The notes beneath the pieces were generated by a model. The model did not search any database and had not been told where the DNA came from. It was given only the letters and a program-made list of their open reading frames with translations. Made by a program: the position numbers and the translations under genes. A stretch of DNA of 57,905 bases. Source: Verrucomicrobiales bacterium. GTDB lineage: Bacteria; Verrucomicrobiota; Verrucomicrobiia; Verrucomicrobiales; V1-33. Below are positions 1 through 57,905 of the stretch, piece by piece (within the stretch, counting starts at the first letter, position 1; every line of letters starts with the position of its first letter). The DNA lies in assembly GCA_018003315.1 (NCBI GenBank), contig JAGNEJ010000023.1, forward strand, positions 1-57,905. Reading direction: 5' to 3'.

Positions 1-127
1 AAGTCATCCAACGTTATCAACGTCAAACCAACTCATGAACACCAACTCATCACTCAACCGCCGGATGCGGAACCGCACGTCCGGTGGTGTGGGAGGACGG
101 CGGGGGTAACCCCGCCTCCTACCCGAT
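1..127 (+). mobile_element. 3' end of a group II intron (domains V and VI)
   Basis: Bases 57-88 fold as a domain V hairpin: nine base pairs between 57-65 and 80-88, one of them G-U, then an inner GC stem. Bases 91-124 fold as domain VI: GGG/CCC, AGGA/TCCT and GGCGGGG/CCCCGCC around a GUAA loop. A bulged A at 121 is the likely branch point, six bases before the predicted 3' splice site at 127/128 (intron end CCCGAT). The rest of the intron, including any reverse transcriptase gene, lies left of the window. The fold is seen in the sequence; the class (probably the bacterial ORF-bearing type) is inferred. Confidence 0.8.
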
Positions 128-382
128 ACGACACTGTTTGCCCATCAGGAATGTCCCTGCCGGCTCCCGGTCAGGCCCATGCCCAGCATGCCTGCGACAA
201 TCCGCGCCCATCGGCCAGCCAGTGTTCGTGAAAAGGCACGCCGCCTGTGTGTCGTTGAAGCCGCTGATCTGTCGCCAACATCACTCCAGTCAGCTTACGG
301 ATTTGATCGAGGATGGTCTCGGGGCTGCATGGGATGAAAGGGCATCACCGTTTTGGCTGGGAATTCCCGGATGCCGCCATCC
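128..382. other. Gap with no recognised gene
   Basis: This is the 3' exon side of the group II intron. Short open frames exist on both strands, but none resembles a protein I recognise. No intrinsic terminator was seen. Confidence 0.4.
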
Positions 383-907
383 TCAATGCCCGCTAAACAT
401 GCCGGGAGTGTAACCCTCCCCCACCTCCACTTCCGGCTGGGCCACGCGCACCAACCGCCAACTCCACGGCCATACTGCTTCTTTTCTCCAGGTAAATTCA
501 AAAGGAGCCTTCAGCTCTGTTGCCCGCTGGAGAATGGCTGGTCCCAGCGGCCCGATGGACTTTCCGGACAATTGCAGCACGGCTTGATGCGTGGCAGTCT
601 TGCCAGAGCGCACCCATGATGCCGATCCCGGGGTTATTTTCAACGTGAGAAACTGCGCGGCCACGTCATCCATGGCCAGGCGGATGGCAGCAGCGTCAAA
701 CTTCCAATGATCCGCATACTCTTCGGATACCAGCCCCCAGGCAGTTCGCGTATCGCGCTGTTCAATCGCCCGAAAAAGATCCTGCTGGCACCGGTCCAAC
801 TGCCACTCACTGCTCAGTCGCGGCAAGCCCCACAGGCCGGCCGCCAAAACCAGCACCACCAGCATCAGGCGCTTTCTTGGAAATCGGGAATCGTTCATCA
901 CCGCCAC
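383..907 (-). CDS. Hypothetical membrane-anchored protein
   Basis: A 174-residue protein that I do not recognise. Residues ~12-30 form one hydrophobic segment after basic residues (PRKRLMLVVLV), so it is probably an N-terminal anchor or uncleaved signal with the rest in the periplasm. The remaining ~140 residues, with QQDLFRAIEQRDTRTAW followed by alternating strands, look like a small NTF2/SnoaL-type alpha+beta fold, which is a guess from pattern. The second Met (residue 4, at 898) is an equally good start. The gene diverges from cysI across a gap of about 145 bases. Confidence 0.55.
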   Translation of the reverse strand: MAVMNDSRFPRKRLMLVVLVLAAGLWGLPRLSSEWQLDRCQQDLFRAIEQRDTRTAWGLVSEEYADHWKFDAAAIRLAMDDVAAQFLTLKITPGSASWVRSGKTATHQAVLQLSGKSIGPLGPAILQRATELKAPFEFTWRKEAVWPWSWRLVRVAQPEVEVGEGYTPGMFSGH

Positions 908-989
908 CCTACCAGATGTCCGCCCCTGCGCGATGAATGTTCTGCCAGCACCAATTCCCTACTATTCCTATCGACTTTGAGGTTTTTGC

Positions 990-1017
990 TTGCAATCGGT
1001 TGAACGCTTCGTATGCT
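990..1017 (+). promoter_or_regulatory. Possible sigma-70 promoter of cysI
   Basis: TTGCAA (990-995) and TATGCT (1012-1017) are 16 bases apart and each matches the consensus at four of six positions. Transcription would begin near 1024, downstream of the ATG at 1014, which favours translation from the ATG at 1052. Confidence 0.3.
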
Positions 1018-1051
1018 CGGGCACTTTTCGGAACTCAAGCAACAAGTCAAC

Positions 1052-2833
1052 ATGGCCAAAGGCAGCGTCGAAGACATCAAATTGGAAAGCCGCGGATTGC
1101 GTGGAAACATCTCGGGAGATCTTTCGGATCAAAATGTCACCCATTTTGGCGAAGCGGAGAATGCCCTGTTGAAATTTCATGGAACCTACCAGCAGGATGA
1201 CCGTGACCAGCGGGCTGCCCGAGCCAAGGAGAAGCAGGAAAAGGCCTGGGGTTTCATGGTGCGCTCCAAGATGCCCGGGGGACGGCTGACCGCGGAACAG
1301 TATTTGATTCACGATCGCTTGGGCGAAACCCTAGCCAATGGGGCGCTGCGGCTGACCACGCGGCAGGGGATTCAGTTTCACGGCGTGCTCAAGGGGGGCT
1401 TGAAGGAAGTGATCGCCACGATCAACCACAGCGGACTCACGACGATGGGAGCCTGCGGAGACGTGGTGCGCAACACCATGGGCCCCGCGGCCCCGCGGTG
1501 CGATGCCGCGCATTTGGATGCTCAGAGGCTTGCGGAGGAAATCAGCCGCCGCTTTCTGTGGCGCAGCAGTGCGTATGCGGACATCTGGCTGGATGGCGAA
1601 AAAATGGCCCTGCTGGAGAATTCCCAGCTTTCTCCCGAGGAAGAGGACCCGATTTATGGCCGGGTGTATCTGCCGCGAAAATTCAAGATGGCCATTGCCG
1701 TGGCTCCAGACAATGACGTGGACATTTTCAGCCAGGACCTTGGCTTCATTCCCCATATCGCAAACGACCAAGTGGCGGGCTACACGATAGTGGTCGGAGG
1801 CGGCTTTGGCATGAGCCACGGGCAGGCGCACACCCAGCCCTGCCTTGCCCAGCCGCTGGGGTACGTCAATCGTGAGGACGTGGTGGCGGTGGCGGAGGCG
1901 ATCGTGAAGACCCAGCGCGATTTTGGCAACCGCGAGGATCGCAAACTGGCACGGATGAAATACCTGGTGAAGAACCGGGGCATGGACTGGTTTCGGGAAC
2001 AAGTCCGCGAGCGGCTGCCCGGAGTTGAAATAGGCCCGGCCAAGGAAGTGCGTTTCGACAGCGTCGAAGACCGCATGGGCTGGCATGAACAGGGCGACGG
2101 GAAATGGTATGTTGCCGTGTTCGTGAACATGGGGCGCATCGTCGATGTGGAGAACGGACCTGCCTACAAGAGCGCCTTCCGGGAGATCGCCGCAACGCTT
2201 TCCGCGCCGGTCATCATCACCCCCAATGCCAACATCATTTTTGCCGACATCAGCCCGGACGGCCGTGCGGTGGTCGATGCCATCCTGGCAAAGCATCGCG
2301 TGCCGCATGCCGATGGCATGACCGCCGCGCGCCGCGTGGCCCATGCCTGCGTCGCCCTGCCCACCTGCGGACTGAGCCTTTCGGAAAGCGAACGCGTTTT
2401 CCCGTCGGTCCTTGACAAAATTGACGTGGTGCTGCGCGATCTGGGTCTGGAAAATGAACCGCTGCTCTTCCGGATGACCGGCTGTCCCAATGGATGCGCC
2501 CGCCCTTACAATTCAGACATTGGATTCGTGGGCCGGGCACCGGGAAAGTATGCCATGTATGTGGGCGGAGGAGTGGCCGGCGACCGCCTTGCCGGACTGC
2601 AGGAAAAAGTCGTCACCCAGGAGGAAATTCCGCAGAAAGTGCGTGAACTGCTCGAAATTTTCGTGCGCCACCGCCACCCCGGTGAACGGTTTGGCAATTT
2701 CTGGGCGCGGACCCACGGCCTGGGACCATCGCCGGATGCGGAGCAATTCCACGTTGAACTCGCCCAGCGCACCGCACGGCTGCTTGCCGCAGGCAACGGC
2801 TTGTCGAAAGAGGCCGCGCTGGTCGAAGGCTGA
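1052..2833 (+). CDS. cysI: Sulfite reductase hemoprotein (CysI-type)
   Basis: Reduces sulfite to sulfide with six electrons in assimilatory sulfur metabolism, in the cytoplasm. The siroheme/4Fe-4S ligands are all present: C433 and C439 in CVALPTCGLS, C478 and C482 in TGCPNGCARP. The N-terminal part contains FHGTYQQDDRD, the CysI signature, and the length (593 residues) fits the CysI hemoprotein (about 570). I chose ATG 1052 because the protein then begins close to where Escherichia coli CysI becomes alignable and a possible promoter lies over the upstream in-frame ATG at 1013. No flavoprotein subunit (cysJ) is adjacent, so the electron donor is not shown here; a ferredoxin-linked enzyme is possible. 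Confidence 0.93.
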   Translation: MAKGSVEDIKLESRGLRGNISGDLSDQNVTHFGEAENALLKFHGTYQQDDRDQRAARAKEKQEKAWGFMVRSKMPGGRLTAEQYLIHDRLGETLANGALRLTTRQGIQFHGVLKGGLKEVIATINHSGLTTMGACGDVVRNTMGPAAPRCDAAHLDAQRLAEEISRRFLWRSSAYADIWLDGEKMALLENSQLSPEEEDPIYGRVYLPRKFKMAIAVAPDNDVDIFSQDLGFIPHIANDQVAGYTIVVGGGFGMSHGQAHTQPCLAQPLGYVNREDVVAVAEAIVKTQRDFGNREDRKLARMKYLVKNRGMDWFREQVRERLPGVEIGPAKEVRFDSVEDRMGWHEQGDGKWYVAVFVNMGRIVDVENGPAYKSAFREIAATLSAPVIITPNANIIFADISPDGRAVVDAILAKHRVPHADGMTAARRVAHACVALPTCGLSLSESERVFPSVLDKIDVVLRDLGLENEPLLFRMTGCPNGCARPYNSDIGFVGRAPGKYAMYVGGGVAGDRLAGLQEKVVTQEEIPQKVRELLEIFVRHRHPGERFGNFWARTHGLGPSPDAEQFHVELAQRTARLLAAGNGLSKEAALVEG

Positions 2834-2840
2834 TGCCGCC

Positions 2841-2858
2841 GCCGATTTCCAAATCGGC
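2841..2858. terminator. Hairpin between convergent genes
   Basis: GCCGATTT-CC-AAATCGGC is a perfect 8-bp stem in the 35-base gap between the convergent cysI and amidase genes. No U-run follows on either strand, so it is at best a weak bidirectional terminator. Confidence 0.35.
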
Positions 2859-2868
2859 CATTCCCGTC

Positions 2869-3945
2869 CTACTTCTTGACGGTGCCGCCTGCCGGAGCCT
2901 GCGGAACCCCTGACCGCTTGGCCACCGCATTCCGATAGTTGAGAATTCCCCCCAGAATCGATTGCGCCAACTGGTCCCGGTACACCGAGGTGTGGATGCT
3001 GGCTCCTTCCGTTGGGCTGGTGACAAAGCCGCCTTCGAACAGAATGCCCGGACGGTCCAGTCCCGTGAGCACCGTCCAGCGGGCCCGGCGAATGCCGCGG
3101 TCGATGCATTTCATCTTGAAGAGCACCATCGCATGCACCGCCGTGGCCAGCGCGATGTTTTCCGCATCCCGGTTGTTGCCGCTCAGGATCCTGCCATCGC
3201 TCAACCGGTTTGGCTGGTCGGTGGAGGCGGCACCGGTGGGTGAAAGCGCATAGGTCTCCACGCCGCTGGCCGTGCGGACGTTCGAGTTGAAATGCAGGCT
3301 GATAAAAATGCTGTTCGGTGCGGCATTGGCCACCCGGTAGCGCCCCTCGCGGCTGATGAAGACATCCGTCTCCCGCGTCATCTTCACTTTGAAGTTTTTT
3401 GCCTGCAGCACCTTGCGCAGGCGCAGGCCCAGGTCGAGGGCGTAGTCCTTCTCCCACCCCAGCACGCCCCGCGCCCCGGGGTCCTGGCCGCCATGCCCGG
3501 GGTCCAGCACCACGGTGTCGAAAAGGATGCGGTTATTGATGAATGCCGGGCGCATCACCGGGTCCAGCAGTTTCGCCAAATCCATCCGCGATACCAACAC
3601 CTGCCCGTCCATTTCAAGAATCGGATAGCTCAGGCAGAACTTCACGTTGTTGAGGTAAAGTTCATCCGACTCCACGGCTGCCTTCAACACTAGCGAGGTG
3701 GAACGCAGCCAGATGTGGCGTCCATCCCGTTCGTATCGCTGAAAACGGTAAAACGACTGCACGTCTTTGAACCTCACGTAGTCCCGTCCGTTGTGGTTGA
3801 CGAGCTTCCATTCAAAGCCAGCAGCCCTGACCCAGTCCGGCAGCAGCAGCGAAGAAATCGCCGCCCCAGCCACACCCACAAAACGCCTCCGTCCCAACCC
3901 CGCCGCGGCGTTGTCCTGCAAAAAGTCTGCTTCAGTGGATTCCAT
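2869..3945 (-). CDS. N-acetylmuramoyl-L-alanine amidase (Amidase_3)
   Basis: A 358-residue zinc amidase that cleaves the bond between MurNAc and the stem peptide of peptidoglycan. The catalytic domain starts near residue 145 with VVLDPGHGGQDPGA (zinc His). It continues with the acidic ligand in LGWEKDYALDLG and the second His in SIFISLHFNS, the order expected for AmiC/CwlD-type enzymes. The N-terminus contains GRRRFVGVAGAAISSLLL, a plausible twin-arginine (Tat) or Sec signal, so the enzyme should act in the periplasm. A domain of about 100 residues (GRDYVRFKDVQSFYRF) lies between signal and catalytic domain and resembles a copper-amine-oxidase-like N-terminal domain. The gene lies downstream of the GH81 gene on the same strand with a 316-base gap. 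Confidence 0.9.
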   Translation of the reverse strand: MESTEADFLQDNAAAGLGRRRFVGVAGAAISSLLLPDWVRAAGFEWKLVNHNGRDYVRFKDVQSFYRFQRYERDGRHIWLRSTSLVLKAAVESDELYLNNVKFCLSYPILEMDGQVLVSRMDLAKLLDPVMRPAFINNRILFDTVVLDPGHGGQDPGARGVLGWEKDYALDLGLRLRKVLQAKNFKVKMTRETDVFISREGRYRVANAAPNSIFISLHFNSNVRTASGVETYALSPTGAASTDQPNRLSDGRILSGNNRDAENIALATAVHAMVLFKMKCIDRGIRRARWTVLTGLDRPGILFEGGFVTSPTEGASIHTSVYRDQLAQSILGGILNYRNAVAKRSGVPQAPAGGTVKK

Positions 3946-4261
3946 GGGGGGTTTGGGCCGCGCCCCGCCTCCGCAGTGTTTTCCTGCACAGCTGGGACCA
4001 GCGCAATTTTGACGGCACCTTCCGTCATTTCAACCGCGAATGCAAAAGCCGCACCATTTTCCGTCAGCCTAGCAAAGCAATGCCGCGGAACTGCATGTCC
4101 CCCTGTTTTCAGAAAGTCCCTGACTGCACCTGATATTGCCGTCGCGTCCGTTGCGAACAGTGCCCCCAGCCGCAACGCCACCGCATTTTCCTCGCCTGCC
4201 TCAAGACCGTGGCGAAAGTCCGCACCCTGAAGCGCGGCACCGAGGCCGCCGGTCTGACCGG
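3946..4261. other. Gap with a doubtful minus-strand frame
   Basis: A minus-strand frame starting with ATG at 4264 (MTGQTGGLGAALQGADF) has protein-like composition through this gap. It then runs about 170 bases into the amidase gene in another frame before a stop at 3774. The first ~105 residues could be a real small protein or a gene truncated by a frameshift. The long overlap with a well-supported gene keeps this below a gene call. Confidence 0.3.
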
Positions 4262-6712
4262 TCATTTCCCGGCCGATTTTTGTGCGATGCCGTGCGGAGG
4301 CACCTGCAGCGTGAATATCCGCTTTCCTTTGCGAAAGAACTCCACGGATTGAGTGGCGGCGGAAGGGTTCCACGCCAAGAAGGTGCGGGTCTTTGCCGCA
4401 GCATTGACATACACCATGGACGTGGGGTTGTTGCCGTGGCAGGACCAGTCCACCCGGCCCAGTTCCTTCAGGGCACTGGCCTGCCACCACACGTTGAGCA
4501 TCCACTCGCTGTGCGCGGTTTTGTCTCCGAGTTCTGCCCAGAGTTTTTCGATTTCGGCCACGGCCTGCGGAGCATCCCCGTGCATGAGAAAGCCCAGATG
4601 ATAGCTGCCGAGTTCGCCGCCCAGGGATTTTATGTCCGCAGGGTTTGGGCTGCTGCCCGGTTTATTGGCTGCTTCCCGCTGTTCAAAAGCCAACTGTTCC
4701 CGCTGCCAGCCGGAATGGATCCTCGTGATGAAATCCCGGTCCTGGTCATAGAATGCGGCGTGTGGAGCGGTGGGCAGCCATTGGATGCCATAAATCCACG
4801 CGGGACTAGCGGTAAACCAGGTGCCCCACACGATGCGGTCCGTCCAGATCATGCCGCAGGCGTCGTGGGCGTAGTCTATTGGGAAAACGTCCCCGTGCGG
4901 GTCGAACCAGTATTCGACGTTGGCGCGGGTTTCGAACGCATAGCCCATGACGCCGGCGGCGGTGAGATCGGGATCGCCCAACGCCTCCCCCAACAGAATC
5001 ATCGCAGCCCAACTGTTTACCGCTTCACCGGTGGATTCCTGGTTGTTGCCTTCGGGGAAGCCGTTGCCGTCGGCAAAACTGTGGCCTCGCCAGATGTCGA
5101 AGGTGCGAAAGCGGGGAAAGCGCACATCCTCCCTGGAGTCGTTCGCATAGTTTTTGGCAATGAGCCGCGCCATGCCGCCATAGCCGGCGGCGAAATCCGG
5201 CTGAAGCTGGCACAGCACCGCCGCTGCAAACACAAAGTAACCCTGGTGAAAGTGGGTGTCGGTGAAGTGTTCCGATCCATAGGCGGCAGGGAATCCCACC
5301 AGCCCCTTTCGCCGCGGATACCAGCCAAAGTACTGGCCCTTCTCCCCCGGTGTGAACGTCAGCCAGTTTTCCAGTCCGGTCCGCAACCGCTCCACCGCAG
5401 CTTCCGCTCCGGGATCCTTTGTCTGCGTGGCGATGAAGGCCGCCTGCGCCTGTTTCTGCAGTTCCTTGCCGCCCCAGTAGGTGTCGCCACGGAGTGGTTT
5501 CCCGCGGTCGATGAAATGGGCCGCCAACTGGCTCCTGACCCGCTCCGTGTCGATTTTCTGCGGTGCCGGATAGTTCGGCAGAATGCCGTGGAACGGATAG
5601 GCGATGGTAAATTCATTTCCGATGCCGCATTTCATCGGACCGCGGATGGTGTGGTACACCGGGCCATCCAGTGGCAGCGGGGCGAGGTTTTCCCGCCAGT
5701 GGTGCGGCAGAAATCCCTGGACCACCGAAGCGGCAGCGCCCGCACGCAGCGGTTCCGTCACAATTTTCCAGGTTGTGGTGATGCGACCCGCGGCTCGATC
5801 GTAGCTCCACGAGAGCCGGGTGTCGCGGGGAACAGCAAAGGCATGGCGGTGGAAAAACGCCAGGTCTTGCGGCTTGGAGAGCGGCACGACGACCAGAAAC
5901 GCCGCCGTTCCTGACAAATCGACGGCGATGCCGGCCTCTGTCGCAACGAACCGCGATCCATCCGGGGCAAAGACGCTCCAGTGCCGCCCTTCATGGGTCA
6001 ACCCAAGGGCGTCACCGGTCACCGGAAGCGACAGGGGTTTTCCGTCCATCCCGAAATATGCCGCCCCGTTTTTTGCTCGCGAGCCCTTGCCCTGCCGGTC
6101 CCCAAAGGCCAGCAGCGGACGCACCCCCTTGAACTCACACCACACCGCAGGCATTCCCTCGCCGAGGGTGACATCCATGAACCGGGATTCGCTCTCAAAG
6201 CACCGGAACGAGACGCTCCAGTCCGACCACGCTTTGGCCCGTGAGTCCTTGGGAGAGAAATCGCGCCCCGTCACCACCAGCGGCCACTCCGCAATCGCCC
6301 GCACACCGTCTCCGCTAAACCCCGTGGCGTGAAAAATTTCCACTCCTTCCCTGGTGGCATCCACACGGTGAGGCATCGCCCACAATCCGGTGCCATACTG
6401 CTGGAAAAGCAGGTTCTGATACCATTTGTTGCTCGGCACCGGACGTCCGTCGTCCTCCACCAGGAAAAGCTTGCGCCCTTCGGTTTCCGCGACCAGGTCC
6501 ACGCCCCGTTTGGCGTCCATCATGACTCCGGTTGGGGCGGTGGCGGCATGGGATCCTTTGCCGACGGTCACCGCCTCCTGGGAAACGGAGGCAGAAATCG
6601 CGGTCAGGATCAGCAGGGTGACAAGGGGGACGGGGTGCATGGCGAGGCGGAAATGAAGCGAACAGGCAACCATCGCGAAACGGCGGAACAGCGCCGCAAG
6701 AAAATTCTGCAA
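4262..6712 (-). CDS. Secreted endo-beta-1,3-glucanase, family GH81
   Basis: An 816-residue glycoside hydrolase expected to cut beta-1,3-glucan (laminarin, callose, fungal or algal wall glucan). Family GH81 landmarks appear in order: PSNKWYQNLLFQQYGTGLW near residue 80, YGSEHFTDTHFHQGYFVFAA near 490, and the catalytic acidic segment GNNQESTGEAVNSWAAM near 565. A signal peptide begins at Met25 (MHPVPLVTLLILTAISASVS), so 6640 may be the true start and the protein is exported. The gene diverges from rnpB and stands alone, with no nearby transporter or other glycosidase. A 592-codon open frame on the opposite strand is a composition shadow. Confidence 0.9.
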   Translation of the reverse strand: MQNFLAALFRRFAMVACSLHFRLAMHPVPLVTLLILTAISASVSQEAVTVGKGSHAATAPTGVMMDAKRGVDLVAETEGRKLFLVEDDGRPVPSNKWYQNLLFQQYGTGLWAMPHRVDATREGVEIFHATGFSGDGVRAIAEWPLVVTGRDFSPKDSRAKAWSDWSVSFRCFESESRFMDVTLGEGMPAVWCEFKGVRPLLAFGDRQGKGSRAKNGAAYFGMDGKPLSLPVTGDALGLTHEGRHWSVFAPDGSRFVATEAGIAVDLSGTAAFLVVVPLSKPQDLAFFHRHAFAVPRDTRLSWSYDRAAGRITTTWKIVTEPLRAGAAASVVQGFLPHHWRENLAPLPLDGPVYHTIRGPMKCGIGNEFTIAYPFHGILPNYPAPQKIDTERVRSQLAAHFIDRGKPLRGDTYWGGKELQKQAQAAFIATQTKDPGAEAAVERLRTGLENWLTFTPGEKGQYFGWYPRRKGLVGFPAAYGSEHFTDTHFHQGYFVFAAAVLCQLQPDFAAGYGGMARLIAKNYANDSREDVRFPRFRTFDIWRGHSFADGNGFPEGNNQESTGEAVNSWAAMILLGEALGDPDLTAAGVMGYAFETRANVEYWFDPHGDVFPIDYAHDACGMIWTDRIVWGTWFTASPAWIYGIQWLPTAPHAAFYDQDRDFITRIHSGWQREQLAFEQREAANKPGSSPNPADIKSLGGELGSYHLGFLMHGDAPQAVAEIEKLWAELGDKTAHSEWMLNVWWQASALKELGRVDWSCHGNNPTSMVYVNAAAKTRTFLAWNPSAATQSVEFFRKGKRIFTLQVPPHGIAQKSAGK

Positions 6713-6751
6713 ACTTCAGTGGCGTGCCGTGCGGTGTGGGCGAAGGTAGCC

Positions 6752-7192
6752 GCCTCCGCGGACCCGAGACGGCCGCTGTGCGGCGAGCAATCGCCGCGCA
6801 GAGGAAAGTCCGAACACCGCAAGGCAACGCGCCGCGTGTCAAACGCGGGAGGCGATGGCGCAAGCCGCCGCCGACGGACCAGTGTCACAGAAAACATACC
6901 ACCGGCTGCCGCAAGGCGACCGGCCAGGGTGAAAAGGCGAGGTAAAAGCTCACCGCCCGGACCGCAAGGGACGGGGCAGGAAAAACCCCGCGTGGTGCAA
7001 GACAGAACAGGGGAAACGGACCGCCTGTCCGGCCCGGCACGGCAGCTTCGGCTGCCAGGCTGGATGACCCCGGGTAATAGTCGCCCCCGGCTTCGGCCGG
7101 GAGTCTCACCCCGTGTGGGGCTAGAGGAATGGCCATCGCCCGGCTGGCAACGGCCGGGAACAAAATTCGGCTTATGACGGTCCGCGGAGACA
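6752..7192 (+). ncRNA. rnpB: RNase P RNA (bacterial type A)
   Basis: The catalytic RNA that trims 5' leaders from pre-tRNA. The closing P1 helix pairs CTCCGCGGAC (6754-6763) with GTCCGCGGAG (7180-7189). Conserved blocks occur in order: GAGGAAAGTCCGAACA near 6797, ACAGAAAACATACCACCG near 6886, GGTAAAAGCTCACCG near 6942, AAGACAGAACAGGGG near 7000, TAGAGGAATGGCCATC near 7121 and ATTCGGCTTATGACGG near 7165. At about 440 nt it is longer than most; the extra length is in GC-rich helices between the AACAGG and TAGAGGAATG blocks. A strong intrinsic terminator follows at 7310-7342. Ends are set by the P1 pairing, to within a few bases. Confidence 0.95.
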
Positions 7193-7225
7193 AATTTTTG
7201 AGGTTACAAATCCCAAGCCCCAGGC

Positions 7226-7257
7226 TGAGGGAGGGGGAGAGGGAGAGGAAGAGGGAT
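7226..7257 (+). other. Polypurine tract downstream of rnpB
   Basis: About 32 bases of almost pure G and A lie between the RNase P RNA and its terminator. It has no coding frame and no known role; it is simply a conspicuous strand asymmetry. Confidence 0.5.
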
Positions 7258-7309
7258 GGCCGTCCAATGATCGGGAATTTCCGGTGCGAGGCAGGGCCTG
7301 TTGGGGCAA

Positions 7310-7342
7310 TCCGCACAGAGGACTGTGCGGACCACTTTTTTT
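7310..7342 (+). terminator. Rho-independent terminator of rnpB
   Basis: TCCGCACAG (7310-7318), loop AGGA, CTGTGCGGA (7323-7331), then CCAC and seven T (7336-7342). A perfect 9-bp GC-rich stem followed by a U-run makes this the clearest terminator in the window. It lies about 120 bases past rnpB and before the TPR gene. Confidence 0.8.
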
Positions 7343-7397
7343 CCGGTGGGGAAACCGCTTTACTTCACCGGTCCATTATTCCAGAACATGCGTCAGG

Positions 7398-7910
7398 ATG
7401 ATTTCGGATGGATTTTCCGATGATGACCTGGAGCGCCTGCAGGTGTTGCAGGCGCTGGAGGGTTATGCGGACCTGGGGCTGCTGGATCTGGCCTGGGCGG
7501 AACTGAAACGCCTGCGGCAGGCGCACCCGGACGGTCTGGAAGTGATCGAGGCGGAGCTGCTGCTGCTGATGCGGGAACAGCGGTGGACCGAGGCGATTGT
7601 GACCGGGCGGCGGCTGTGCAACGAGGCTCCGGACCGGCCCTGGGGGTTCATTCACACCGCCTATTGCCTGCATGAAGCCGGAGCGACTGCGGAAGCACTG
7701 CGCACCCTGCGCAGCGGCCCGGAGGCGCTGCAGGAGGAGGCTCTGTTTCATTACAATTTGGGCTGTTACCTCGCGGTGCTAGGCGACACCGAAGCGGCGC
7801 TGGAAGCCCTGGTGGCGGCCTTTGCCCTGGACGAGAGCCTGGAGCGCACTGCCCGCACCGACCCCGACCTGGCCGCACTGCGCCTTGATGAAGAGTCCGC
7901 CGACGAGTGA
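7398..7910 (+). CDS. Tetratricopeptide-repeat protein
   Basis: A 170-residue cytoplasmic protein built of helical pairs of TPR type: GYADLGLLDLAWAELKRL, LLMREQRWTEAIVTGRRL, FIHTAYCLHEAGATAEALRT and HYNLGCYLAVLGDTEAALEA, giving about four repeats, then an acidic tail (RLDEESADE). TPR proteins are protein-binding scaffolds; the partner cannot be told. The ATG at 7398 is chosen because the reading frame upstream runs back through the rnpB terminator. The gene is followed about 50 bases later by ctaB on the same strand and may share its transcript. Confidence 0.8.
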   Translation: MISDGFSDDDLERLQVLQALEGYADLGLLDLAWAELKRLRQAHPDGLEVIEAELLLLMREQRWTEAIVTGRRLCNEAPDRPWGFIHTAYCLHEAGATAEALRTLRSGPEALQEEALFHYNLGCYLAVLGDTEAALEALVAAFALDESLERTARTDPDLAALRLDEESADE

Positions 7911-7961
7911 ACGGCACTTTTTTCGAGGCATCGCCGGTTGCCAAATGCGCCTGCCCCGCGA

Positions 7962-8951
7962 ATGATGCCCCCCGCCTTCATGACCGACCCCGTTTCCCAT
8001 CCCCCGGCTGATTCCGTGCGCTCCCCTGCTCCCACCGCGGGAGGCGGGCTGATTTCGCGTGCGGATTTCATGGCCCTGACCAAAGCCCGGCTGAGCACGC
8101 TGGTCGTGGTAACGACCTTTGTCGGGTTTTGGGTGGGCGCAGGCTGGGCGGGGATGGGCTGGACTCTGGTGCATACGGTTTTTGGCACCACGCTGACCGC
8201 CTTTGGTGCCGCGGTGTTCAACCAGCTCATGGAAGTGGATGCAGATGCAAAAATGCACCGCACCGCGGACCGTCCGCTGCCGGCGCGCCGCCTGCGCAGT
8301 GAGGCGGCCTTTGTTCTGGGGTGGCTGCTGTGCGCGGTGGGCATCATTCACCTGGGAGTGCTGGTGAATGTGGAATCTGCGGCTCTGGCGATCCTGACAT
8401 TGGTCGTGTACCTCTTCATCTACACCCCAATGAAGCGGACCTCGGCGATGAATACGCTGGTCGGTGCCGTATCCGGGGCGCTGCCTCCGGTCATCGGCTG
8501 GGTGGCCGCCGCTGGCGGGGCGGATGCGGCGTCCCGCCACTCTTTCCAGTGGTCTTTGCTGGCCGCTCCGCAGGCGGTGTTTTTGTTTGCCCTGCTCTTT
8601 TTGTGGCAGTTGCCCCACTTCGTGGCCATCAACTGGATGTACCGCGAGGAATACATCCGGGGAGGATTCGTGATGTGGTCAAACGATGATGTGTCCGGCG
8701 CGAAAACTTCCCGTCTGGCCCTGCTCTTCAGCGTGCTGACCGCCGTGTTGTCCCTGCACCCGTGGCTCGCGGGTTTTGCCAGTCCGGTGTTTGCCGTGGT
8801 CGGCCTGCTGTTGGGCGGGTGGCTGGTCTGGCTTTCGCTTGTCTTTTGCAAAACGCGGGAGCGTTCCGCGGCGCGGCGTTTGTTTTTCGCCACGCTGCTT
8901 CACCTTCCCCTCATTCTCCTGGCATTGTGCCTGCTGGCGAAACGGCAGTAG
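7962..8951 (+). CDS. ctaB: Protoheme IX farnesyltransferase
   Basis: A 329-residue integral membrane prenyltransferase that adds a farnesyl group to heme b to make heme o, for heme-copper oxidases. The aspartate-rich prenyl-binding motif is NQLMEVDADAKMHRTADRPL (~residues 87-106), with the second motif around YTPMKRTSAMNTLVGAVSGA. About nine hydrophobic segments can be seen. Length fits CtaB/CyoE. The start is uncertain: ATG at 7962 or 7980; no clear ribosome site precedes either. No cytochrome oxidase subunits are in the window. Confidence 0.93.
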   Translation: MMPPAFMTDPVSHPPADSVRSPAPTAGGGLISRADFMALTKARLSTLVVVTTFVGFWVGAGWAGMGWTLVHTVFGTTLTAFGAAVFNQLMEVDADAKMHRTADRPLPARRLRSEAAFVLGWLLCAVGIIHLGVLVNVESAALAILTLVVYLFIYTPMKRTSAMNTLVGAVSGALPPVIGWVAAAGGADAASRHSFQWSLLAAPQAVFLFALLFLWQLPHFVAINWMYREEYIRGGFVMWSNDDVSGAKTSRLALLFSVLTAVLSLHPWLAGFASPVFAVVGLLLGGWLVWLSLVFCKTRERSAARRLFFATLLHLPLILLALCLLAKRQ

Positions 8952-9014
8952 GCGGGAAATCAAACTCCCAAACCAGTTGCTGGAAGTGCTGCCGACGGCC
9001 CTGTCCGTGTGGTT

Positions 9015-9761
9015 TTACCAGATGCGCTCAATGAAGCGGGTGAGCGGGCCTTTCTGGGAATCCGGCACGGTTTTGCGCGTGGATTTTTTCCGCTCGACCT
9101 TTTCAACGGAGGAAGCGTCTGCGAGGCGGATGGATTTGATCTCAATGCGTTTGACGGGCACGTCGTTGGTGTCCACAACGGCGGCGGAGACCTGCTGGAT
9201 CACATCGAGCCCCTGGGCGACTTCGCCGAAGACGGAGTAGCCGCTGTCCAGGCTTTTGGCGGTGCGCAGGGTGATGTAAAACTGGCTGCCGCTGGAAGAT
9301 TTGTCAGGGTTCAGCTTGTCGCTGAGCCGTGCGGCGGCGAGGGAGCCTTTGACGTGCTTGCCTTTGACTTCGGCGGGAATCTTGTAGTCCGGTCCGCCGG
9401 TGCCCCAGTTTACCTTGTTGCCGTCATCGCGGGTCAGGGGATCGCCCGTCTGCACGAGGTAGCCGCGAATGGCGCGGTGGACGGCAAGTCCGTCATAATA
9501 GCCCTGGCTGACGAGTTTTTTGAAGTTGGCAACATGCTTGGGAGCGAGGTCCGGGCGGAGGTGAATGACGACGGTTTCCTTGCTGCCATTGACGTCCACG
9601 ACCATGATGGCGTCGTTGTGGTCGCTGGGGATGGCTTCCGGGGCGCTGGCCGCAGGCGCCTCCGGCGCTGCGGCGGCGGAGTCTCCTTTTTTCAGGGAAG
9701 CACAACTGACGCAGCCGAGTGAGGCGATGGAAAGACAGAGCAGGCGCCGGAGATTCATCAT
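9015..9761 (-). CDS. Cyclophilin-type peptidyl-prolyl isomerase, lipoprotein
   Basis: A 248-residue prolyl isomerase. The N-terminus MMNLRRLLCLSIASLGCVSC is a lipoprotein signal; Cys17 or Cys20 would be lipidated, so the enzyme is membrane-attached in the periplasm. The cyclophilin domain begins near residue 55 (ETVVIHLRPDLAPKHVANF) and includes YYDGLAVHRAIRGYLVQTGD, with Arg in the usual HR.I position, and GSQFYITLRTAKSLDSGYSV. The gene lies convergent to ctaB and just downstream of ygfZ on the same strand. The substrate is unknown; outer-membrane protein folding is likely from location. Confidence 0.9.
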   Translation of the reverse strand: MMNLRRLLCLSIASLGCVSCASLKKGDSAAAAPEAPAASAPEAIPSDHNDAIMVVDVNGSKETVVIHLRPDLAPKHVANFKKLVSQGYYDGLAVHRAIRGYLVQTGDPLTRDDGNKVNWGTGGPDYKIPAEVKGKHVKGSLAAARLSDKLNPDKSSSGSQFYITLRTAKSLDSGYSVFGEVAQGLDVIQQVSAAVVDTNDVPVKRIEIKSIRLADASSVEKVERKKSTRKTVPDSQKGPLTRFIERIW

Positions 9762-9797
9762 GGTAGTGAAAGGATAGCAACGGAACCGAGAGGTCCG

Positions 9798-10682
9798 TCA
9801 AGTGTTTCTGAGTGTGAAGGTGGCGAGAAAATGACCGGGAGCCGGCGCGGCGAAAAACCGGGCGGACGGCGCAATGCAATCGCGCCGGAGATAACCAAGG
9901 GCAACCGTTTTTTGTGCGCTAGCGTGACTTCCCGCGGCGACGCTGGTGAGCACGCCCGCTTCCCTGCATTCGCCGGTGGCGGTGAAGAGTTTCCATCCCG
10001 GTTGCGCCGGTGCGCCGGAGAGGAGTTCGAGGCGCTGCAGCAGGCGGTTGACCCGGCCCACGCTTTTGAGGCGGCTGATGACTTCCTGGCCGATGTAGCA
10101 GCCTTTGTGGTAATCCACGGCGAACTGGTCGAGTCCGGCTTCGGGCGGGAGGATGTCGCCGGACAATTCCGTCCCCCACGCCGGGATGCCGCGGTCGATG
10201 CGCAGCCACTCGGCAGTTTCAGCGGGGATTTCCGGAGCCAGGGCTTTGAGTTCCGCCAGATGTTCTGGGGCGGTCCAGACATCGCATCCTGGTGCCCCGA
10301 GGCGCTGCACGGCCTGGATTTGCCAGCGGGGCGTGACGGGCGGCGGCGCACCGAGAAAATGGAGTTGGCTGGTGGCGTCGGACACATCGGTGATCAGGAC
10401 ATCGTCGGCGATGGCGTATTTTTCCAGCCGGAGGGGCAGGAAATCGCGCAGGGCTGGGGAGGCCGCCACGTAAAAGACGCCATCGTCCTGTTTGGCGATG
10501 GTCACCAGCGCTTCGAGTTTTCCCTTGTGGCTGGTGATGCAGGCCCAGAAGGCGGTGCCGGGTGTGATTTTCCTGACATCATTGGAAACCTGGCCGTTGA
10601 GGTAGCGCAGGCTGTCGGTGCCGGACACTTTCAGGCGTACGCCGCCACTCAGGTCAATCCAGCCGCGAGGCTCTGTGGTCAT
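9798..10682 (-). CDS. ygfZ: YgfZ-type folate-binding protein
   Basis: A 294-residue member of the GcvT/YgfZ family, which uses tetrahydrofolate and helps iron-sulfur enzymes such as MiaB. The family signature KGCYIGQEVISRLKSVG is present near residue 185, with its conserved Cys. ATG 10682 is chosen over the upstream ATG at 10754, since the latter would start inside the last codons of nadC. With 10682, the gene begins 10 bases after the nadC stop, as expected for two genes in one transcript. Confidence 0.88.
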   Translation of the reverse strand: MTTEPRGWIDLSGGVRLKVSGTDSLRYLNGQVSNDVRKITPGTAFWACITSHKGKLEALVTIAKQDDGVFYVAASPALRDFLPLRLEKYAIADDVLITDVSDATSQLHFLGAPPPVTPRWQIQAVQRLGAPGCDVWTAPEHLAELKALAPEIPAETAEWLRIDRGIPAWGTELSGDILPPEAGLDQFAVDYHKGCYIGQEVISRLKSVGRVNRLLQRLELLSGAPAQPGWKLFTATGECREAGVLTSVAAGSHASAQKTVALGYLRRDCIAPSARFFAAPAPGHFLATFTLRNT

Positions 10683-10692
10683 GGAGGAAGCG

Positions 10693-11547
10693 TCAGCGGA
10701 CGGGTTCAAAATCGAGGGAGAGGTCCAGGGCTCGGGCCGAGTGGGTGAGGGCACCGCAGGAAATAAAATCCACGCCGGTGGCGGCGATTTCCGGCAGGCG
10801 TTCCAGGGTCACGCCGCCGCTGGCCTCCAGGGCGACCCGGCCGCCGGTGAGTTCCACGCAGCGCCGCATGTCAGGGAGGCTCATGTTGTCGAGCAAGATA
10901 ACATCGACCCCGCGCAGGGTGAGGAATCCTTCCACGAGGGAAATGCGGTCCGCCTCCAGCTCGACGCGGATGCCCGGCCGGGCGGCGCGGAGGCGGTCGA
11001 TGGCCGCCTGCAATTCCGGCAGGCGGTTTTCCGCCAGCAGGTGGTTGTCCTTCACCATGGCCATGTCGTGCAGACCCATGCGGTGGTTGGTCCCGCCACC
11101 GGCGCGAACAGCGGCCTTTTCGAGCATCCTGAATCCCGGAGTGGTTTTCCGGGTGTCCAGCAGCCGGGCCTTGGCGCTGCCCAGCGCCCTGACATGGCGG
11201 CGGGTCTGCGTCGCGATGCCTGAGAGCCGCTGCAGGAAATTGAGTGCGGTGCGTTCCGCGGTCAGCAGGGACCGGCTGCTTCCGGCCACCTCCAGCACGG
11301 CGTCGTCTTTTTCCAGGCTGGCTCCGTCTGTTTTGATCACATGAACCTGCAGGGTTGCATCCACTTCCAGGAAAACGGCTGCCGCCACGCTGATGCCGGC
11401 CAGCACCCCGGGTTCCCTGGCGACGATGCGTCCACGGCTGACGGCATCGGCGGGAGTAAAGAATTCGGCGGTGACATCGCCAGTGCCGATGTCTTCCTCC
11501 AAGGCCAGCCGGATGAGGGATTGGGTGGTCGGGTCGAGGTCGGTCAT
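10693..11547 (-). CDS. nadC: Nicotinate-nucleotide pyrophosphorylase (carboxylating)
   Basis: Converts quinolinate and PRPP to nicotinate mononucleotide in de novo NAD synthesis; cytoplasmic. Length 284 residues is normal. Signatures include LALEEDIGTGDVTAEF at the N-terminus, ERTALNFLQRLSGIAT, LLDTRKTTPGFRMLEKAAV, GGGTNHRMGLHDMAMVKDNH and the EASGGVTLERLPEIA phosphate-binding loop near the C-terminus. It is the first gene of a pair with ygfZ and diverges from moxR. nadA and nadB are not in the window. Confidence 0.96.
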   Translation of the reverse strand: MTDLDPTTQSLIRLALEEDIGTGDVTAEFFTPADAVSRGRIVAREPGVLAGISVAAAVFLEVDATLQVHVIKTDGASLEKDDAVLEVAGSSRSLLTAERTALNFLQRLSGIATQTRRHVRALGSAKARLLDTRKTTPGFRMLEKAAVRAGGGTNHRMGLHDMAMVKDNHLLAENRLPELQAAIDRLRAARPGIRVELEADRISLVEGFLTLRGVDVILLDNMSLPDMRRCVELTGGRVALEASGGVTLERLPEIAATGVDFISCGALTHSARALDLSLDFEPVR

Positions 11548-11691
11548 GGATGCGGCATGTTTCCCGCACGGCGGGAAGATTCAACCGTGAAGTCAGCAGG
11601 AGGTGGCCGCGGTAATTTTCCCCGCGGGGAAGATTGCGCTTTGCAGACGGCAGGGGCGGGCTAGTCTGGCCGACCATTTTCAATCCTGCCC

Positions 11692-12618
11692 GTGAGAGAA
11701 AAACTAGAAGCCCTCTATCACCGCCTGACCGGAACGGTCCTGGGCGCCGAACGTCCCAGCCAGTTCCTGATGACCGCGCTGCTGGCCAATGGCCACGTGC
11801 TCATTCAGGGAGCGCCGGGGATCGGGAAAACCTCGCTCGCCCAGACGCTGGCGCGGAGCATTGACGGGAGTTTCAGCCGCATTCAATTCACGCCGGATCT
11901 GCTGCCCAGCGACATTCTCGGGTATTCCATCTACAACCAGGCGAGCGGCAAGTTTCAGTTCATCGAGGGGCCGGTGTTTCGCAACATCGTGGTGGCGGAT
12001 GAAATCAACCGCACCTCGCCCCGCATTCAGAGCGCCCTGCTGGAATGCATGAATGAACACCAGGTCACCGTGGATGGAGTGACCCGCGAGCTGGCGGCCC
12101 CGTTCATGGTCATCGCCACGCAGAACAACCTCTATTCCTCCGGCACGTTTCCGCTGCCCGAGCCGCAGCTCGACCGCTTTCTGCTGTCCATCAACATGAC
12201 GCTGCCGGACTTGGAAACGCAAAGCAGCATTCTGCAGCTGCACGCGGCACGGGGAGCGGCTCCGCAGGCGGAAACGCCCCTGCTGCATGCCCGGGACATT
12301 GCCGCCATGCAGCAGCAGGTCCGGCAGGTGGCGGCCAACGACCGCATCTGCCGCTACATTTCCCTGATCTGCGAAAGCCTGCGCAAACAGGAGGGCGGAC
12401 GCGGCAGCCTCTCCGCCCGCGCTTCCATTGCGGTGCTGCGCGCCGCCCAGTCCGCAGCCTTCCTGGCGGGGGCCGGCGCGGTGTATCCTGACCACGTCAA
12501 GACGGTGGTGCCGGCCGTGCTGGCCCACCGGCTTTCCATTCGCGACAGCCGGACGCAGCAGGGCTCGGATGCCGAGCAGGTCATCGCGACGGTGTTGAAA
12601 AATGTTCCCGCCCCCTGA
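11692..12618 (+). CDS. MoxR-family AAA+ ATPase
   Basis: A 308-residue chaperone-like ATPase. Walker A is GAPGIGKTSLAQTLA (~residues 40-54), Walker B is NIVVADEINRTSPRIQSALL, and sensor 1 is FMVIATQNNL. MoxR proteins usually act with VWA-domain partners to mature enzymes or envelope complexes, but no DUF58 or VWA gene adjoins this one. The start is a GTG at 11692. The next gene, prmC, begins about 70 bases after the stop and is probably in the same transcript. Confidence 0.93.
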   Translation: MREKLEALYHRLTGTVLGAERPSQFLMTALLANGHVLIQGAPGIGKTSLAQTLARSIDGSFSRIQFTPDLLPSDILGYSIYNQASGKFQFIEGPVFRNIVVADEINRTSPRIQSALLECMNEHQVTVDGVTRELAAPFMVIATQNNLYSSGTFPLPEPQLDRFLLSINMTLPDLETQSSILQLHAARGAAPQAETPLLHARDIAAMQQQVRQVAANDRICRYISLICESLRKQEGGRGSLSARASIAVLRAAQSAAFLAGAGAVYPDHVKTVVPAVLAHRLSIRDSRTQQGSDAEQVIATVLKNVPAP

Positions 12619-12691
12619 TGAAGCTGACAGGCATGGCCCGGATGCTCCGGCCCGGATTCCAGCGGACCAATGGCTGCCGCGAAATTTTTGC

Positions 12692-13552
12692 ATGAAATCG
12701 GTCCTGCAAACCATCCAGGACGGAACGGCCTATCTGGAAAAGCGCGACGTGGAAAGCCCGCGTCTGAACATGGAACACCTGCTGGCCCATGTGCTTGGCT
12801 GCAAGCGCATGCAGCTCTACCTCTGGTTCGACCGGCCGCTGACCGAGGCGGAACTCGCACCCCTGCGCGAGCTGACACTGCGGCGCGGACGACGCGAGCC
12901 CCTGCAGCACCTGCTCGGAACGGTGGAATTCATGCGCCGGGAATTTCTCTGCGATGCCCGGGCGTTGATCCCGCGTCCGGAAACCGAGGAACTTTGTGAA
13001 ATCCTAACCGCTGCAGCGAAGGATGCCGCCCCTCCGCGAAGCGTGCTCGACATGGGAACCGGCTCGGGAGTCATCGGCCTGTCGCTCGCGCTGGCCTGGC
13101 CGGAAGCGGCGGCAACCCTGGCGGATGTTTCAGAGCAGGCACTCGCGCTGGCCCGTGAAAATTCCGTCCGCCTCAGCATTCCTCCGGAACGGTTGCGCTT
13201 TGTGCAGACCGATCTCTTTTCCGCACTGGATGCGGAAACATTCGAGCTGGTCGTGGCCAATCTCCCCTACATCGCACCGGAGGAAATCCCCACCCTGTCT
13301 GAGGAAGTCCAGCGCGATCCCCGCCTGGCATTGGACGGCGGCGGAGCGGCAGGGACCGAACTCATGGAACGCTTCATTTCCCAGCTTCCCCGGCATCTGA
13401 GTCCAGGCGGACGGGTGGCCATGGAAATTGGCCACGGGCAGGCAGCGCGGCTCACGGACTGCCTCACCCAGCACGGGCTGAAAGATGTCCGGGCAGCGGC
13501 GGATGCCGCCGGGCTGGAGCGATTTGTATTTGCCACTGCTCCGGTGGCGTGA
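12692..13552 (+). CDS. prmC: Release factor glutamine methyltransferase
   Basis: Methylates the GGQ glutamine of release factors RF1 and RF2. The AdoMet-binding motif VLDMGTGSGVIGLSLA is near residue 118. The active motif is NLPYIAPEEIPTL, in place of the commoner NPPY, a known variant. The N-terminal helical domain starts MKSVLQTIQDGTAYLEKRDV, which matches the family's usual start, so I use ATG 12692, not the upstream ATG at 12602 that overlaps moxR. The gene is followed 33 bases later by murA. Confidence 0.93.
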   Translation: MKSVLQTIQDGTAYLEKRDVESPRLNMEHLLAHVLGCKRMQLYLWFDRPLTEAELAPLRELTLRRGRREPLQHLLGTVEFMRREFLCDARALIPRPETEELCEILTAAAKDAAPPRSVLDMGTGSGVIGLSLALAWPEAAATLADVSEQALALARENSVRLSIPPERLRFVQTDLFSALDAETFELVVANLPYIAPEEIPTLSEEVQRDPRLALDGGGAAGTELMERFISQLPRHLSPGGRVAMEIGHGQAARLTDCLTQHGLKDVRAAADAAGLERFVFATAPVA

Positions 13553-13585
13553 CAGAAACTCCCTCCCCCATTTTTAATTCCACCC

Positions 13586-14848
13586 ATGCAAAAGCTCATT
13601 GTTCACGGCGGACGGCCTCTGGAAGGCAGCGTGCAGATCAGCGGATCGAAAAACTCCTCCCTGCCCATCCTGGCCGCCACGCTGCTGACCCGCGACACCT
13701 GCCGCATCAGCCGCGTGCCGGATCTGAGCGACACCAACTACATGCTGCAAATCCTGCAGAATCTGGGTGCGGAGGTGGAGCGCCACAGCGGCACCGTCAT
13801 TGTCAGGGCGGACAAGATCCGCAGCGACGCCCCCTACGATCTGGTGCGCAAAATGCGCGCTTCCATTTGTGTCATGGGACCGCTGCTGGGCCGACTGGAT
13901 GAAGCCAGCGTCTCGCTGCCCGGAGGCTGCGTCATTGGCGACCGCCCGGTGGACCTGCACTTGCGCGGCCTCGCAGAACTCGGGGCGGATGTGAATGTCT
14001 CCGGGGGAAACATCGTCATTCGCGGCCAGGGCAGGCTGCGAGGCCGGGAAATCAACATGCGGGGCAAGCACGGCTCCACCGTTCTGGGCACCGACAATCT
14101 GCTGATGGCCGCCGTCCTGACGCCCGGCACCACCATCATTGAAGGAGCCGCTGCCGAACCGGAGGTCCTGGATCTGGCCAACTTTCTCATTAAAATGGGC
14201 GCCCGCATCGAGGGAGCCGGCAGCCGCACCATCACCATCGAAGGCGTGAAGGAACTCCAGGGGGCCGACCACGAAGTCATTCCCGACCGCATCGAGGCCG
14301 GCACTTTTCTGGTTGCCGGAGCGCTGGCAGGCAAAAAGATCACCATCAAAAAAGCCTGCCGCGAACACCTCACGGCAGTGACCGGCCTGCTGCGGCACTG
14401 CGGCTATCCGGTGACCTTCCGGGGTGATTCGATCACCATTTCGCAGAGCACGGCCCCCCACGGGGGGGAAATTCGCACCGAACCCTATCCTGGATTTCCC
14501 ACTGACATGCAGGCCCAATTCTGTGCGTTGTTTGCCACGGTTCCGGGGATTTCCGTCATCACGGAAACGATCTTCCCGCAGCGCTTCATGCACGTTGCGG
14601 AACTCAACCGGATGGGAGCGGACATCAAGCTGGAAGGCCCCACGGCCGTCATCCGCGGCGTGGAGCGGCTGAGCGGGGCGCCGGTGATGGCCAGCGATCT
14701 CCGCGCCTCCGCGGCACTGGTGCTGGCGGCCCTGGGTGCCGCGGGCTCCACGGAGATTCACCGCCTCTATCACATTGACCGCGGCTACGAGCACATCGAC
14801 GACAAACTGCGTGCGCTCGGTGCCCGCATGGAGCGGGTGCGCGGGTAA
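13586..14848 (+). CDS. murA: UDP-GlcNAc 1-carboxyvinyltransferase
   Basis: Catalyses the first committed step of peptidoglycan synthesis, enolpyruvyl transfer from PEP to UDP-GlcNAc. Length 420 residues is typical. The N-terminus carries GSKNSSLPILAATLLT, with the substrate Lys/Asn pair. C115 in SLPGGCVIGDRP is the catalytic cysteine and target of fosfomycin, so sensitivity is predicted. The C-terminus has DLRASAALVLAALGA. It is likely co-transcribed with prmC. A long open frame on the reverse strand (13574-15016) is a shadow. Confidence 0.97.
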   Translation: MQKLIVHGGRPLEGSVQISGSKNSSLPILAATLLTRDTCRISRVPDLSDTNYMLQILQNLGAEVERHSGTVIVRADKIRSDAPYDLVRKMRASICVMGPLLGRLDEASVSLPGGCVIGDRPVDLHLRGLAELGADVNVSGGNIVIRGQGRLRGREINMRGKHGSTVLGTDNLLMAAVLTPGTTIIEGAAAEPEVLDLANFLIKMGARIEGAGSRTITIEGVKELQGADHEVIPDRIEAGTFLVAGALAGKKITIKKACREHLTAVTGLLRHCGYPVTFRGDSITISQSTAPHGGEIRTEPYPGFPTDMQAQFCALFATVPGISVITETIFPQRFMHVAELNRMGADIKLEGPTAVIRGVERLSGAPVMASDLRASAALVLAALGAAGSTEIHRLYHIDRGYEHIDDKLRALGARMERVRG

Positions 14849-14876
14849 CTGCCCGTCTGCAGCCGGCGGCGGGGGC

Positions 14877-15653
14877 TCAGGCTGGCAGGATGGACGGCGG
14901 ATAATCCACACGGACGAGGCAGAGTCCCGCCGCAGGGGCCAGGTGGGTGGATTTCGGGCCGCCGGGATTTTGCAGAAATTGGCGCAGGGAGGAAAGGGGC
15001 TCGCGTCCCTGGGCAATGCGCACCTGGGTTCCGGTCAGCAGGCGGACCATTTTATAAAGGAAGCCTTCGCCGTGATAGGTAATTGTTAGGAAAGCCCCCG
15101 TCGTCTCCGGACGGACAGTCCAGAGGCTGCGCACCGCATAGTCAGGCACGGAGGGATCATCCCCGCGGCGGCGGGCGGCGAACGCGGAGAAATCGTGACG
15201 CCCCTCCATTTCCCGGCAACAGGCAGTGAGGATGCCAAGGTCGATGGGATGCGGAACATGCCAGGCGCGGCCAAATTCCAGCGGAGGCAGCACCGGGGCG
15301 GTGCAGATGCGGTAGGCGTAGGTTTTGCCAGTGGCGTCAAAACGGGCATGGAACTGCGGGGGCATTTCCGCGCAGCGGAGGACGCGCAGGGTGGGCGGCA
15401 GATTGGCATTGAGGGCATTGCGCCACATCGCGGCATCCAGGCGGCAGGCGGGCGGAGCATCGAAATGGGCGGTTTGCGCCAGGGCATGGACCCCGGCGTC
15501 GGTGCGTCCGGAACTGTGGATGCGGGTTCCGGGACATTTCAGAATGCGGGCCAGCGCGGCCTCCAGCACGTCCTGGATGGTGTTTCCCCGCGGCTGGCTC
15601 TGCCACCCGGCAAACCCGCTTCCGTCGTAGGAAATGGTGAGCATCCAGCGCAC
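14877..15653 (-). CDS. truA: tRNA pseudouridine synthase A
   Basis: Forms pseudouridine at positions 38-40 of the tRNA anticodon arm. The N-terminal SYDGSGFAGWQSQPRGNTIQ and the catalytic-aspartate motif SSGRTDAGVHALAQTAHF (Asp ~52) are clear, and the C-terminal FLYKMVRLLTGTQVRIAQG is present. It is 258 residues, normal size. It sits last in a minus-strand run yicC-gmk-truA, 12 bases after gmk, probably one operon. Confidence 0.96.
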   Translation of the reverse strand: MRWMLTISYDGSGFAGWQSQPRGNTIQDVLEAALARILKCPGTRIHSSGRTDAGVHALAQTAHFDAPPACRLDAAMWRNALNANLPPTLRVLRCAEMPPQFHARFDATGKTYAYRICTAPVLPPLEFGRAWHVPHPIDLGILTACCREMEGRHDFSAFAARRRGDDPSVPDYAVRSLWTVRPETTGAFLTITYHGEGFLYKMVRLLTGTQVRIAQGREPLSSLRQFLQNPGGPKSTHLAPAAGLCLVRVDYPPSILPA

Positions 15654-15665
15654 GGGAGCGGGCGG

Positions 15666-16292
15666 CTAGATGGTGTCCGCCCCGGCAGCCACCAGGCGGG
15701 ATGCGCGCAGCCGCTCTGCCGCGAGGATGTGCTGGAGGGCGCGGAGGTCATCTTCCCGGGTGCCGCTGACAATGGCATAGTCATATTCCCGCCAGTGGCG
15801 CATTTCTTCGCGGGCATTGCGCAGCCGCGTGTCAATCTGCTGGGGCGTTTCAGACCGGCGTGCAGCCAGCCGCCGGCGGAATTCCTCCGCATCCGGCGGG
15901 AGGAGGAAAACGTCCATCAGCGAACGGCAGATTTCGGGATCCTGACAGGCGCGCAGCATCGCCGCTCCCTGGGTGTCGAGGTCCATGATGACATCTTCCC
16001 CCCGGTGCAAACGCGGGAGGACTTCGCTCTTCAACGTGCCGTAGTGGCGTCCGTGGACGAGGGCGTGTTCCAGGAATTCACCCGCTTCGACGCGGCGCAG
16101 AAACGCTGCCTCCTCCAGGAAAAAGTAGTCCTGACCGTGGACTTCCCCGTCGCGCCGGGCCCGGGTGGTGCAGGACACCGAATAGTAGCCTCCCCCGGCG
16201 GCGCTGGCTCCGCGGCACAGGGTGGTCTTGCCCGACCCGCTCGGGCCGGATACCACGCACAGCACTCCCATTCGCTTGTTCTGCAGAATCAT
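15666..16292 (-). CDS. gmk: Guanylate kinase
   Basis: Phosphorylates GMP to GDP with ATP. The P-loop is VVSGPSGSGKTTLCRG (residues ~13-28). The GMP-binding segment is YYSVSCTTRARRDGEVHGQD and the following YFFLEEAAFLRRVEAGEFLE. Length 208 is typical. Start ATG 16292 follows yicC by 8 bases; yicC-gmk is a widely conserved pair. An alternative start is Met8 (MGVLCVVSGP). Confidence 0.96.
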   Translation of the reverse strand: MILQNKRMGVLCVVSGPSGSGKTTLCRGASAAGGGYYSVSCTTRARRDGEVHGQDYFFLEEAAFLRRVEAGEFLEHALVHGRHYGTLKSEVLPRLHRGEDVIMDLDTQGAAMLRACQDPEICRSLMDVFLLPPDAEEFRRRLAARRSETPQQIDTRLRNAREEMRHWREYDYAIVSGTREDDLRALQHILAAERLRASRLVAAGADTI

Positions 16293-16300
16293 GCGTTTTG

Positions 16301-17179
16301 CTATTCGACGTTTTGCACCTGCTCCCGAATGCGCTCCACTTCCGTTTTTCCCGCGACCACAAGATGGGCGATGGCGGTGCTGTTGGCCTTTGATCCGATG
16401 GTGTTCATTTCCCGGTTCATTTCCTGGGCGAGAAAATCCATGGCCCGCCCGGGCGCATCCGGGCTTTTGAGCAGGCGGGAAAATTCATCCAGATGCCCCG
16501 CAAGACGCGCGGTTTCCTCGGAAATGTCGCAGCGGTCCGCATGCAGGGCGAGCTCCTTGACGATGCGGTCGTCGTGAAGGGGAATGGGCAGCCCGGCCTC
16601 TTCCAGGCGGCGGCGCAGGGCTTCGCGGTGGTTTTTGAGCACCTCCGGAGCCTCGGCGACGATGGCCTTGAGCGTGGCGCGGATCTGTTTGAGTCGAGTT
16701 TCGAGGTCCTTGCGCAGATGGGCGCCTTCCCGCTCCCGGCTGCGGGTGAAGTGGTCCATCGCTTTTTGCAGAGTTGCTTCGAGCAGCGGCCAGACCTCCA
16801 GGGGCTTTTTCTCCGCGTCGCCAACCTGAAACACTCCAGGGGCGCGCAGCAGGTCCATGGGAGTGACTTCTCCGTTGAGTCTCAACTCCTTTGCCAGGGC
16901 GCGGAGTGCCTCGCAGTATTGGCGGGCGAGTTGGCGGTCCACCCGCAGCGCAGCCGCGGCGGCGGCGGCTGTCTCCTCCATCTGCACCTGCACCTGCACC
17001 CGGCCGCGGCTCACGCCGCCCGCCACCAATTTACGCGCATCCAACTCCAGCCCCGACCAGTCGCGCGGCAGGTTCACCACAATGTCACTCTGCTTGCGGT
17101 TCACCGAGGTGATTTCCACGGTGATCCGGAGTGCGGCGGTGCGGGATTCGCCGCGACCATAACCAGTCATGCTTTTCAT
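16301..17179 (-). CDS. yicC: YicC-family endoribonuclease
   Basis: A 292-residue protein of the YicC/YloC family, which has been reported to degrade RNA. The family start MKSMTGYGRGESRT fixes the start at 17179. The C-terminal signature RAMDFLAQEMNREMNTIGSK and the end EVERIREQVQNVE are canonical. It is the first gene of the yicC-gmk-truA run and diverges from lptD across a 314-base gap. Confidence 0.94.
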   Translation of the reverse strand: MKSMTGYGRGESRTAALRITVEITSVNRKQSDIVVNLPRDWSGLELDARKLVAGGVSRGRVQVQVQMEETAAAAAAALRVDRQLARQYCEALRALAKELRLNGEVTPMDLLRAPGVFQVGDAEKKPLEVWPLLEATLQKAMDHFTRSREREGAHLRKDLETRLKQIRATLKAIVAEAPEVLKNHREALRRRLEEAGLPIPLHDDRIVKELALHADRCDISEETARLAGHLDEFSRLLKSPDAPGRAMDFLAQEMNREMNTIGSKANSTAIAHLVVAGKTEVERIREQVQNVE

Positions 17180-17284
17180 GACCCCGAATAAGGACCGCAC
17201 GCCCCGGCTGACAATCGGAAAAACCACCATGCGCTCCCTTCATTGGCATGGCGCTGCCATCTGGCGGTAAAACCGGCACCTTGT

Positions 17285-17325
17285 GGAAATTCTGCCAGCC
17301 GGGGATTTTGCCGGCTGGAATTTCC
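17285..17325. repeat. 41-base interrupted palindrome upstream of lptD
   Basis: GGAAATT (17285-17291), CCAGCCGG (17295-17302), an 8-base centre, CCGGCTGG (17311-17318) and AATTTCC (17319-17325): 15 paired bases, broken only by a 3-base bulge. It lies between yicC and lptD, which diverge. An A-run, not a T-run, follows on the plus strand, so it is not an intrinsic terminator for either side. Confidence 0.6.
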
Positions 17326-17493
17326 CAAAAAAATAACAAACTTGGCTGTTGAAATCCTTTACACCCCCAAGGGCTTGCTGCTACCTTTTCCGCGGACGTT
17401 TCGGCAATCCCGCCATTGCAATTTTCCCAACGCCAGATAAATCTCGCCTGACTGGACATGCAGGATGTCCCGGCTCCGACCTTTTCCGCCACG

Positions 17494-19905
17494 ATGAAAC
17501 AGACCAGCAGCCTCCTAATCGCCCTCGCGCTTTCCGTCCTTCCGGCGGCAGCCCAACTGGAAATCCTCGACGACGTGGTCGAACGGTTGGGGGGGGCGGA
17601 CATCGAAGCGAAAAACGGGATCAAGTTTGACAAGGGCTTGCTGGTATGGGACGGCGGCATCCATCTGAAATCCGACCTGATGGAAGCCTTCGCCGACCGG
17701 GCCGAGTTTTCCGTGGAACGGGAAGAACTGATCATCACCGGCGACGTGTCGATTTATAAGGACGGAATGCTTTACCGCGGGGAGCGCGCGGTTTATTCCA
17801 CAAAAACCAATGCCCTCGACGCCAGCGGGATGCGCAGCACCATGGAACCAAAGGCACCGCTGTGGTTTACCGCCCAGCAGATGCAAAGCGACCTCAAGGA
17901 CGTCAACATCGTCAACGCTGAGGGGGTGGACATCACCACGCATGACTCGGAGAATCCAAATTTCTTCCTGCGCGCCGACAAAATCACCATTTATCCGGAA
18001 GACCGCGTGGTCTTCAAACACCTGAAGGCCTACGTCGGAAAAACACCCGTTTTTTACCTACCCTACCTGTCCCAGCCGCTGGATGAAGAACAGGGCTACA
18101 CGTTCACCCCAGGCTATCGCAGCAATCTGGGGGCCTTCCTGCTCAACCAGTACGGCGACACCATCGGGGACCACTCGATCATCAAATACAAGCTCGACGG
18201 CTATTCGAGCCGCGGCGTCGGCGCGGGACTGGACCTGGAGTCCCGCCGGTTCAAAAACCGCCCCAATTTCGGCAAATTCAAATTCTACTGGGTGCATGAC
18301 ACCAACCCGCAGGAAAACGGGACTGGTTCCGATGATCTGCGCCAGGACATCGACACCGACCGCTATCGCGTCAACCTCCAGCACCGCATTTACATCCCAG
18401 GCCCGGAAGAAAGCTCCCTCTACGTGGACATCGACCTGAATAAAATGAGCGATCAGTTCTTCTACGAGGATTTTTTCCCGTGGGAGTTCCGCGAAGATCC
18501 CCAGCCGGACAACATCATCAACATCATCAAAACGCATGACCGCGGAGAATTGAGCCTGCTGACCCGCATCCACGCCAACGACTTCTACGCCAGCGACGCC
18601 CGGCTGCCGGAATTCGCCATCGACCTGGTCAAGCAGCCGGTTTTCGACACCGGCATTTTCTATGCTGGAAACACCAGCTTCGGCGTGCTGCGCGACTACA
18701 TCGGTGAACCGAACAAAAAAATGCTGGAGGAACGCATCGAGGAATTGGAAAGCCTGGTCAAGGCCCAGGCAGATGGAACTGCCGGAACCCTTGTGGACAA
18801 GAAAGGCAGGCCCATCACCCTGGAATCCGTCTCGCGCGGAGCCGCCCGGGAAGGCGAGAAATTCGACCTGGAGGACGCCAACGACCTGCTCAGCCAGCTC
18901 AAGAGCGAGGTGGATGACTCCAAATTCAACCGCTTCCACACCTATCATGAATTTAGCTATCCTGCCGTGGTCGCTGAGCACTTCGCCCTGACGCCCAAGG
19001 TCGGAGCCGGATTCACCAATTATTCCAGCGTGAGCGGGCCACAGCCTGCCGATGCCTCCCGGGCGCTGTTCTCCGCCGGACTGGACGCTTCCTTCAAATT
19101 CAGCCGGACCTTTGACGACGTGAAAAATCCAGCTCTCGGTCTGGATGGACTTCGCCATGTGGTGCAGCCTTATGTGAACTGGTCATTCGTTAGCGCTGGT
19201 GACAACGGACCGTTGTTCCGCGGCATCGACCGGCTGGCCCGCAGCACCCAGCCCCGCCCGCTGGAGGTCAACAACTGGACAGCCATTGATTCACTGAACG
19301 ACTGGAACGTTGTCCGCCTGGGCGTTTACAACCGGTTCCAGACCAAGCGCAATGGAGGCACCTACAACTGGCTCCAGTTGAACTCGTTCTTCGACACCTT
19401 CATCGATGACCCTGAATTCAACCGCGATTTCTCCAACCTCTACAACGAGGTGGAATTCCAGCCGGTGCCCTGGGCGCGTCTCTCATTCACCTCACAGCTG
19501 CCGGTTTTTGGTGATGAACTTGACTTCACGGAAGTCAACACCCGCGTCACCTTCATGCCCACGAAAAACTGGGAATTCACCGTTGGCCACCGCTTGTTGC
19601 AGGACCACCCGCTGTTTGTGGACAGCGACCTCATCGACTTCCACACCTATTACCGCATCAACGACAACTGGGGTGTGAGCGCCTATGAACGCTACGAGAT
19701 CGAGGACAGCACCCTCGAACTCCAGCAATACAGCATTCACCGCGACCTCTCCTCCTGGGCCATGGCCCTCGGTGCGGTCATCCGCGACCACCGCGGGGAG
19801 ACCGAATACGGCCTCGTCTTCAGCCTCACCCTCAAGGACTTCCCGGGCGTCCGCATCCCGGTGGACTTCGATCCCTCCGGCGGCACCGGCAGCAACCGCC
19901 GCTAG
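17494..19905 (+). CDS. lptD: LPS-assembly protein LptD (OstA)
   Basis: An 803-residue outer-membrane translocon that inserts lipopolysaccharide into the outer leaflet. The signal peptide is MKQTSSLLIALALSVLPAAA; start 17494 is chosen for it. Residues ~35-180 form the OstA/LptA-like beta-jellyroll (GGIHLKSDLMEAFADRAEFS), followed by the barrel (VFYLPYLSQPLDEEQGYTFT onward). Around residues 405-475 a charged, coiled-coil-like insert (MLEERIEELESLVKAQ, then LEDANDLLSQLKSEVDDSK) interrupts the barrel, probably an enlarged loop or plug. The C-terminal strand order is barrel-like, though the extreme end (GGTGSNRR) lacks a terminal aromatic. No cysteine pair characteristic of E. coli LptD is evident. 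Confidence 0.88.
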   Translation: MKQTSSLLIALALSVLPAAAQLEILDDVVERLGGADIEAKNGIKFDKGLLVWDGGIHLKSDLMEAFADRAEFSVEREELIITGDVSIYKDGMLYRGERAVYSTKTNALDASGMRSTMEPKAPLWFTAQQMQSDLKDVNIVNAEGVDITTHDSENPNFFLRADKITIYPEDRVVFKHLKAYVGKTPVFYLPYLSQPLDEEQGYTFTPGYRSNLGAFLLNQYGDTIGDHSIIKYKLDGYSSRGVGAGLDLESRRFKNRPNFGKFKFYWVHDTNPQENGTGSDDLRQDIDTDRYRVNLQHRIYIPGPEESSLYVDIDLNKMSDQFFYEDFFPWEFREDPQPDNIINIIKTHDRGELSLLTRIHANDFYASDARLPEFAIDLVKQPVFDTGIFYAGNTSFGVLRDYIGEPNKKMLEERIEELESLVKAQADGTAGTLVDKKGRPITLESVSRGAAREGEKFDLEDANDLLSQLKSEVDDSKFNRFHTYHEFSYPAVVAEHFALTPKVGAGFTNYSSVSGPQPADASRALFSAGLDASFKFSRTFDDVKNPALGLDGLRHVVQPYVNWSFVSAGDNGPLFRGIDRLARSTQPRPLEVNNWTAIDSLNDWNVVRLGVYNRFQTKRNGGTYNWLQLNSFFDTFIDDPEFNRDFSNLYNEVEFQPVPWARLSFTSQLPVFGDELDFTEVNTRVTFMPTKNWEFTVGHRLLQDHPLFVDSDLIDFHTYYRINDNWGVSAYERYEIEDSTLELQQYSIHRDLSSWAMALGAVIRDHRGETEYGLVFSLTLKDFPGVRIPVDFDPSGGTGSNRR

Positions 19906-20016
19906 AATTTCCCAAGGACCAGGAATGGTGTCGCTTGAGGGGTCGGCCACACCAGGCATTCCGGAAATCCTCATCGCTCAGATTGGCAGAACGGAGAAGC
20001 CCGATCCACCAGACCC

Positions 20017-20316
20017 ATGAAGCATCATGAATGGCATGATCTGGATGAGGAAGCCAGGGAACGCCGCTACTTTCGCGCCGGCAAATTCGGCGGCAAATGG
20101 ACGGTCAGCACCACGCTGAAATCCGATCTTGATTGGACCAGACTGGATCCCATTCCGCTTTCCGTGCTGCAGGCGCTCAGGATCCTATTGGAACGCAAAT
20201 ACCAGCGCCGCCGCGTCCCCTTTGAAGACCTCGTGGCGCTGGATGGCCTGATCGAAGCCGCCGGCGGACCAGCCTCCCCGCATCGAAACCCAAGGGTCGA
20301 GAGCCAGACGCAATAA
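20017..20316 (+). CDS. Small hypothetical protein
   Basis: 99 residues, strongly charged at the N-terminus (MKHHEWHDLDEEARERRYFR), with a hydrophobic/amphipathic core (PLSVLQALRILLERKYQRR). It has no signal peptide or membrane segment. Composition and codon use match the neighbours and it occupies an otherwise empty gap on the lptD strand, which supports a real gene. I do not recognise a family. Confidence 0.55.
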   Translation: MKHHEWHDLDEEARERRYFRAGKFGGKWTVSTTLKSDLDWTRLDPIPLSVLQALRILLERKYQRRRVPFEDLVALDGLIEAAGGPASPHRNPRVESQTQ

Positions 20317-20431
20317 TCGCAACCACCAGCCGACACACACGGCACTCAGGCGCAACCCCACGGACGGCACGTCAAGCGGTGCCCCGCGACAAACCAAACG
20401 CTCCATCCCGCAACGCCTGCGGCGGTGGACC

Positions 20432-22555
20432 TCAGTGGAAGAACAGCTCGATGACCAGGATGGCTACGATGTTCACCACTTTGATCATCGGATTGATCGC
20501 CGGACCGGCGGTATCCTTGTAGGGATCGCCGACGGTATCGCCGGTGATCGATGCCTTGTGGGCATCGCTGCCCTTGCCTTTGTGGTTTCCTTCTTCGATG
20601 TATTTTTTTGCGTTGTCCCAGGCCCCGCCGCTGGATGTCATCGCGATGCCCATGAACAGTCCGGTGACGATGCTGCCCACCAGAACCCCGCCGAGGATCT
20701 TTGCCCCATCCGGCAGGGCCGCCACCGCGACCACGGCCACCACCGGAAGCAGCGCCGGAATGACCATTTCTTTCAAGGCCGCCCTGGTCACAATGTCCAC
20801 GCAGGTGGCATACTCTGGCAGCTCCGTGCCGTTGAGAATGCCGGGTTTTGCCTTGATCTGACGGCGCACTTCCACCACCACGGCTCCCGCAGCGCGTCCC
20901 ACGGCGCTCATGCTGGAAGCGGAGAAAAGATAGGGAAGCAGGCCGCCGATGAACAGTCCGATGATGACCTTGGGATCGCGCAGGGAAAATGCCAGGGTAT
21001 CGGCGACAGCGGCAAGCTGTTCCGGTGTGTAGGCGAGTTTTTCCAGATGGTGCTTGAGGTCCACAAAGTAAGATCCAAACAGCACCACCGCCGCCAGTCC
21101 GGCCGAAGCGATTGCATAGCCCTTGGTCACGGCCTTCATGGTGTTGCCGACGGCGTCCAAGTCGTCGGTGATGGCGCGCACTTCCTTGGGCAGTCCGCTC
21201 ATGACCGCGATGCCGCCCGCATTGTCCGTAATGGGGCCGAAGGCATCAAGCGAAATGATGATTCCGGCCATCGACAGCATGGCCATGACCGCAATGGAAA
21301 TACCGTAAAGCCCGGCGCAGGAATGACTGGCCCAGATCGAGGCGGCGATGCAGAGGACCGGCAGAGCGGTGGCGTACTGGCCGATGGCCAGTCCGGCGAT
21401 GATGTTGGTCGCATGGCCGGTTTCCGAGGACTTGGCGATGTTCCGGACGGGGCTGTACTCGGTGGAGGTGTAGTAATTGGTAATCAGCACGGCAAAGCCG
21501 GTCATGATGAGGCCGATGAGCGAGGCGTAATAAATCCCGTTGGCCGAATAGGTCGCGGTGCCCGAAGTCAGGACCGACTTGGCCTCCAGCCCGTCGGGAA
21601 AGAAGGCCTGCGTGACCGGGTAAAATGCCGCGGCGCAGAGCACCGCACTCAGCACCACCCCGCCCATGAGCGCCGCCGCCGGCTTGGCATTGGTGATGTT
21701 CACATAGAACACTCCGGCGATGGATGCCAGAATGGCAATGCCGCCGATGACAAAGGGAAAGACCACCGGAGCGCCAAATCCCGCGGTGAGAGCGCCAACC
21801 ATGACCGCGCCGATGAGGCTGACCGCATAGGTCTCGAAAACGTCTGCGGCCATTCCGGCACAGTCCCCCACATTGTCCCCCACATTGTCGGCAATGGTGG
21901 CCGGATTTCTGGGGTCGTCTTCCTCCAGGTTCTGTTCCGCCTTGCCCACCAGGTCAGCGCCGACATCGGCCGCTTTCGTATAAATCCCGCCGCCCAATCG
22001 GGCGAACACGCTGATCAGCGAGGCTCCCAGAGCCAGCCCGATCAGGCTTTGCACCGCCCGTTCACCGCCCACGGCCTTTTCCATGACCATCCAAAATGCA
22101 GCCACGCTCAACAGCGCCAGCCCCACCACCAGCAGGCCGGTGACCGCTCCTCCGTTGAAGGCGGCGTTCATGGCCTTTTTCCGGCTTTCCGTGGCACCCT
22201 GTGCGGTGCGCACATTCGCCAGCACGGCGATGCGCATGCCAATGAATCCCGCCGCCAGCGAGCAGACCGCCCCCAGGATGAATCCGCCCGCACTGTGCCA
22301 GTTCTTGCAGAATCCAACCGCCAGCGCAATAATCACCGCAATCAGGCTGATGGAGCGCACCTGCCGCCCCATGTAAGCCCGCGCGCCTTCCTGAATCGCC
22401 CCGGCCACCTGCCGCATTTTGTCCGTGCCGTCGGAGCGGCGCTTGATGTTGACGATCAGCAGCACCGCCACCACCAGCCCCACCGCCGCAAGGGCTAGGG
22501 AAATGGGCATGCCATTGGAAATCAGAAAGCTGGTCTCAGCGAGGAAAAACTGCAT
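20432..22555 (-). CDS. hppA: Membrane-bound proton-pumping pyrophosphatase
   Basis: A 707-residue, ~16-helix membrane enzyme that couples pyrophosphate hydrolysis to ion pumping. The substrate site is intact: [20 protein letters not shown] and the following [18 protein letters not shown], and near the C-terminus [14 protein letters not shown] and [17 protein letters not shown]. In the segment [17 protein letters not shown] the Lys of the NTxKA position is the residue that marks K+-independent enzymes, which pump H+. An antisense open frame of 687 codons (20435-22498) is a composition shadow. The gene stands alone, with convergent and divergent neighbours. Confidence 0.96.
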
Positions 22556-22919
22556 GTTGGCTGGGTGATTGGATAGGGTCTGGAAAATGAATCGTTGAGT
22601 CTAGCGCATCCGCTTGTGCTTGCAACCGGCAAAGCAGCAAAGCAAAAGAACGCGCAGCGGCTCGCGAATGCTGGACAGGTCCTGAAGTTCTGTGGCATCC
22701 ACCGAGGGGTGGCGGCTGTTTCCTGGGCGGAAGGAGATTTGCGGGGGGCTGCCCTACAGGAGAGCCAGAGTTGTTCATGTTGATGGGTAGGGGCCACTCC
22801 CCGAGCCCCAGCCGCCCGCCAATGTGAACAACTCTGCGCCGCCCGCAACGGCCGTTGTTCACAACCCTTTCCTCGGCGCTTTGTCGAGGCATCCATCGTG
22901 CCCGTCCGGTCACTCCTGT
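22556..22919. other. Gap between hppA and the IS element
   Basis: No gene seen. It holds an 11-bp perfect inverted repeat, AGAGTTGTTCA at 22767-22777 and TGAACAACTCT at 22825-22835, 47 bases apart, with a further TTGTTCACAA copy near 22855. It may be a remnant of another mobile element or the hppA upstream region. Confidence 0.5.
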
Positions 22920-22940
22920 TAACCCGATATCGCGGATTCG
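22920..22940 (+). repeat. Left inverted repeat of the IS1634-like element
   Basis: A 21-base terminal repeat with core TCGCGGATTCG, matching the right repeat at 24476-24496 in 18 of 21 positions. Confidence 0.7.
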
Positions 22941-23076
22941 ATCTGATTTTTGACGATTTTCGGCCTTTCACGGCACTGGAACCCTTGATTTTACAAGAGG
23001 GTGCCCTCCAAAACGGCTTGTCGTGCAGACCTTGGCGGTTGCGCTCTGGTTTCGATGGCTATCTTTATCAGCCTTC

Positions 23077-24389
23077 ATGTTCCTGCGTCGCAGCAAACGC
23101 GTCAAAGATGGCAAAGAGCACTTCTACTGGAGTGTCGTGAAACCGAGGGACGAGGCCGCCAGCCGAAGGCTGCCCCGAAGGGGTGAGCGCCGTGAGGCGG
23201 CGCGAAGCAAAATCGCCGACTGCACGGTGGCCGCATCGTGCAACGCCACGTCCTCTACCTCGGAGAACTCAATGGCCGGCAGGAGGCTTCATGGCGCAAG
23301 AGTGTGGATCTTTTCTGGCAGGATGAGGATGCTCCGCAGCAGGTGGCCCTCTTTCCCGAGGAACATGCCCCCGTGCAATCCAGCGACGAGGAATTGCCCG
23401 TCGTGCGCGTGCGGCTCTCCGGGATGGCGCTGCGAAGGCCGCGTCAGTGAGGTGCCTGCTGGCTGGGCTGCGAGCTGTGGCAGCAACTCGGACTCGACGG
23501 CTTCTGGCGCGAGCAACTGCCCGCCAGCCGCTAAGGCACGCGCTGGGATCTGGTGCTGCAGACCCTCGTGCTCTATCGCCTGATCGACCCGGGCAGCGAA
23601 TGGCGGCTGCACCGCCACTGGTTCGACCACAGCGCGGTTGCCGACCTGCTCGGGAGCGACTTCCGGCTCGCCGAACAACATCACCTTTACGCCTGCCATG
23701 ATCTGCTGCTCCAACAGAAACGCCCGCTCTTCGATCACCTCACGCAGCGTTGGCGCGACTTGGGCATCCCCACCGAAGAGGTGCTCGAAGAAATGCGCCG
23801 CAGCACCCCGCCGGTGAGTTATCTGGTGGGCACGCCCAAGGGCAGGCTCACCATGTTGGAACAGCCGCCGCTTGCGAAAATACCTCCAAGCGCTCAAGGC
23901 CATCACCCGACGCAAGCGACCCATGCAATGCGACGCCCTGCATCAGGCCCTTGGCACCGCGAAGAAGGAAGCCGGACGCGATGCCCGCTTCGCCCTCCCG
24001 CGAAGCTGTGGCAGTTCTACCTCCAGCTCACCGATGTCGAACAAGCTTTCAGGGAACTCAAGGGAGACCTCGCCATCCGTCCCGTCCATCATCAGCGCGA
24101 CCGCCGTATCGAGGCGCACATCTTCGTGAGCTTCCTGGCTTATGCCTTGCAAGTCACTTTGAAAGCCCGGCTCAAGAAGAGCGCCAGCGGACTGACACCA
24201 AGAGCGGTGTTGGAGAAGTTCGCCGCGATGCAGATGCTGGACGTCAACCTGCCGACCACCGATGGGCGCGAGGTCATCCTTTCGCGCCACACTCACCCTG
24301 AGAAGGAGCTGCAGCTGCTGCTCGACCAGATCAAACTCACATTACCTGACCAGCCCCCACCGAGAATCACCGCCGCGTCTCAAAGGTGA
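23077..24389 (+). pseudogene. IS1634/IS4-type transposase, broken
   Basis: Pieces of one DDE transposase occur in order but in different frames. MFLRRSKRVKDGKEHFYWSV (from 23077) is the usual N-terminus. After an inserted block, GGRIVQRHVLYLGELNGRQ follows near 23230. Then come WDLVLQTLVLYRLIDPGSEW near 23550 after an in-frame TAA, GIPTEEVLEEMRRS near 23764, and the C-terminal catalytic-Glu region LTDVEQAFRELKGDLAIRP near 24030. The central DDE core between HLTQRW and GIPTEE, and a second stretch after LTMLEQ, are missing. It cannot be functional. Confidence 0.88.
23142..23222 (+). repeat. Mini-hairpin insertion inside the transposase
   Basis: About 80 bases that homologous transposases lack, between WSVV and GGRIVQRH. 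It is a row of short perfect hairpins: AGCCGAAGGCT, CCCCGAAGGGG and a GCGCCGTGAGGCGGCGC-type stem. The pattern resembles small mobile palindromic elements and differs from the surrounding coding sequence. Confidence 0.55.
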
Positions 24390-24475
24390 AGGGCTGCACG
24401 AAATCGCCCGAGGTGTAGTGCAGACTTGAGGCCTCTGGACTCGCTCAGGCTCGATAAAACCTCACAAGTCTCTGG

Positions 24476-24496
24476 CGAATCCGCGAAGTCAGGTTA
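24476..24496 (+). repeat. Right inverted repeat of the IS1634-like element
   Basis: Reverse complement begins TAACC and ends TCGCGGATTCG, matching the left repeat at 22920-22940. Confidence 0.7.
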
Positions 24497-24710
24497 TTTT
24501 GGACACCCATGTTTCTACGCCATTTGGCCAGCACCTGTTGTTTTGTTATTGGGTCCATGTCGGTGTGCATCGCGGGTAACACCCCCTTTTGGCGCAACGA
24601 CCGTTCCACGCGAACCGGTCACACCCCGCCGGGTAACAAAACTTTTGGCGCAGATGGCGCAGATCGCAAATAGCCGTGACGCCGGGATGATTTCGACTTA
24701 GTTTCTCGCC
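24497..24710. other. Upstream region of the giant FG-GAP gene
   Basis: No gene seen. Two imperfect direct repeats (CGGGTAACA ... TTTTGGCGCA near 24571 and 24633) lie about 60 bases apart and may be regulatory or relics of an insertion. The promoter of the next gene should lie here but no good consensus is evident. Confidence 0.4.
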
Positions 24711-27700
24711 ATGAATATGATTTCCCACCGTTTCCTGCGTGCTTTCCTTGCGGTCTCCCTGCTGGGTACACTGCCCGCAGTGGCGGTGGATTTCGTCGCC
24801 TCGTGGCCGAATGCGGCGCATGTGCCGCTGACCACCAATGGCTACCGCTTCGACAACGAGCAGGCGGTGTTCTCGCTTCAGTTCGCTCCGCCGCGCGGGA
24901 CGGTGCTCACGGTCATCAATAACACCAGCATCAATCCGTTGGAGGGCGGTGCCCTTACCAATCTCGGCCAGCACGCGCTGCTCCCGCTGACTTACCAGGG
25001 AACCACGTTTCACTTTTGCGCAGACTACGCCGGCGGAGACGGCAATGATCTGGTGCTGGTGCTGGTCGGGTTGCTCGATTTCACCGTGCTGAACCCGCTC
25101 TACGATGCTGGCACCCAGACGTTCGGGCCGTTCCCAGCGTGGGAGGACATGCGCTCGGCGTGGGGCGATTTCGATGCTGACGGCGATCTCGACGTGGTGC
25201 TCAGCGGCGCTCTCCCGAACGGTCCCGCCACGACGCTCTTCATCAACGATCCGAGCAGCGCGGCGATGCCGATTGCCTTTGGCGAAGCGGTGACGCTCCC
25301 GCCGCTGCCGCAGTTGCAGGACGGTGGGCTGGCGTGGGGCGACATGGACAATGACGGCGATCTCGACCTCGCCATGAGCGGCAGCGTGCGCGCCGTGCCC
25401 ACCGGCCCGGGCGACCTGCGCCTGCACATCTGGCGCAACAACGGCCAGGACGCGCAGGGAAGGAGGCTGTTTGTGGAGACGGCCATCAGCCCGTTCTTCA
25501 CCCGCTGTCATCTCGGGGGCTTGTCGTGGGGCGATGTGGAACACGACGGCGATCTCGATCTCCTCGTCTCCGGCATGGCATGGAATCCCGCGACCAGCCG
25601 CGCGGACCTGCCGTTTGCCCGCATCTACCGCAACTATGACGGCAATCTGGACCCGCAGGGCAGCGTCCTCCTGTTGCCGGACGGCACCTCACGCGTGATG
25701 GCCGCGGCGGAGCCGCTGCCGGCGCAGGGAATGCGGATCGGCGGTGTCACATGGACCGATGTGGACCGGGATTCGTGGATGGACTTCATCCTGGCGGAAG
25801 CCTTGCATGAACGGAGCAACAGCAACGGGTCGCTGGACGTCTCCTGCAGTCAGGAGGTTTGGCTGAGATGGCGCCAGCGCGACTGGGGCCGGGGTGAAAC
25901 CGGCGGCGATCCCGCGCTGAGTGATTTGCGCAGCCGAATTGAAAACGGCCTGGTCTCCCGGCTGGGCCGGCGGATGCACGGCCTCCCGCTGTATGAGTAT
26001 GGCAGCACGGGGATCAACACATGGGATCCCGGTGCGGGAAGGCTGAGCTTCGCGGAACTGTTCGGCACGTCATCGAAAGCAGCCGGCACGGGCGATTGGG
26101 ATGGCGACGGGCGGGTGGACCTGATGTTTCCAAGTTACGTGGACACCGTGGCGATAGACAATTTGACCAAGGTATTGCGCCAGGATGGAGGGGCCGGTGT
26201 TTTTCTTCCGGGGTATTTTCTGCCGGGGTTTTTTCCGCTGAACGATCCGCCGGGAGTGCATCCTGACTTCCAGTCCGCTGCCTGCACGTCCGCTGATCTG
26301 CTCAACGAAGGCCGTCAGCAATGGCTGGTCAATCACTTCGCGCCCTCAGGTGATGCTCTTGCCGGCTTTCCGAAATTTTCCGTGCTGGGCCACGATCCGG
26401 TCTTTGGGCTCAGTCCGGTCACCTTTCCCGGCGGCATCACCGCGCGGTTCCGCGGCGCCCTGGATGCGGTGGATATTGATCGCGATGGCCGGCTGGAGCT
26501 TTTTGTCAGCGGAAAGGATGCACTCTTCCAGGAAGGCACGGAACTCTACGGTCACACCGGCTCGGTGAATACGGCCCCCGCCGCTCCCGCCGGTCTGACG
26601 GAGGAAGTGACGCCGCGCTATCTGCGGCTGTCATGGAATGCGGCCACAGATGGCGAGACTAGGCCGGAGGCGCTGCGCTACGCGGTGCGGCTGCTGCGTC
26701 AGGGCGAGGAGCCGCGGCTGCGCGTGGCACCGGGCGCGAATGCGTCCGGCGCGCGGCTGCTGCCGGGGCTGGAGGGCACGCTGAGCACGACGTTTTACGT
26801 GTTCAGCCCTCACTACTTCAACGACCCCGCCGGGCTGCCCGATGGCCTCTATTTCTGGACGGTGCAGGCGGTGGACTCGGGGGGAAAAGGCTCGGCCTTC
26901 GCGCAGGAGCGGTCGTTCCGCATCGGCCCGCCGCCGGGTACACCGGTCGTGCCCACCGGCGAGCACCGTGCGGACCTGCCGTGGCGCGATGCCGTCCTGG
27001 ACCCGGGCGACTGCGACAATGACGGCGATCTGGATGTGGTGCTCGCCGGGCGTTCGCTCAGCGGTGCAGGCGGCACGATCATCCGGCGCAATGACGGGCT
27101 GCATGCCACCGAGCCTGACACGTTTGCCTTTTCCGCATTAGGGCCAGACCTGCCCGCGGTGATCGGCGGTGCGGTGCGCTGGGGCGACGTTGACGGCGAC
27201 GGCGATCTCGACCTCGCGCTGTGCGGCACCAGTCAGGGCCAGCCGCTGGCGCGGGTGTATCGCAATCGCGGCGGCGGCGTAATGGAGTTGAGTCAGGTGC
27301 TGCACGGCGTGGAGCGGGGCGCGCTGGACTGGGGCGATTGCGACAATGACGGCGACCTCGATCTCATCGTCACCGGCTACCGCGACAGAAAGCCGCTGAC
27401 CGTGCTCTACCGCAACGGCGCCGCGGACGGCACGCACCGCGGCGAGTTGATCGAACAAATCACGACCCTGCCGCCCGTCGGCAATGGCGCCGTGGCCTGG
27501 GGCGACCACGACAGCGACGGCGATCTGGACCTGCTGCTCTGCGGCGACACGCAGCCCTACGATCAGCCGCCGCTGCCGGACTGTACACCTCCGTCATCGC
27601 TGACACAGTCGCCGGGCACGTCGTGGATGTGCGGCGTGTTCCAGACCGGCGTGTCGCCTCGTCCGCTTACCGCCATTTTCCGCAACGACGGTCTGATCCT

Positions 27701-30629
27701 GCGGGGCCAGGACGCCGGGAAATGGCGCTTTCAGCAAGTGACAGGCACCGCCTTCCCGGCGCTCTTCAGCTACAGCGGAGGAAAGGCCGTGACCGCGCGC
27801 GCCGAGTGGTGCGACATGACTGGCGATGGCCGCCCCGATCTGCTGCTCGGCGGCATGACGCCGGTGATGGGCAGCGCCGGTTTCGGGCGGCCCACAGCGT
27901 CGGTGTTCCTCAACACCGGCCCCGGTCAGCCGCTGGGATCGTGGACGTTTCAGCAGGGCGGAGAACTGCTCGCCGCTTCGTTCGATGACGCGTTGCAATC
28001 ACTGACCTGCGCCGACTGGAATGGCGGCGGCTGGCCGGATGTGCTCATGAGCGGCTGGCTCAACGGCCCCGGCACGGTGCCCGCGCAGTTGCTCATCGGC
28101 AACGGCGGACGCTATTTCCTGCCGGAGCCTCCGCTGAAATTTTCTCTGCCTGGCAATGTGTTCCAATTCGCCGGCGGCCCGGCGGCGTTCGGGCATTTCA
28201 ACGGCGATGCGCAGCTCGATGTCGTGCTCAATGGACGCTACGGCATCACCAGCGCGGGCGGCATCGGCGGCGGCGGCACCGGCGGGCGCGTCTGGCTCAA
28301 TCAGGGAAACATCAATCACCGGCCCACGCCACCGGATGCATTGTCGGCCACGCCGTCCGCCAACGGCACGGAGATAACGTTCGCGTGGGGGGAAAGTTCA
28401 GACGGCATCAATCCGGTGCGTCCGTCCTACAATTTGCACATCGAGCGCACGGACGGTCAACCTGGCGGCATGCCCGGCATGGCGGACGCCGCCACCGGTG
28501 TGCGCCGCGTGGCCCGGCACGGTAATGTTTCGCATCATCGCACATGGAAGCTGCGCAATCTGCCCGCCGGTGAATACCGCTGGCGCGTGCAGGCCATTGA
28601 TTCCGCGCTGGCCACCTCTGCCTTCACCGTGGCGGGACAGACCTTCACCGCCGGGCCGCCCGCCATCCCGCTCATCGTCCCGCTGCCGCCGCTGCATCAG
28701 TGGAATGTGATGCACCCCGTCGGAAGCGCAGTGGCTCAGTCTTCCATCGCTGCGGGCCGCTCGGCGCGCCTTATCACCGGGCAGCGCGGACGGCTCTTTC
28801 TGTCGCGCGACGCCGGGCCGTTCATGGAAGTCGAGTCCGGCGTATTCACGACACTCAATGACGTGCTGATAGACGCCGACGGCGCAATCGCCCTGGGCGA
28901 TGCCGGTGTCATTCTCACTTCTCCCGACGGCGAGGTCTGGACGGAATCGCCGAGCGGCACCACCGCGCACCTGCGCACGGTGACCCGAGGCGGCACCGGC
29001 TGGGTCGCGGGTGGCGACAACATGCTGCTGCACTCGACCGACCGCCGCACATGGACCCGCGCGACGCACCCGGCGCTGGGCAACTTCACCGTGCGGGATG
29101 TCATCTGGGCCATGGGCCGCTACGTGGCCGTGGGCGACAGTCAGGTGCAGATGATGGTGCTCACGTCCACCGATGGCCTGGCGTGGAGCAACGTCACGCC
29201 CCCGGGATTCACATCTGCAGGCCGCGTGCTCAGTGTGGCCAGCGACGGCCAGCGGTTTCTTGGTGTTGGTTTCGCGGTACCGGAGCAGAAGCTGCTCTCC
29301 TCCACCGACGGCGTGTCGTGGACGGTCACGCAGACACAATCCAACCGCTCCTTTTCGCAAATCCTGCACACGCCGCACGGCTGGCTGGCCGTGGCCCGCG
29401 GCGAAGAGGTCTATCGCTCAACGGACGGCGCCGCGTGGCAGCTCGTCTTCGATGAAGCGTTCACGGAGGTGAATGCGCTGGCCTTCGATGGCGGGGTGCT
29501 CACCGTCGCCGGGCCGCGCGGCGTCGTCTTCGATGCGTCGGCGGCGCAGGTTTTTCAAAGCCCCGATTCATGGGAGGACGCATGGACGCAACAGTCGGGC
29601 GCGGATCCGGCGCAAGCCAACTATTACAACTTCCGCTTCCTCGCCGTGGAGGGCGACATCGTCGTCGCGGTGGGCACGCAGGGCATGAACTTCCGCTCGA
29701 CCGACGGCGGCCTCACATGGACGCGCGGGCCTAACGTCACGCTCAACGGCTTCTACGGCCTCGCCCGCGGAGCGGGACGGTTCGTGCGCACGTTCGCCGA
29801 GGGCATCGAATCCTCGACGGACGGCGCCCTGTGGGAACGCGCCACTGTCACCGGCACAGAAGCGCTCGCCTTCGGCAACGACCGTTTCGTCGCTACGCGC
29901 AGCAGCGGAGGCTTCATGGTTTCCACGGATGGCCGTACATGGAACACCGCCAGTGCCGCCGTGCCGCGCAGCAATGCGCTGGCCTTCGGCAACGGACGCT
30001 TCCTCGCCCGCGATGCCTCCGGCAACGTGCGCTGGTCCGCCGACGGCGTGACATGGACCGCGCTCGGGCAGGTGAGCAGTTCCAGCATCTTCTGCTTTGC
30101 CCGCGACCGCTTCTTTGCGCGCGTCGGCTCGACGCTCTCGTTCTCCGCCGACGGGGAGACATGGCAGACCGCCAACTGGCCGCCGGGAGTTTTCGCGCCG
30201 GAACTGATCGTCTGGCACCGCGCCCGCTTCCTGGCCCTGGGGCCGTCGCCGCAAATGTCCACGGATTTGTCCGCATGGACGGTGGTGCCCATTCCGGTCG
30301 AATCCCCCGTGGCCGCCGTTAGTGTGGATGGCGCATTGCTGGTCGCCGGCGATGGCCAGTCGCTGCTGCTCACTCCGGATCCAGCACCGGTCACGACAAC
30401 GCCCGCGTTGCCGGTTACTCTCTCCGCGGGAGCGCAAATCGCGGCGCACATGTTCACCTTCACCATCACCGGTCCGTCCGGCCAGAGCGTGACCCTGGAA
30501 CGCTCGCCGGACCTGAATCAGTGGACCGCTGTGCAATCCTTCCTCCTCAGCGGTGGGGTGGAATCCCTGGAAATCGAAATCCCCCAGCCGAGCCCGCAGG
30601 AATACTTCCGCCTGCGCTGGGCGCCCTGA
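24711..30629 (+). CDS. Giant secreted FG-GAP / beta-propeller protein
   Basis: A 1972-residue exported protein. Residues 1-25 (FLRAFLAVSLLGTLPAVAV) are a signal peptide. FG-GAP/VCBS calcium-binding repeats of the form WGDxDxDGDLDLxxSG occur near residues 147, 210, 275, 455 and 585, then again from ~760 to 960 (RWGDVDGDGDLDLALCG, DWGDCDNDGDLDLIVTG). A fibronectin-III-like domain lies near 620-720 (APAGLTEEVTPRYLRLSWNA) and another near 1205-1310. Residues ~1330-1880 are a different propeller made of S(T)DGxxWT repeats, as in BNR/sialidase-type or photosynthesis-factor-like propellers. The last ~80 residues (LERSPDLNQWTAVQSFLLSG) form the C-terminal module common on Verrucomicrobial surface proteins. 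Role unknown; adhesion or polymer binding is likely. It is flanked by dead mobile elements on both sides. Confidence 0.88.
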   Translation: MNMISHRFLRAFLAVSLLGTLPAVAVDFVASWPNAAHVPLTTNGYRFDNEQAVFSLQFAPPRGTVLTVINNTSINPLEGGALTNLGQHALLPLTYQGTTFHFCADYAGGDGNDLVLVLVGLLDFTVLNPLYDAGTQTFGPFPAWEDMRSAWGDFDADGDLDVVLSGALPNGPATTLFINDPSSAAMPIAFGEAVTLPPLPQLQDGGLAWGDMDNDGDLDLAMSGSVRAVPTGPGDLRLHIWRNNGQDAQGRRLFVETAISPFFTRCHLGGLSWGDVEHDGDLDLLVSGMAWNPATSRADLPFARIYRNYDGNLDPQGSVLLLPDGTSRVMAAAEPLPAQGMRIGGVTWTDVDRDSWMDFILAEALHERSNSNGSLDVSCSQEVWLRWRQRDWGRGETGGDPALSDLRSRIENGLVSRLGRRMHGLPLYEYGSTGINTWDPGAGRLSFAELFGTSSKAAGTGDWDGDGRVDLMFPSYVDTVAIDNLTKVLRQDGGAGVFLPGYFLPGFFPLNDPPGVHPDFQSAACTSADLLNEGRQQWLVNHFAPSGDALAGFPKFSVLGHDPVFGLSPVTFPGGITARFRGALDAVDIDRDGRLELFVSGKDALFQEGTELYGHTGSVNTAPAAPAGLTEEVTPRYLRLSWNAATDGETRPEALRYAVRLLRQGEEPRLRVAPGANASGARLLPGLEGTLSTTFYVFSPHYFNDPAGLPDGLYFWTVQAVDSGGKGSAFAQERSFRIGPPPGTPVVPTGEHRADLPWRDAVLDPGDCDNDGDLDVVLAGRSLSGAGGTIIRRNDGLHATEPDTFAFSALGPDLPAVIGGAVRWGDVDGDGDLDLALCGTSQGQPLARVYRNRGGGVMELSQVLHGVERGALDWGDCDNDGDLDLIVTGYRDRKPLTVLYRNGAADGTHRGELIEQITTLPPVGNGAVAWGDHDSDGDLDLLLCGDTQPYDQPPLPDCTPPSSLTQSPGTSWMCGVFQTGVSPRPLTAIFRNDGLILRGQDAGKWRFQQVTGTAFPALFSYSGGKAVTARAEWCDMTGDGRPDLLLGGMTPVMGSAGFGRPTASVFLNTGPGQPLGSWTFQQGGELLAASFDDALQSLTCADWNGGGWPDVLMSGWLNGPGTVPAQLLIGNGGRYFLPEPPLKFSLPGNVFQFAGGPAAFGHFNGDAQLDVVLNGRYGITSAGGIGGGGTGGRVWLNQGNINHRPTPPDALSATPSANGTEITFAWGESSDGINPVRPSYNLHIERTDGQPGGMPGMADAATGVRRVARHGNVSHHRTWKLRNLPAGEYRWRVQAIDSALATSAFTVAGQTFTAGPPAIPLIVPLPPLHQWNVMHPVGSAVAQSSIAAGRSARLITGQRGRLFLSRDAGPFMEVESGVFTTLNDVLIDADGAIALGDAGVILTSPDGEVWTESPSGTTAHLRTVTRGGTGWVAGGDNMLLHSTDRRTWTRATHPALGNFTVRDVIWAMGRYVAVGDSQVQMMVLTSTDGLAWSNVTPPGFTSAGRVLSVASDGQRFLGVGFAVPEQKLLSSTDGVSWTVTQTQSNRSFSQILHTPHGWLAVARGEEVYRSTDGAAWQLVFDEAFTEVNALAFDGGVLTVAGPRGVVFDASAAQVFQSPDSWEDAWTQQSGADPAQANYYNFRFLAVEGDIVVAVGTQGMNFRSTDGGLTWTRGPNVTLNGFYGLARGAGRFVRTFAEGIESSTDGALWERATVTGTEALAFGNDRFVATRSSGGFMVSTDGRTWNTASAAVPRSNALAFGNGRFLARDASGNVRWSADGVTWTALGQVSSSSIFCFARDRFFARVGSTLSFSADGETWQTANWPPGVFAPELIVWHRARFLALGPSPQMSTDLSAWTVVPIPVESPVAAVSVDGALLVAGDGQSLLLTPDPAPVTTTPALPVTLSAGAQIAAHMFTFTITGPSGQSVTLERSPDLNQWTAVQSFLLSGGVESLEIEIPQPSPQEYFRLRWAP

Positions 30630-30681
30630 TGGCCGCGCCTCCCCCCAGGCAGCACCGTTACGGAATCTCCAATTGTCGCTG

Positions 30682-30880
30682 GACACCACAAACCGCTGCC
30701 ATCCCAGACCAGCACCTTGAGCCTGGTCCGCGGCGCATTGGCAAACAAGAAGACGTGACCGCTCAACGGCGCCTCCTCCAACACGCCCTCGACCAGGGCG
30801 CACAGTCCATCAAACCCCTTGCGCAGGTCCGTCGCTCCCGCCGCCAGATACACCTTTGTCGCCGCGCTCAGCGCCAACAT
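30682..30880 (-). pseudogene. IS66-family TnpB (Orf2), truncated
   Basis: The N-terminal ~66 residues match the IS66 Orf2 family: KVYLAAGATDLRKGFDGLCA, then LSGHVFLFANAPRTRLKVLVWDG in pattern. The similarity stops near 30682 at WDGSGLW, where IS66 proteins normally continue for ~50 residues. The frame then runs into the 3' end of the FG-GAP gene. The element has therefore lost its right part, including the main transposase tnpC. Confidence 0.8.
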
Positions 30881-31194
30881 GAGCCGCCCCCTCCCAAGGC
30901 CCCGTGCAGCGCGCCCACCACCGCCGCCGACACGGCGTCGGCCCCCAGTTCCACCCTTACCCCGTTGGGCCAGGTGATCACCACCGGAGCAACCGCCCCG
31001 CCGACCAACGCACCGCCCGGGTCAAGATCGACCTCGACCAACCGCCCGTCAGCCTCCGCTCGGCTCCTTCGCCTCCAGTAGTCCAGCGTGCTCAGGGCAA
31101 GCGCCCGTCGCTCACAGAACTCACGCCGACTCTCGCGGCCGCGCTCGAACTCGGCCACCAGACGCCGCCACTCCTTCGGAATTCGCTTCCTCAT
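30868..31194 (-). CDS. IS66-family accessory protein TnpA (Orf1)
   Basis: 108 residues, apparently intact. The N-terminal helix-turn-helix-like part (WRRLVAEFERGRESRREFCE, then LSTLDYWRRR) and the C-terminal VVITWPNGVRVELGADA are the IS66 Orf1 pattern. Its end overlaps the start of the truncated tnpB by 13 bases, as usual in IS66. It is an orphan of a broken element and probably without function. Confidence 0.8.
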   Translation of the reverse strand: MRKRIPKEWRRLVAEFERGRESRREFCERRALALSTLDYWRRRSRAEADGRLVEVDLDPGGALVGGAVAPVVITWPNGVRVELGADAVSAAVVGALHGALGGGGSCWR

Positions 31195-31236
31195 GCCGGA
31201 GCCTCACCCAGACCCCGGCCCGACGATAGATGTCTT

Positions 31237-31250
31237 GGTGAGACGGTTAC
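31237..31250 (-). repeat. Probable terminal inverted repeat of the IS66 remnant
   Basis: The reverse complement GTAACCGTCTCACC, about 45 bases upstream of tnpA, resembles IS66 ends (GTAA start). Its partner is lost with the right half of the element. Confidence 0.5.
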
Positions 31251-31454
31251 GTTGTAGGCCGGTCAGGGGCCGTCAATTCGATGGGGACAGTTCACGCATT
31301 CGGCTGTGTGCGACGACAATATAAACTGAGCACCGATGACAATTAAAACTGACCACGGTTTGGTCGGGTTTTACAGTGTGAGGCGGCAAGCTGTTTGACA
31401 CCGGCGGGGGGCGGGTGCTGCTCCGGGTTGTGGTCGAAAGAACCCAACTCAACC

Positions 31455-31735
31455 GGTTCGTCACCGTGCGCCGCGTGGTGTGTCCGCAGTTCGAGCGCCA
31501 GACCTTCGTCGCATGGGGCGGTGAAACCATCCCGCGCAGCGTGTAGGCCCAAAGCCTACTACCAACTCCAGATCGAAGCAGGCAAAGCGCACCATACCCC
31601 GTGCGCGCTCTCGCCGACAAGTGGCAGCGCATCCTCTACCGCTGCTGGCAGGACAGGATGGAGTATGACGAAGCGAAGTATCTCTCCGCCCTGCGCTAAC
31701 AAGGCAGCCACCTCATCGCCCGCATTGAGGCGCTG
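31455..31735 (+). pseudogene. IS110-family transposase C-terminal remnant
   Basis: Fragments in shifting frames recover the IS110 C-terminal pattern: RRVVCPQFERQTFVAWGGET, then AYYQLQIEAGKAHH in another frame, then VRALADKWQRILYRCWQDRM followed by EYDEAKYLSALR. At least two frameshifts and stops (TAG, TAA) interrupt it. The Ser-containing catalytic region lies here but is wrecked, and the N-terminal RuvC-like half is absent. Confidence 0.75.
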
Positions 31736-31873
31736 CAAACCGAATCAAAATCTCCAAAGGCAACCTGCCCAAAAGTCCTTGCTGTGCCTCTTCCCAGAAG
31801 CCCTCATTCCACACCTAAAACCCCTGTGAAAAAATCCGCTCAAATCCCTTGGCCGATCACCTCAGTGGCAAGC

Positions 31874-33034
31874 TCAGCCAGGGTGCATCTGGCGCAGGCG
31901 TTTCGCGGCCTCGGCCATGCTGCGCAGTTTTTGGGCGGCCACGTCCTCGACGTTCACGCAGCGGTTGGCGAAGCAGCCGAATCCGCAGTCCGGATTAAGG
32001 AAAATCTGGTTTGGTTTCCAGAACTGCAGGGCTTCGCGGACCCGCTGCACGATTCCTTCCGGCGGTTCCGCTTCATCGGTGCGGGGGTTGACCACGCCGA
32101 GTCCGATTTCCCGGTCGCCGAGCGCCCGGCCCACCACGTCGAGTTCTCCCGCCCGCGGAGTGCAGTATTCCAGGACAAACTGCCGGCAGTGCATCTGCTG
32201 AAAGCACCCGACCAGCGGCTGGTAGTCTCCGGAGATCATGACATCCTCACGTTTTGACCAATTTCCCCGGCAGACGTGCAGCGCCAGCCGAAGCCGGTTT
32301 TCAAATCCGGCCGTCACCCGGTTGTAAAGCTCCGAGGCGTAGGAAAGTTCCGCACCCGCATCACGGCGGGTCGCCAAGGTCGCTCACATGAACGTTCGCC
32401 GCTTGGTGTCGCCGCTGTGGACGATCTCAGTGAGCACCGGCTCGTCAAATTGCACAAAGTCCGCCCCCGCAGCGCAGAGGTCCTCCAGTTCTTCGCGCAG
32501 GATGGAAATGACATCCTCCGCCATCACCGGCTTGTCCCCGTATGCCTGCCGGGAATGGGCCGTGACCCACATGGCGCGGGTCAGAAGATAGGGGCCGGGC
32601 AGGGTGACTTTCACCGGCTTGTCGGTCACGCTGCGAGTGAAGCGGAATTCATCGGCCGCCAACGGCTGGCGACGCTTGAGCCTGCCGACGCAGGTCGGGT
32701 TGCGAATTGCAAACGCCGGGGCATCCAGGGTGTTGAGCATTTCCTCAAAGGCCGCCTTGTCCTCGACGGTGTCGAGCATTTCCGCCAGGGACATGAGACG
32801 CGTGCCTTCCACCTTGTCGGTGATGAAGGAATAAAAGTTGTCGCGCCGCAGTTCGCCGTCCACGACGATGTCCACCCCGGCTTCTTCCTGGATGGCTACG
32901 CAGCGGCGCACCTCGCCGTCCGCCACCGCGTTGAATTCCTGATCGGTCATCCGGCCCAGACGCTTCTCCCGCAGGGCGGCCAGCAGTTGTTCGGAACGGG
33001 GCCAGGAGCCCACTTGGGTGACTTGGAAATTCAT
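31874..33034 (-). CDS. MetE-like cobalamin-independent methyltransferase with in-frame UGA (putative Sec217)
   Basis: One 386-residue frame if the TGA at 32386-32384 is read through. It is a TIM-barrel methyltransferase of the methionine synthase II/MetE C-terminal group. The start is MNFQVTQVGSWPRSEQLLAA at 33034, 23 bases after the preceding gene. Zinc-site motifs lie downstream of the UGA and are intact: H253 and C255 in LALHVCRGNW, E289 in FVLEYCTPRAGEL and C350 in FLNPDCGFGCF. The UGA follows TKRRTFM and precedes ATLATRRDAGAEL in the same frame, with no other stop. A 6-bp stem with a 6-base loop follows 12 bases after the UGA. The natural methyl acceptor is unknown; the family includes homocysteine and thiol methyltransferases. 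The alternative is a nonsense-mutated gene. Last gene of the 37966-31874 operon. Confidence 0.75.
32354..32371 (-). promoter_or_regulatory. Candidate SECIS hairpin in the MetE-like gene
   Basis: On the minus strand ACCCGC-CGTGAT-GCGGGT, a perfect 6-bp stem with a 6-base loop. The loop begins 18 bases after the UGA and its second base is G, which meets the bacterial SECIS consensus (loop 16-37 bases from the UGA, G in its first two positions). Confidence 0.55.
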
Positions 33035-33057
33035 TGTTGGGAAAAAGCGGTTGGGGA

Positions 33058-33777
33058 TTAGAGGATGGCGAGCCGTGCTTGGACTGCAGCGGCTTTTTTC
33101 AGAGTGCAAAAGATGGGAGCACGGGACTGAACTTCCGCGAAGACACGCCGCAGCGCCTCGCCTGACGCCGGGGAAGTGACAAACAGCGTCACTTCCACAC
33201 TGGAAATCGCAGCGTCTCCGGGTTCCACGCCCAGCATGGCGGATACATTGTGCAGTTGCGCCTTCGCAGTGGCTTCCATTTCATCGATGCCCAGAGACGC
33301 CTGCAGGCAGGCGGTGGCAAAGCCATTGACCAGTTCCGCCGCCAGTGATCCGAGCAGTCCTTCCAGGGCCGAGGGGTGTTCATCACGCTCTTCCAAACTG
33401 GCCGGCTGGCCAACGCTCCAGGAGAGGCTGCGCGCAAAGACCACGGCCTGCCGGCCGCCGACGGATTTCGCCCGCACCCGCCATTGGAACCGTTGTGCGG
33501 CGGCCAGATCGCTGCGCAACGCCTCTGACTGCGCGGCGGCATCGCCTCCGCGCCGCACAAAATGCCGCCAGCGGTTCGGTCCGTCTTCGGTGGTTAGCAG
33601 ATGCGTGTGTCCGGTCATGCGGCACCACGGGGGAAGCTCCCCTGCCACCGTCGGCTCCGAACTGCGGATCTCCAGCACCCCGCCCGTTGGCACCCGTTCC
33701 ATGTGCTGCCGGATCAACAGAATGAGCCCCGAACCGCAGTCCAGATCCCCTCCGTCAAACTGGTGTGCCACCTCCAT
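33058..33777 (-). CDS. TusA-like / OsmC-like fusion protein
   Basis: 239 residues, cytoplasmic. Residues ~1-75 are a TusA/SirA-like domain (MEVAHQFDGGDLDCGSGLIL ... ELPPWCRMTGH), with Cys14 in place of the usual CPxP motif. Residues ~95-239 are an OsmC-like domain (SALEGLLGSLAAELVNG). The two redox cysteines of classical OsmC are absent from their usual positions; the only nearby one is in RAPIFCTL. Start 33777 is chosen by homology of the first domain to the neighbouring TusA gene; frame upstream of it overlaps the dsrE gene. Lies 16 bases after dsrE and 23 before the MetE-like gene. Confidence 0.75.
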   Translation of the reverse strand: MEVAHQFDGGDLDCGSGLILLIRQHMERVPTGGVLEIRSSEPTVAGELPPWCRMTGHTHLLTTEDGPNRWRHFVRRGGDAAAQSEALRSDLAAAQRFQWRVRAKSVGGRQAVVFARSLSWSVGQPASLEERDEHPSALEGLLGSLAAELVNGFATACLQASLGIDEMEATAKAQLHNVSAMLGVEPGDAAISSVEVTLFVTSPASGEALRRVFAEVQSRAPIFCTLKKAAAVQARLAIL

Positions 33778-33793
33778 GGAAGCCGAACAAAGG

Positions 33794-34165
33794 CTAGTAA
33801 CTGACGTTGGGCGAACCATTGCCCAGCCATTCCACCAGCACCGCTCCGCCGGCGATCTCCACGCCTTCGAAAAGAGCATCCGCGGTGATGCCGCGCTTTT
33901 TGCAGCAGGGGGCGCAGGCCACCACCCGTCCGCCCGCGGCCATGAAATTCGTAATCAGTTCGGTCAGGGACTTGAAAGGCTCGCCTTCGTTGATCTGGGC
34001 GGCCTCCGACTTCACCGCGGCCCAGACGCCGTCGGTGCTCAGGAAGACCATGGTGTTCTTGCCGGAACCAAGCGCGGCGGTGGCAACGACGAAGGCGACG
34101 GTGGCCTTGTCCGGGTCCTGCTTGCAGTGATTGACGGTGACGCAGAAAGTGCTGGTGGTGTTCAT
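33794..34165 (-). CDS. DsrE-family protein
   Basis: 123 residues, cytoplasmic. The DsrE/TusD-like fold is indicated by DKATVAFVVATAALGSGKNT, then MVFLSTDGVWAAVK, and the conserved Cys segment RVVACAPCCKKRGI. DsrE/TusD proteins accept persulfide sulfur from TusA-like partners; here the TusA-like gene is directly upstream (6 bases) and a TusA-OsmC fusion directly downstream. That context supports a sulfur (or selenium) relay. Start at ATG 34165. Confidence 0.88.
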   Translation of the reverse strand: MNTTSTFCVTVNHCKQDPDKATVAFVVATAALGSGKNTMVFLSTDGVWAAVKSEAAQINEGEPFKSLTELITNFMAAGGRVVACAPCCKKRGITADALFEGVEIAGGAVLVEWLGNGSPNVSY

Positions 34166-34171
34166 GGTTGT

Positions 34172-34417
34172 TTATGGGTTGGTCTGCCCAGGTTCGGGCT
34201 TGTGGATTTGATAGTGCGGGTGACTGGCGGCAACGAGTTGAAACTGCATGAGCCGGCACCACGCCGGAATTTCCAGCGGAGCGCCGGGGTCGAGCGCCCG
34301 CACGGAGACGGTGGCGCCGGGAGGCTGCTGTTTCATGAAAAGCATGAGATTGAGCAGCAGCTCGCCACAGCCGGTTTCGCCGCCGTCAAAGGTGGTCTGG
34401 GGATCGCTGGTGGTCAT
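34172..34417 (-). CDS. TusA-like sulfurtransferase domain protein
   Basis: 81 residues. The pattern FDGGETGCGELLLNL ... ATVSVRALDPGAPLEIPAWC matches the TusA/SirA fold (DPGA and AWCR motifs), but the active segment is TGCGELL, not CPxP. Cys17 is the likely persulfide carrier. It sits 6 bases before dsrE. The preceding 145-base spacer holds a strong hairpin, so this gene may begin a sub-unit of the operon. Confidence 0.82.
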   Translation of the reverse strand: MTTSDPQTTFDGGETGCGELLLNLMLFMKQQPPGATVSVRALDPGAPLEIPAWCRLMQFQLVAASHPHYQIHKPEPGQTNP

Positions 34418-34480
34418 GGTCGGGGGGGGATGTGAAATCCATGGTCGGCTGGTGTGAGGCAGTCCAATGCGTTCAGGAGA

Positions 34481-34514
34481 CCGCCTGCCCGCACAAAAGC
34501 GTGCGGACAGGCGG
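34481..34514 (-). promoter_or_regulatory. Strong intercistronic hairpin
   Basis: CCGCCTGCCCGCAC (34481-34494) pairs with GTGCGGACAGGCGG (34501-34514) with one mismatch and a 6-base loop. It lies between the outer-membrane barrel and the TusA-like gene. No U-run follows on the minus strand, so an mRNA stabiliser, processing site or Rho-linked attenuator is more likely than a simple terminator. Confidence 0.55.
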
Positions 34515-34562
34515 CGGCAACCTCACACAAAAAGGGGATTCATTTCTTTCCTGGCCGAAATC

Positions 34563-35447
34563 CTACCAGCGGTAGGAGATGTCGAAAGTGAACCGGTCGT
34601 CGAAGAGTCCTTCCGGATCCGCCACGGCCTTCTGCCAGGCAACGCCGAAATCGATGTTCTCGGTCAATCGGGAGCGAAAGCCAATTCCAAGAGTAACCTG
34701 GGTGACGCCCTCGGAATTCGACGCCCCGAAGTTGATGGTGTCATAGCCTTCGGAATCAATGGGCAGGGCATTTCCCGCATCCAAAACCGTCCAGGAACTG
34801 GCGGTGATGAAGGGGATGAAATACTGGTTCACCCAGTAATCAGCCTGGAGATTGAACTGGAGGATGCTGCTGTTGGCGTCCGTGTCGATCGCCTGCTGGT
34901 ATCCCGCGTAACCGGTGAGGTGAAAGTCCCCCCACCCTTTTTCAGCGGAGGCAAAGAGATTGAGGATGCCATCGCCGGTCCCGTGGAAGATCGCCTTTTC
35001 TCCCAGTGGAATTTCGTAGGTGAAGCCGGGAGTGATGATGAACTGATTCTCCTCGCTGTCCACCAGGGCATATTTGAAGCCGGTGACCAGATTCGCCCAA
35101 CCGCTGGAGTCCGCGCCTTTGCCAGGATGGATCCAGAGGTAGCCGCCCTTGTTAGCGATCCACTGCAGGCGGTCGGTCAGGGCGATGCGCAGTTGCGCCC
35201 CGGCCAGGAACGCATCGCCCCCGCCGGTGATGAAGGCATCGTCGATGCGGTGGTAGATGAACGCCGGGCGGATTTCATTTCGGATCACCGGGTCTTCAAA
35301 ATAGAGCAGGTTCGAGACCGGTGAAATGGTCCGGCTCTTCCAGGAAACCTTCGGTTCCGGAGGAGCGATTTTTTTGCCAATGCTGGTGGCGCCGCCCAGG
35401 GCGAAGCCGGCAGAGGCAAGGAGCAGGAGAGCACTCGCTGTTTTCAT
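34563..35447 (-). CDS. Outer-membrane beta-barrel protein
   Basis: 294 residues with signal peptide MKTASALLLLASAGFALGGA, which sets the start at 35447. The rest alternates in barrel fashion (FIITPGFTYEIPLGEKAIF, YDTINFGASN, LGIGFRSRLTENIDFGVAW) and ends DDRFTFDISYRW with a terminal aromatic, the usual outer-membrane signal. It resembles the loosely defined phenol-degradation MetA-type/transporter barrels. In this operon it is the obvious uptake route for the compound that the other proteins process. Confidence 0.75.
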   Translation of the reverse strand: MKTASALLLLASAGFALGGATSIGKKIAPPEPKVSWKSRTISPVSNLLYFEDPVIRNEIRPAFIYHRIDDAFITGGGDAFLAGAQLRIALTDRLQWIANKGGYLWIHPGKGADSSGWANLVTGFKYALVDSEENQFIITPGFTYEIPLGEKAIFHGTGDGILNLFASAEKGWGDFHLTGYAGYQQAIDTDANSSILQFNLQADYWVNQYFIPFITASSWTVLDAGNALPIDSEGYDTINFGASNSEGVTQVTLGIGFRSRLTENIDFGVAWQKAVADPEGLFDDRFTFDISYRW

Positions 35448-35472
35448 GGTTTTGTCAGTGTGTTTGTGTTTG

Positions 35473-36297
35473 TCAGGGTGTTGCGGGTTTTGCGAAAAAT
35501 TCGAGTTTTGCACAGGCTTCGGTGAGGGCGGCAAATCCGCTGGTGCGGCCGGGCTCCCATTTTTTGAGCCCTTCCATGTCCATCATTTCGCGGTGTTTGG
35601 GGTCGTCGTAGCTCATGCGGTGCAGCACCTCGAGCCAGGCGGCCTCGCGCTCCGCGGGGAAATTCTCCTTCACGGTAAAGACGCAATGGTCATAGCGGTC
35701 GGTGGTGGCAAGGATGGCAAATTTTTCCGGATCGATGGTGCCGTCTTTGGTCCAGGCCAGCCAGTTCAGGTCGATGAGTGCGGAGGCGTCTGCCTCACCG
35801 CGTTTCAGGCAAAGAAGGGCCTCTTTTTCCCCGCCGATGTGGTCGCCATGCAGGCCCACCAACAGGTCAAAATGCTTTGCCGCGTAGTTTTTGCCGTCCT
35901 CCAAACCGTGGCGCAGCAGCAGCCCCTGGGGAATCAGCCGGGCCTGCGGGGAATCCTGCGCACCGAAGGCCACCGTTTTGCCGCGCAGGTCTTCGACGCT
36001 CTGAATGCCGCGATCTTTGACCACAATCAGGTGGGAAACCCGGTCGCGATCCGTGTCCCGCATGGCGATGGCCCGGCAGGTGCCCGCGCTGCGCCGCAAG
36101 GCGTCGAGCCAGGCGAGCGGGGAATTCCAGGCAACTTCAATTCGCCCGTCGAAGAGGGCTTCGTTTTGCAGGTCGTAATTCAGGAAGAGCCGCACGTCCA
36201 TGGGCACGCCATGGGATTCGAAGAACTCACGGATGATGTCCCAAATAACGGAAACTTTGGGATCGTAAAGAACCGCGCCGACAATGACAGGAGACAT
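35473..36297 (-). CDS. PhnD-like substrate-binding protein without a signal peptide
   Basis: 274 residues of the phosphonate/phosphate-binding (type II periplasmic binding) fold: EVAWNSPLAWLDALRRS, DRVSHLIVVKDRGIQSVEDL, RGKTVAFGAQDSPQARLIP and FAILATTDRYDHCVFTV. The most likely start, MSPVIVGAVLYDPKVSVIWD at 36297, begins directly in the fold with no signal peptide, and no ABC transporter permease or ATPase is nearby. It may be a cytoplasmic binding or enzymatic derivative. Spacing of 20 and 25 bases to its neighbours places it in the operon. Confidence 0.75.
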   Translation of the reverse strand: MSPVIVGAVLYDPKVSVIWDIIREFFESHGVPMDVRLFLNYDLQNEALFDGRIEVAWNSPLAWLDALRRSAGTCRAIAMRDTDRDRVSHLIVVKDRGIQSVEDLRGKTVAFGAQDSPQARLIPQGLLLRHGLEDGKNYAAKHFDLLVGLHGDHIGGEKEALLCLKRGEADASALIDLNWLAWTKDGTIDPEKFAILATTDRYDHCVFTVKENFPAEREAAWLEVLHRMSYDDPKHREMMDMEGLKKWEPGRTSGFAALTEACAKLEFFAKPATP

Positions 36298-36317
36298 GGG
36301 CAGTGAAGCGTGAATGG

Positions 36318-37469
36318 TTAGCCGAACAGCGGGAGGCCGACGAGCAGGCGACCGACGAATTCCCTGAGGTGATCCGTGGTGGGGGCCATGACGATGGCGG
36401 CGCGGGCATCGCGAAAAACCCGTTCCAGCCCCAGGTGCTTGCTGAATGCGGCCCCGCCGCAAGTCCGCATGGCAATGTCCGACACGCTTGCGGCCGTTTC
36501 AGCGCTGCTCGCTTTCACGGCCAGCAGGTGCAGGGTGCCATCCGCCGCGCCGGACTCCAGGCTGTCAAGGGTGGCGGCGAGATAGGCCCGGGCCTTGTCG
36601 GTTTCCAGCCGCATCAGGGCCAGGTTCGCGCGAAGGTTGGGCAGGTCGCTGAGTTTCGTGCCGGTGTGCTGGAATTCGGAAGAGGTGACATGCTGCCGTG
36701 CAGCCTGGAAGGCCGCTTCGGAGAGTCCGACACCGATCGCTCCCTGACAAAGCAAAAAGGCTGGCAGCACTTTGCCGAGCATGATGTCCACGCCTTTTCC
36801 GTCCTCGCCGATGAGGCGTTCGCTGAGGTTCAGCGCCACGTTGTCCAGTTGCATGGGGTGGCTTTCGTTGCCGCGCAGGCCCAAGCCATTCCATCCGCCG
36901 GAAACCGTCAGTCCCGCATCCCCCTTGCGCAGCAGAAAAAGGCTGACTCCGCTGCCATCTAGGGAACCCGCGCTGGCCACCACTCCGTCCGCGTGGATGG
37001 CGCTGGTCACCCAGCTTTTTTCCGCACTCAGGGTGGCAGCGCCCGGACCGGAGGCCACCGCTTTGGATACGGGCACCCAGAACTGGCTCCGGCTGCCGCG
37101 TTCGGAGAATGCCAGGGTGCTCAGATGCCGCCCGGCGGCGCAGTCCTTCAACAGGCTGGCGAATTTCACGGGGTCTGCGAGGAAGCAACTGGTGCTGGAC
37201 TGCTGCATCATGAACACCATGGCCGTGGAGGCGCAGCGCTGTGCCAGTTCATCCACCACCGCAGCCATCACCCGCAAGCCCTGGCCCAGACCGCCGAACT
37301 CTTTCGGCACCAGCAGGCCGTAGAGCCCGGCTTCGGCCAGCGCCTGCATGTTTTCCGTCGGAAAACGGCTGTTTTCGTCCACATCCGCCGCGTGGACGGT
37401 GAGGACATTTTCCGCAATGACGCGGGCTTTTTCCACGATGGCTTGCTGTTCGGAATTCAGGCGATACAC
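36318..37469 (-). CDS. Acyl-CoA dehydrogenase-like flavoprotein
   Basis: 383 residues with the acyl-CoA dehydrogenase fold: NMQALAEAGLYGLLVPKEFG (N-terminal helices), STLAFSERGSRSQFW and AEKSWVTSAIHADGVV (middle beta domain), and IAMRTCGGAAFSKHLGLERV (C-terminal FAD/dimer region). The usual catalytic Glu cannot be assigned. Related flavoproteins include monooxygenases for sulfur compounds (DszC/SfnB group), which would suit this operon, but that is inference. Start is a GTG at 37469; the reading frame upstream overlaps the OsmC gene. Confidence 0.82.
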   Translation of the reverse strand: MYRLNSEQQAIVEKARVIAENVLTVHAADVDENSRFPTENMQALAEAGLYGLLVPKEFGGLGQGLRVMAAVVDELAQRCASTAMVFMMQQSSTSCFLADPVKFASLLKDCAAGRHLSTLAFSERGSRSQFWVPVSKAVASGPGAATLSAEKSWVTSAIHADGVVASAGSLDGSGVSLFLLRKGDAGLTVSGGWNGLGLRGNESHPMQLDNVALNLSERLIGEDGKGVDIMLGKVLPAFLLCQGAIGVGLSEAAFQAARQHVTSSEFQHTGTKLSDLPNLRANLALMRLETDKARAYLAATLDSLESGAADGTLHLLAVKASSAETAASVSDIAMRTCGGAAFSKHLGLERVFRDARAAIVMAPTTDHLREFVGRLLVGLPLFG

Positions 37470-37507
37470 GGCTTTTGTTGCGTTAGGATTTTGGATTGAC
37501 GAAAATC

Positions 37508-37966
37508 TCAGGTGAACTGCAGAGAAAGCTCCACCCGTGCGGCGCGGCGCAGGGTGTGCAGCAGCGGGGCGCGCCGCTGGGCCTCCTCCCAGGCGGCCTG
37601 CAGATCGGCGCGGGAGGCGGGGCTGCCGACAAAGGCCTTGATGACAAAACAATCGTAATGCGGGACGCCTGCTGCACCCACCACGCCGAGGTGGCTCAGG
37701 GCACCCACCAACTCCGCCCGGAGGGTGGCCTCGGTTTCATCCACCTGGAGACGGCGGCGCGCCGCGATTTCCAGAAACAACCCCAGCACATCCGCTGCGA
37801 GGATTCCCAGGAGTTGCTCCGCTCCAGTGAGTGCGGGTTCCTGAATGTCAAAACTCCATCCCTTGCCGACGCAGGTTTTATGCGTCCTGGCGAACACCGC
37901 AAGCGGTGAACCCATTTTCCCGGAAGCACGGACGCTGACCAGCGCCCTTTGGAGCGAGTCAGCCAT
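37508..37966 (-). CDS. OsmC-like protein lacking the redox cysteines
   Basis: 152 residues. OsmC landmarks: PALTGAEQLLGILAADVLGL (helix that normally carries the first Cys, here Ala) and WEEAQRRAPLLHTLRRAARV (region that normally carries the second, here Ala-Pro). The only cysteines are in HKTCVGKGW and PHYDCFVIKAF. It is therefore unlikely to be a classic OsmC peroxidase. First gene of the operon under the ATG at 37966; the frame extends farther up but toward the GGCT gene. Confidence 0.75.
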   Translation of the reverse strand: MADSLQRALVSVRASGKMGSPLAVFARTHKTCVGKGWSFDIQEPALTGAEQLLGILAADVLGLFLEIAARRRLQVDETEATLRAELVGALSHLGVVGAAGVPHYDCFVIKAFVGSPASRADLQAAWEEAQRRAPLLHTLRRAARVELSLQFT

Positions 37967-38044
37967 GGTGTCGAATGAATGGGACCGGATGCACGAAGCG
38001 CGAATGAAAGCCTGCATCGGCAATCCTGTCAAGCAGCAGGCGCG

Positions 38045-38476
38045 TCATTTCCGACTGCCAATGGCTGCGAAATCGCCGCCTGGGATTTTCGGCAGGCCGG
38101 AAACCGGAAGGTTCCAGAGATAACACCAGCAAGGAACTTCGGAGCCGTCCTCCTCCCGCCGCACGGGAATGATCTGCCGAACATAGGCTTGCGGCTCACC
38201 GAATTCCTCGCCCACGCCTTCATAATGGTCGAGCAGCCGGAAGCAGAGCGATGGGTCGTGCAGTTGCAACAGCTCGCCCGTCACCCGCTGGGTTGAAGCG
38301 CTGTCCCACACCGCTCCTGGATAGGAAAAACCGTCCTGGGCGCTTCCGCCCAGCAGGAAGAGCGTCCCGGGAATCGAGGCCATGCCAAGAAACCGGGAAT
38401 GCTGGGCGAGGAAATCGGCGTGAGGATTGGCGAATCCTCGGCGCAGCGTGCCATAAACAAAAAGCAGGTCCGACAT
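38045..38476 (-). CDS. Gamma-glutamylcyclotransferase-like protein
   Basis: 143 residues of the GGCT/AIG2-like fold. The phosphate-loop signature is MSDLLFVYGTLRRGFANPHA at the N-terminus, and GVGEEFGEPQAYVRQIIPV carries the conserved acidic residue. Such enzymes release 5-oxoproline from gamma-glutamyl amines or glutathione. It lies 78 bases upstream of the OsmC-like gene on the same strand and could be the operon's first gene; a link to glutathione would fit a sulfur module but is not shown. Confidence 0.82.
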   Translation of the reverse strand: MSDLLFVYGTLRRGFANPHADFLAQHSRFLGMASIPGTLFLLGGSAQDGFSYPGAVWDSASTQRVTGELLQLHDPSLCFRLLDHYEGVGEEFGEPQAYVRQIIPVRREEDGSEVPCWCYLWNLPVSGLPKIPGGDFAAIGSRK

Positions 38477-38626
38477 GGGCGGAAACAGAATGAATCGCCG
38501 CAACTTTGGAGAATCCTCTCATCGCAGCAACCAAATCCCTCCCGCCATGACGGCAATGCGGAGCAAGTGAGCGCTTGCCGGATGCAGGCATTTGTGAATC
38601 AATCCGCCACGCCAAACCACCCGCGC

Positions 38627-39697
38627 ATGCACTCCCCCCCACCCTCACTCCTCCTCTGCTGCGCCGCTGCGCTGCTTTGCATTCCGACGGCGCTGCCAGC
38701 ACAGGATGTTCCGGCCTTCCGCATCGAGGCTGGAAAGGGCTTTGAAGCGAAGGATACGCTCCATTGCGGTCCGGAAGCCGCCGCGGATGCCGCCGCCTGT
38801 CTCGACGGCCTGAAATGGAGCTGCGGAACCTTTCCGGTGCAGACGGAGAAGGCCGAACTGGGCCGCGGTGACCTGCTGGTGCGTTTTCCCAGCCCCGTGC
38901 CCAGCGGTGATGCCGTCAATGACCGGGTGGCCATGGAGTGGTACGCCGTGCGCAATGGACGCGGCGAAATGAAGAAGGCCCCGGCACTCGTCATCGTCCA
39001 TGAATCCGGCCGAGGCATGATCGCCGGTCGGCTGTTTGCCCGGGGCCTGCATCTGTGCGGCTTCCACACCTTTCTGGTGCACCTTCCAGGCTACGGGGCG
39101 CGGACGTGCGGCCTGACGGATGACATCAAGCGCATCTTTCCGGCCCTGCGGCAGTCGGTGGCGGATGTGCGTCGAGCCAGGGATGCCGTGGCGGCGCTTC
39201 CCTGCGTCGATGCCTCGCTCGTGGGCCTTCAGGGGACCAGCCTCGGCGGATTCGTGGTCGCCACCGTCAGCGGACTGGACCGCGGCTATCAAAAGGCCTT
39301 CATTCTGCTTGCCGGCGGCCAGCTTTCCGACGTGCTGCTCAAAGGTCAGAAGGACGCGGCGGAGATGCGCCGCCGCCTGACGGAAGCGGGAGTTTCCGAG
39401 GAGCAAATCTGTGCGCTTTCCCGCGGCGTCGAGCCGCTGCGCCTCGCTCACCGTGTGGATGCTGCGGGCACCTGGCTCTTCAGCGGAAGGTTCGACGAAG
39501 TGGTGCCCCCGCCCTGCTCCCAAGCGTTCGCCCAGGCCGCACGGCTCGACACGACGCACCATCTGGTGCTGCCCGCAGGCCATTACACCGCCGCGGTCTT
39601 CATGCCCGCGGTGCTGCAGCAGATCAGCGATCACATGCTGGGCCGTCCGCCGAAACTGCAGATCGTGCCGCCGGCCACTGCGCCTGCGAACCCGTGA
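38627..39697 (+). CDS. Secreted alpha/beta hydrolase
   Basis: 356 residues. The signal peptide starts MHSPPPSLLLCCAAALLCIP; hence start 38627. The hydrolase core has ALVIVHESGRGMIAGRLFAR (oxyanion strand), the nucleophile elbow LQGTSLGGFVVATV (Ser), WLFSGRFDEVVPPP (Asp) and LPAGHYTAAVF (His), giving a complete triad. It resembles Verrucomicrobial/planctomycetal acetyl-xylan-esterase-like or dienelactone hydrolase-like proteins. The substrate is unknown. It diverges from the GGCT gene. Confidence 0.82.
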   Translation: MHSPPPSLLLCCAAALLCIPTALPAQDVPAFRIEAGKGFEAKDTLHCGPEAAADAAACLDGLKWSCGTFPVQTEKAELGRGDLLVRFPSPVPSGDAVNDRVAMEWYAVRNGRGEMKKAPALVIVHESGRGMIAGRLFARGLHLCGFHTFLVHLPGYGARTCGLTDDIKRIFPALRQSVADVRRARDAVAALPCVDASLVGLQGTSLGGFVVATVSGLDRGYQKAFILLAGGQLSDVLLKGQKDAAEMRRRLTEAGVSEEQICALSRGVEPLRLAHRVDAAGTWLFSGRFDEVVPPPCSQAFAQAARLDTTHHLVLPAGHYTAAVFMPAVLQQISDHMLGRPPKLQIVPPATAPANP

Positions 39698-39724
39698 GGT
39701 GCCGTTGCGTTCGCCGCTTTCTGC

Positions 39725-40432
39725 TCAGCCCGCATCCTGCCGCGTGTCCGAAGGTGCATTCATCGCGGTTTCCACGCTGCACAGGTGCACGGCGTGGCGG
39801 ATGAGTTCGGCGGGACTGCGCAGGCCGAGTTTTTTCCGGATGTTCAGGCTGTGCGTTTCCACCGTTTTGGCGCTGAGGCCGAGACTGACGGCCACTTCCT
39901 GATTCGTCTGGCCAATGCCGAAGCAGCGCAGCACTTCAAATTCGCGGTCGCTGAGACCGGCCAGGGGGTTGGCGACAGACTGGCGTCCGCTGGATTCTTC
40001 GAGGAGCTGGGTGGTGGTTTCGGCGCTGAAGGCCATGCGTCCCTGAAGGATGGTGCGCAGGGCTTTGATCAACGATTCCGCACCGGAATTCTTGTGACAG
40101 TAGCCGCGGGCGCCGGCCCGCAGGGCCCGTCCGGCGTAGAGGGATTCATCATGCACGGAAAAAATGAGCACCGGCAGCGTCGGCCAGCGGGCTTTGATGT
40201 CCTTGGTCAGTTCCAGCCCGTCGCGACCAGGCATGCCGATGTCAGTGATGACGGCGTCCGGGCAGAGGGCGGCGATGGCATCGCGGGCCTCGCGGGTCTG
40301 GCTGCTCTGACCGCAGATTTCCATGTCCGCAGTCTGGTTGATCCAGAGCGCAATGCCGTCGCGAACGACGGCGTGATCATCCACGAGCAGGATGCGTTTT
40401 TTGGGCGGAATCGAGCCGGCAGGCGATGTCAT
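39725..40432 (-). CDS. NarL/LuxR-family response regulator
   Basis: 235 residues. The receiver domain (KRILLVDDHAVVRDGIALW) has phospho-acceptor Asp in AVITDIGMPGRDGLEL and Lys in GYCHKNSG. The LuxR-type DNA-binding domain is LSDREFEVLRCFGIGQTNQE, then SAKTVETHSLNIRKKLGL. The start is 40432 or the upstream ATG at 40450. It is transcribed away from the histidine kinase gene; a palindrome between them is the likely operator. It is probably phosphorylated by the kinase at 40497. Confidence 0.92.
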   Translation of the reverse strand: MTSPAGSIPPKKRILLVDDHAVVRDGIALWINQTADMEICGQSSQTREARDAIAALCPDAVITDIGMPGRDGLELTKDIKARWPTLPVLIFSVHDESLYAGRALRAGARGYCHKNSGAESLIKALRTILQGRMAFSAETTTQLLEESSGRQSVANPLAGLSDREFEVLRCFGIGQTNQEVAVSLGLSAKTVETHSLNIRKKLGLRSPAELIRHAVHLCSVETAMNAPSDTRQDAG

Positions 40433-40467
40433 CGGAACACAGGATGGCACGGAATGACCGAAGGGTA

Positions 40468-40486
40468 ACTCAGCAAATTGCTGAGT
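40468..40486. promoter_or_regulatory. Perfect palindrome between regulator and kinase
   Basis: ACTCAGCAAATTGCTGAGT: 9-base arms around a central A, in the short divergent gap. LuxR-type regulators bind such dyads. A related site (14 of 19 positions in reverse orientation) occurs at 43362-43380. Confidence 0.65.
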
Positions 40487-40496
40487 GTTTCACGGC

Positions 40497-42278
40497 ATGA
40501 TCCGGCGATGCTGGCGGCACACAGCATATTTTATGGCACTTTCGGCTCCGTGGAAACAAACCCTGGTGGTCGCTGCGGCTGCACTGATGGCGCTGGCGAG
40601 CCTGGCAGTTTCCGTGGGGATGTCACTGCGCCTGCAGGACCGCATCGGTGCCGTGCAGACGACGACGGACCTGCGACGCCAGATCATGATGATCGGCACG
40701 GCACTGCGCGAGGCCGAAGCGGCGCAGCGGATGTATGTGATCACGGGGGAGGATGCGCATCTCGCCCCGCTGAGCGGCGTTGGTCAGGCCCTGCCCGACC
40801 GCTGGCGCAGCGTCCGCGACACCGTGCGGCAGATTTCAGGCTTCGCACCGGATTTTGCCACGCTGGAACAGGATGCCTCGGTGGCGCTGGCCTCGCTGGA
40901 GGCCACCGCGCAGGTGCGCCGGGCCGAGGGGCGGGACGCCGCGGTGCAGCGGGTGGTGCTGGGCAGATCCTATCAAAAACTGGTGGCGCTGCACATGAAG
41001 ATTGAGGCGCTGCTGGAGGAATTGGATGTGCGCATCGAGGACGAGACCCGCTCCCTGGCCAGGGCCGAGGCGCGCGGACGCTCCGCCGGGGTGGCCACGG
41101 GACTGATGGCACTGGCGCTGGGCGGCGTAAGCGTGTGGCAGTGGCGGCAGTCGCTGGGCCACTACCGCCGTGAGTTGAAGCTCAGCGCGGAAAAATTGCG
41201 GGCCGAGCAGATGGCCCAGGACAAGGGCGTTTTTCTCGCGGCCATGAGCCATGAGGTGCGCACACCGCTGAACGCCATCCTCGGAATGAGCGAGCAATTG
41301 AGCGAGACCCTGCCGCCGGGACCGGCGCTGGAGCAGGCCGAGGCGATCAGCACCGCAGGGCGCGGGATGCTGCGGCTGGTGAATGATCTTCTGGACCTCT
41401 CCCGCATGGAAGCGGGGCGGCTGGAACTGCAGTGTGCAGCGGTGCCGGTGACGGCGGAACTGGACCGGGTGCGCCGTTTGTTCGGACCGCAGGCGGCGGA
41501 ACGCGGCGTCACGCTGGACGTGGCAGCCGCCGCGGATTTGCCGCCGGTGCTGTGGCTGGACGGGGGGCGGTTCCGCCAGATCGTAACCAACCTGGCAGGC
41601 AATGCACTGAAGTTCACCCCCGCCGGCGGTTTGGTTAGGGTGCGGCTGGAGCGTGCGGAGAATTCCGCCGGCAGCGAGCTGGTGCTGGAGGTGAAGGACA
41701 CGGGCTGCGGCATTCCGCAGGAAATGCAGCCCGTGATTTTCCAGCCCTACGTGCAGGGGATTTCAGAAAACCGTCCGCCATCGGAACCAGGCACGGGCCT
41801 GGGCCTGGCGATCGTGCGGCAACTAGTGCAGCTGATGAAAGGCAGCATCAGCCTGCAGAGCCAGTCGGGGGCGGGCGCCACCTTTCGCATTTCGCTGCCT
41901 CTGCAGGTGCCGCCGGGGCCGTGCGAGCCGCTGCCGTCATCCCCCGGACCCGCCTTGCAGTCTGCGGTGGATCCGCCGCCCCCACTGACCGCGGAACACG
42001 CTGCCGCACTGCAGCGCATTCTCAACGGTGCCTACCGCCGGGCCGCGGCCAGCCAGAGCACCAATGACGTCCAGTTGCTCGTCAGGGAGCTGGCGTCCCA
42101 TGCGGTGCAGGCGGATTGCCGGTGGCTCGCAGATCGTGCGGAGGAACTGCGGCACGCTTCCGCCACGTTTGCCGTCTCCCTGCTGACACAGTTGCTGGAG
42201 AATCTGCCCTCGCGCCTCGCCCCGCTGATAACAAAATCCACGGCTTCACTCCACCCTCCGCCATCCCCTGCACCATGA
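40497..42278 (+). CDS. Membrane sensor histidine kinase with CHASE3-like domain
   Basis: 593 residues. A first membrane segment (LVVAAAALMALASLAVSVGM) and a second near residue 205 (GLMALALGGVSVWQW) bracket a periplasmic helical CHASE3-like domain (IGTALREAEAAQRMYVITGE). The kinase core has the H box MSHEVRTPLNAILGMSEQ, N box NLAGNALKFTPAGG, G1 DTGCGIP and G2 GTGLGLAI. A ~115-residue C-terminal tail has no clear domain. The start could be ATG 40497 or 40533, or a GTG at 40485 that overlaps the palindrome. The stop overlaps the next gene's ATG (ATGA), indicating coupled translation. Confidence 0.9.
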   Translation: MIRRCWRHTAYFMALSAPWKQTLVVAAAALMALASLAVSVGMSLRLQDRIGAVQTTTDLRRQIMMIGTALREAEAAQRMYVITGEDAHLAPLSGVGQALPDRWRSVRDTVRQISGFAPDFATLEQDASVALASLEATAQVRRAEGRDAAVQRVVLGRSYQKLVALHMKIEALLEELDVRIEDETRSLARAEARGRSAGVATGLMALALGGVSVWQWRQSLGHYRRELKLSAEKLRAEQMAQDKGVFLAAMSHEVRTPLNAILGMSEQLSETLPPGPALEQAEAISTAGRGMLRLVNDLLDLSRMEAGRLELQCAAVPVTAELDRVRRLFGPQAAERGVTLDVAAAADLPPVLWLDGGRFRQIVTNLAGNALKFTPAGGLVRVRLERAENSAGSELVLEVKDTGCGIPQEMQPVIFQPYVQGISENRPPSEPGTGLGLAIVRQLVQLMKGSISLQSQSGAGATFRISLPLQVPPGPCEPLPSSPGPALQSAVDPPPPLTAEHAAALQRILNGAYRRAAASQSTNDVQLLVRELASHAVQADCRWLADRAEELRHASATFAVSLLTQLLENLPSRLAPLITKSTASLHPPPSPAP

Positions 42279-43378
42279 CCCACCCCTCATCCTCCTCCTG
42301 CATTCTCGTCGTGGACGACCAGGCGGCAAACATCCAGACGGTCGGCACGCTGCTCAACTCGGTGGGATACGATGTCATGTCCGCCACCAGCGCGGAGCAG
42401 GCGCTGCAGCGGCTTGCTGCACGGCAGCCGGACCTGATCCTGCTGGACATGATGATGCCGGGGGTGAGCGGTCTGGACCTCTGCCGCCGACTCAAAAGCA
42501 AACCCGAGTGGGAGGAAATCCCCATCATTTTTCTCTCTGCCGCCGGCGAGGTGCCGGTCATCACCGCCGCGCTGGATGCTGGCGCCGTGGACTATGTCAC
42601 CAAGCCGTTTCACCGTGCAGAACTGCTCTCGCGCCTCCGCACCCATCTGGATCTGAAGGCAGCACGCGACGAATTGCGCAGCGTCGTCGCCGACAAGGAT
42701 GAGCTGCTGGGACTCATGGCGCACGATTTCAAAAACCACCTCGCCGCCATGCGGATGCATGCGGAATTCCTGGCAAAAAACGCCGGAGACCTGTCGGCAG
42801 CCGCGGCGGAAAGCGCCAGCACCATCGCCCGGGAAAGCACGCGCATGGCGCGCAGCGTGCAGGAGCTGCTGGCCAACCAGTCCGCCTTGCGCCAGCCACT
42901 GACACCATCAGTGTTCAATGCCGCGGAAATCGTCGCCGACGCCGCCGCGGCCATTCGTCCGCTGGCGGATGCCAAGTCCCAAAAACTCACCGTCGCCCTG
43001 CCGCCAGAGCCACCCATGGTCGCCGCCGATGCCCCGGCCCTGCGCCAAGTGCTGGACAATCTGTTGTCCAATGCGGTGAAGTTTTCCCCACCCGGCGGGC
43101 GTCTGGGGCTTGCGGTTTCCTCCGTCAGCGGCACCGTGACCGTCGTGGTCCAGGACAGCGGTCCGGGATTCACCCGCGAGGACAAGGCCCGCGCCTTCCA
43201 GCGCTACGCTCGCCTCAGCGCCCGCCCCACCGCGGGTGAAATCAGCACAGGACTCGGCCTGAGCATCGCCCGCCGTCTCACCGAACGCATGGGCGGGACG
43301 CTCACCTTCGAAACCGATGGCGGTTCCGGTCTGGTGACGCTGGTGCTGTCGGCAGAAACGGGATCAGTACTTTGCTGA
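42275..43378 (+). CDS. Receiver-histidine kinase hybrid, soluble
   Basis: 367 residues with no membrane segment. A receiver domain (ILVVDDQAANIQTVGTLLN; phospho-acceptor in LILLDMMMPGVSGLDL) precedes a kinase with an unusual H box, LMAHDFKNHLAAMRMHAEF. The ATP domain has VLDNLLSNAVKFSPPGG, DSGPGF and STGLGLSIARRL. Receiver-first kinases of this kind usually take phosphate from a partner kinase and relay it. The ATG overlaps the stop of the membrane kinase by four bases, so the two are made together and most likely work together. Confidence 0.9.
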   Translation: MTHPSSSSCILVVDDQAANIQTVGTLLNSVGYDVMSATSAEQALQRLAARQPDLILLDMMMPGVSGLDLCRRLKSKPEWEEIPIIFLSAAGEVPVITAALDAGAVDYVTKPFHRAELLSRLRTHLDLKAARDELRSVVADKDELLGLMAHDFKNHLAAMRMHAEFLAKNAGDLSAAAAESASTIARESTRMARSVQELLANQSALRQPLTPSVFNAAEIVADAAAAIRPLADAKSQKLTVALPPEPPMVAADAPALRQVLDNLLSNAVKFSPPGGRLGLAVSSVSGTVTVVVQDSGPGFTREDKARAFQRYARLSARPTAGEISTGLGLSIARRLTERMGGTLTFETDGGSGLVTLVLSAETGSVLC

Positions 43379-43380
43379 TT
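43362..43380. promoter_or_regulatory. Second copy of the regulator palindrome, upstream of otsA
   Basis: Reverse complement AATCAGCAAAGTACTGATC shares TCAGCAAA, T and CTGA with the 40468-40486 site (14 of 19). It covers the stop codon of the hybrid kinase, about 180 bases before otsA. Confidence 0.45.
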
Positions 43381-43560
43381 CGACTAAGCAACGACCGCGC
43401 CAAAGCCGGGCGTTGTCCTGATGGTGGAAACTTCCACCTCAGCCAAACTGTGGAGCCGCGCAGGTCCAACCCAGTGTGTGTGTATGCCCCCCCAACCCCC
43501 GGAATCTCCTCCATTCCGGCGGACCTGCGCGGCACTCTTTGCGCCTCCTCCACCGTCGGT

Positions 43561-45090
43561 ATGACTCAGACATGGACTTCCGAACGGCTGCACGAACTGA
43601 TCGAAACCCGCCTCGGCGGCTGGAAAATCATCGTGGTGTCCAACCGTGAACCCTATCTGCACCGGCACCGCCGCGGCGGCATCGAATGCGTGACCACCGC
43701 CGGAGGCCTGACGACGGCGCTGCGCCCCATCCTCGCCGCCAGCGGAGGCACCTGGATCGCCCATGGCAGCGGCAGTGCCGACCGCGAAACGGCAGATGAG
43801 CGGGGCTGCCTGCAAGTGCCGCCGGAAAACCCCGCCTACACCCTGCGCCGCGTGTGGCTCACCCCGGAACAGGAACAAGGCTACTACTACGGACTGGCCA
43901 ATGAAGGACTGTGGCCGCTCTGCCACATAGCCTTCCACCGACCCGCATTCCGGCTGGAAGACTGGGAGCAATACCGCGCGGTCAACCGCATCTTTGCCGA
44001 GGCCGTGCTGGATGAGGCCGGGGATGCTCCCACCTTTGTCTTCATTCAGGACTATCATTTCTGCCTGCTGCCGCGAATGCTCAAGGAAGCGGGCCGGGGA
44101 AACATGGTGGTCGCCCAGTTCTGGCACATTCCGTGGCCGAATCGCGAAACCTTCCGCATTTTTCCCTGGGGCGAGGATTTGCTCGACGGTCTGACCGGCA
44201 ATGATCTGCTCGGCTTCCACATCCGCCACCACTGCCAGAACTTCCTCGAAACCGTGGACCGGCACCTGGAATCACGGGTGGACCGTGAACACTGGTCGAT
44301 CACCCGCGGCGGGCACGAAACCATGGTCCGCCCGTTTCCCATCAGCATGGACTTCGCCGGTCAGGAAAAACTCGCGCGCAGCTCCGCTGTGGAAGACGCC
44401 ATGCGCGGGTGGCGCACCAAATTAAAGCTGCGCGGAGCCAAGCTCATGGTTGGCCACGGCATTGAGCGCATGGACTACACCAAGGGCATTCCGGATCGCC
44501 TGAAGGCGCTGGATTGCTTTTTTGAAATGTATCCGCAATGGCGCGGGAAAATGAGCTTCGTGCAGATCGCCGCGCCCAGCCGCTCCCACCTGCCAGCCTA
44601 TCAGCAAGCAGAACAGGAAGTCGCCGCTCTCGCCGCCCACCTCAATGCACGCTGGGCCACACCGGATTGGCAGCCGGTGCATTTGATCGAGGAGCATCAC
44701 GGACGGGTGGAAATGACCGCGCTGCACCGGCTCTCGCGCTTCATGGTGGTCAATTCGCTGCATGACGGGATGAATCTTGTCGCCAAGGAATACTGCGCCA
44801 GCCGCTTTGATGATGACGGCGTGCTCATCCTCAGCCGCTTTGCCGGCGCCCACCGGGAGTTGCGCGACGCCATCGACATCAACCCCTACGCCGTGCATGA
44901 AATCGCCGCCGCCATGCACACCGCACTCACCATGCCGCGGGCCGAACGCACCCGGCGCATGAAGCGCATGCGCGCCGTCATCGCCGCCAACAACGTCTTT
45001 TGCTGGGCCGGAAAGATTCTCGCCAACCTGCTCCACTTCGAGCCTGCCGATGACAACCTTTGCGAACTCAATGGCGATCCCCTGGACTGA
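43561..45090 (+). CDS. otsA: Alpha,alpha-trehalose-phosphate synthase (GT20)
   Basis: Joins UDP-glucose and glucose 6-phosphate into trehalose 6-phosphate, an osmoprotectant pathway in the cytoplasm. 509 residues. Family segments: WKIIVVSNREPYLHRHRRGG, FIQDYHFCLLPRMLKE, FWHIPWPNRETFRIFPW, GIERMDYTKGIPDRLKALDC and the nucleotide-binding VNSLHDGMNLVAKEYCASR. The start ATG 43561 is placed so that the protein begins a few residues before the first strand; a long reading frame extends upstream but is not conserved in type. otsB overlaps its end by 20 bases. Confidence 0.95.
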   Translation: MTQTWTSERLHELIETRLGGWKIIVVSNREPYLHRHRRGGIECVTTAGGLTTALRPILAASGGTWIAHGSGSADRETADERGCLQVPPENPAYTLRRVWLTPEQEQGYYYGLANEGLWPLCHIAFHRPAFRLEDWEQYRAVNRIFAEAVLDEAGDAPTFVFIQDYHFCLLPRMLKEAGRGNMVVAQFWHIPWPNRETFRIFPWGEDLLDGLTGNDLLGFHIRHHCQNFLETVDRHLESRVDREHWSITRGGHETMVRPFPISMDFAGQEKLARSSAVEDAMRGWRTKLKLRGAKLMVGHGIERMDYTKGIPDRLKALDCFFEMYPQWRGKMSFVQIAAPSRSHLPAYQQAEQEVAALAAHLNARWATPDWQPVHLIEEHHGRVEMTALHRLSRFMVVNSLHDGMNLVAKEYCASRFDDDGVLILSRFAGAHRELRDAIDINPYAVHEIAAAMHTALTMPRAERTRRMKRMRAVIAANNVFCWAGKILANLLHFEPADDNLCELNGDPLD

Positions 45091-45877
45091 AGCCTGGGCG
45101 GAAATTGCCGCCCGCTGCGCCGCCCCGCCGCGCCTGCTCCTGGCCTTCGATTTCGACGGCACGCTGGCCCCCCTGGTCAGCACTCCCGCAGCCGCACAAT
45201 TGCCGGCGCAAACCCTCGGCGCCCTCCGCACCCTGCAGGCGGTTCCAGGCATTTGCCTGGCCATCATCAGCGGACGGTCGCTCCCCGACCTCATCTCCCG
45301 CGTGCCGCTGCCAGACGCCATTTTTGCCGGCAATCACGGCCTGGAAATCCGCGGCCTGGGCCTCGACGGAGAACGCATCCAGGCCGCCGCGCTCAAACCG
45401 CGCCTGCGCATCCTGACAGGAAAAATCCAGCAGTCCACCGCTGGAATATCCGGCCTGTTCATCGAAAACAAGGGACTGTCGCTCACCGTGCATTTGCGCA
45501 ACGTCCTGGCAGGACAGCGCGATACCGCCACGCGGATCGTGGAACAGACCGGCAAGGGCGATCCCGCCTTCAGACTCCAGCACGGCAATCTGGTGCTCGA
45601 ATACATCCCGGACATCGGTTGGGACAAAGGCTCCGCCCTCAAACAGATCACCGCCCGCCTCGGCATCCCACGCTGCGCCACCGTTTACGCCGGGGATGAC
45701 ACCACCGACGAAACCGTCTTCACCGCGATGCCCACGGCCGTCACCATCCGGGTCGGCGAAGCCGGACCGACTGCCGCGCGCTGGACCGCCCGCGATCCCG
45801 CAGACGTGCTGCGCATCCTCAACGGCATCGCCCGCTGCCGCATCCCTCGCGGCGGAACCCCAATGATTCCCATCTGA
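45071..45877 (+). CDS. otsB: Trehalose-6-phosphate phosphatase
   Basis: Removes phosphate from trehalose 6-phosphate to give trehalose. 268 residues of HAD type: nucleophile motif LLAFDFDGTLAPLVSTPA, motif II CLAIISGRSL, the Lys-containing WDKGSALKQI and the Mg2+ site VYAGDDTTDETVFTAM. ATG 45071 is preferred, overlapping otsA by 20 bases; 45050 is an alternative. Overlap means the two enzymes are made together. Confidence 0.95.
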   Translation: MAIPWTEAWAEIAARCAAPPRLLLAFDFDGTLAPLVSTPAAAQLPAQTLGALRTLQAVPGICLAIISGRSLPDLISRVPLPDAIFAGNHGLEIRGLGLDGERIQAAALKPRLRILTGKIQQSTAGISGLFIENKGLSLTVHLRNVLAGQRDTATRIVEQTGKGDPAFRLQHGNLVLEYIPDIGWDKGSALKQITARLGIPRCATVYAGDDTTDETVFTAMPTAVTIRVGEAGPTAARWTARDPADVLRILNGIARCRIPRGGTPMIPI

Positions 45878-45990
45878 TCTGCACCAGACTCCAACAACCC
45901 CCGTCCGCTTCCCAACCCCGCATTCCTCAAAAAAAATGCCAGATAGATTCAATGGTCCGGCATGTCCACGGCACAAAGGGCCCCAGCCAA

Positions 45991-47019
45991 TCATCCACCC
46001 CGCAAATCCCGCAGAGCATACAAGCCAGCCCCGCGCTCTAGCATCCGCAGCCGCCGCGCTCCGCTGGTTCGTTTCGCGCCAAATCGCTCCCGCGCACCGG
46101 CAAACACCGCATCGACAAATTCCCGGCTCCCCACCACCGCCCCCGCCGTGAAATGCCGAACGCGCAGCCGCACCACATCCGCCAGCCGCAGTTTGCCGCC
46201 GGATTGCAACACTTGTTCAATCTGCTCCACCGCAAATCCTTTCCTTCCAGGGGTCTTCCCCTCGGCTTTCACCTCCTGACCCTCACAGTAGATCCATTTG
46301 CGGTACACCGCCTGCGCTTCGTTCCACCGCATCGCGACTGCCTCCTCCAGCTTCTGCCGATGCAGCGCCCCTACCGCCACGGCGATGCCCTGCCGCGCTT
46401 TGCGCCCGCCGCCCACTGCTTCCCCATACCCGCTCCAGCGGTATTCCTTCGGATCCTGCACCACTCCGGCCCGGACCGGATTCAAATCAATGTAGGCCGC
46501 CATGGTCGCCACCGCATGGCCCGCCCCTTCCACCAGCACGCTGCCAAAACGCTCCTCCCACAGCGTCCCTTTGCGTCCGTGCGTTTTGTTATACCATTTG
46601 GAAAATCCCAGCTTTACCGACTGCACAAAGGCGCTCAGATCAAACATGCGCTTCCACAGCGCCGCCAGCATCTTTGGAATCTCCCCCGCACACCCGTTGC
46701 TGCGCCACAAGGCAAAAAGCTCCCGATACTGCCGCGCCTTCCGCTTGCCGAACGCCTGCTCCAAATGCCCCAGCATTGCCTCCTCATCCAACATCTGCCC
46801 AGGCCGCTCCGGCACCTCCACAAGGATGTGGAAATGGTTGGACATCAAACAATAAGTGATGACCCGCAGCCCTCCGAAAGCCTCGAACTGCCGCATCAGT
46901 CCGCGAAAAACCCTCTTCCCCTCCTCATCGAACCAGAAAGCCCGATTGACAATGCGACTGGTAACATGAGCCAGCATCCGCTGACCCGAAGTAGGACGAA
47001 ACCGGTAGTGCGAAGTCAT
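45991..47019 (-). CDS. REP-associated tyrosine transposase (RAYT, Y1 family)
   Basis: 342 residues. HUH-type single-strand transposase core: LMSNHFHILVEVPERPG (His-hydrophobic-His) and the nucleophile region LGFSKWYNKTHGRKGTLWEE, with MAAYIDLNPVRAGVV following, as in the Verrucomicrobial RAYT group. A C-terminal ~130 residues (KIYCEGQEV ... RRLRMLERGAG) is typical of this subgroup. The start is ATG 47019 or 47031. It appears intact. No clear family of REP palindromes was recognised around it. Confidence 0.9.
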   Translation of the reverse strand: MTSHYRFRPTSGQRMLAHVTSRIVNRAFWFDEEGKRVFRGLMRQFEAFGGLRVITYCLMSNHFHILVEVPERPGQMLDEEAMLGHLEQAFGKRKARQYRELFALWRSNGCAGEIPKMLAALWKRMFDLSAFVQSVKLGFSKWYNKTHGRKGTLWEERFGSVLVEGAGHAVATMAAYIDLNPVRAGVVQDPKEYRWSGYGEAVGGGRKARQGIAVAVGALHRQKLEEAVAMRWNEAQAVYRKWIYCEGQEVKAEGKTPGRKGFAVEQIEQVLQSGGKLRLADVVRLRVRHFTAGAVVGSREFVDAVFAGARERFGAKRTSGARRLRMLERGAGLYALRDLRGG

Positions 47020-47122
47020 GACGGGGAACATTATTCAAAAAGACTCGGAGTGCAACAGGTTTCTTATATTTCTTCTGGCATATTGTTTGACATGCCCGCC
47101 TGCCCGTTCCTGCATGGTGCGG

Positions 47123-48232
47123 TCATTTTCCGCTGGTGAAGCAGTAGATCACTCCATCGTCCGCGCCCATGATGAGGCGGCCAGCCGCGATGCACGGGCT
47201 GGTTTGCACGGGTGGGCCGATTTCGTAGTGCCAGAGTTCCGCGCCGTCAGCGAGGTTCACGGCGTAGATGCGACCGTCGTCGGAACCGACAATGACCGCC
47301 TGACCGGCAACGACCGGTGAGCTGTCGATGCGTCCGGTGGCGCGGAAGGCCCATTTTTCATCGCCGACCTTCGCGGAAAGACAGCGCAGGTATTTGCCGC
47401 GGTCCCCCACCAGCACCGAATCCTCCGTGAGCGCCGGGCTGGAAAAGTAAGGAAAATCCTTCTCGGCAAAGGTCCACTTCGGCTGGCGGCTGGCGAGATC
47501 CACGGCCAGAACGGCATTGCCGTAGTGCCCCAGGAAGGCAGCGGCACCGTTGGTGGCAACGGTGTTGGCGATGGGATCCTTGACTTCGACTTTGCCTTCC
47601 TCCCGGCCGGTTTCCGCGTTGACCAGATAGAGGAAGCCGTCGCAGCCGCCAAAGAGCGCACGGTTTCCGGCCAAGGCCGCCGCCCCGTTGATGTAGTTGC
47701 TGGTGGGAACGGTCCAGACTTTGGCACCGTCCGCGCTGTTGAGGGCATACAGTTGGTTGTCATAGCTGCCCACCAGCAGCAGCGGCGGCTGGCCAGGACG
47801 CTCAAAGACGTTGATGGCTCCTTTGATTTCGCCGTCCGTCATGGTTTTCCATCGCGGCTTCCCGTCAGTTTTCGTCAGCGCATGGACGCCCCCGTCCCCG
47901 CCGCCGAACACCACCAGGTCCCCGACCACCGCCGCGGAGCCTTCGATGGGATCCTTGATCGCATATTCCCACTTCTTCACTCCGTCGCTCAGTTGCAGGG
48001 CGAAAAATTTCCCGCTGCCATCGCCCACGTAAGCGCAGGTGCCGTCGCTCACCGCCGTGGCCTTGATGGGCTTGCCCGCAGCATATTTCCAGGCCAGCCT
48101 GAGGGGAAAAGAAAACGAGACGGAAGCGATGCCCCGCATGTCCGGCGTGCCGCGCCACAGCGGCCAGGCGGCATTTTCCGCGGCCGGGGAGGCGATGGTC
48201 AGGGCGGCCAGGAGAAAGGGCAGGGATTTCAT
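47123..48232 (-). CDS. Secreted PQQ-like beta-propeller protein
   Basis: 369 residues. The signal peptide is MKSLPFLLAALTIASPAAEN; start 48232. After it come about seven PQQ/quinoprotein-type blades: AYVGDGSGKFFALQLSDGVK, VVFGGGDGGVHALTKTDGKP, LVGSYDNQLYALNSADGAKV, LFGGCDGFLYLVNAETGREE and VIVGSDDGRIYAVNLADGAE. No catalytic PQQ-dehydrogenase residues are obvious, so it is probably a binding scaffold in the periplasm, like BamB-type or planctomycete propellers. It diverges from the TatD gene. Confidence 0.85.
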   Translation of the reverse strand: MKSLPFLLAALTIASPAAENAAWPLWRGTPDMRGIASVSFSFPLRLAWKYAAGKPIKATAVSDGTCAYVGDGSGKFFALQLSDGVKKWEYAIKDPIEGSAAVVGDLVVFGGGDGGVHALTKTDGKPRWKTMTDGEIKGAINVFERPGQPPLLLVGSYDNQLYALNSADGAKVWTVPTSNYINGAAALAGNRALFGGCDGFLYLVNAETGREEGKVEVKDPIANTVATNGAAAFLGHYGNAVLAVDLASRQPKWTFAEKDFPYFSSPALTEDSVLVGDRGKYLRCLSAKVGDEKWAFRATGRIDSSPVVAGQAVIVGSDDGRIYAVNLADGAELWHYEIGPPVQTSPCIAAGRLIMGADDGVIYCFTSGK

Positions 48233-48289
48233 GGTGGCAAACATAGCAGTGGCGCCAGCCTGCACCATGCGGCAAACGTCCGCAAACAC

Positions 48290-49093
48290 ATGGAGCTGAC
48301 CGACGCCCACCTCCACCTGCAGGCACCGGAACTCGCCCCGCACCTGGCGGAAATCTGGCCGGAGATGGCGCGGCTGGGCATTTCCCGCGCCGTGGTCAAT
48401 GGCACCTGCGAGGCCGACTGGAAATCCGTGGCTGCGCTGGCACGGGAACAGGCGGCGGTCATTCCCTCCTTCGGTCTGCACCCGTGGCATGTCCGGAAAC
48501 GCACGGACGCCTGGCTCGCCACTCTGGAGGAGTGGTTGCAGGTTTTTCCCGCTGCGGGAGTCGGCGAAGTGGGACTGGACCGGTGGGTCAAAGACAACGA
48601 CCCGACGGAACAACTGCCGGTCTTCCAGCAGCAACTGGAACTGGCCGCACGGCGCAACCGCCCGGTGACGATTCACTGCATCCAGGCCTGGGGTCTGCTG
48701 CTGGAGGTGCTGCGGGCGATGCCGCCGCCCCGCGGTTTTCTGCTTCACGCCTACGGTGGCTCATGGGAGATGGCGCAGGCATTTGCCGGACTCGGAGCGT
48801 GGTTCAGCTTTTCCCCCCATTTTCTGCATGAACGCAAGGCGGCGCAGCGCGACGTGTTCCGCCGCCTGCCCATCGACCGCCTGCTGCTGGAAACCGATGC
48901 CCCGGCCTTGTGGCCGCCTCCGGAACGCAACCGTCACCCTCTGACAGATCCCGCCACGGGCACCACCATCAACCATCCGGCGAATCTGGAAGTGACCCTC
49001 GCCGGCCTGGCCGAGCTGCGGGGCCTGTCCGCGTCGGATCTGGCCGCGGTGACGGAACAGAATTTCAACCGCTGGTGGGATGCCCACCGTTGA
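48290..49093 (+). CDS. TatD-family metal-dependent hydrolase
   Basis: 267 residues, amidohydrolase-like TIM barrel for phosphodiester cleavage. Metal motifs: MELTDAHLHLQ (HxH), GVGEVGLDRW (Glu), PVTIHCIQAW (His), FLLHAYGGSWEM (His) and LLLETDAPAL (Asp). The start ATG 48290 is the family's usual one. The much longer open frame upstream lies over the propeller gene's reverse strand and is not real. Confidence 0.92.
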   Translation: MELTDAHLHLQAPELAPHLAEIWPEMARLGISRAVVNGTCEADWKSVAALAREQAAVIPSFGLHPWHVRKRTDAWLATLEEWLQVFPAAGVGEVGLDRWVKDNDPTEQLPVFQQQLELAARRNRPVTIHCIQAWGLLLEVLRAMPPPRGFLLHAYGGSWEMAQAFAGLGAWFSFSPHFLHERKAAQRDVFRRLPIDRLLLETDAPALWPPPERNRHPLTDPATGTTINHPANLEVTLAGLAELRGLSASDLAAVTEQNFNRWWDAHR

Positions 49094-49192
49094 CCCGGCT
49101 TCGCCTGCTTTGTTCCAGACAACGCCCCAGATACCCTGCGGCAACCGGCTGGCTCGCCAACTGGATCTTGAAAAATCCGCTTTTTCGGTGAA

Positions 49193-51010
49193 ATGAAATG
49201 CCTGCGTTCCTCAACGAAATCCCGCCCCCGCCTCCGCTCCATGAACCCGTCACCAACCAGCCAGCATTCGTTTCTTCCGCGTTCCAGCACCGGCTGGGCC
49301 TGCTTCATGGCTGGAATCCTGGCCCTGACCATCCTGTCCGGGCAAAGCCACGGCCAAACCAACCTTTACTGGCGCTTGGAGGCCGCCAACAAGAATTGGA
49401 GCGATGCCAACAATTGGTGGAATGGTTCGGGAACCCAGGCCCCTGCCGGCAGTGAAATCCTGCACTTCGGCAACACCATCCAGACGGAGATGACCAACGA
49501 CCTCACCGGCAGCGCCGCAAACCGGTATCGCATCAATTTTGATTCCGGCAGTGGAGAACGCACCATCAGCGGCAGCACGGAGAACACGTTTTTTGATTTC
49601 AGCGGCAGTGCCCCCGCCATTTACAACAATTCGGGAGCCAACCAAACCATTGGATTCAAAATCATCAACGGCAACTCCAACGGCAGCAACCGGCTGGAAT
49701 TGAATGCCAACAGTGGAAAGCTGATTTTCAACAGCAACAGCAACATCAGCGCCAGCGGCGGTTCTCGCACGGTGGTGGCGATGGGGTCATCAGACATCGA
49801 CATGAGCGGCACCGTGATGCAGGAAACCGGCGCCACGCTCAACCTCAAAAAAGAAGGCTCCGGAACCCTGACCTTGTCTGGAAACAACTCCTTTACCGGC
49901 GGAGTCGCCTTCACGGATGGACGCATCAACTTCAACCACTCCTCCGCCGCTGGAACGGGAACCATTGAGGTTAGCGACACCGCGGACGAGTTTTCCAGTT
50001 CGTCTGGCACCGTCTCCCTCGCTAACAGCATCACCTTGAACACCACGTCGGGAACCACCAAGTTTTACTCCACCGGCACCCGACTGGAACTCTCAGGGAC
50101 CATTTCCGGCAGTGGAAAAATCCTGCGCGACAACACGGGAGCGGGTGACTTGCGGCTTTCCGGAGACAATTCCTTTTCAGGCGGCGTCACCGTGACCAGC
50201 CGCGGCATCCGCCTGGCACACAAAAATGCCCTGGGAACAGGCACCTTCAGCATTGGTGGTGGTTCCACCCCCGGCACGGCCATCACGATCACCGCTGACA
50301 CAGCACTGGAGGGCGGCAACGCCATTCCGAATGCCGTCTCATGGAACCAGGATTTCACCCTGGCAGCCGTCAACAGTCTGGAATTTAGCGGAGCGACCAC
50401 GCTGAGCGGAGACAGGACGGCCACCGTAAACAGCGGGAAGACCCTGACATTTTCTGGCGGCATCAGCGGCTCCGGGGCATCGCTCATCAAGGCGGGCCTG
50501 GGAACCTTGAAGTTGTCCGCCAGCAATTCCTACACCGGTGCCACCAGCATCACCGGAGGCACCCTGCTCCTGGGTGCCAGCAATGTGCTGCCGGATGCAT
50601 CGAACATCACCCTCAGTGGCGCAACGCTGGCCACAGGAGGCTACTCTGACACCGTCGGAACGCTGACCCAGACCGGAACCTCCACCATTGACCTGGGCAG
50701 CGGAAGCTCCACGCTCACCTTCGCTGACAGCCATGCCCTGGGGTGGTCCGGCACGCTCAACATCTGGAACTGGAGCGGAGGAAGCGACCACCTCTTTTTC
50801 GGCTCCGACAGCAGCGGCCTCACCAGCGGGCAGGCTTCCCTGGTGCAGTTCTATTCGGGAACCACTGGCGCCACATTTCTGGGCACCGGACAAATGCTAG
50901 GCAGCGGCGAACTGGTCCCCGTCCCAGAGCCCGCCGCCGCCCTGACCGCAGCCCTGCTGGCCCTGCCGGCATTCCGCCGGGAACGCGGGAAATGCCGCCG
51001 GGTTTCGTAA
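49193..51010 (+). CDS. Autotransporter-associated beta-strand repeat protein with PEP-CTERM-like tail
   Basis: 605 residues. Signal region: WACFMAGILALTILSGQSHG after a basic N-terminus (Met17, 49241, may be the start). The body consists of repeated LTLSGNNSFTGGVAF, LRLSGDNSFSGGVTV and LKLSASNSYTGATSITGGTL units, the autotransporter-associated beta-helix repeat. The C-terminus VPVPEPAAALTAALLALPAF followed by RRERGK is a PEP-CTERM-type sorting signal, so the protein is exported and probably cut by an exosortase/archaeosortase-type enzyme not in this window. Function unknown; surface or exopolysaccharide-associated. Confidence 0.88.
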   Translation: MKCLRSSTKSRPRLRSMNPSPTSQHSFLPRSSTGWACFMAGILALTILSGQSHGQTNLYWRLEAANKNWSDANNWWNGSGTQAPAGSEILHFGNTIQTEMTNDLTGSAANRYRINFDSGSGERTISGSTENTFFDFSGSAPAIYNNSGANQTIGFKIINGNSNGSNRLELNANSGKLIFNSNSNISASGGSRTVVAMGSSDIDMSGTVMQETGATLNLKKEGSGTLTLSGNNSFTGGVAFTDGRINFNHSSAAGTGTIEVSDTADEFSSSSGTVSLANSITLNTTSGTTKFYSTGTRLELSGTISGSGKILRDNTGAGDLRLSGDNSFSGGVTVTSRGIRLAHKNALGTGTFSIGGGSTPGTAITITADTALEGGNAIPNAVSWNQDFTLAAVNSLEFSGATTLSGDRTATVNSGKTLTFSGGISGSGASLIKAGLGTLKLSASNSYTGATSITGGTLLLGASNVLPDASNITLSGATLATGGYSDTVGTLTQTGTSTIDLGSGSSTLTFADSHALGWSGTLNIWNWSGGSDHLFFGSDSSGLTSGQASLVQFYSGTTGATFLGTGQMLGSGELVPVPEPAAALTAALLALPAFRRERGKCRRVS

Positions 51011-51275
51011 CGTGCGGTGAATTCCGCGCCCGTCCGGTCCTTGCCGGATCGGTGCCAGGCGATCATCCCGTCGATCACCGGCAAGAAGCCGCAGTGACAA
51101 CCGCCGCCCGACTTCCTCGCGGGCATTCGCAAAGGGCATGCACCCATTTGTCAGCGAAGGCCGGGCCGCAGCCAAAACGGCAGCGGCGCGACGCTCGAAG
51201 CACCGCGAAAAACCATCCCGCCGCCCGCGGAACAAAAAGCGGTACAAATCGATCTTCTCGGGCGCGGGATGCACC
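51011..51275 (-). pseudogene. Fragment of a TOTE-type primase/helicase gene
   Basis: Read on the minus strand, three frames together restore the N-terminal module of the TOTE conflict-system primase: PEKIDLYRFLFRGRRDGFSR in one frame, then CGPAFADKWVHALCECPR in the second, then GGGCHCGFLPVIDGMIAW in the third. In intact homologues these are one stretch, with the Cys pairs forming a zinc knuckle before the primase core. The fragment is cut off at the end of the preceding gene near 51010. At least two frameshifts make it non-functional. It sits directly beside the restriction-modification genes. Confidence 0.65.
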
Positions 51276-51285
51276 GGGAATCGGG

Positions 51286-52179
51286 TCACACCGCCAAGTC
51301 CAATGGAAACTCGGAGATGTCCCGGATCCGCTTGCCTGAAATCATGGTGTCGAGCATGTCTTTCGCGTCGGAATGGTTCAGTTTGTCAATGGCCTCAATC
51401 AGCTCGGGGAGGGCAATGTGATATAGACAATCGATGTCGCCGGTTCCAAGCGCCAGGGAAGCGAGACGGCTTGGAAGGCACTCGGCGGTAACAATCACGA
51501 TATGCGGCGAGCGTCCTTTCCGGTTCCTGATCAAATTCAAGGCTTCGGAACGCGCATTCTGAGAGCGGTCGCTGCGCAGGGTGAATTTGCAGGAAATGCA
51601 GGCATGCAAGATCGGCCGCTCGGTCGTTGACTGTCGCAGCGGGGTGCGAACGGCAAGACCGTCGTGCAGGAACATTCCCTGAGCATTGATGACCAAATCC
51701 GATTCCGGATGCCGTGTGACAATCACATCGGGGCTGACGGCGTAGTCATTCCCAAGCACTGCCCTGAGTTCGCGATGATCCTGGCAAAACCGGGTCAGAT
51801 CGTCCAAATGCGAGTACTGCTCGCAGGAGGCAACCGCCTGTTCGTTCCGGTTTGTGATTTGTTGGATATTCCACTTGCCCGGCCGGAGATGGCCCAAGTG
51901 AAGAAAGGTGGATCGCAAGTAGTGCTCAATGTGTTTTTCAAATCGATCTCCCAAGCTTTGCGCGGCCAACTTCTTTTGCCGCCGTCTCGCGCCGGTCACC
52001 CGTTTTGCGACAAAATTCGAGATCTCCAAGCTGGCAGTATTGCTGTAATCCGCATTGCTTGCCGCAATGATCCGTTTCGATTTGGCACCTTTGCCAACGG
52101 AGTAGGCATCAAAGGTGAGGACATCTCCAGCCAATCGTTCGAAGAGTTCGGAACGTGCGGTCTCAAGCGTAGCGGGCAT
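51286..52179 (-). CDS. NgoMIV-type restriction endonuclease
   Basis: 297 residues, close to the 286 of NgoMIV. The active site ACISCKFTLRSDRSQ has the Ser-x-Lys and the Asp six residues after the Lys that NgoMIV uses (SxK...D), with the upstream metal Asp in AVSPDVIVTRH. The segment ARSEALNLIRNRKGRSPHIV and LASLALGTGDIDCLYHIALP are family-diagnostic. It should cut GCCGGC, the NgoMIV/NaeI site, which is inferred. The start 52179 overlaps the methyltransferase stop by 17 bases, so the methylase is made first. Confidence 0.9.
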   Translation of the reverse strand: MPATLETARSELFERLAGDVLTFDAYSVGKGAKSKRIIAASNADYSNTASLEISNFVAKRVTGARRRQKKLAAQSLGDRFEKHIEHYLRSTFLHLGHLRPGKWNIQQITNRNEQAVASCEQYSHLDDLTRFCQDHRELRAVLGNDYAVSPDVIVTRHPESDLVINAQGMFLHDGLAVRTPLRQSTTERPILHACISCKFTLRSDRSQNARSEALNLIRNRKGRSPHIVIVTAECLPSRLASLALGTGDIDCLYHIALPELIEAIDKLNHSDAKDMLDTMISGKRIRDISEFPLDLAV

Positions 52180-53152
52180 TGGGCTTCGATTCAATGGCTT
52201 CTCTGATTCTCGTGGCAACAGCCTTGGCTACTGGCGGCGGAAACGCGTTGCCCACCTGACGATAGGCAGCGGTCTTGCCGCCGGTGAACTTCCACTCGGC
52301 AGGAAAACCTTGGATCAGTGCCGCCATGGGAACGGTGAGTCTTGGAATTCCCATGAAACCCCTTGGCGGGGCCTCGTCGGCGAGCGACTTCGCATTCACC
52401 CCGAGGCTTGCCCATGCGCGTTTGGCTCGAGTGGGGCCGAGATCCGCCCCGCCGTGTTTTTTGGAACCGCCCACGAGGGTCGGTGCGATTTCGTCGGCAT
52501 TTTTCGCCCATTCGAATGCGCCTTCCCAGCCATTCGCGGCCATCATCTCGACCAAGGTGGCACCGACCGACTTGGGTGTCTTTCCATCGGTCAACTGAGT
52601 GGGCGCGTGGAAGTTTCCGGCGAGGTCTTCACGGATCGCGACAATCACCACCCGCGGACGCAACTGGGGAACACCGAAGTCTGACGCGTGCAGCAGATGC
52701 CAACTGGATTCGTAGCCAAGTGCCTTGAAGCGTTTCTTGAGTTTTATCCGGTAGTCGGTGAAAACGGCATCGAGCAACCCTCGGACGTTCTCAAGCAGCA
52801 CGGCTTTGGGTTTGCACTCGGAAACCAGCCGGAGGGCTTCAGGAAACAGATCGCGCACGTCGTCAGCCCCGAGCTGTTTTCCTGCCACCGAGAATGGCGG
52901 GCAGGGAACGCCACCGGCCAACAGGTCCACGCCTTCGAATTTCAGGGCGCTGAATTCCCGGACATCGGCCTCAATCACATTCCAACCTGGCCGATTGAGC
53001 CGAAGTGTGGCGCAAGCATGGCGATCGACCTCGACATGGGCGAGCGCTTCAAACCCAGCGGATTCCAGGCCAAGCGCCTGGCCGCCGGCACCCGCACAAA
53101 TTTCAATGCAGGTGGGTCCTGAGCAGCTTGAAGATGATCGCGGTTCGGACAT
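52163..53152 (-). CDS. DNA cytosine-5 methyltransferase, partner of the NgoMIV-type enzyme
   Basis: 329 residues. C5-methylase motifs in order: I CIEICAGAGGQALGLESAG, IV GGVPCPPFSVAGKQLG (catalytic Cys), VI AVLLENVRGLL, VIII QLRPRVVIVAI, and X YRQVGNAFPPPVAKAVA. Start ATG 53152. Being upstream of and overlapping the nuclease gene, it protects the host DNA and is presumably specific for the same GCCGGC site. GCCGGC does occur in the window, so the genome is not purged of it. Confidence 0.93.
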   Translation of the reverse strand: MSEPRSSSSCSGPTCIEICAGAGGQALGLESAGFEALAHVEVDRHACATLRLNRPGWNVIEADVREFSALKFEGVDLLAGGVPCPPFSVAGKQLGADDVRDLFPEALRLVSECKPKAVLLENVRGLLDAVFTDYRIKLKKRFKALGYESSWHLLHASDFGVPQLRPRVVIVAIREDLAGNFHAPTQLTDGKTPKSVGATLVEMMAANGWEGAFEWAKNADEIAPTLVGGSKKHGGADLGPTRAKRAWASLGVNAKSLADEAPPRGFMGIPRLTVPMAALIQGFPAEWKFTGGKTAAYRQVGNAFPPPVAKAVATRIREAIESKPNARYA

Positions 53153-53192
53153 GGCTTCAACTGAACAGCAACGCGAGCGGACGGGCAACGAG

Positions 53193-53232
53193 GGAAGTTG
53201 AGCGGCGATCGGACAGCGAGGCTGCAACTTCC
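53193..53232. repeat. Inverted repeat upstream of the methylase gene
   Basis: GGAAGTTG (53193-53200) and CAACTTCC (53225-53232) are perfect inverted copies 24 bases apart, about 40 bases before the methylase start. It could be an operator of the restriction-modification genes; no controller gene is seen. Confidence 0.4.
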
Positions 53233-53361
53233 GCTTCTCCATTCGACTGCGAATTTCATGGTTTTGTCCGCGCCCGCGAAGATCACGCACCACGAGGCCC
53301 TGACGGTGATGGTGTGCTTGGCTGGTGCTGCGTTGCTGTCTGCATCGCGGGACGAGCCGCC

Positions 53362-54423
53362 TCAATCATCCCGCTCGCGGCATCGCGGACGGTCATCGGG
53401 CTCTTGTCCGATCACCGCGGCGGTCCGGGCCATGAAGGCGAGATTTTCGGGTGCAGTATCCGGAGTGATTTCGCAGCCGCCGGAAATGATGCAGCGCCCA
53501 TCGGCTTGGCGGAAATCCCGCAGGATCGTCTCCCCCAAGGTTTCCGGCCTGCCGTTTTGGATCACAGACACCGGATCGGCCTTGCCGGAAAAAACCTGCT
53601 TCGGGGAGAGTCGGCCGAGGAAGGGCTCGAACGAAGGCACGAGATGGTCCACGTCGATGATGTCCGCGCCGGTGGCGATCATGTCCGGCAGTATGGCCGT
53701 GGTGTTGCCGCAAATGTGCAGTTTGGCCTTGGCACCGAGCGCATGGATGTGGTCCACGAGCGCCTTTTCCCGCTGGAATGCAAACTCGCGAAAGAGCCGC
53801 GGTCCGATTTGCGAGGCGAATGCGTCGCCGATGCCGATGCAGTCTGCTCCCGCCTTGATCTGGAGTTCCGCAAACGTCATCGCCGCCTCAGTAATCATGT
53901 CCATCACCCTGGCGACCTTTTCCGGTTCGTCCATCAGGTCGTAGGCAGCTTCGGTTAGTCCGCGCAGGTCGGCGTATTCGGCAACCGGACCCTCCACCCA
54001 GCCGACGACAAAAAAGCGGTCTCCCGCCAGGCGACGAAACGTGGCGATTTCTTCGAGTCGGTTGGCAGTGCGCCGGTGGGCGGTGACGTTGTAGGGCTTG
54101 AGGGCAAGCACTTCGGCGATGTCCGCGAAGTGTCCCTGGTCGAGCGGCAGACCGTCCTCGGGATACTCCACCTTGATGCCGAACGCCTCGGCTTCGGCAT
54201 AGGGATCGGACATGACCGTGACCCAGTCAGCACCAAAGTCCGCGGCGCACTGGATCATGGCGCGGCATTTGTCAGCAGGATTCAGGCAGAAATCGCGGTA
54301 GTTCACGCCGGCATGGCGGGCGGCGAAACGCATGACGATGGGGTGAAACGGCGGACGGTCCACGGGCCGCCCCTCCAGAAAGTTCAAGGTGCGTTCCCGT
54401 CCTGTCAGGGAGAGTGTGCTCAT
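53362..54423 (-). CDS. URO-D/MtaA-like methyltransferase
   Basis: 353 residues of the uroporphyrinogen decarboxylase superfamily. The zinc motif AKLHICGNTTAILPDM (His-x-Cys) and a later Cys in CIISGGCEITPDTAPENL are those of MtaA/MtbA/CmuA-like corrinoid or thiol methyltransferases, and not of heme-pathway HemE. ERTLNFLEGRPVDRPPFHP at the N-terminus is also typical. No corrinoid protein or partner methyltransferase is adjacent. It diverges from the UGA-containing thioredoxin gene. Confidence 0.85.
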   Translation of the reverse strand: MSTLSLTGRERTLNFLEGRPVDRPPFHPIVMRFAARHAGVNYRDFCLNPADKCRAMIQCAADFGADWVTVMSDPYAEAEAFGIKVEYPEDGLPLDQGHFADIAEVLALKPYNVTAHRRTANRLEEIATFRRLAGDRFFVVGWVEGPVAEYADLRGLTEAAYDLMDEPEKVARVMDMITEAAMTFAELQIKAGADCIGIGDAFASQIGPRLFREFAFQREKALVDHIHALGAKAKLHICGNTTAILPDMIATGADIIDVDHLVPSFEPFLGRLSPKQVFSGKADPVSVIQNGRPETLGETILRDFRQADGRCIISGGCEITPDTAPENLAFMARTAAVIGQEPDDRPRCRERDD

Positions 54424-54569
54424 TGGCTTTGGCTGCTGGCATTTGCTGGAGCTGCGCGGGCGGACCGCCTTGCGGACGCGCAGAAATCTTCGCTTTGGAC
54501 CGGCAGCTTCGAGCGGTTCCGGTTCGTGGCAAGTTCAACTTCCCGTGCCGCGGTGTGCAGGATTCCTGA

Positions 54570-54597
54570 TTGCGCAGCCGCCAAAAGCGGCTATCCT
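54570..54597 (+). promoter_or_regulatory. Possible promoter of the UGA-containing thioredoxin gene
   Basis: TTGCGC (54570-54575) and TATCCT (54592-54597), 16 bases apart, 30 bases before the ATG. The spacer is part of a dyad, AGCCGC-CAAAA-GCGGCT (54576-54592), that could bind a regulator. Confidence 0.35.
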
Positions 54598-54626
54598 CCT
54601 CGCCAGTCAAACCGCATCCACTTGCC

Positions 54627-55373
54627 ATGAAAAAATCCCTGTGCTTTCTGCTAGCCTCTTGTCTGGGCATCAGCGCCTCCCTGGCCGAGGTCCGGAAATG
54701 GACCAGCGCCGATGATCCAACCAAGACATTTGATGGCGAATTCGTCGAAGCCAAGGGGGACATGGTCACCATCAAAAGGAAGAGCGGCAAACCCCAGACG
54801 TTCCCTGCAGCCAAGCTTTCCAAGGAAGACCAGGACTACATCGCCCAGCAGGCAGCCAGCAAAGCCCAGGAAGCCGCCACGAAAGCGGCTGCCGACAAAG
54901 TCAAGGAATCGCCCATGGCCAAAGCGCTGGAGAAAAAGCTGCAGAAACTCGACGGCAAAAAATTTGTGAAGTTCGACCTGCTGGCGGAAAAGGCGCCTGA
55001 ATACTACCTGCTCTACTGGGGAGCCTCGTGGTGAGGCCCCTGCAATGCTACAGCGCCACAGTTGGTGGCGCTTTACGATAACAAACTGGCCGCCGCGAAG
55101 AACGTCGAACTCGTCCACATCAGTTGTGACCAGGACGAGGCCGGCATGAAAAAATTCATGGGCGGGCACAATCTCAAATGCCCGGTGATTGATGCCGCCA
55201 CGGCTGACAAAATCAAAGTGCTGAAGGAGCTATCTCCACGCGGAATTCCAAACTACAAGCTGGTGGATGCTTCCGGCAAACTCCTGGCAGAGGGGTCGGA
55301 TGCGAAGCACAAGGCTGAGGAATTTGCCGCTGCTGCGGCGGCGGGAGGCGGGGATGCCGAGGCCAAAAATTAA
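54627..55373 (+). CDS. SHD1-thioredoxin-like protein with in-frame UGA (putative Sec136)
   Basis: 248 residues if the TGA at 55032-55034 is read through. The signal peptide is MKKSLCFLLASCLGISASLA, so the protein is exported. Residues ~21-72 form an SHD1-type domain (VRKWTSADDPTKTFDGEF), followed by a charged Ala/Lys linker. The thioredoxin-like domain runs from ~120: YYLLYWGASW, the UGA, then GPCNATAPQLVALYDNKLA in the same frame. The UGA thus replaces the first Cys of a WCGPC redox motif. The fold continues with VELVHISCDQDE and the cis-Pro segment LSPRGIPNYKLVDASGKLL. A perfect 8-bp hairpin follows 17 bases after the UGA. A disulfide/selenosulfide oxidoreductase of the periplasm is the natural reading; the alternative is a nonsense-mutated gene. 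Confidence 0.85.
55052..55072 (+). promoter_or_regulatory. Candidate SECIS hairpin in the thioredoxin-like gene
   Basis: AGCGCCAC-AGTTG-GTGGCGCT, an 8-bp perfect stem, with two more pairs after a one-base mismatch. The loop begins 26 bases after the UGA and its second base is G, matching the bacterial SECIS consensus. Confidence 0.7.
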
Positions 55374-55428
55374 GGTGCTTTCCTGAAGCTGCCCGCGGCG
55401 CATGAGCCGTCGGTTCCGGTCCACCGGC

Positions 55429-57717
55429 TCACTGCGCCGGGCCAACCCAAACGGCATCGGCATGGACATGGCCTTCGGTGCCCTGGCAGTGGATGGTCAC
55501 GGCGCAGACCTTGCCGGAAACCAGGGAAAATTTCCCGATGCTGGTGAATCCGTTTTCCAACGTCGGAGCCGCCTTCTGGTTCAGCCGGACCGTCTGGGTT
55601 TCCGCTCCGGTTTCGATTTCACAGGGCACGCTCTGCGCACGGTTTTGGTGCGGCTGCCAGGCGATGCGGATTTCATATCTTCCGTGCTTTGGCACAGCGA
55701 ATTCGAACCGCGCCGAGGCCTCACTGCCTCCGGACGCGTAATGATAGCCGCTGCCCACGTAACCCGGCAGGCCGGTCCCATGCGTCCACTTTCCGGTGAA
55801 TTTGGCCTGTGAGTCATCGACCACCAGCAGGCCTCCCAATTTCAGTGGGTCCAGCCGGGCGGCACGGTTCGTGCCCTCCGCCGCCGGGGTTGAAAGCGGG
55901 GAAACCGCGGGAAGCACCGCCGCCGCCCCCACTTTTTCACGCCGTGCGCCTCCGGGCAGGCGCAGCAATTCCTTGAGCGCCTCCAGGTGGCTTTGATAGA
56001 CTCCCCGCGGCGAGGCGTTTTCACTGACGCACAGATACGCAGCCTTGCCCACCACCTCGCCCATCATGCCGCAGGTGCGCATGACCCGCACCGTTCCCAG
56101 CGCTTCGTGGGTGACGCTCAGGCAGCGACCGGCCATGAACAGGTTGTCCACGTTGCGCGAGTAGAAACAGCGGTAGGGCACCGGATACCCTTCCTTCCGG
56201 TCAACTCCCTTTCCAAAAACCGCCTTGGAAATGAACGGATCGTCAGGAAATTTTTTGGCATACTGCTGTTTTGGATAGTGGAGGTCGATGTCCCAGGTGG
56301 TCGGCACGGTGGCATCGGGAAATGCTTTCTGCTCGACGATGTCCTTTTCGGTCAGGACCACGTCTCCCTGGAGCAGGCGCGATTCCCGCGTGCCGCCGAC
56401 GGAGGCGACCCATTCGAGGCGCGCCCTGGCATATTTTTCGGCTTCGGGGCCGTTTTTCATCGCGTTGAAGGCCCCAAAGACCGCCCGCAAATTCCAGTCC
56501 CGCGTCCATTCCAGGTCGCGCAGCGGATGTCTGGAAAAGCCGCTTTCCCAAAACCACTCGCCCTTGTGATAGGATTCCGTACCGTCCGCTTTTTTGGTTA
56601 GTGGAAAATCACCCGGCTCCAGCGGGAGTGCCCAATCCGTTTTCGGAAACGGCTGCGGTTCCGCCGCCTCCTTCCAATACCACATGTTGCTCATGCCCAG
56701 GTGGCCGGTTTCCTGCAGGGTGAATTCTGCGCCGGCCAGGTCTCCCAACGTTCCGTGGCCCGTGCAGTCGGCAAAGAGGCGTCCGCGAAATTCCCTGGTC
56801 TTGCCGGAAAGGGTGTCGAGTGCGGTGACGCTGCGGATGAGCCGGGCTGTTCCCGCCTGCATGGAAGCGGCGATGGCATGGTGGTTGAGAAACAGGTCGA
56901 TGTTTCGTTCCGCGCGGATGATTTGCTCCTTGCGGGCGTCGCCAAAATCCTCTGCCAGTCCCGGAGAATTCGGCGCATGATCCGCAAATTCCTCCACGAT
57001 TTCACCCAGCCGCGGAAACAGTCCGCGCCGGGTGCCGCCCTGCGCCCAGACGCGGATTTCACTGCTGCCGTTGCCGCCCAGGACGGAACGGTTCTGAATC
57101 AGCGCAACCTTGATTCCCTGCCGCGCCGCGGAAATGGCCGCCCCCATGCCGGCGTAGCCGCCGCCGACGACCACGAGGTCGTATTCCCGCGCATGCTCCG
57201 CCGCGATGCTCTCGCGCAGCCGTTTCCGTTCACCAGCGGCAAATTTTTCGGGGTCCACGCCCGGGGTTTTGCTGAGCACCACCGCATCACAGCGTCCGTT
57301 GAAGCCGCTCAGGTCATGCAGGGCCACCATGGCTCTGCCAGCGGGAAGTTCCGCGCGGCCCGCCGCCTGCCAGTGCCAGTCGGCTCCCTGCGTGCCCAGG
57401 GTTTGTTCCAGCGGCTTTCCGTTGATGATGAGCTGGAACTTGCCGGGAGTTCCCGGTGCCTGCCAGCGGGCCACCCAGTCCTTGGTGCGCACCCACACCT
57501 GGTAGGTTCCGGGTGCGGCAATGTCCACTGCGGTGGTGGCATCCGCCACGGGACGGCCCAGTCCGTGGGCCATGAGATAGGGCGAGCCCATGATTTCAAT
57601 GAACTGGGTGTCCAGCGTCCATCCGCCGTGGCGGGCAAACGCTTCCGCTTCCAGAAAAATGCTTTCTTGGGCGGCGAGAGACCATGGAATCACCAGCAGG
57701 GCGAACAGCTTCAGCAT
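55429..57717 (-). CDS. Secreted FAD-dependent oxidoreductase
   Basis: 762 residues with signal peptide MLKLFALLVIPWSLAAQESI (start 57717). Residues ~25-160 resemble a carbohydrate-binding-type beta domain (IFLEAEAFARHGGWTLD). The FAD domain starts near 180: YDLVVVGGGYAGMGAAISAA (GxGxxG), then LGGNGSSEIRVWAQGG, and RLFADCTGHGTLGDLAGAEF. The middle and C-terminal parts (LFMAGRCLSVTHEALGTVRV) match the FAD_oxidored/xanthan-lyase-like group common in PVC bacteria. The last ~120 residues form a second beta-sandwich (golvesin-like, SAYHYASGGSEAS region). Substrate unknown; likely a polysaccharide or sugar derivative outside the cytoplasm. Confidence 0.88.
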   Translation of the reverse strand: MLKLFALLVIPWSLAAQESIFLEAEAFARHGGWTLDTQFIEIMGSPYLMAHGLGRPVADATTAVDIAAPGTYQVWVRTKDWVARWQAPGTPGKFQLIINGKPLEQTLGTQGADWHWQAAGRAELPAGRAMVALHDLSGFNGRCDAVVLSKTPGVDPEKFAAGERKRLRESIAAEHAREYDLVVVGGGYAGMGAAISAARQGIKVALIQNRSVLGGNGSSEIRVWAQGGTRRGLFPRLGEIVEEFADHAPNSPGLAEDFGDARKEQIIRAERNIDLFLNHHAIAASMQAGTARLIRSVTALDTLSGKTREFRGRLFADCTGHGTLGDLAGAEFTLQETGHLGMSNMWYWKEAAEPQPFPKTDWALPLEPGDFPLTKKADGTESYHKGEWFWESGFSRHPLRDLEWTRDWNLRAVFGAFNAMKNGPEAEKYARARLEWVASVGGTRESRLLQGDVVLTEKDIVEQKAFPDATVPTTWDIDLHYPKQQYAKKFPDDPFISKAVFGKGVDRKEGYPVPYRCFYSRNVDNLFMAGRCLSVTHEALGTVRVMRTCGMMGEVVGKAAYLCVSENASPRGVYQSHLEALKELLRLPGGARREKVGAAAVLPAVSPLSTPAAEGTNRAARLDPLKLGGLLVVDDSQAKFTGKWTHGTGLPGYVGSGYHYASGGSEASARFEFAVPKHGRYEIRIAWQPHQNRAQSVPCEIETGAETQTVRLNQKAAPTLENGFTSIGKFSLVSGKVCAVTIHCQGTEGHVHADAVWVGPAQ

Positions 57718-57783
57718 GGCACATGCATTCACGACGTGGCGGATGCTGTCCACCGCCGCACTGGCGTAGCGGGGGCAGGCGTA

Positions 57784-57862
57784 TTGCCTCAGCAAAAAAT
57801 GACACCGGAGGGTGGCGTTAGGTAGGGGATCGTTGCCTCACATTCGATGACACCGGAGGTGG
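57784..57862 (+). repeat. Degenerate tandem repeat at the window's right edge
   Basis: TTGCCTCA (57784 and 57833) and ATGACACCGGAGG (57799 and 57847) are repeated with a period of 48-49 bases. The second ATG opens a frame (MTPEVVVISLHIALRFGAV) that runs off the window, which may be the start of a gene; too short to judge. Confidence 0.4.
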
Positions 57863-57905
57863 TGGTAATTTCGCTTCACATTGCTCTACGTTTTGGGGCT
57901 GTCGA

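Follow-up and report, generated by a model that had tools for sequence, protein, structure and literature searches.

Our goal was to understand whether two in-frame UGA codons, found in one 57,905-nucleotide stretch of Verrucomicrobiota DNA (the window), are read as selenocysteine (Sec). The original prediction argued that they are, and that the two genes are unlike in family, strand, and location. Our analysis bears out this description. Gene A (31874..33034, minus strand) starts with an ATG at position 33034 and has an ordinary TGA stop at 31876-31874. It encodes a MetE/MesD-like protein of 386 amino acids, counting Sec217. Gene B (54627..55373, plus strand), which runs from an ATG at 54627 to a TAA stop at 55371-55373, encodes a thioredoxin/TlpA-like protein with a WUGPC motif and an SHD1-like N-terminal part. 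As claimed, each frame is broken by UGA alone. The codon occurs once in gene A (32384..32386, minus strand, read from 32386 to 32384; context RTFM-U-ATLATRR) and once in gene B (55032..55034, plus strand; U135 of the translated stretch, context ASW-U-GPC).

As foreseen, the Sec machinery lies outside the window, in which no tRNA was found. Elsewhere in the genome, there is a tRNA-Sec with the anticodon UCA, a gene that the prediction had proposed to look for (52.2 bits, against a cut-off of 47 bits; ARAGORN reports tRNA-SeC). Genome searches showed that SelA and SelB are both encoded. Hence, a lack of tRNA-Sec or SelB, named in advance as fatal to the idea, is not what we find. SelD is also present and has an in-frame UGA of its own, within the motif GCAGUASK. 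Further Sec proteins, which the prediction expected, were sought family by family in the host genome. At least two were found: SelD itself and a TlpA-like protein with the motif WGRSUGPC. Note that a MetH-like homocysteine domain (C122, 21843-22691), flagged with one TGA, was rejected as a selenoprotein; the match ends at this TGA, which is a normal stop.

Both UGA codons recur in homologues. For gene A, 71 of 80 homologues, from independent genomes, have TGA at the Sec codon and nine have a cysteine codon (TGT in six, TGC in three). These homologues are labelled as about 12 phyla. The TGA form recurs in organisms with a Sec pathway: SelA scored over its cut-off in 36 of the 40 TGA-bearing genomes tested, and three more had fragmentary matches. 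The part of gene A beyond the UGA was predicted to be intact, and residues there are invariant among homologues. For gene B, 30 homologue loci were examined, including the window's own gene; TGA is present in 14 and Cys in 16.

Comparison between homologues indicates that each UGA is directed to Sec by a hairpin just downstream. In gene A, a bSECIS-type hairpin, ACCCGC-CGTGAT-GCGGGT (32354..32371, minus strand), is located 15-32 nt past the first base of the UGA. The equivalent in gene B, AGCGCCAC-AGTTG-GTGGCGCT (55052..55072, plus strand), is 20-40 nt past that base. In both cases, the distance is right, as the prediction held. Considered singly, neither hairpin folds better than shuffled sequences (z scores for folding energy of -1.06 and -0.59, for genes A and B respectively). 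The hairpins alone are therefore weak evidence, and comparison carries the case. For gene A, support rests on a synonymous-recoding null and on the contrast between Sec and Cys forms. On average, 5.69 of 6 pairs are kept, versus 3.64 +/- 0.12 when synonymous codons are redrawn from the usage of each gene, a spread that is too small because genes were treated as independent. In a slide control, 94.4% of cells are paired, versus 29-49% when the hairpin is slid. Most Cys forms have a poor hairpin or none, and the region still folds strongly in two of the nine. Three Sec forms have only 2 of 6 pairs at the hairpin columns. Shuffling the alignment (41/500) is a weak control, because the gene A hairpin hardly varies. 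We conclude that a selected, SECIS-like hairpin is found just 3' of the gene A UGA. The gene B hairpin is retained in all 14 TGA forms and, at one pair, G-C and T-A are exchanged on both sides.

UGA is normally a bacterial stop, and the assembly is a draft of 155 contigs. Logically, the codons could be sequencing errors, or recent nonsense mutations in two pseudogenes. However, TGA recurs at the same codon of each gene in the homologues described above, there is no further in-frame stop before the true end of gene A, and the residues past its UGA do not vary. This recurrence already refutes the idea, which the prediction had also argued against, and we assign error or decay almost no probability. 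Genome-wide reassignment of UGA to a sense amino acid, as in code tables 4 or 25, would likewise keep frames open. Yet UGA is the ordinary stop of SelA, SelB, the neighbouring substrate-binding-like and OsmC genes, and gene A itself. Furthermore, the tRNA-Trp and tRNA-Cys genes recovered have the usual anticodons (CCA and GCA) and the UGA-reading tRNA found is tRNA-Sec. Since conserved genes use UGA as a normal stop, reassignment, which the prediction had listed as the other way to be wrong, is also refuted; its probability is negligible. Decoding without tRNA-Sec, by near-cognate read-through or a UCA tRNA-Cys, would place Cys or Trp at the site. Cys does occur there in homologues of both genes, and Cys tRNAs with UCA anticodons have been described in some bacteria. 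Set against this are the complete Sec pathway of the host, the co-occurrence of SelA with the TGA form, and hairpins at bSECIS distance. Such decoding is very improbable. Judged from sequence, both UGA codons are almost certainly read as Sec by the host SelA, SelB, SelD, and tRNA-Sec.

Most selenoproteins of prokaryotes are redox proteins with a thioredoxin fold. Gene B is of a kind already known, the UxxC thioredoxin-like oxidoreductases. It matches PF13905, PF00578, and PF00085 over their cut-offs, has the UxxC motif, and has Sec/Cys homologue pairs. Known bacterial UxxC selenoproteins with thioredoxin-like folds include Trx, Prx-like, and TlpA/thiol-disulfide isomerase-like proteins (PMC13188914 Table 1). 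Gene B resembles these in having WUGPC within a TlpA-like thioredoxin domain and a hairpin downstream. It differs in the SHD1-like N-terminal region and is otherwise ordinary. Gene A, a widespread Sec-containing relative of methionine synthase, is the notable find. A 2026 inventory of 119 families contains no PF01717 selenoprotein, and Table 1 of PMC13188914 has none either. Similarly, no MetE-like or PF01717 selenoprotein was found in the literature searched, a body of work that mostly excludes subscription journals. Apparently, gene A founds or joins a selenoprotein family absent from current lists. Sec decoding of both genes and this statement about the family, taken together, are highly probable on comparative grounds. 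Standard gene calling would stop at codon 217, which implies that the gene A family is widely mis-annotated.

Gene A belongs to the cobalamin-independent methionine synthase superfamily. It matches PF01717 with 108 bits (cut-off 21) and its predicted structure (pLDDT 89.9) is a TIM barrel, with Z scores of 28-38 to MetE and MesD structures. The nearest solved fold is MesD (PDB 3rpd; Z 38.4, 24% identity). Zinc ligands H253, C255, E289, and C350, and homocysteine-binding residues S10, E61, and D197, are invariant among homologues. The product thus probably belongs to the zinc-thiol enzymes of this superfamily. In the model, Sec217 is on a loop of the catalytic face, between D197 and H253; this loop is the least confident part, with blocks at 58-76 pLDDT.

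The closest known systems differ from gene A in instructive ways. MetE (TIGR01371) shares the fold of its catalytic domain, the H-x-C / E / C zinc ligands, and the Ser, Glu, and Asp contacts to homocysteine. However, gene A lacks the N-terminal folate-binding half and its score of 97.5 bits is below the cut-off (929.95), so it is not a two-domain MetE. Like gene A, MesD is a stand-alone catalytic barrel of similar length, with zinc and homocysteine residues conserved. MesD has a substrate-contacting insertion (Tyr226), lacking in other core synthases, and is reported from strict aerobes (Price et al. 2021, PMC7857596). By contrast, gene A has Sec or Cys within the insertion, is in an operon with TusA, DsrE, and OsmC proteins, and its carrier lineages include sulfate reducers. 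One cultured carrier is Desulfopila aestuarii DSM 18488 (L067). MesX (PF08908) had no match in 47 genomes carrying gene A, and control genomes gave no match either.

The original prediction was silent on both the broad selenoprotein family of gene A and this sulfur-relay operon. All genes are on the minus strand, and the conserved order is TusA, DsrE, TusA/OsmC, and MetE(Sec), with gene A last. In the window, these partners are a TusA-like protein (34172..34417; 81 amino acids; invariant C17 and C54), a DsrE-family sulfur-relay protein (33794..34165; 123 amino acids; invariant C84 and C87), and a TusA/OsmC fusion (33058..33777; 239 amino acids; conserved C14 and C52), for which the position upstream of gene A is conserved. 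Relay cysteines are near-invariant across operon homologues, and the operon is intact at 66 TGA loci. The partners resemble TusA, DsrE, and the OsmC-related (seleno)protein NF041052, but all score well below curated NCBIfam cut-offs. Unlike in NF041052, the Sec residue belongs to the MetE-like partner rather than to OsmC.

What might the gene A enzyme do? We infer zinc-dependent alkyl or sulfur transfer between thiols or selenols, coupled to the TusA/DsrE relay. The zinc would activate a small thiol, homocysteine or similar. Sec217 could then be a second nucleophile, or a redox partner, and might exchange an alkyl group or sulfane sulfur with persulfide carriers encoded in the operon (TusA, DsrE, and TusA/OsmC). 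That the product works together with the relay is an even bet; operon proximity is not proof of a joint reaction. The specific exchange is more speculative, and we propose it tentatively. Alternatively, gene A might be nothing more than the methionine synthase of the cell, with Sec being incidental. This would fit the full zinc and homocysteine sites and the MesD-like fold. However, the host encodes a full MetH, which exceeds its cut-off in 35 of the 47 tested genomes, and gene A is rare in its own phylum. Its operon contains sulfur carriers, not one-carbon genes, and its score is far below the cut-off of every methionine synthase NCBIfam model. On balance, this reading is unlikely. Proteins of the TusA-DsrE type, such as YedF, have been linked to selenium metabolism. 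Gene A might therefore act on selenium, for instance in selenol methylation or demethylation, with the TusA/DsrE proteins carrying selenium. The substrate-binding-like neighbour hints at this: it matches a model for a putative selenate transporter, although its 63 bits fall short of the cut-off. Conversely, nothing that we found points directly to a selenium substrate, and a Chloroflexota Cys form of gene A (L098) retains the whole operon. A selenium substrate is quite doubtful. Note that, because L098 keeps its operon, the link between Sec and the relay is not absolute.

Within Verrucomicrobiales, gene A has undergone a nested reversal from Sec to Cys. In the same genomes, DsrE and TusA/OsmC are missing genome-wide, while SelA is retained in three of the four. 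The reversal, with relay-gene loss, is a natural experiment on the purpose of Sec; it is a single event, which limits its weight for the Sec-relay link. Returning to transfer coupled to the relay, gene A and its operon may conceivably form an undescribed selenium-dependent pathway, present in many phyla, for alkyl or sulfane-sulfur transfer between small thiols and carrier persulfides. Where the relay is present, Sec would be favoured; once the relay is lost, Cys could take its place. If this is true, a zinc methyltransferase barrel with Sec on its catalytic face would extend selenium chemistry to thiol alkyl or sulfur transfer.

The neighbouring genes, also on the minus strand, form an extended cluster. 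This starts with an OsmC-like protein (37508..38032), followed by an acyl-CoA-dehydrogenase-like flavoprotein of the Rv1679/FadE16 type (36318..37652; 389.8 bits to NF049984, below cut-off; also SfnB-like) and the cytosolic substrate-binding-like protein, of the Rv1680 type (35473..36462; NF049985, below cut-off). The latter two resemble part of an Rv1679-Rv1681 type cluster (NF049984, NF049985, and NF049973), for which the literature searched held no paper on the cluster or its function. There is also a weak match between the TusA parts and the beginning of the Rv1681 model. The window differs in that scores are below cut-offs and no radical SAM domain was recognised. The extended cluster, with the substrate-binding-like gene, is found in verrucomicrobial relatives and one relative labelled as a planctomycete.

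The window contains two genes whose reading frames are interrupted by UGA, as the original prediction had claimed from sequence, and both frames are real. Gene A lies on the minus strand, from an ATG at 33034 to a TGA at 31874, with a single in-frame TGA (codon 217) at 32386-32384. Its product matches PF01717, the Pfam cobalamin-independent methionine synthase catalytic domain, with 108 bits. Gene B, on the plus strand, runs from an ATG at 54627 to a TAA at 55371-55373; the only in-frame TGA is at 55032-55034. Pfam places gene B among thioredoxin-like families, and the N-terminal part is weakly SHD1-like.

Active selenocysteine decoding, also predicted, is borne out by the host genome, a 5.09-Mb draft. 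It has a tRNA-Sec with the UCA anticodon suggested as a check, SelA, SelB (287 bits against a 242-bit cut-off) and SelD. The selD gene (L017, G000:C124:17903-18823, plus strand; G000 is the host genome) has an in-frame UGA within the motif GCAGUASK. Hence, SelD, the selenium donor enzyme, counts among the selenoproteins as well. Genome-wide UGA reassignment is ruled out, since UGA is the ordinary stop of several host genes: those for SelA and SelB, gene A itself, and two of its neighbours. More selenoproteins had been expected, and a second thioredoxin/TlpA-like gene (L141, G000:C142:144062-144337, minus strand) has an in-frame UGA in WGRSUGPC. Given the decoding machinery, the host therefore has at least four selenoprotein genes: A, B, selD and L141. 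The L141 gene also has an AGTTG-loop hairpin resembling that of gene B. Both the decoding system and gene B belong to kinds already known.

The UGA codons recur in homologues. Among 80 relatives of gene A, obtained by scanning genome contigs, codon 217 is TGA in 71, TGT in six and TGC in three, and none of the 80 has a further in-frame stop before the C-terminal end. SelA exceeds its cut-off in most of the TGA-bearing genomes tested (36 of 40); three others have SelA fragments, and none was found in one 1.6-Mb assembly. For gene B, 30 loci (the window's own gene plus best matches from related genomes) comprise 14 TGA and 16 Cys forms.

Folded singly, the hairpins downstream of the UGA give z = -1.06 (gene A) and -0.59 (gene B), which is little proof of either; comparison across homologues is stronger. 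The six-pair stem of family A keeps a mean of 5.69 pairs in 72 Sec genes, compared with 3.64 +/- 0.12 expected if synonymous codons are redrawn from each gene's own usage, a null that ignores relatedness. In 54 of these genes, 94.4% of cells are paired, against 29-49% in slid controls. With so little variation in the stem, the shuffle control is weak. Eight of nine Cys forms have 0-3 of the six pairs and one has five; a strong fold persists in this stretch in two of three Verrucomicrobiales Cys forms. The gene B stem retains 5-8 of its eight pairs in every one of the 14 Sec forms, and the AGTTG loop is identical in nearly all. One stem pair is G-C in the window and T-A in the 13 others.

The structure of the gene A product, predicted with confidence (mean pLDDT 89.9), is a MetE-type barrel (Z of 38.4 to MesD 3rpd and 36.5 to T. 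maritima MetE). Alignment with MetE predicts zinc ligands H253, C255, E289 and C350, and homocysteine contacts S10, E61 and D197. These residues, and Sec or Cys at position 217, are invariant across 56 diverse family members. Since D197, H253, E289 and C350 sit at or just past predicted strand ends (193-197, 249-253, 285-288 and 344-348), loop 198-225, with Sec217, probably faces the catalytic side. Most of this Sec217-bearing insertion is absent from MetE in the alignment. An insertion particular to the MesD family includes Tyr226, a residue that contacts the substrate (PMC7857596).

Upstream of gene A are genes for TusA, DsrE and a TusA/OsmC fusion. DsrE and TusA/OsmC occur upstream, on the same strand, at 69 loci, of which 66 are TGA forms, where they are almost always directly adjacent; the small TusA was recognised at 50 of these loci. 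The expected relay cysteines (TusA C17 and C54, DsrE C84 and C87, TusA/OsmC C14 and C52) are near-invariant. In the window, this set is preceded by genes for OsmC, for a flavoprotein resembling acyl-CoA dehydrogenases and for an SBP-like protein, and the latter genes also occur in close verrucomicrobial relatives. The OsmC, FadE16-like and Rv1680-like genes (35473-38032, minus strand) are similar to the Rv1679-Rv1681 cluster of mycobacteria, and there is a weak match of TusA parts to the Rv1681 model. The two clusters may represent a shared sulfur pathway.

Gene A is unlikely to be a housekeeping methionine synthase because the cell has MetH, found in the host genome. What the sequences show is the operon and the sites for zinc and thiol; we infer the partnership with the relay and the chemistry. 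Of the proposed roles, the best supported is that of a zinc-thiol enzyme whose Sec217 would cooperate with the TusA/DsrE relay; an alkyl group or sulfur would be exchanged with a small thiol. The family is apparently, though not certainly, a previously unreported selenoprotein: no PF01717 or MetE-like entry is among the 119 prokaryotic selenoprotein families of a 2026 inventory (PMC13188914), no NCBIfam model scored over cut-off for gene A, and no report of such a selenoprotein was found in the non-subscription literature searched.

In a tree built with position 217 masked, Sec forms make one group, with lineages labelled as about 12 phyla, and a separate Cys group comprises Poribacteria and Chloroflexota. 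A single Sec-to-Cys reversal is nested in Verrucomicrobiales (support 99/93). DsrE and the TusA/OsmC fusion are entirely absent from the four reversal genomes and present in Sec-bearing relatives; SelA remains in three of the four. The link between Sec and relay is not strict, since one Chloroflexota-labelled Cys form (L098) keeps the complete TusA-DsrE-TusA/OsmC operon. Within its own phylum, gene A scores highly in only 2 of 288 genomes, a rarity consistent with horizontal spread. A very divergent Sec member (L097, 2914-4062; end branch 1.04), from a Betaproteobacteria-labelled MAG, lacks the upstream operon, yet has the family A hairpin.

Elsewhere, the window encodes a full-length bacterial class A RNase P RNA (6757-7190, plus strand; 143.8 bits) and, at its edge, matches a group II intron domain (56-127, plus strand; 47 bits).

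What the first reader, a model, noticed from the sequence alone, without database searches (positions are those of the whole stretch)
54627..55373. Likely selenoprotein: exported SHD1-thioredoxin with UGA in the WCGPC position
The reading frame is open from the signal peptide to the stop, except for one TGA, at codon 136. The codon sits exactly where thioredoxins have the first active-site Cys: Trp before it, Gly-Pro-Cys after it. Downstream coding sequence is well preserved, including the cis-Pro region. A perfect 8-bp hairpin with loop AGTTG begins 17 bases after the UGA, within SECIS spacing, with G as the second loop base. A random nonsense mutation would rarely hit this codon and be followed by such a hairpin. 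Fusion to an SHD1 domain is also unusual for a Sec-containing thioredoxin.
Basis: partly seen in the sequence, partly recalled or inferred. Interest (0 to 1): 0.9.

Follow-up and report, generated by a model that had tools for sequence, protein, structure and literature searches.

The report
Selenocysteine thioredoxin with SHD1 domain
A bacterium of the order Verrucomicrobiales very probably reads one UGA 'stop' codon as selenocysteine in the active site of an exported thioredoxin-like enzyme, and dozens of related, mostly marine bacteria do the same in the same gene, so this is a real selenoprotein and not a broken gene.

Summary
ORF 54627-55373 is open except for one TGA (55032-55034) at the first Cys of a thioredoxin WCGPC motif, followed by an 8-bp hairpin with loop AGTTG. 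The genome encodes selA, selB, selD (itself with an in-frame TGA) and tRNA-Sec(UCA). It also holds a second TGA-containing exported thioredoxin, with its SHD1-like stretch at the other end and the same loop at the same spacing.

Of 74 homologues from the order, 58 have TGA at exactly this codon and 16 have Cys; none has TAA or TAG. The TGA forms keep a covarying stem with an invariant loop start AG. At the loop, Leu is always TTR (51/51) against 14% elsewhere in the same genes, and Gln is always CAG (58/58) against 52%. 48 of 49 genomes with extracted TGA forms have selA, against 45 of the other 240. A blind DNA-pattern scan of 84,980 species genomes gave 74 matches, all in thioredoxin-like frames and almost all in Verrucomicrobiales, including five cultured species.

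Selenium incorporation is inferred, not shown. Sec thioredoxin-like (UxxC) proteins are a known class. The SHD1 fusion, in two domain orders, and its spread through this order are what looks new.

The parts
54627..55373 (+). Selenoprotein gene: exported SHD1-thioredoxin, 248 codons with UGA at codon 136
   Evidence: Open frame except for one TGA; homologues with TGA or Cys at that codon
54627..54686 (+). Predicted N-terminal signal peptide MKKSLCFLLASCLGISASLA (by inspection; no signal-peptide program run)
   Evidence: Sequence; low-confidence N-terminus (residues 1-18) in the model
54681..54854 (+). SHD1-like domain (residues 19-76)
   Evidence: PF03983 22.5 bits, E 1e-4, just under the cut-off; 11 of 24 family members match, best E 8.6e-8
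54999..55280 (+). Thioredoxin-like domain (residues 125-218; Thioredoxin_8, ResA/tryparedoxin-like)
   Evidence: PF13905 E 7.2e-14; solved relatives ResA and tryparedoxin; model pLDDT above 90 here
55032..55034 (+). UGA codon read as selenocysteine (U136), first residue of the UGPC motif
   Evidence: TGA at this aligned codon in 58 of 74 homologues, TGC/TGT in 16, no TAA/TAG
55041..55043 (+). Resolving Cys139 of the UGPC motif
   Evidence: Invariant column in alignment A2
55052..55072 (+). Bacterial SECIS hairpin: stem 55052-55059 / 55065-55072, loop AGTTG 55060-55064
   Evidence: Covariation, codon bias at the loop, covariance model finds only this and the C142 gene with strong scores in the genome
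55248..55250 (+). cis-Pro208 of the thioredoxin fold
   Evidence: Invariant column; lies just before strand 209-214 in the model

Best explanation
The gene encodes an exported thioredoxin-fold oxidoreductase with an N-terminal SHD1-like domain, whose nucleophilic active-site residue is selenocysteine (WUGPC). SelD makes selenophosphate, SelA converts seryl-tRNA-Sec to selenocysteinyl-tRNA-Sec, and SelB binds the in-frame SECIS hairpin 17 nt after the UGA and delivers the tRNA, so that the ribosome inserts Sec instead of stopping (machinery genes shown; their action here inferred from the known E. coli mechanism). In the cell envelope the Sec attacks disulfides, sulfenic acids or peroxides of partners, and Cys139 resolves the intermediate, as in ResA/TlpA- and tryparedoxin-like proteins (inferred). 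The SHD1-like domain probably anchors or targets the enzyme (inference, weak). When selenium is scarce, termination at the UGA would leave only the SHD1 half.
For: Complete Sec machinery in the same genome: selB, tRNA-Sec with anticodon UCA, 52.2 bits against a gathering score of 47, selA, selD that itself carries an in-frame UGA. TGA at the Cys codon in 58 of 74 homologues, Cys in the rest, never TAA/TAG. A second in-genome UGA thioredoxin with the same loop and spacing. Stem covariation. Loop codon bias: Leu TTR 51/51 against 13.7%, Gln CAG 58/58 against 52%. Co-occurrence with selA: 48 of 49 genomes with extracted UGA forms against 45 of 240 others. Pattern scan: 74 of 74 matches in thioredoxin-like frames. 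Downstream coding constraint, L069 against L076: 25 synonymous and 3 nonsynonymous codon differences after the UGA. TGA is an ordinary stop for six other ORFs in the window and for selB.
Against: No selenium, protein or RNA data. The hairpin in this one sequence is not more stable than shuffles. One genome with a UGA form (G249) lacks a selA match, perhaps because the assembly is incomplete. The genomes are related, so the co-occurrence P value overstates independence. The function beyond thiol-disulfide redox chemistry, and the role of SHD1, rest on homology alone.
Confidence: 0.96

Rival explanations
1. Pseudogene or sequencing error: a chance nonsense mutation in a Cys thioredoxin.
For: One base change from TGC/TGT to TGA would produce the observed frame; the window comes from an assembly of 155 contigs.
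Against: Same TGA in 57 other homologues, nearly all from other assemblies, with intact and constrained downstream frames; blind pattern scan finds it in cultured isolates too.
Confidence: 0.01
2. UGA is reassigned genome-wide to another amino acid, or is read through by near-cognate decoding, and not decoded as Sec.
For: UGA is clearly translated in this family.
Against: TGA ends selB and six other ORFs in the window. The aligned residue is Cys in Sec-less forms. UGA forms track selA and carry a SECIS-like hairpin that most Cys forms lack.
Confidence: 0.02
3. The UGA is used mainly as a regulated stop: the SHD1 half is the main product, and the hairpin serves translational control, with Sec read-through a minor outcome.
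For: Bacterial Sec insertion is generally inefficient (established knowledge); the upstream product would be an exported SHD1 protein.
Against: Downstream sequence is as constrained as upstream, and Sec-to-Cys conversions keep the full-length protein.
Confidence: 0.05

Closest known systems
Thiol-disulfide isomerase-like selenoprotein (PF13905/cd02966, UxxC; Sargasso Sea 2005, PMC1088965; listed in PMC9312934 and PMC13188914) and 'Trx-like 1' (COG0526, UxxC; GOS, PMC2398784)
   Same: Thioredoxin-like fold, best Pfam match PF13905, Sec in the first position of UxxC, bacterial SECIS directly downstream, marine occurrence; the window protein may fall within this broad class
Sec-containing thioredoxin (PF00085, UxxC; experimentally verified, listed in PMC13188914)
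   Same: UxxC active site with Sec in the first position
   Different: Window protein is exported, fused to an SHD1-like domain, and closer to ResA/tryparedoxin than to TrxA
ResA / TlpA / tryparedoxin (Cys proteins)
   Same: Closest solved structures by sequence and fold (4nmu, 1ewx, 3s9f, 1st9)
   Different: Sec instead of the first Cys; N-terminal SHD1-like domain
SHD1 (SLA1 homology domain 1, PF03983)
   Same: 11 of 24 family members match the Pfam model; members share a core such as RTWTSADG
   Different: Bacterial exported context; binding partner unknown; window copy scores just under the cut-off

Membership tests
Bacterial selenoproteins | In-frame UGA with conserved coding sequence on both sides | tested here: met
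Bacterial selenoproteins | Cys at the UGA position in homologues | tested here: met
   TGC/TGT in 16 of 74 homologues, including the closest relatives
Bacterial selenoproteins | SECIS hairpin shortly downstream with a guanosine in a small apical loop | tested here: met
   Hairpin 55052-55072, loop AGTTG; covariation and codon bias; bSECISearch itself was not available
Bacterial selenoproteins | selA, selB, selD and tRNA-Sec in the genome | tested here: met
   all over curated cut-offs
Bacterial selenoproteins | Selenium incorporated into the protein | not testable with these tools
   Needs 75Se labelling or mass spectrometry
Thioredoxin-like UxxC selenoproteins (PF13905) | Thioredoxin-like fold with UxxC and cis-Pro | tested here: met
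   PF13905 52.3 bits against a cut-off of 27; model with U136 at the start of helix 137-154 and Pro208 before strand 209-214
Thioredoxin-like UxxC selenoproteins (PF13905) | Sequence similarity to the published representative (MAK15852.1 / MGB1650493.1) | not testable with these tools
SHD1 domain proteins (PF03983) | Match to the Pfam model over its gathering score | tested here: inconclusive
   22.5 bits against 23.7 in the window protein; 11 of 24 family members match at E <= 0.001, best 8.6e-8
Curated NCBIfam selenoprotein models | Score over the model cut-off | tested here: not met
   No NCBIfam model reached its cut-off for the window protein or the C142 paralogue

The most novel reading that the evidence does not exclude
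SHD1-fused exported thioredoxins, in both domain orders, form a previously undescribed selenoprotein subfamily that is spread across Verrucomicrobiales and, with SelD, helps to maintain the Sec-decoding trait there (the one over-cut-off formate dehydrogenase alpha match in this genome has no in-frame stop); SHD1 would be an envelope targeting or substrate-binding module for Sec redox enzymes.
Probability: 0.5. Interest if true: 0.55.

Novelty: new variant of a known kind. Interest (0 to 1): 0.48.

Why it matters
It places Sec-dependent envelope redox chemistry in a large, mainly marine set of bacteria and in named cultured strains where it can be tested with selenium labelling. By established experience, standard annotation would report these genes as truncated or broken. 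The near-invariant SECIS loop across dozens of species, together with sister genes that have Cys and keep a fossil stem, makes a natural series for studying what SelB needs and how Sec is lost. The SHD1 fusion gives a handle on the unknown role of SHD1-like domains in exported proteins of these bacteria.

Tried and rejected
Single-sequence folding energy as evidence for the SECIS: z = -0.79, not discriminating. Rfam gathering search on the paralogue locus: no match. NCBIfam: no model above cut-off. Formate dehydrogenase alpha as another selenoprotein in the genome: the over-cut-off match has no stop inside. Covariance-model scan of the genome for more SECIS elements of this kind: only the two thioredoxins score well; weak hits (E 0.03 and above) were not followed. 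Literature searches for Verrucomicrobia selenoproteins, SHD1-thioredoxin and Rubritalea with selenocysteine found no report of this family. The quick tree of 72 rows has few resolved forks, so the number of Sec gains and losses is not firm.

Full report
What is there. The frame 54627-55373 (+) runs from ATG to TAA with a single internal TGA at 55032-55034, codon 136, in the context LLYWGASW-*-GPCNATAPQL. Read through, the protein begins with a signal-peptide-like stretch (by inspection), has an SHD1-like domain (PF03983, 22.5 bits, just below the cut-off of 23.7) and a thioredoxin-like domain (PF13905, E 7.2e-14). The upstream neighbour (53362-54423, -) is divergent and the downstream neighbour (55429-57795, -) convergent, so the gene is probably transcribed alone.

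Machinery. The genome (5.09 Mb, 155 contigs, 96% complete) has selB over the family cut-off, a tRNA-Sec with anticodon UCA (52.2 bits over a gathering score of 47; called tRNA-SeC by ARAGORN), selA (497 bits) and selD, which itself carries an in-frame TGA in the loop CAG-U-ASK.

A second case in the same genome. A search with the read-through protein found another TGA-containing exported thioredoxin on contig C142...VVVLDYWGRS-U-GPCIAALPQLAALDRK..., with an SHD1-like stretch at its C-terminus (36% identity over 61 residues to the window SHD1 region, BLASTP E 1e-7 for that pair; not over the Pfam threshold). Its hairpin has the same loop AGTTG at the same distance (28 nt from the U of UGA), and two stem pairs differ on both sides from the window hairpin (read). 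A covariance model of the family element finds only these two with strong scores in the genome (E 1.7e-11 and 6.2e-8; the next is 0.03). Both sequences are in the model's training set, so what this scan adds is the absence of further strong hits.

Homologues. In 289 genomes of the same order, the best matches mostly carry exactly one TGA. Of 74 homologous regions extracted (the window's and the C142 one included), 58 have TGA at exactly the aligned codon, 14 TGC and 2 TGT; none has TAA or TAG. The three closest relatives, of the same family, have Cys (WGASWCGPC) and keep a fossil of the stem (CTCCGC-ATCTG-GCGGAG) in which the loop G has become T. Two further Cys forms (L068, L081) and L079 sit inside the Sec clade on a quick tree, which suggests Sec-to-Cys conversions, although many forks are unresolved.

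RNA-level constraint. In the 58 TGA forms, the two bases that open the loop are always AG. The Gln codon there is CAG in 58 of 58, against 153 of 295 elsewhere in the same genes; where the next residue is Leu it is TTA/TTG in 51 of 51, against 13.7% elsewhere. Cys forms with Leu there mostly use CTN. The 6-bp stem is paired in 89.9% of cells, four of six pairs show changes on both sides, and 15 cells carry such changes against 2.7 in shuffles, none of 500 shuffles reaching it. Shuffles ignore relatedness, so this is supportive and not a probability. The folding energy of the window hairpin alone is not unusual.

Co-occurrence. selA is found in 93 of 289 genomes. Of 49 genomes with an extracted TGA form, 48 have selA; of the other 240, 45 do (Fisher P about 2e-27; species are not independent). 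The exception, G249, is an assembly of 290 contigs. The other 240 include some whose TGA forms were listed but not extracted, which makes the contrast conservative.

Blind scan. The DNA pattern TGA-SSN-CCN-TGY plus the SECIS arm and loop was searched in 84,980 species genomes: 70 stretches with 74 matches, all 74 in open thioredoxin-like frames. One locus (L136) is titled Planctomycetota and one only 'Bacterium'; the others carry Verrucomicrobia titles. Several are cultured isolates: Rubritalea marina, Rubritalea profundi, Roseibacillus persicicus, Roseibacillus ishigakijimensis, Persicirhabdus sediminis.

Against rivals. TGA ends selB and six other ORFs in the window, so the code is not reassigned. 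Downstream of the TGA, codon differences between close Sec homologues are mainly synonymous (25 to 3, L069 against L076; 9 to 3, L057 against L058), so the 3' part is translated. A nonsense mutation or a sequencing error cannot explain the same TGA in dozens of assemblies.

How it probably works. The predicted structure (mean pLDDT 88.6) has U136 just before helix 137-154 and Pro208 just before strand 209-214, the usual thioredoxin active-site layout. Closest solved relatives are ResA and tryparedoxin. From the known chemistry of these families, Sec136 is the attacking residue and Cys139 the resolving one. The substrate, the reductant in the envelope and the role of SHD1 are not known. That Sec is inserted is inferred from sequence evidence, at high confidence.

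Comparison with what is known. Sec-containing thioredoxin (UxxC) is experimentally established (listed in PMC13188914), and thioredoxin-like UxxC families are predicted in large numbers from the sea (PMC1088965, PMC2398784). A thiol-disulfide isomerase-like selenoprotein with Pfam PF13905 and UxxC is listed in PMC9312934 and, as cd02966, in PMC13188914; the window protein may belong to that broad class, which could not be tested because those sequences are not held. The inventory table of PMC13188914 (119 families and subfamilies) lists no SHD1 fusion, and no NCBIfam model reaches its cut-off. I therefore call it a new variant of a known kind: same mechanism and class, with a new domain architecture (SHD1 at either end) and a well-defined taxonomic home.

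Noticed in passing
G000:C142:143906-144280 (-), L050: Second TGA-containing exported thioredoxin (WGRS-U-GPC) in the same genome, with a C-terminal SHD1-like stretch and the same SECIS loop; L147, L172 and L197 show the same layout.
   Followed up: yes
L017 (G000:C124): selD of this genome itself carries an in-frame TGA (CAG-U-ASK), with a possible hairpin with loop GGUUC downstream (read by eye, not folded).
   Followed up: partly
L021, L022, L023: Cys homologues from the same family keep the SECIS stem but have lost the loop G (AUCUG): apparent fossil SECIS after Sec-to-Cys conversion, although these genomes (G009-G011) still have selA.
   Followed up: partly
L161 (three matches), L192 and L200 (two each): Neighbouring runs of two or three UGA-containing thioredoxin paralogues in Roseibacillus, Akkermansiaceae and Rubritalea MAGs.
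   Followed up: no
L136 2136-3272 (-): Planctomycetota MAG with a ResA-like UPPC protein with an in-frame TGA, no SHD1 match and a long C-terminal extension, carrying the same SECIS loop.
   Followed up: partly
G000:C69:12370-14370 (-), L204: Formate dehydrogenase alpha match in this genome has no in-frame stop, so the commonest bacterial selenoprotein does not appear as a UGA form at this locus.
   Followed up: partly
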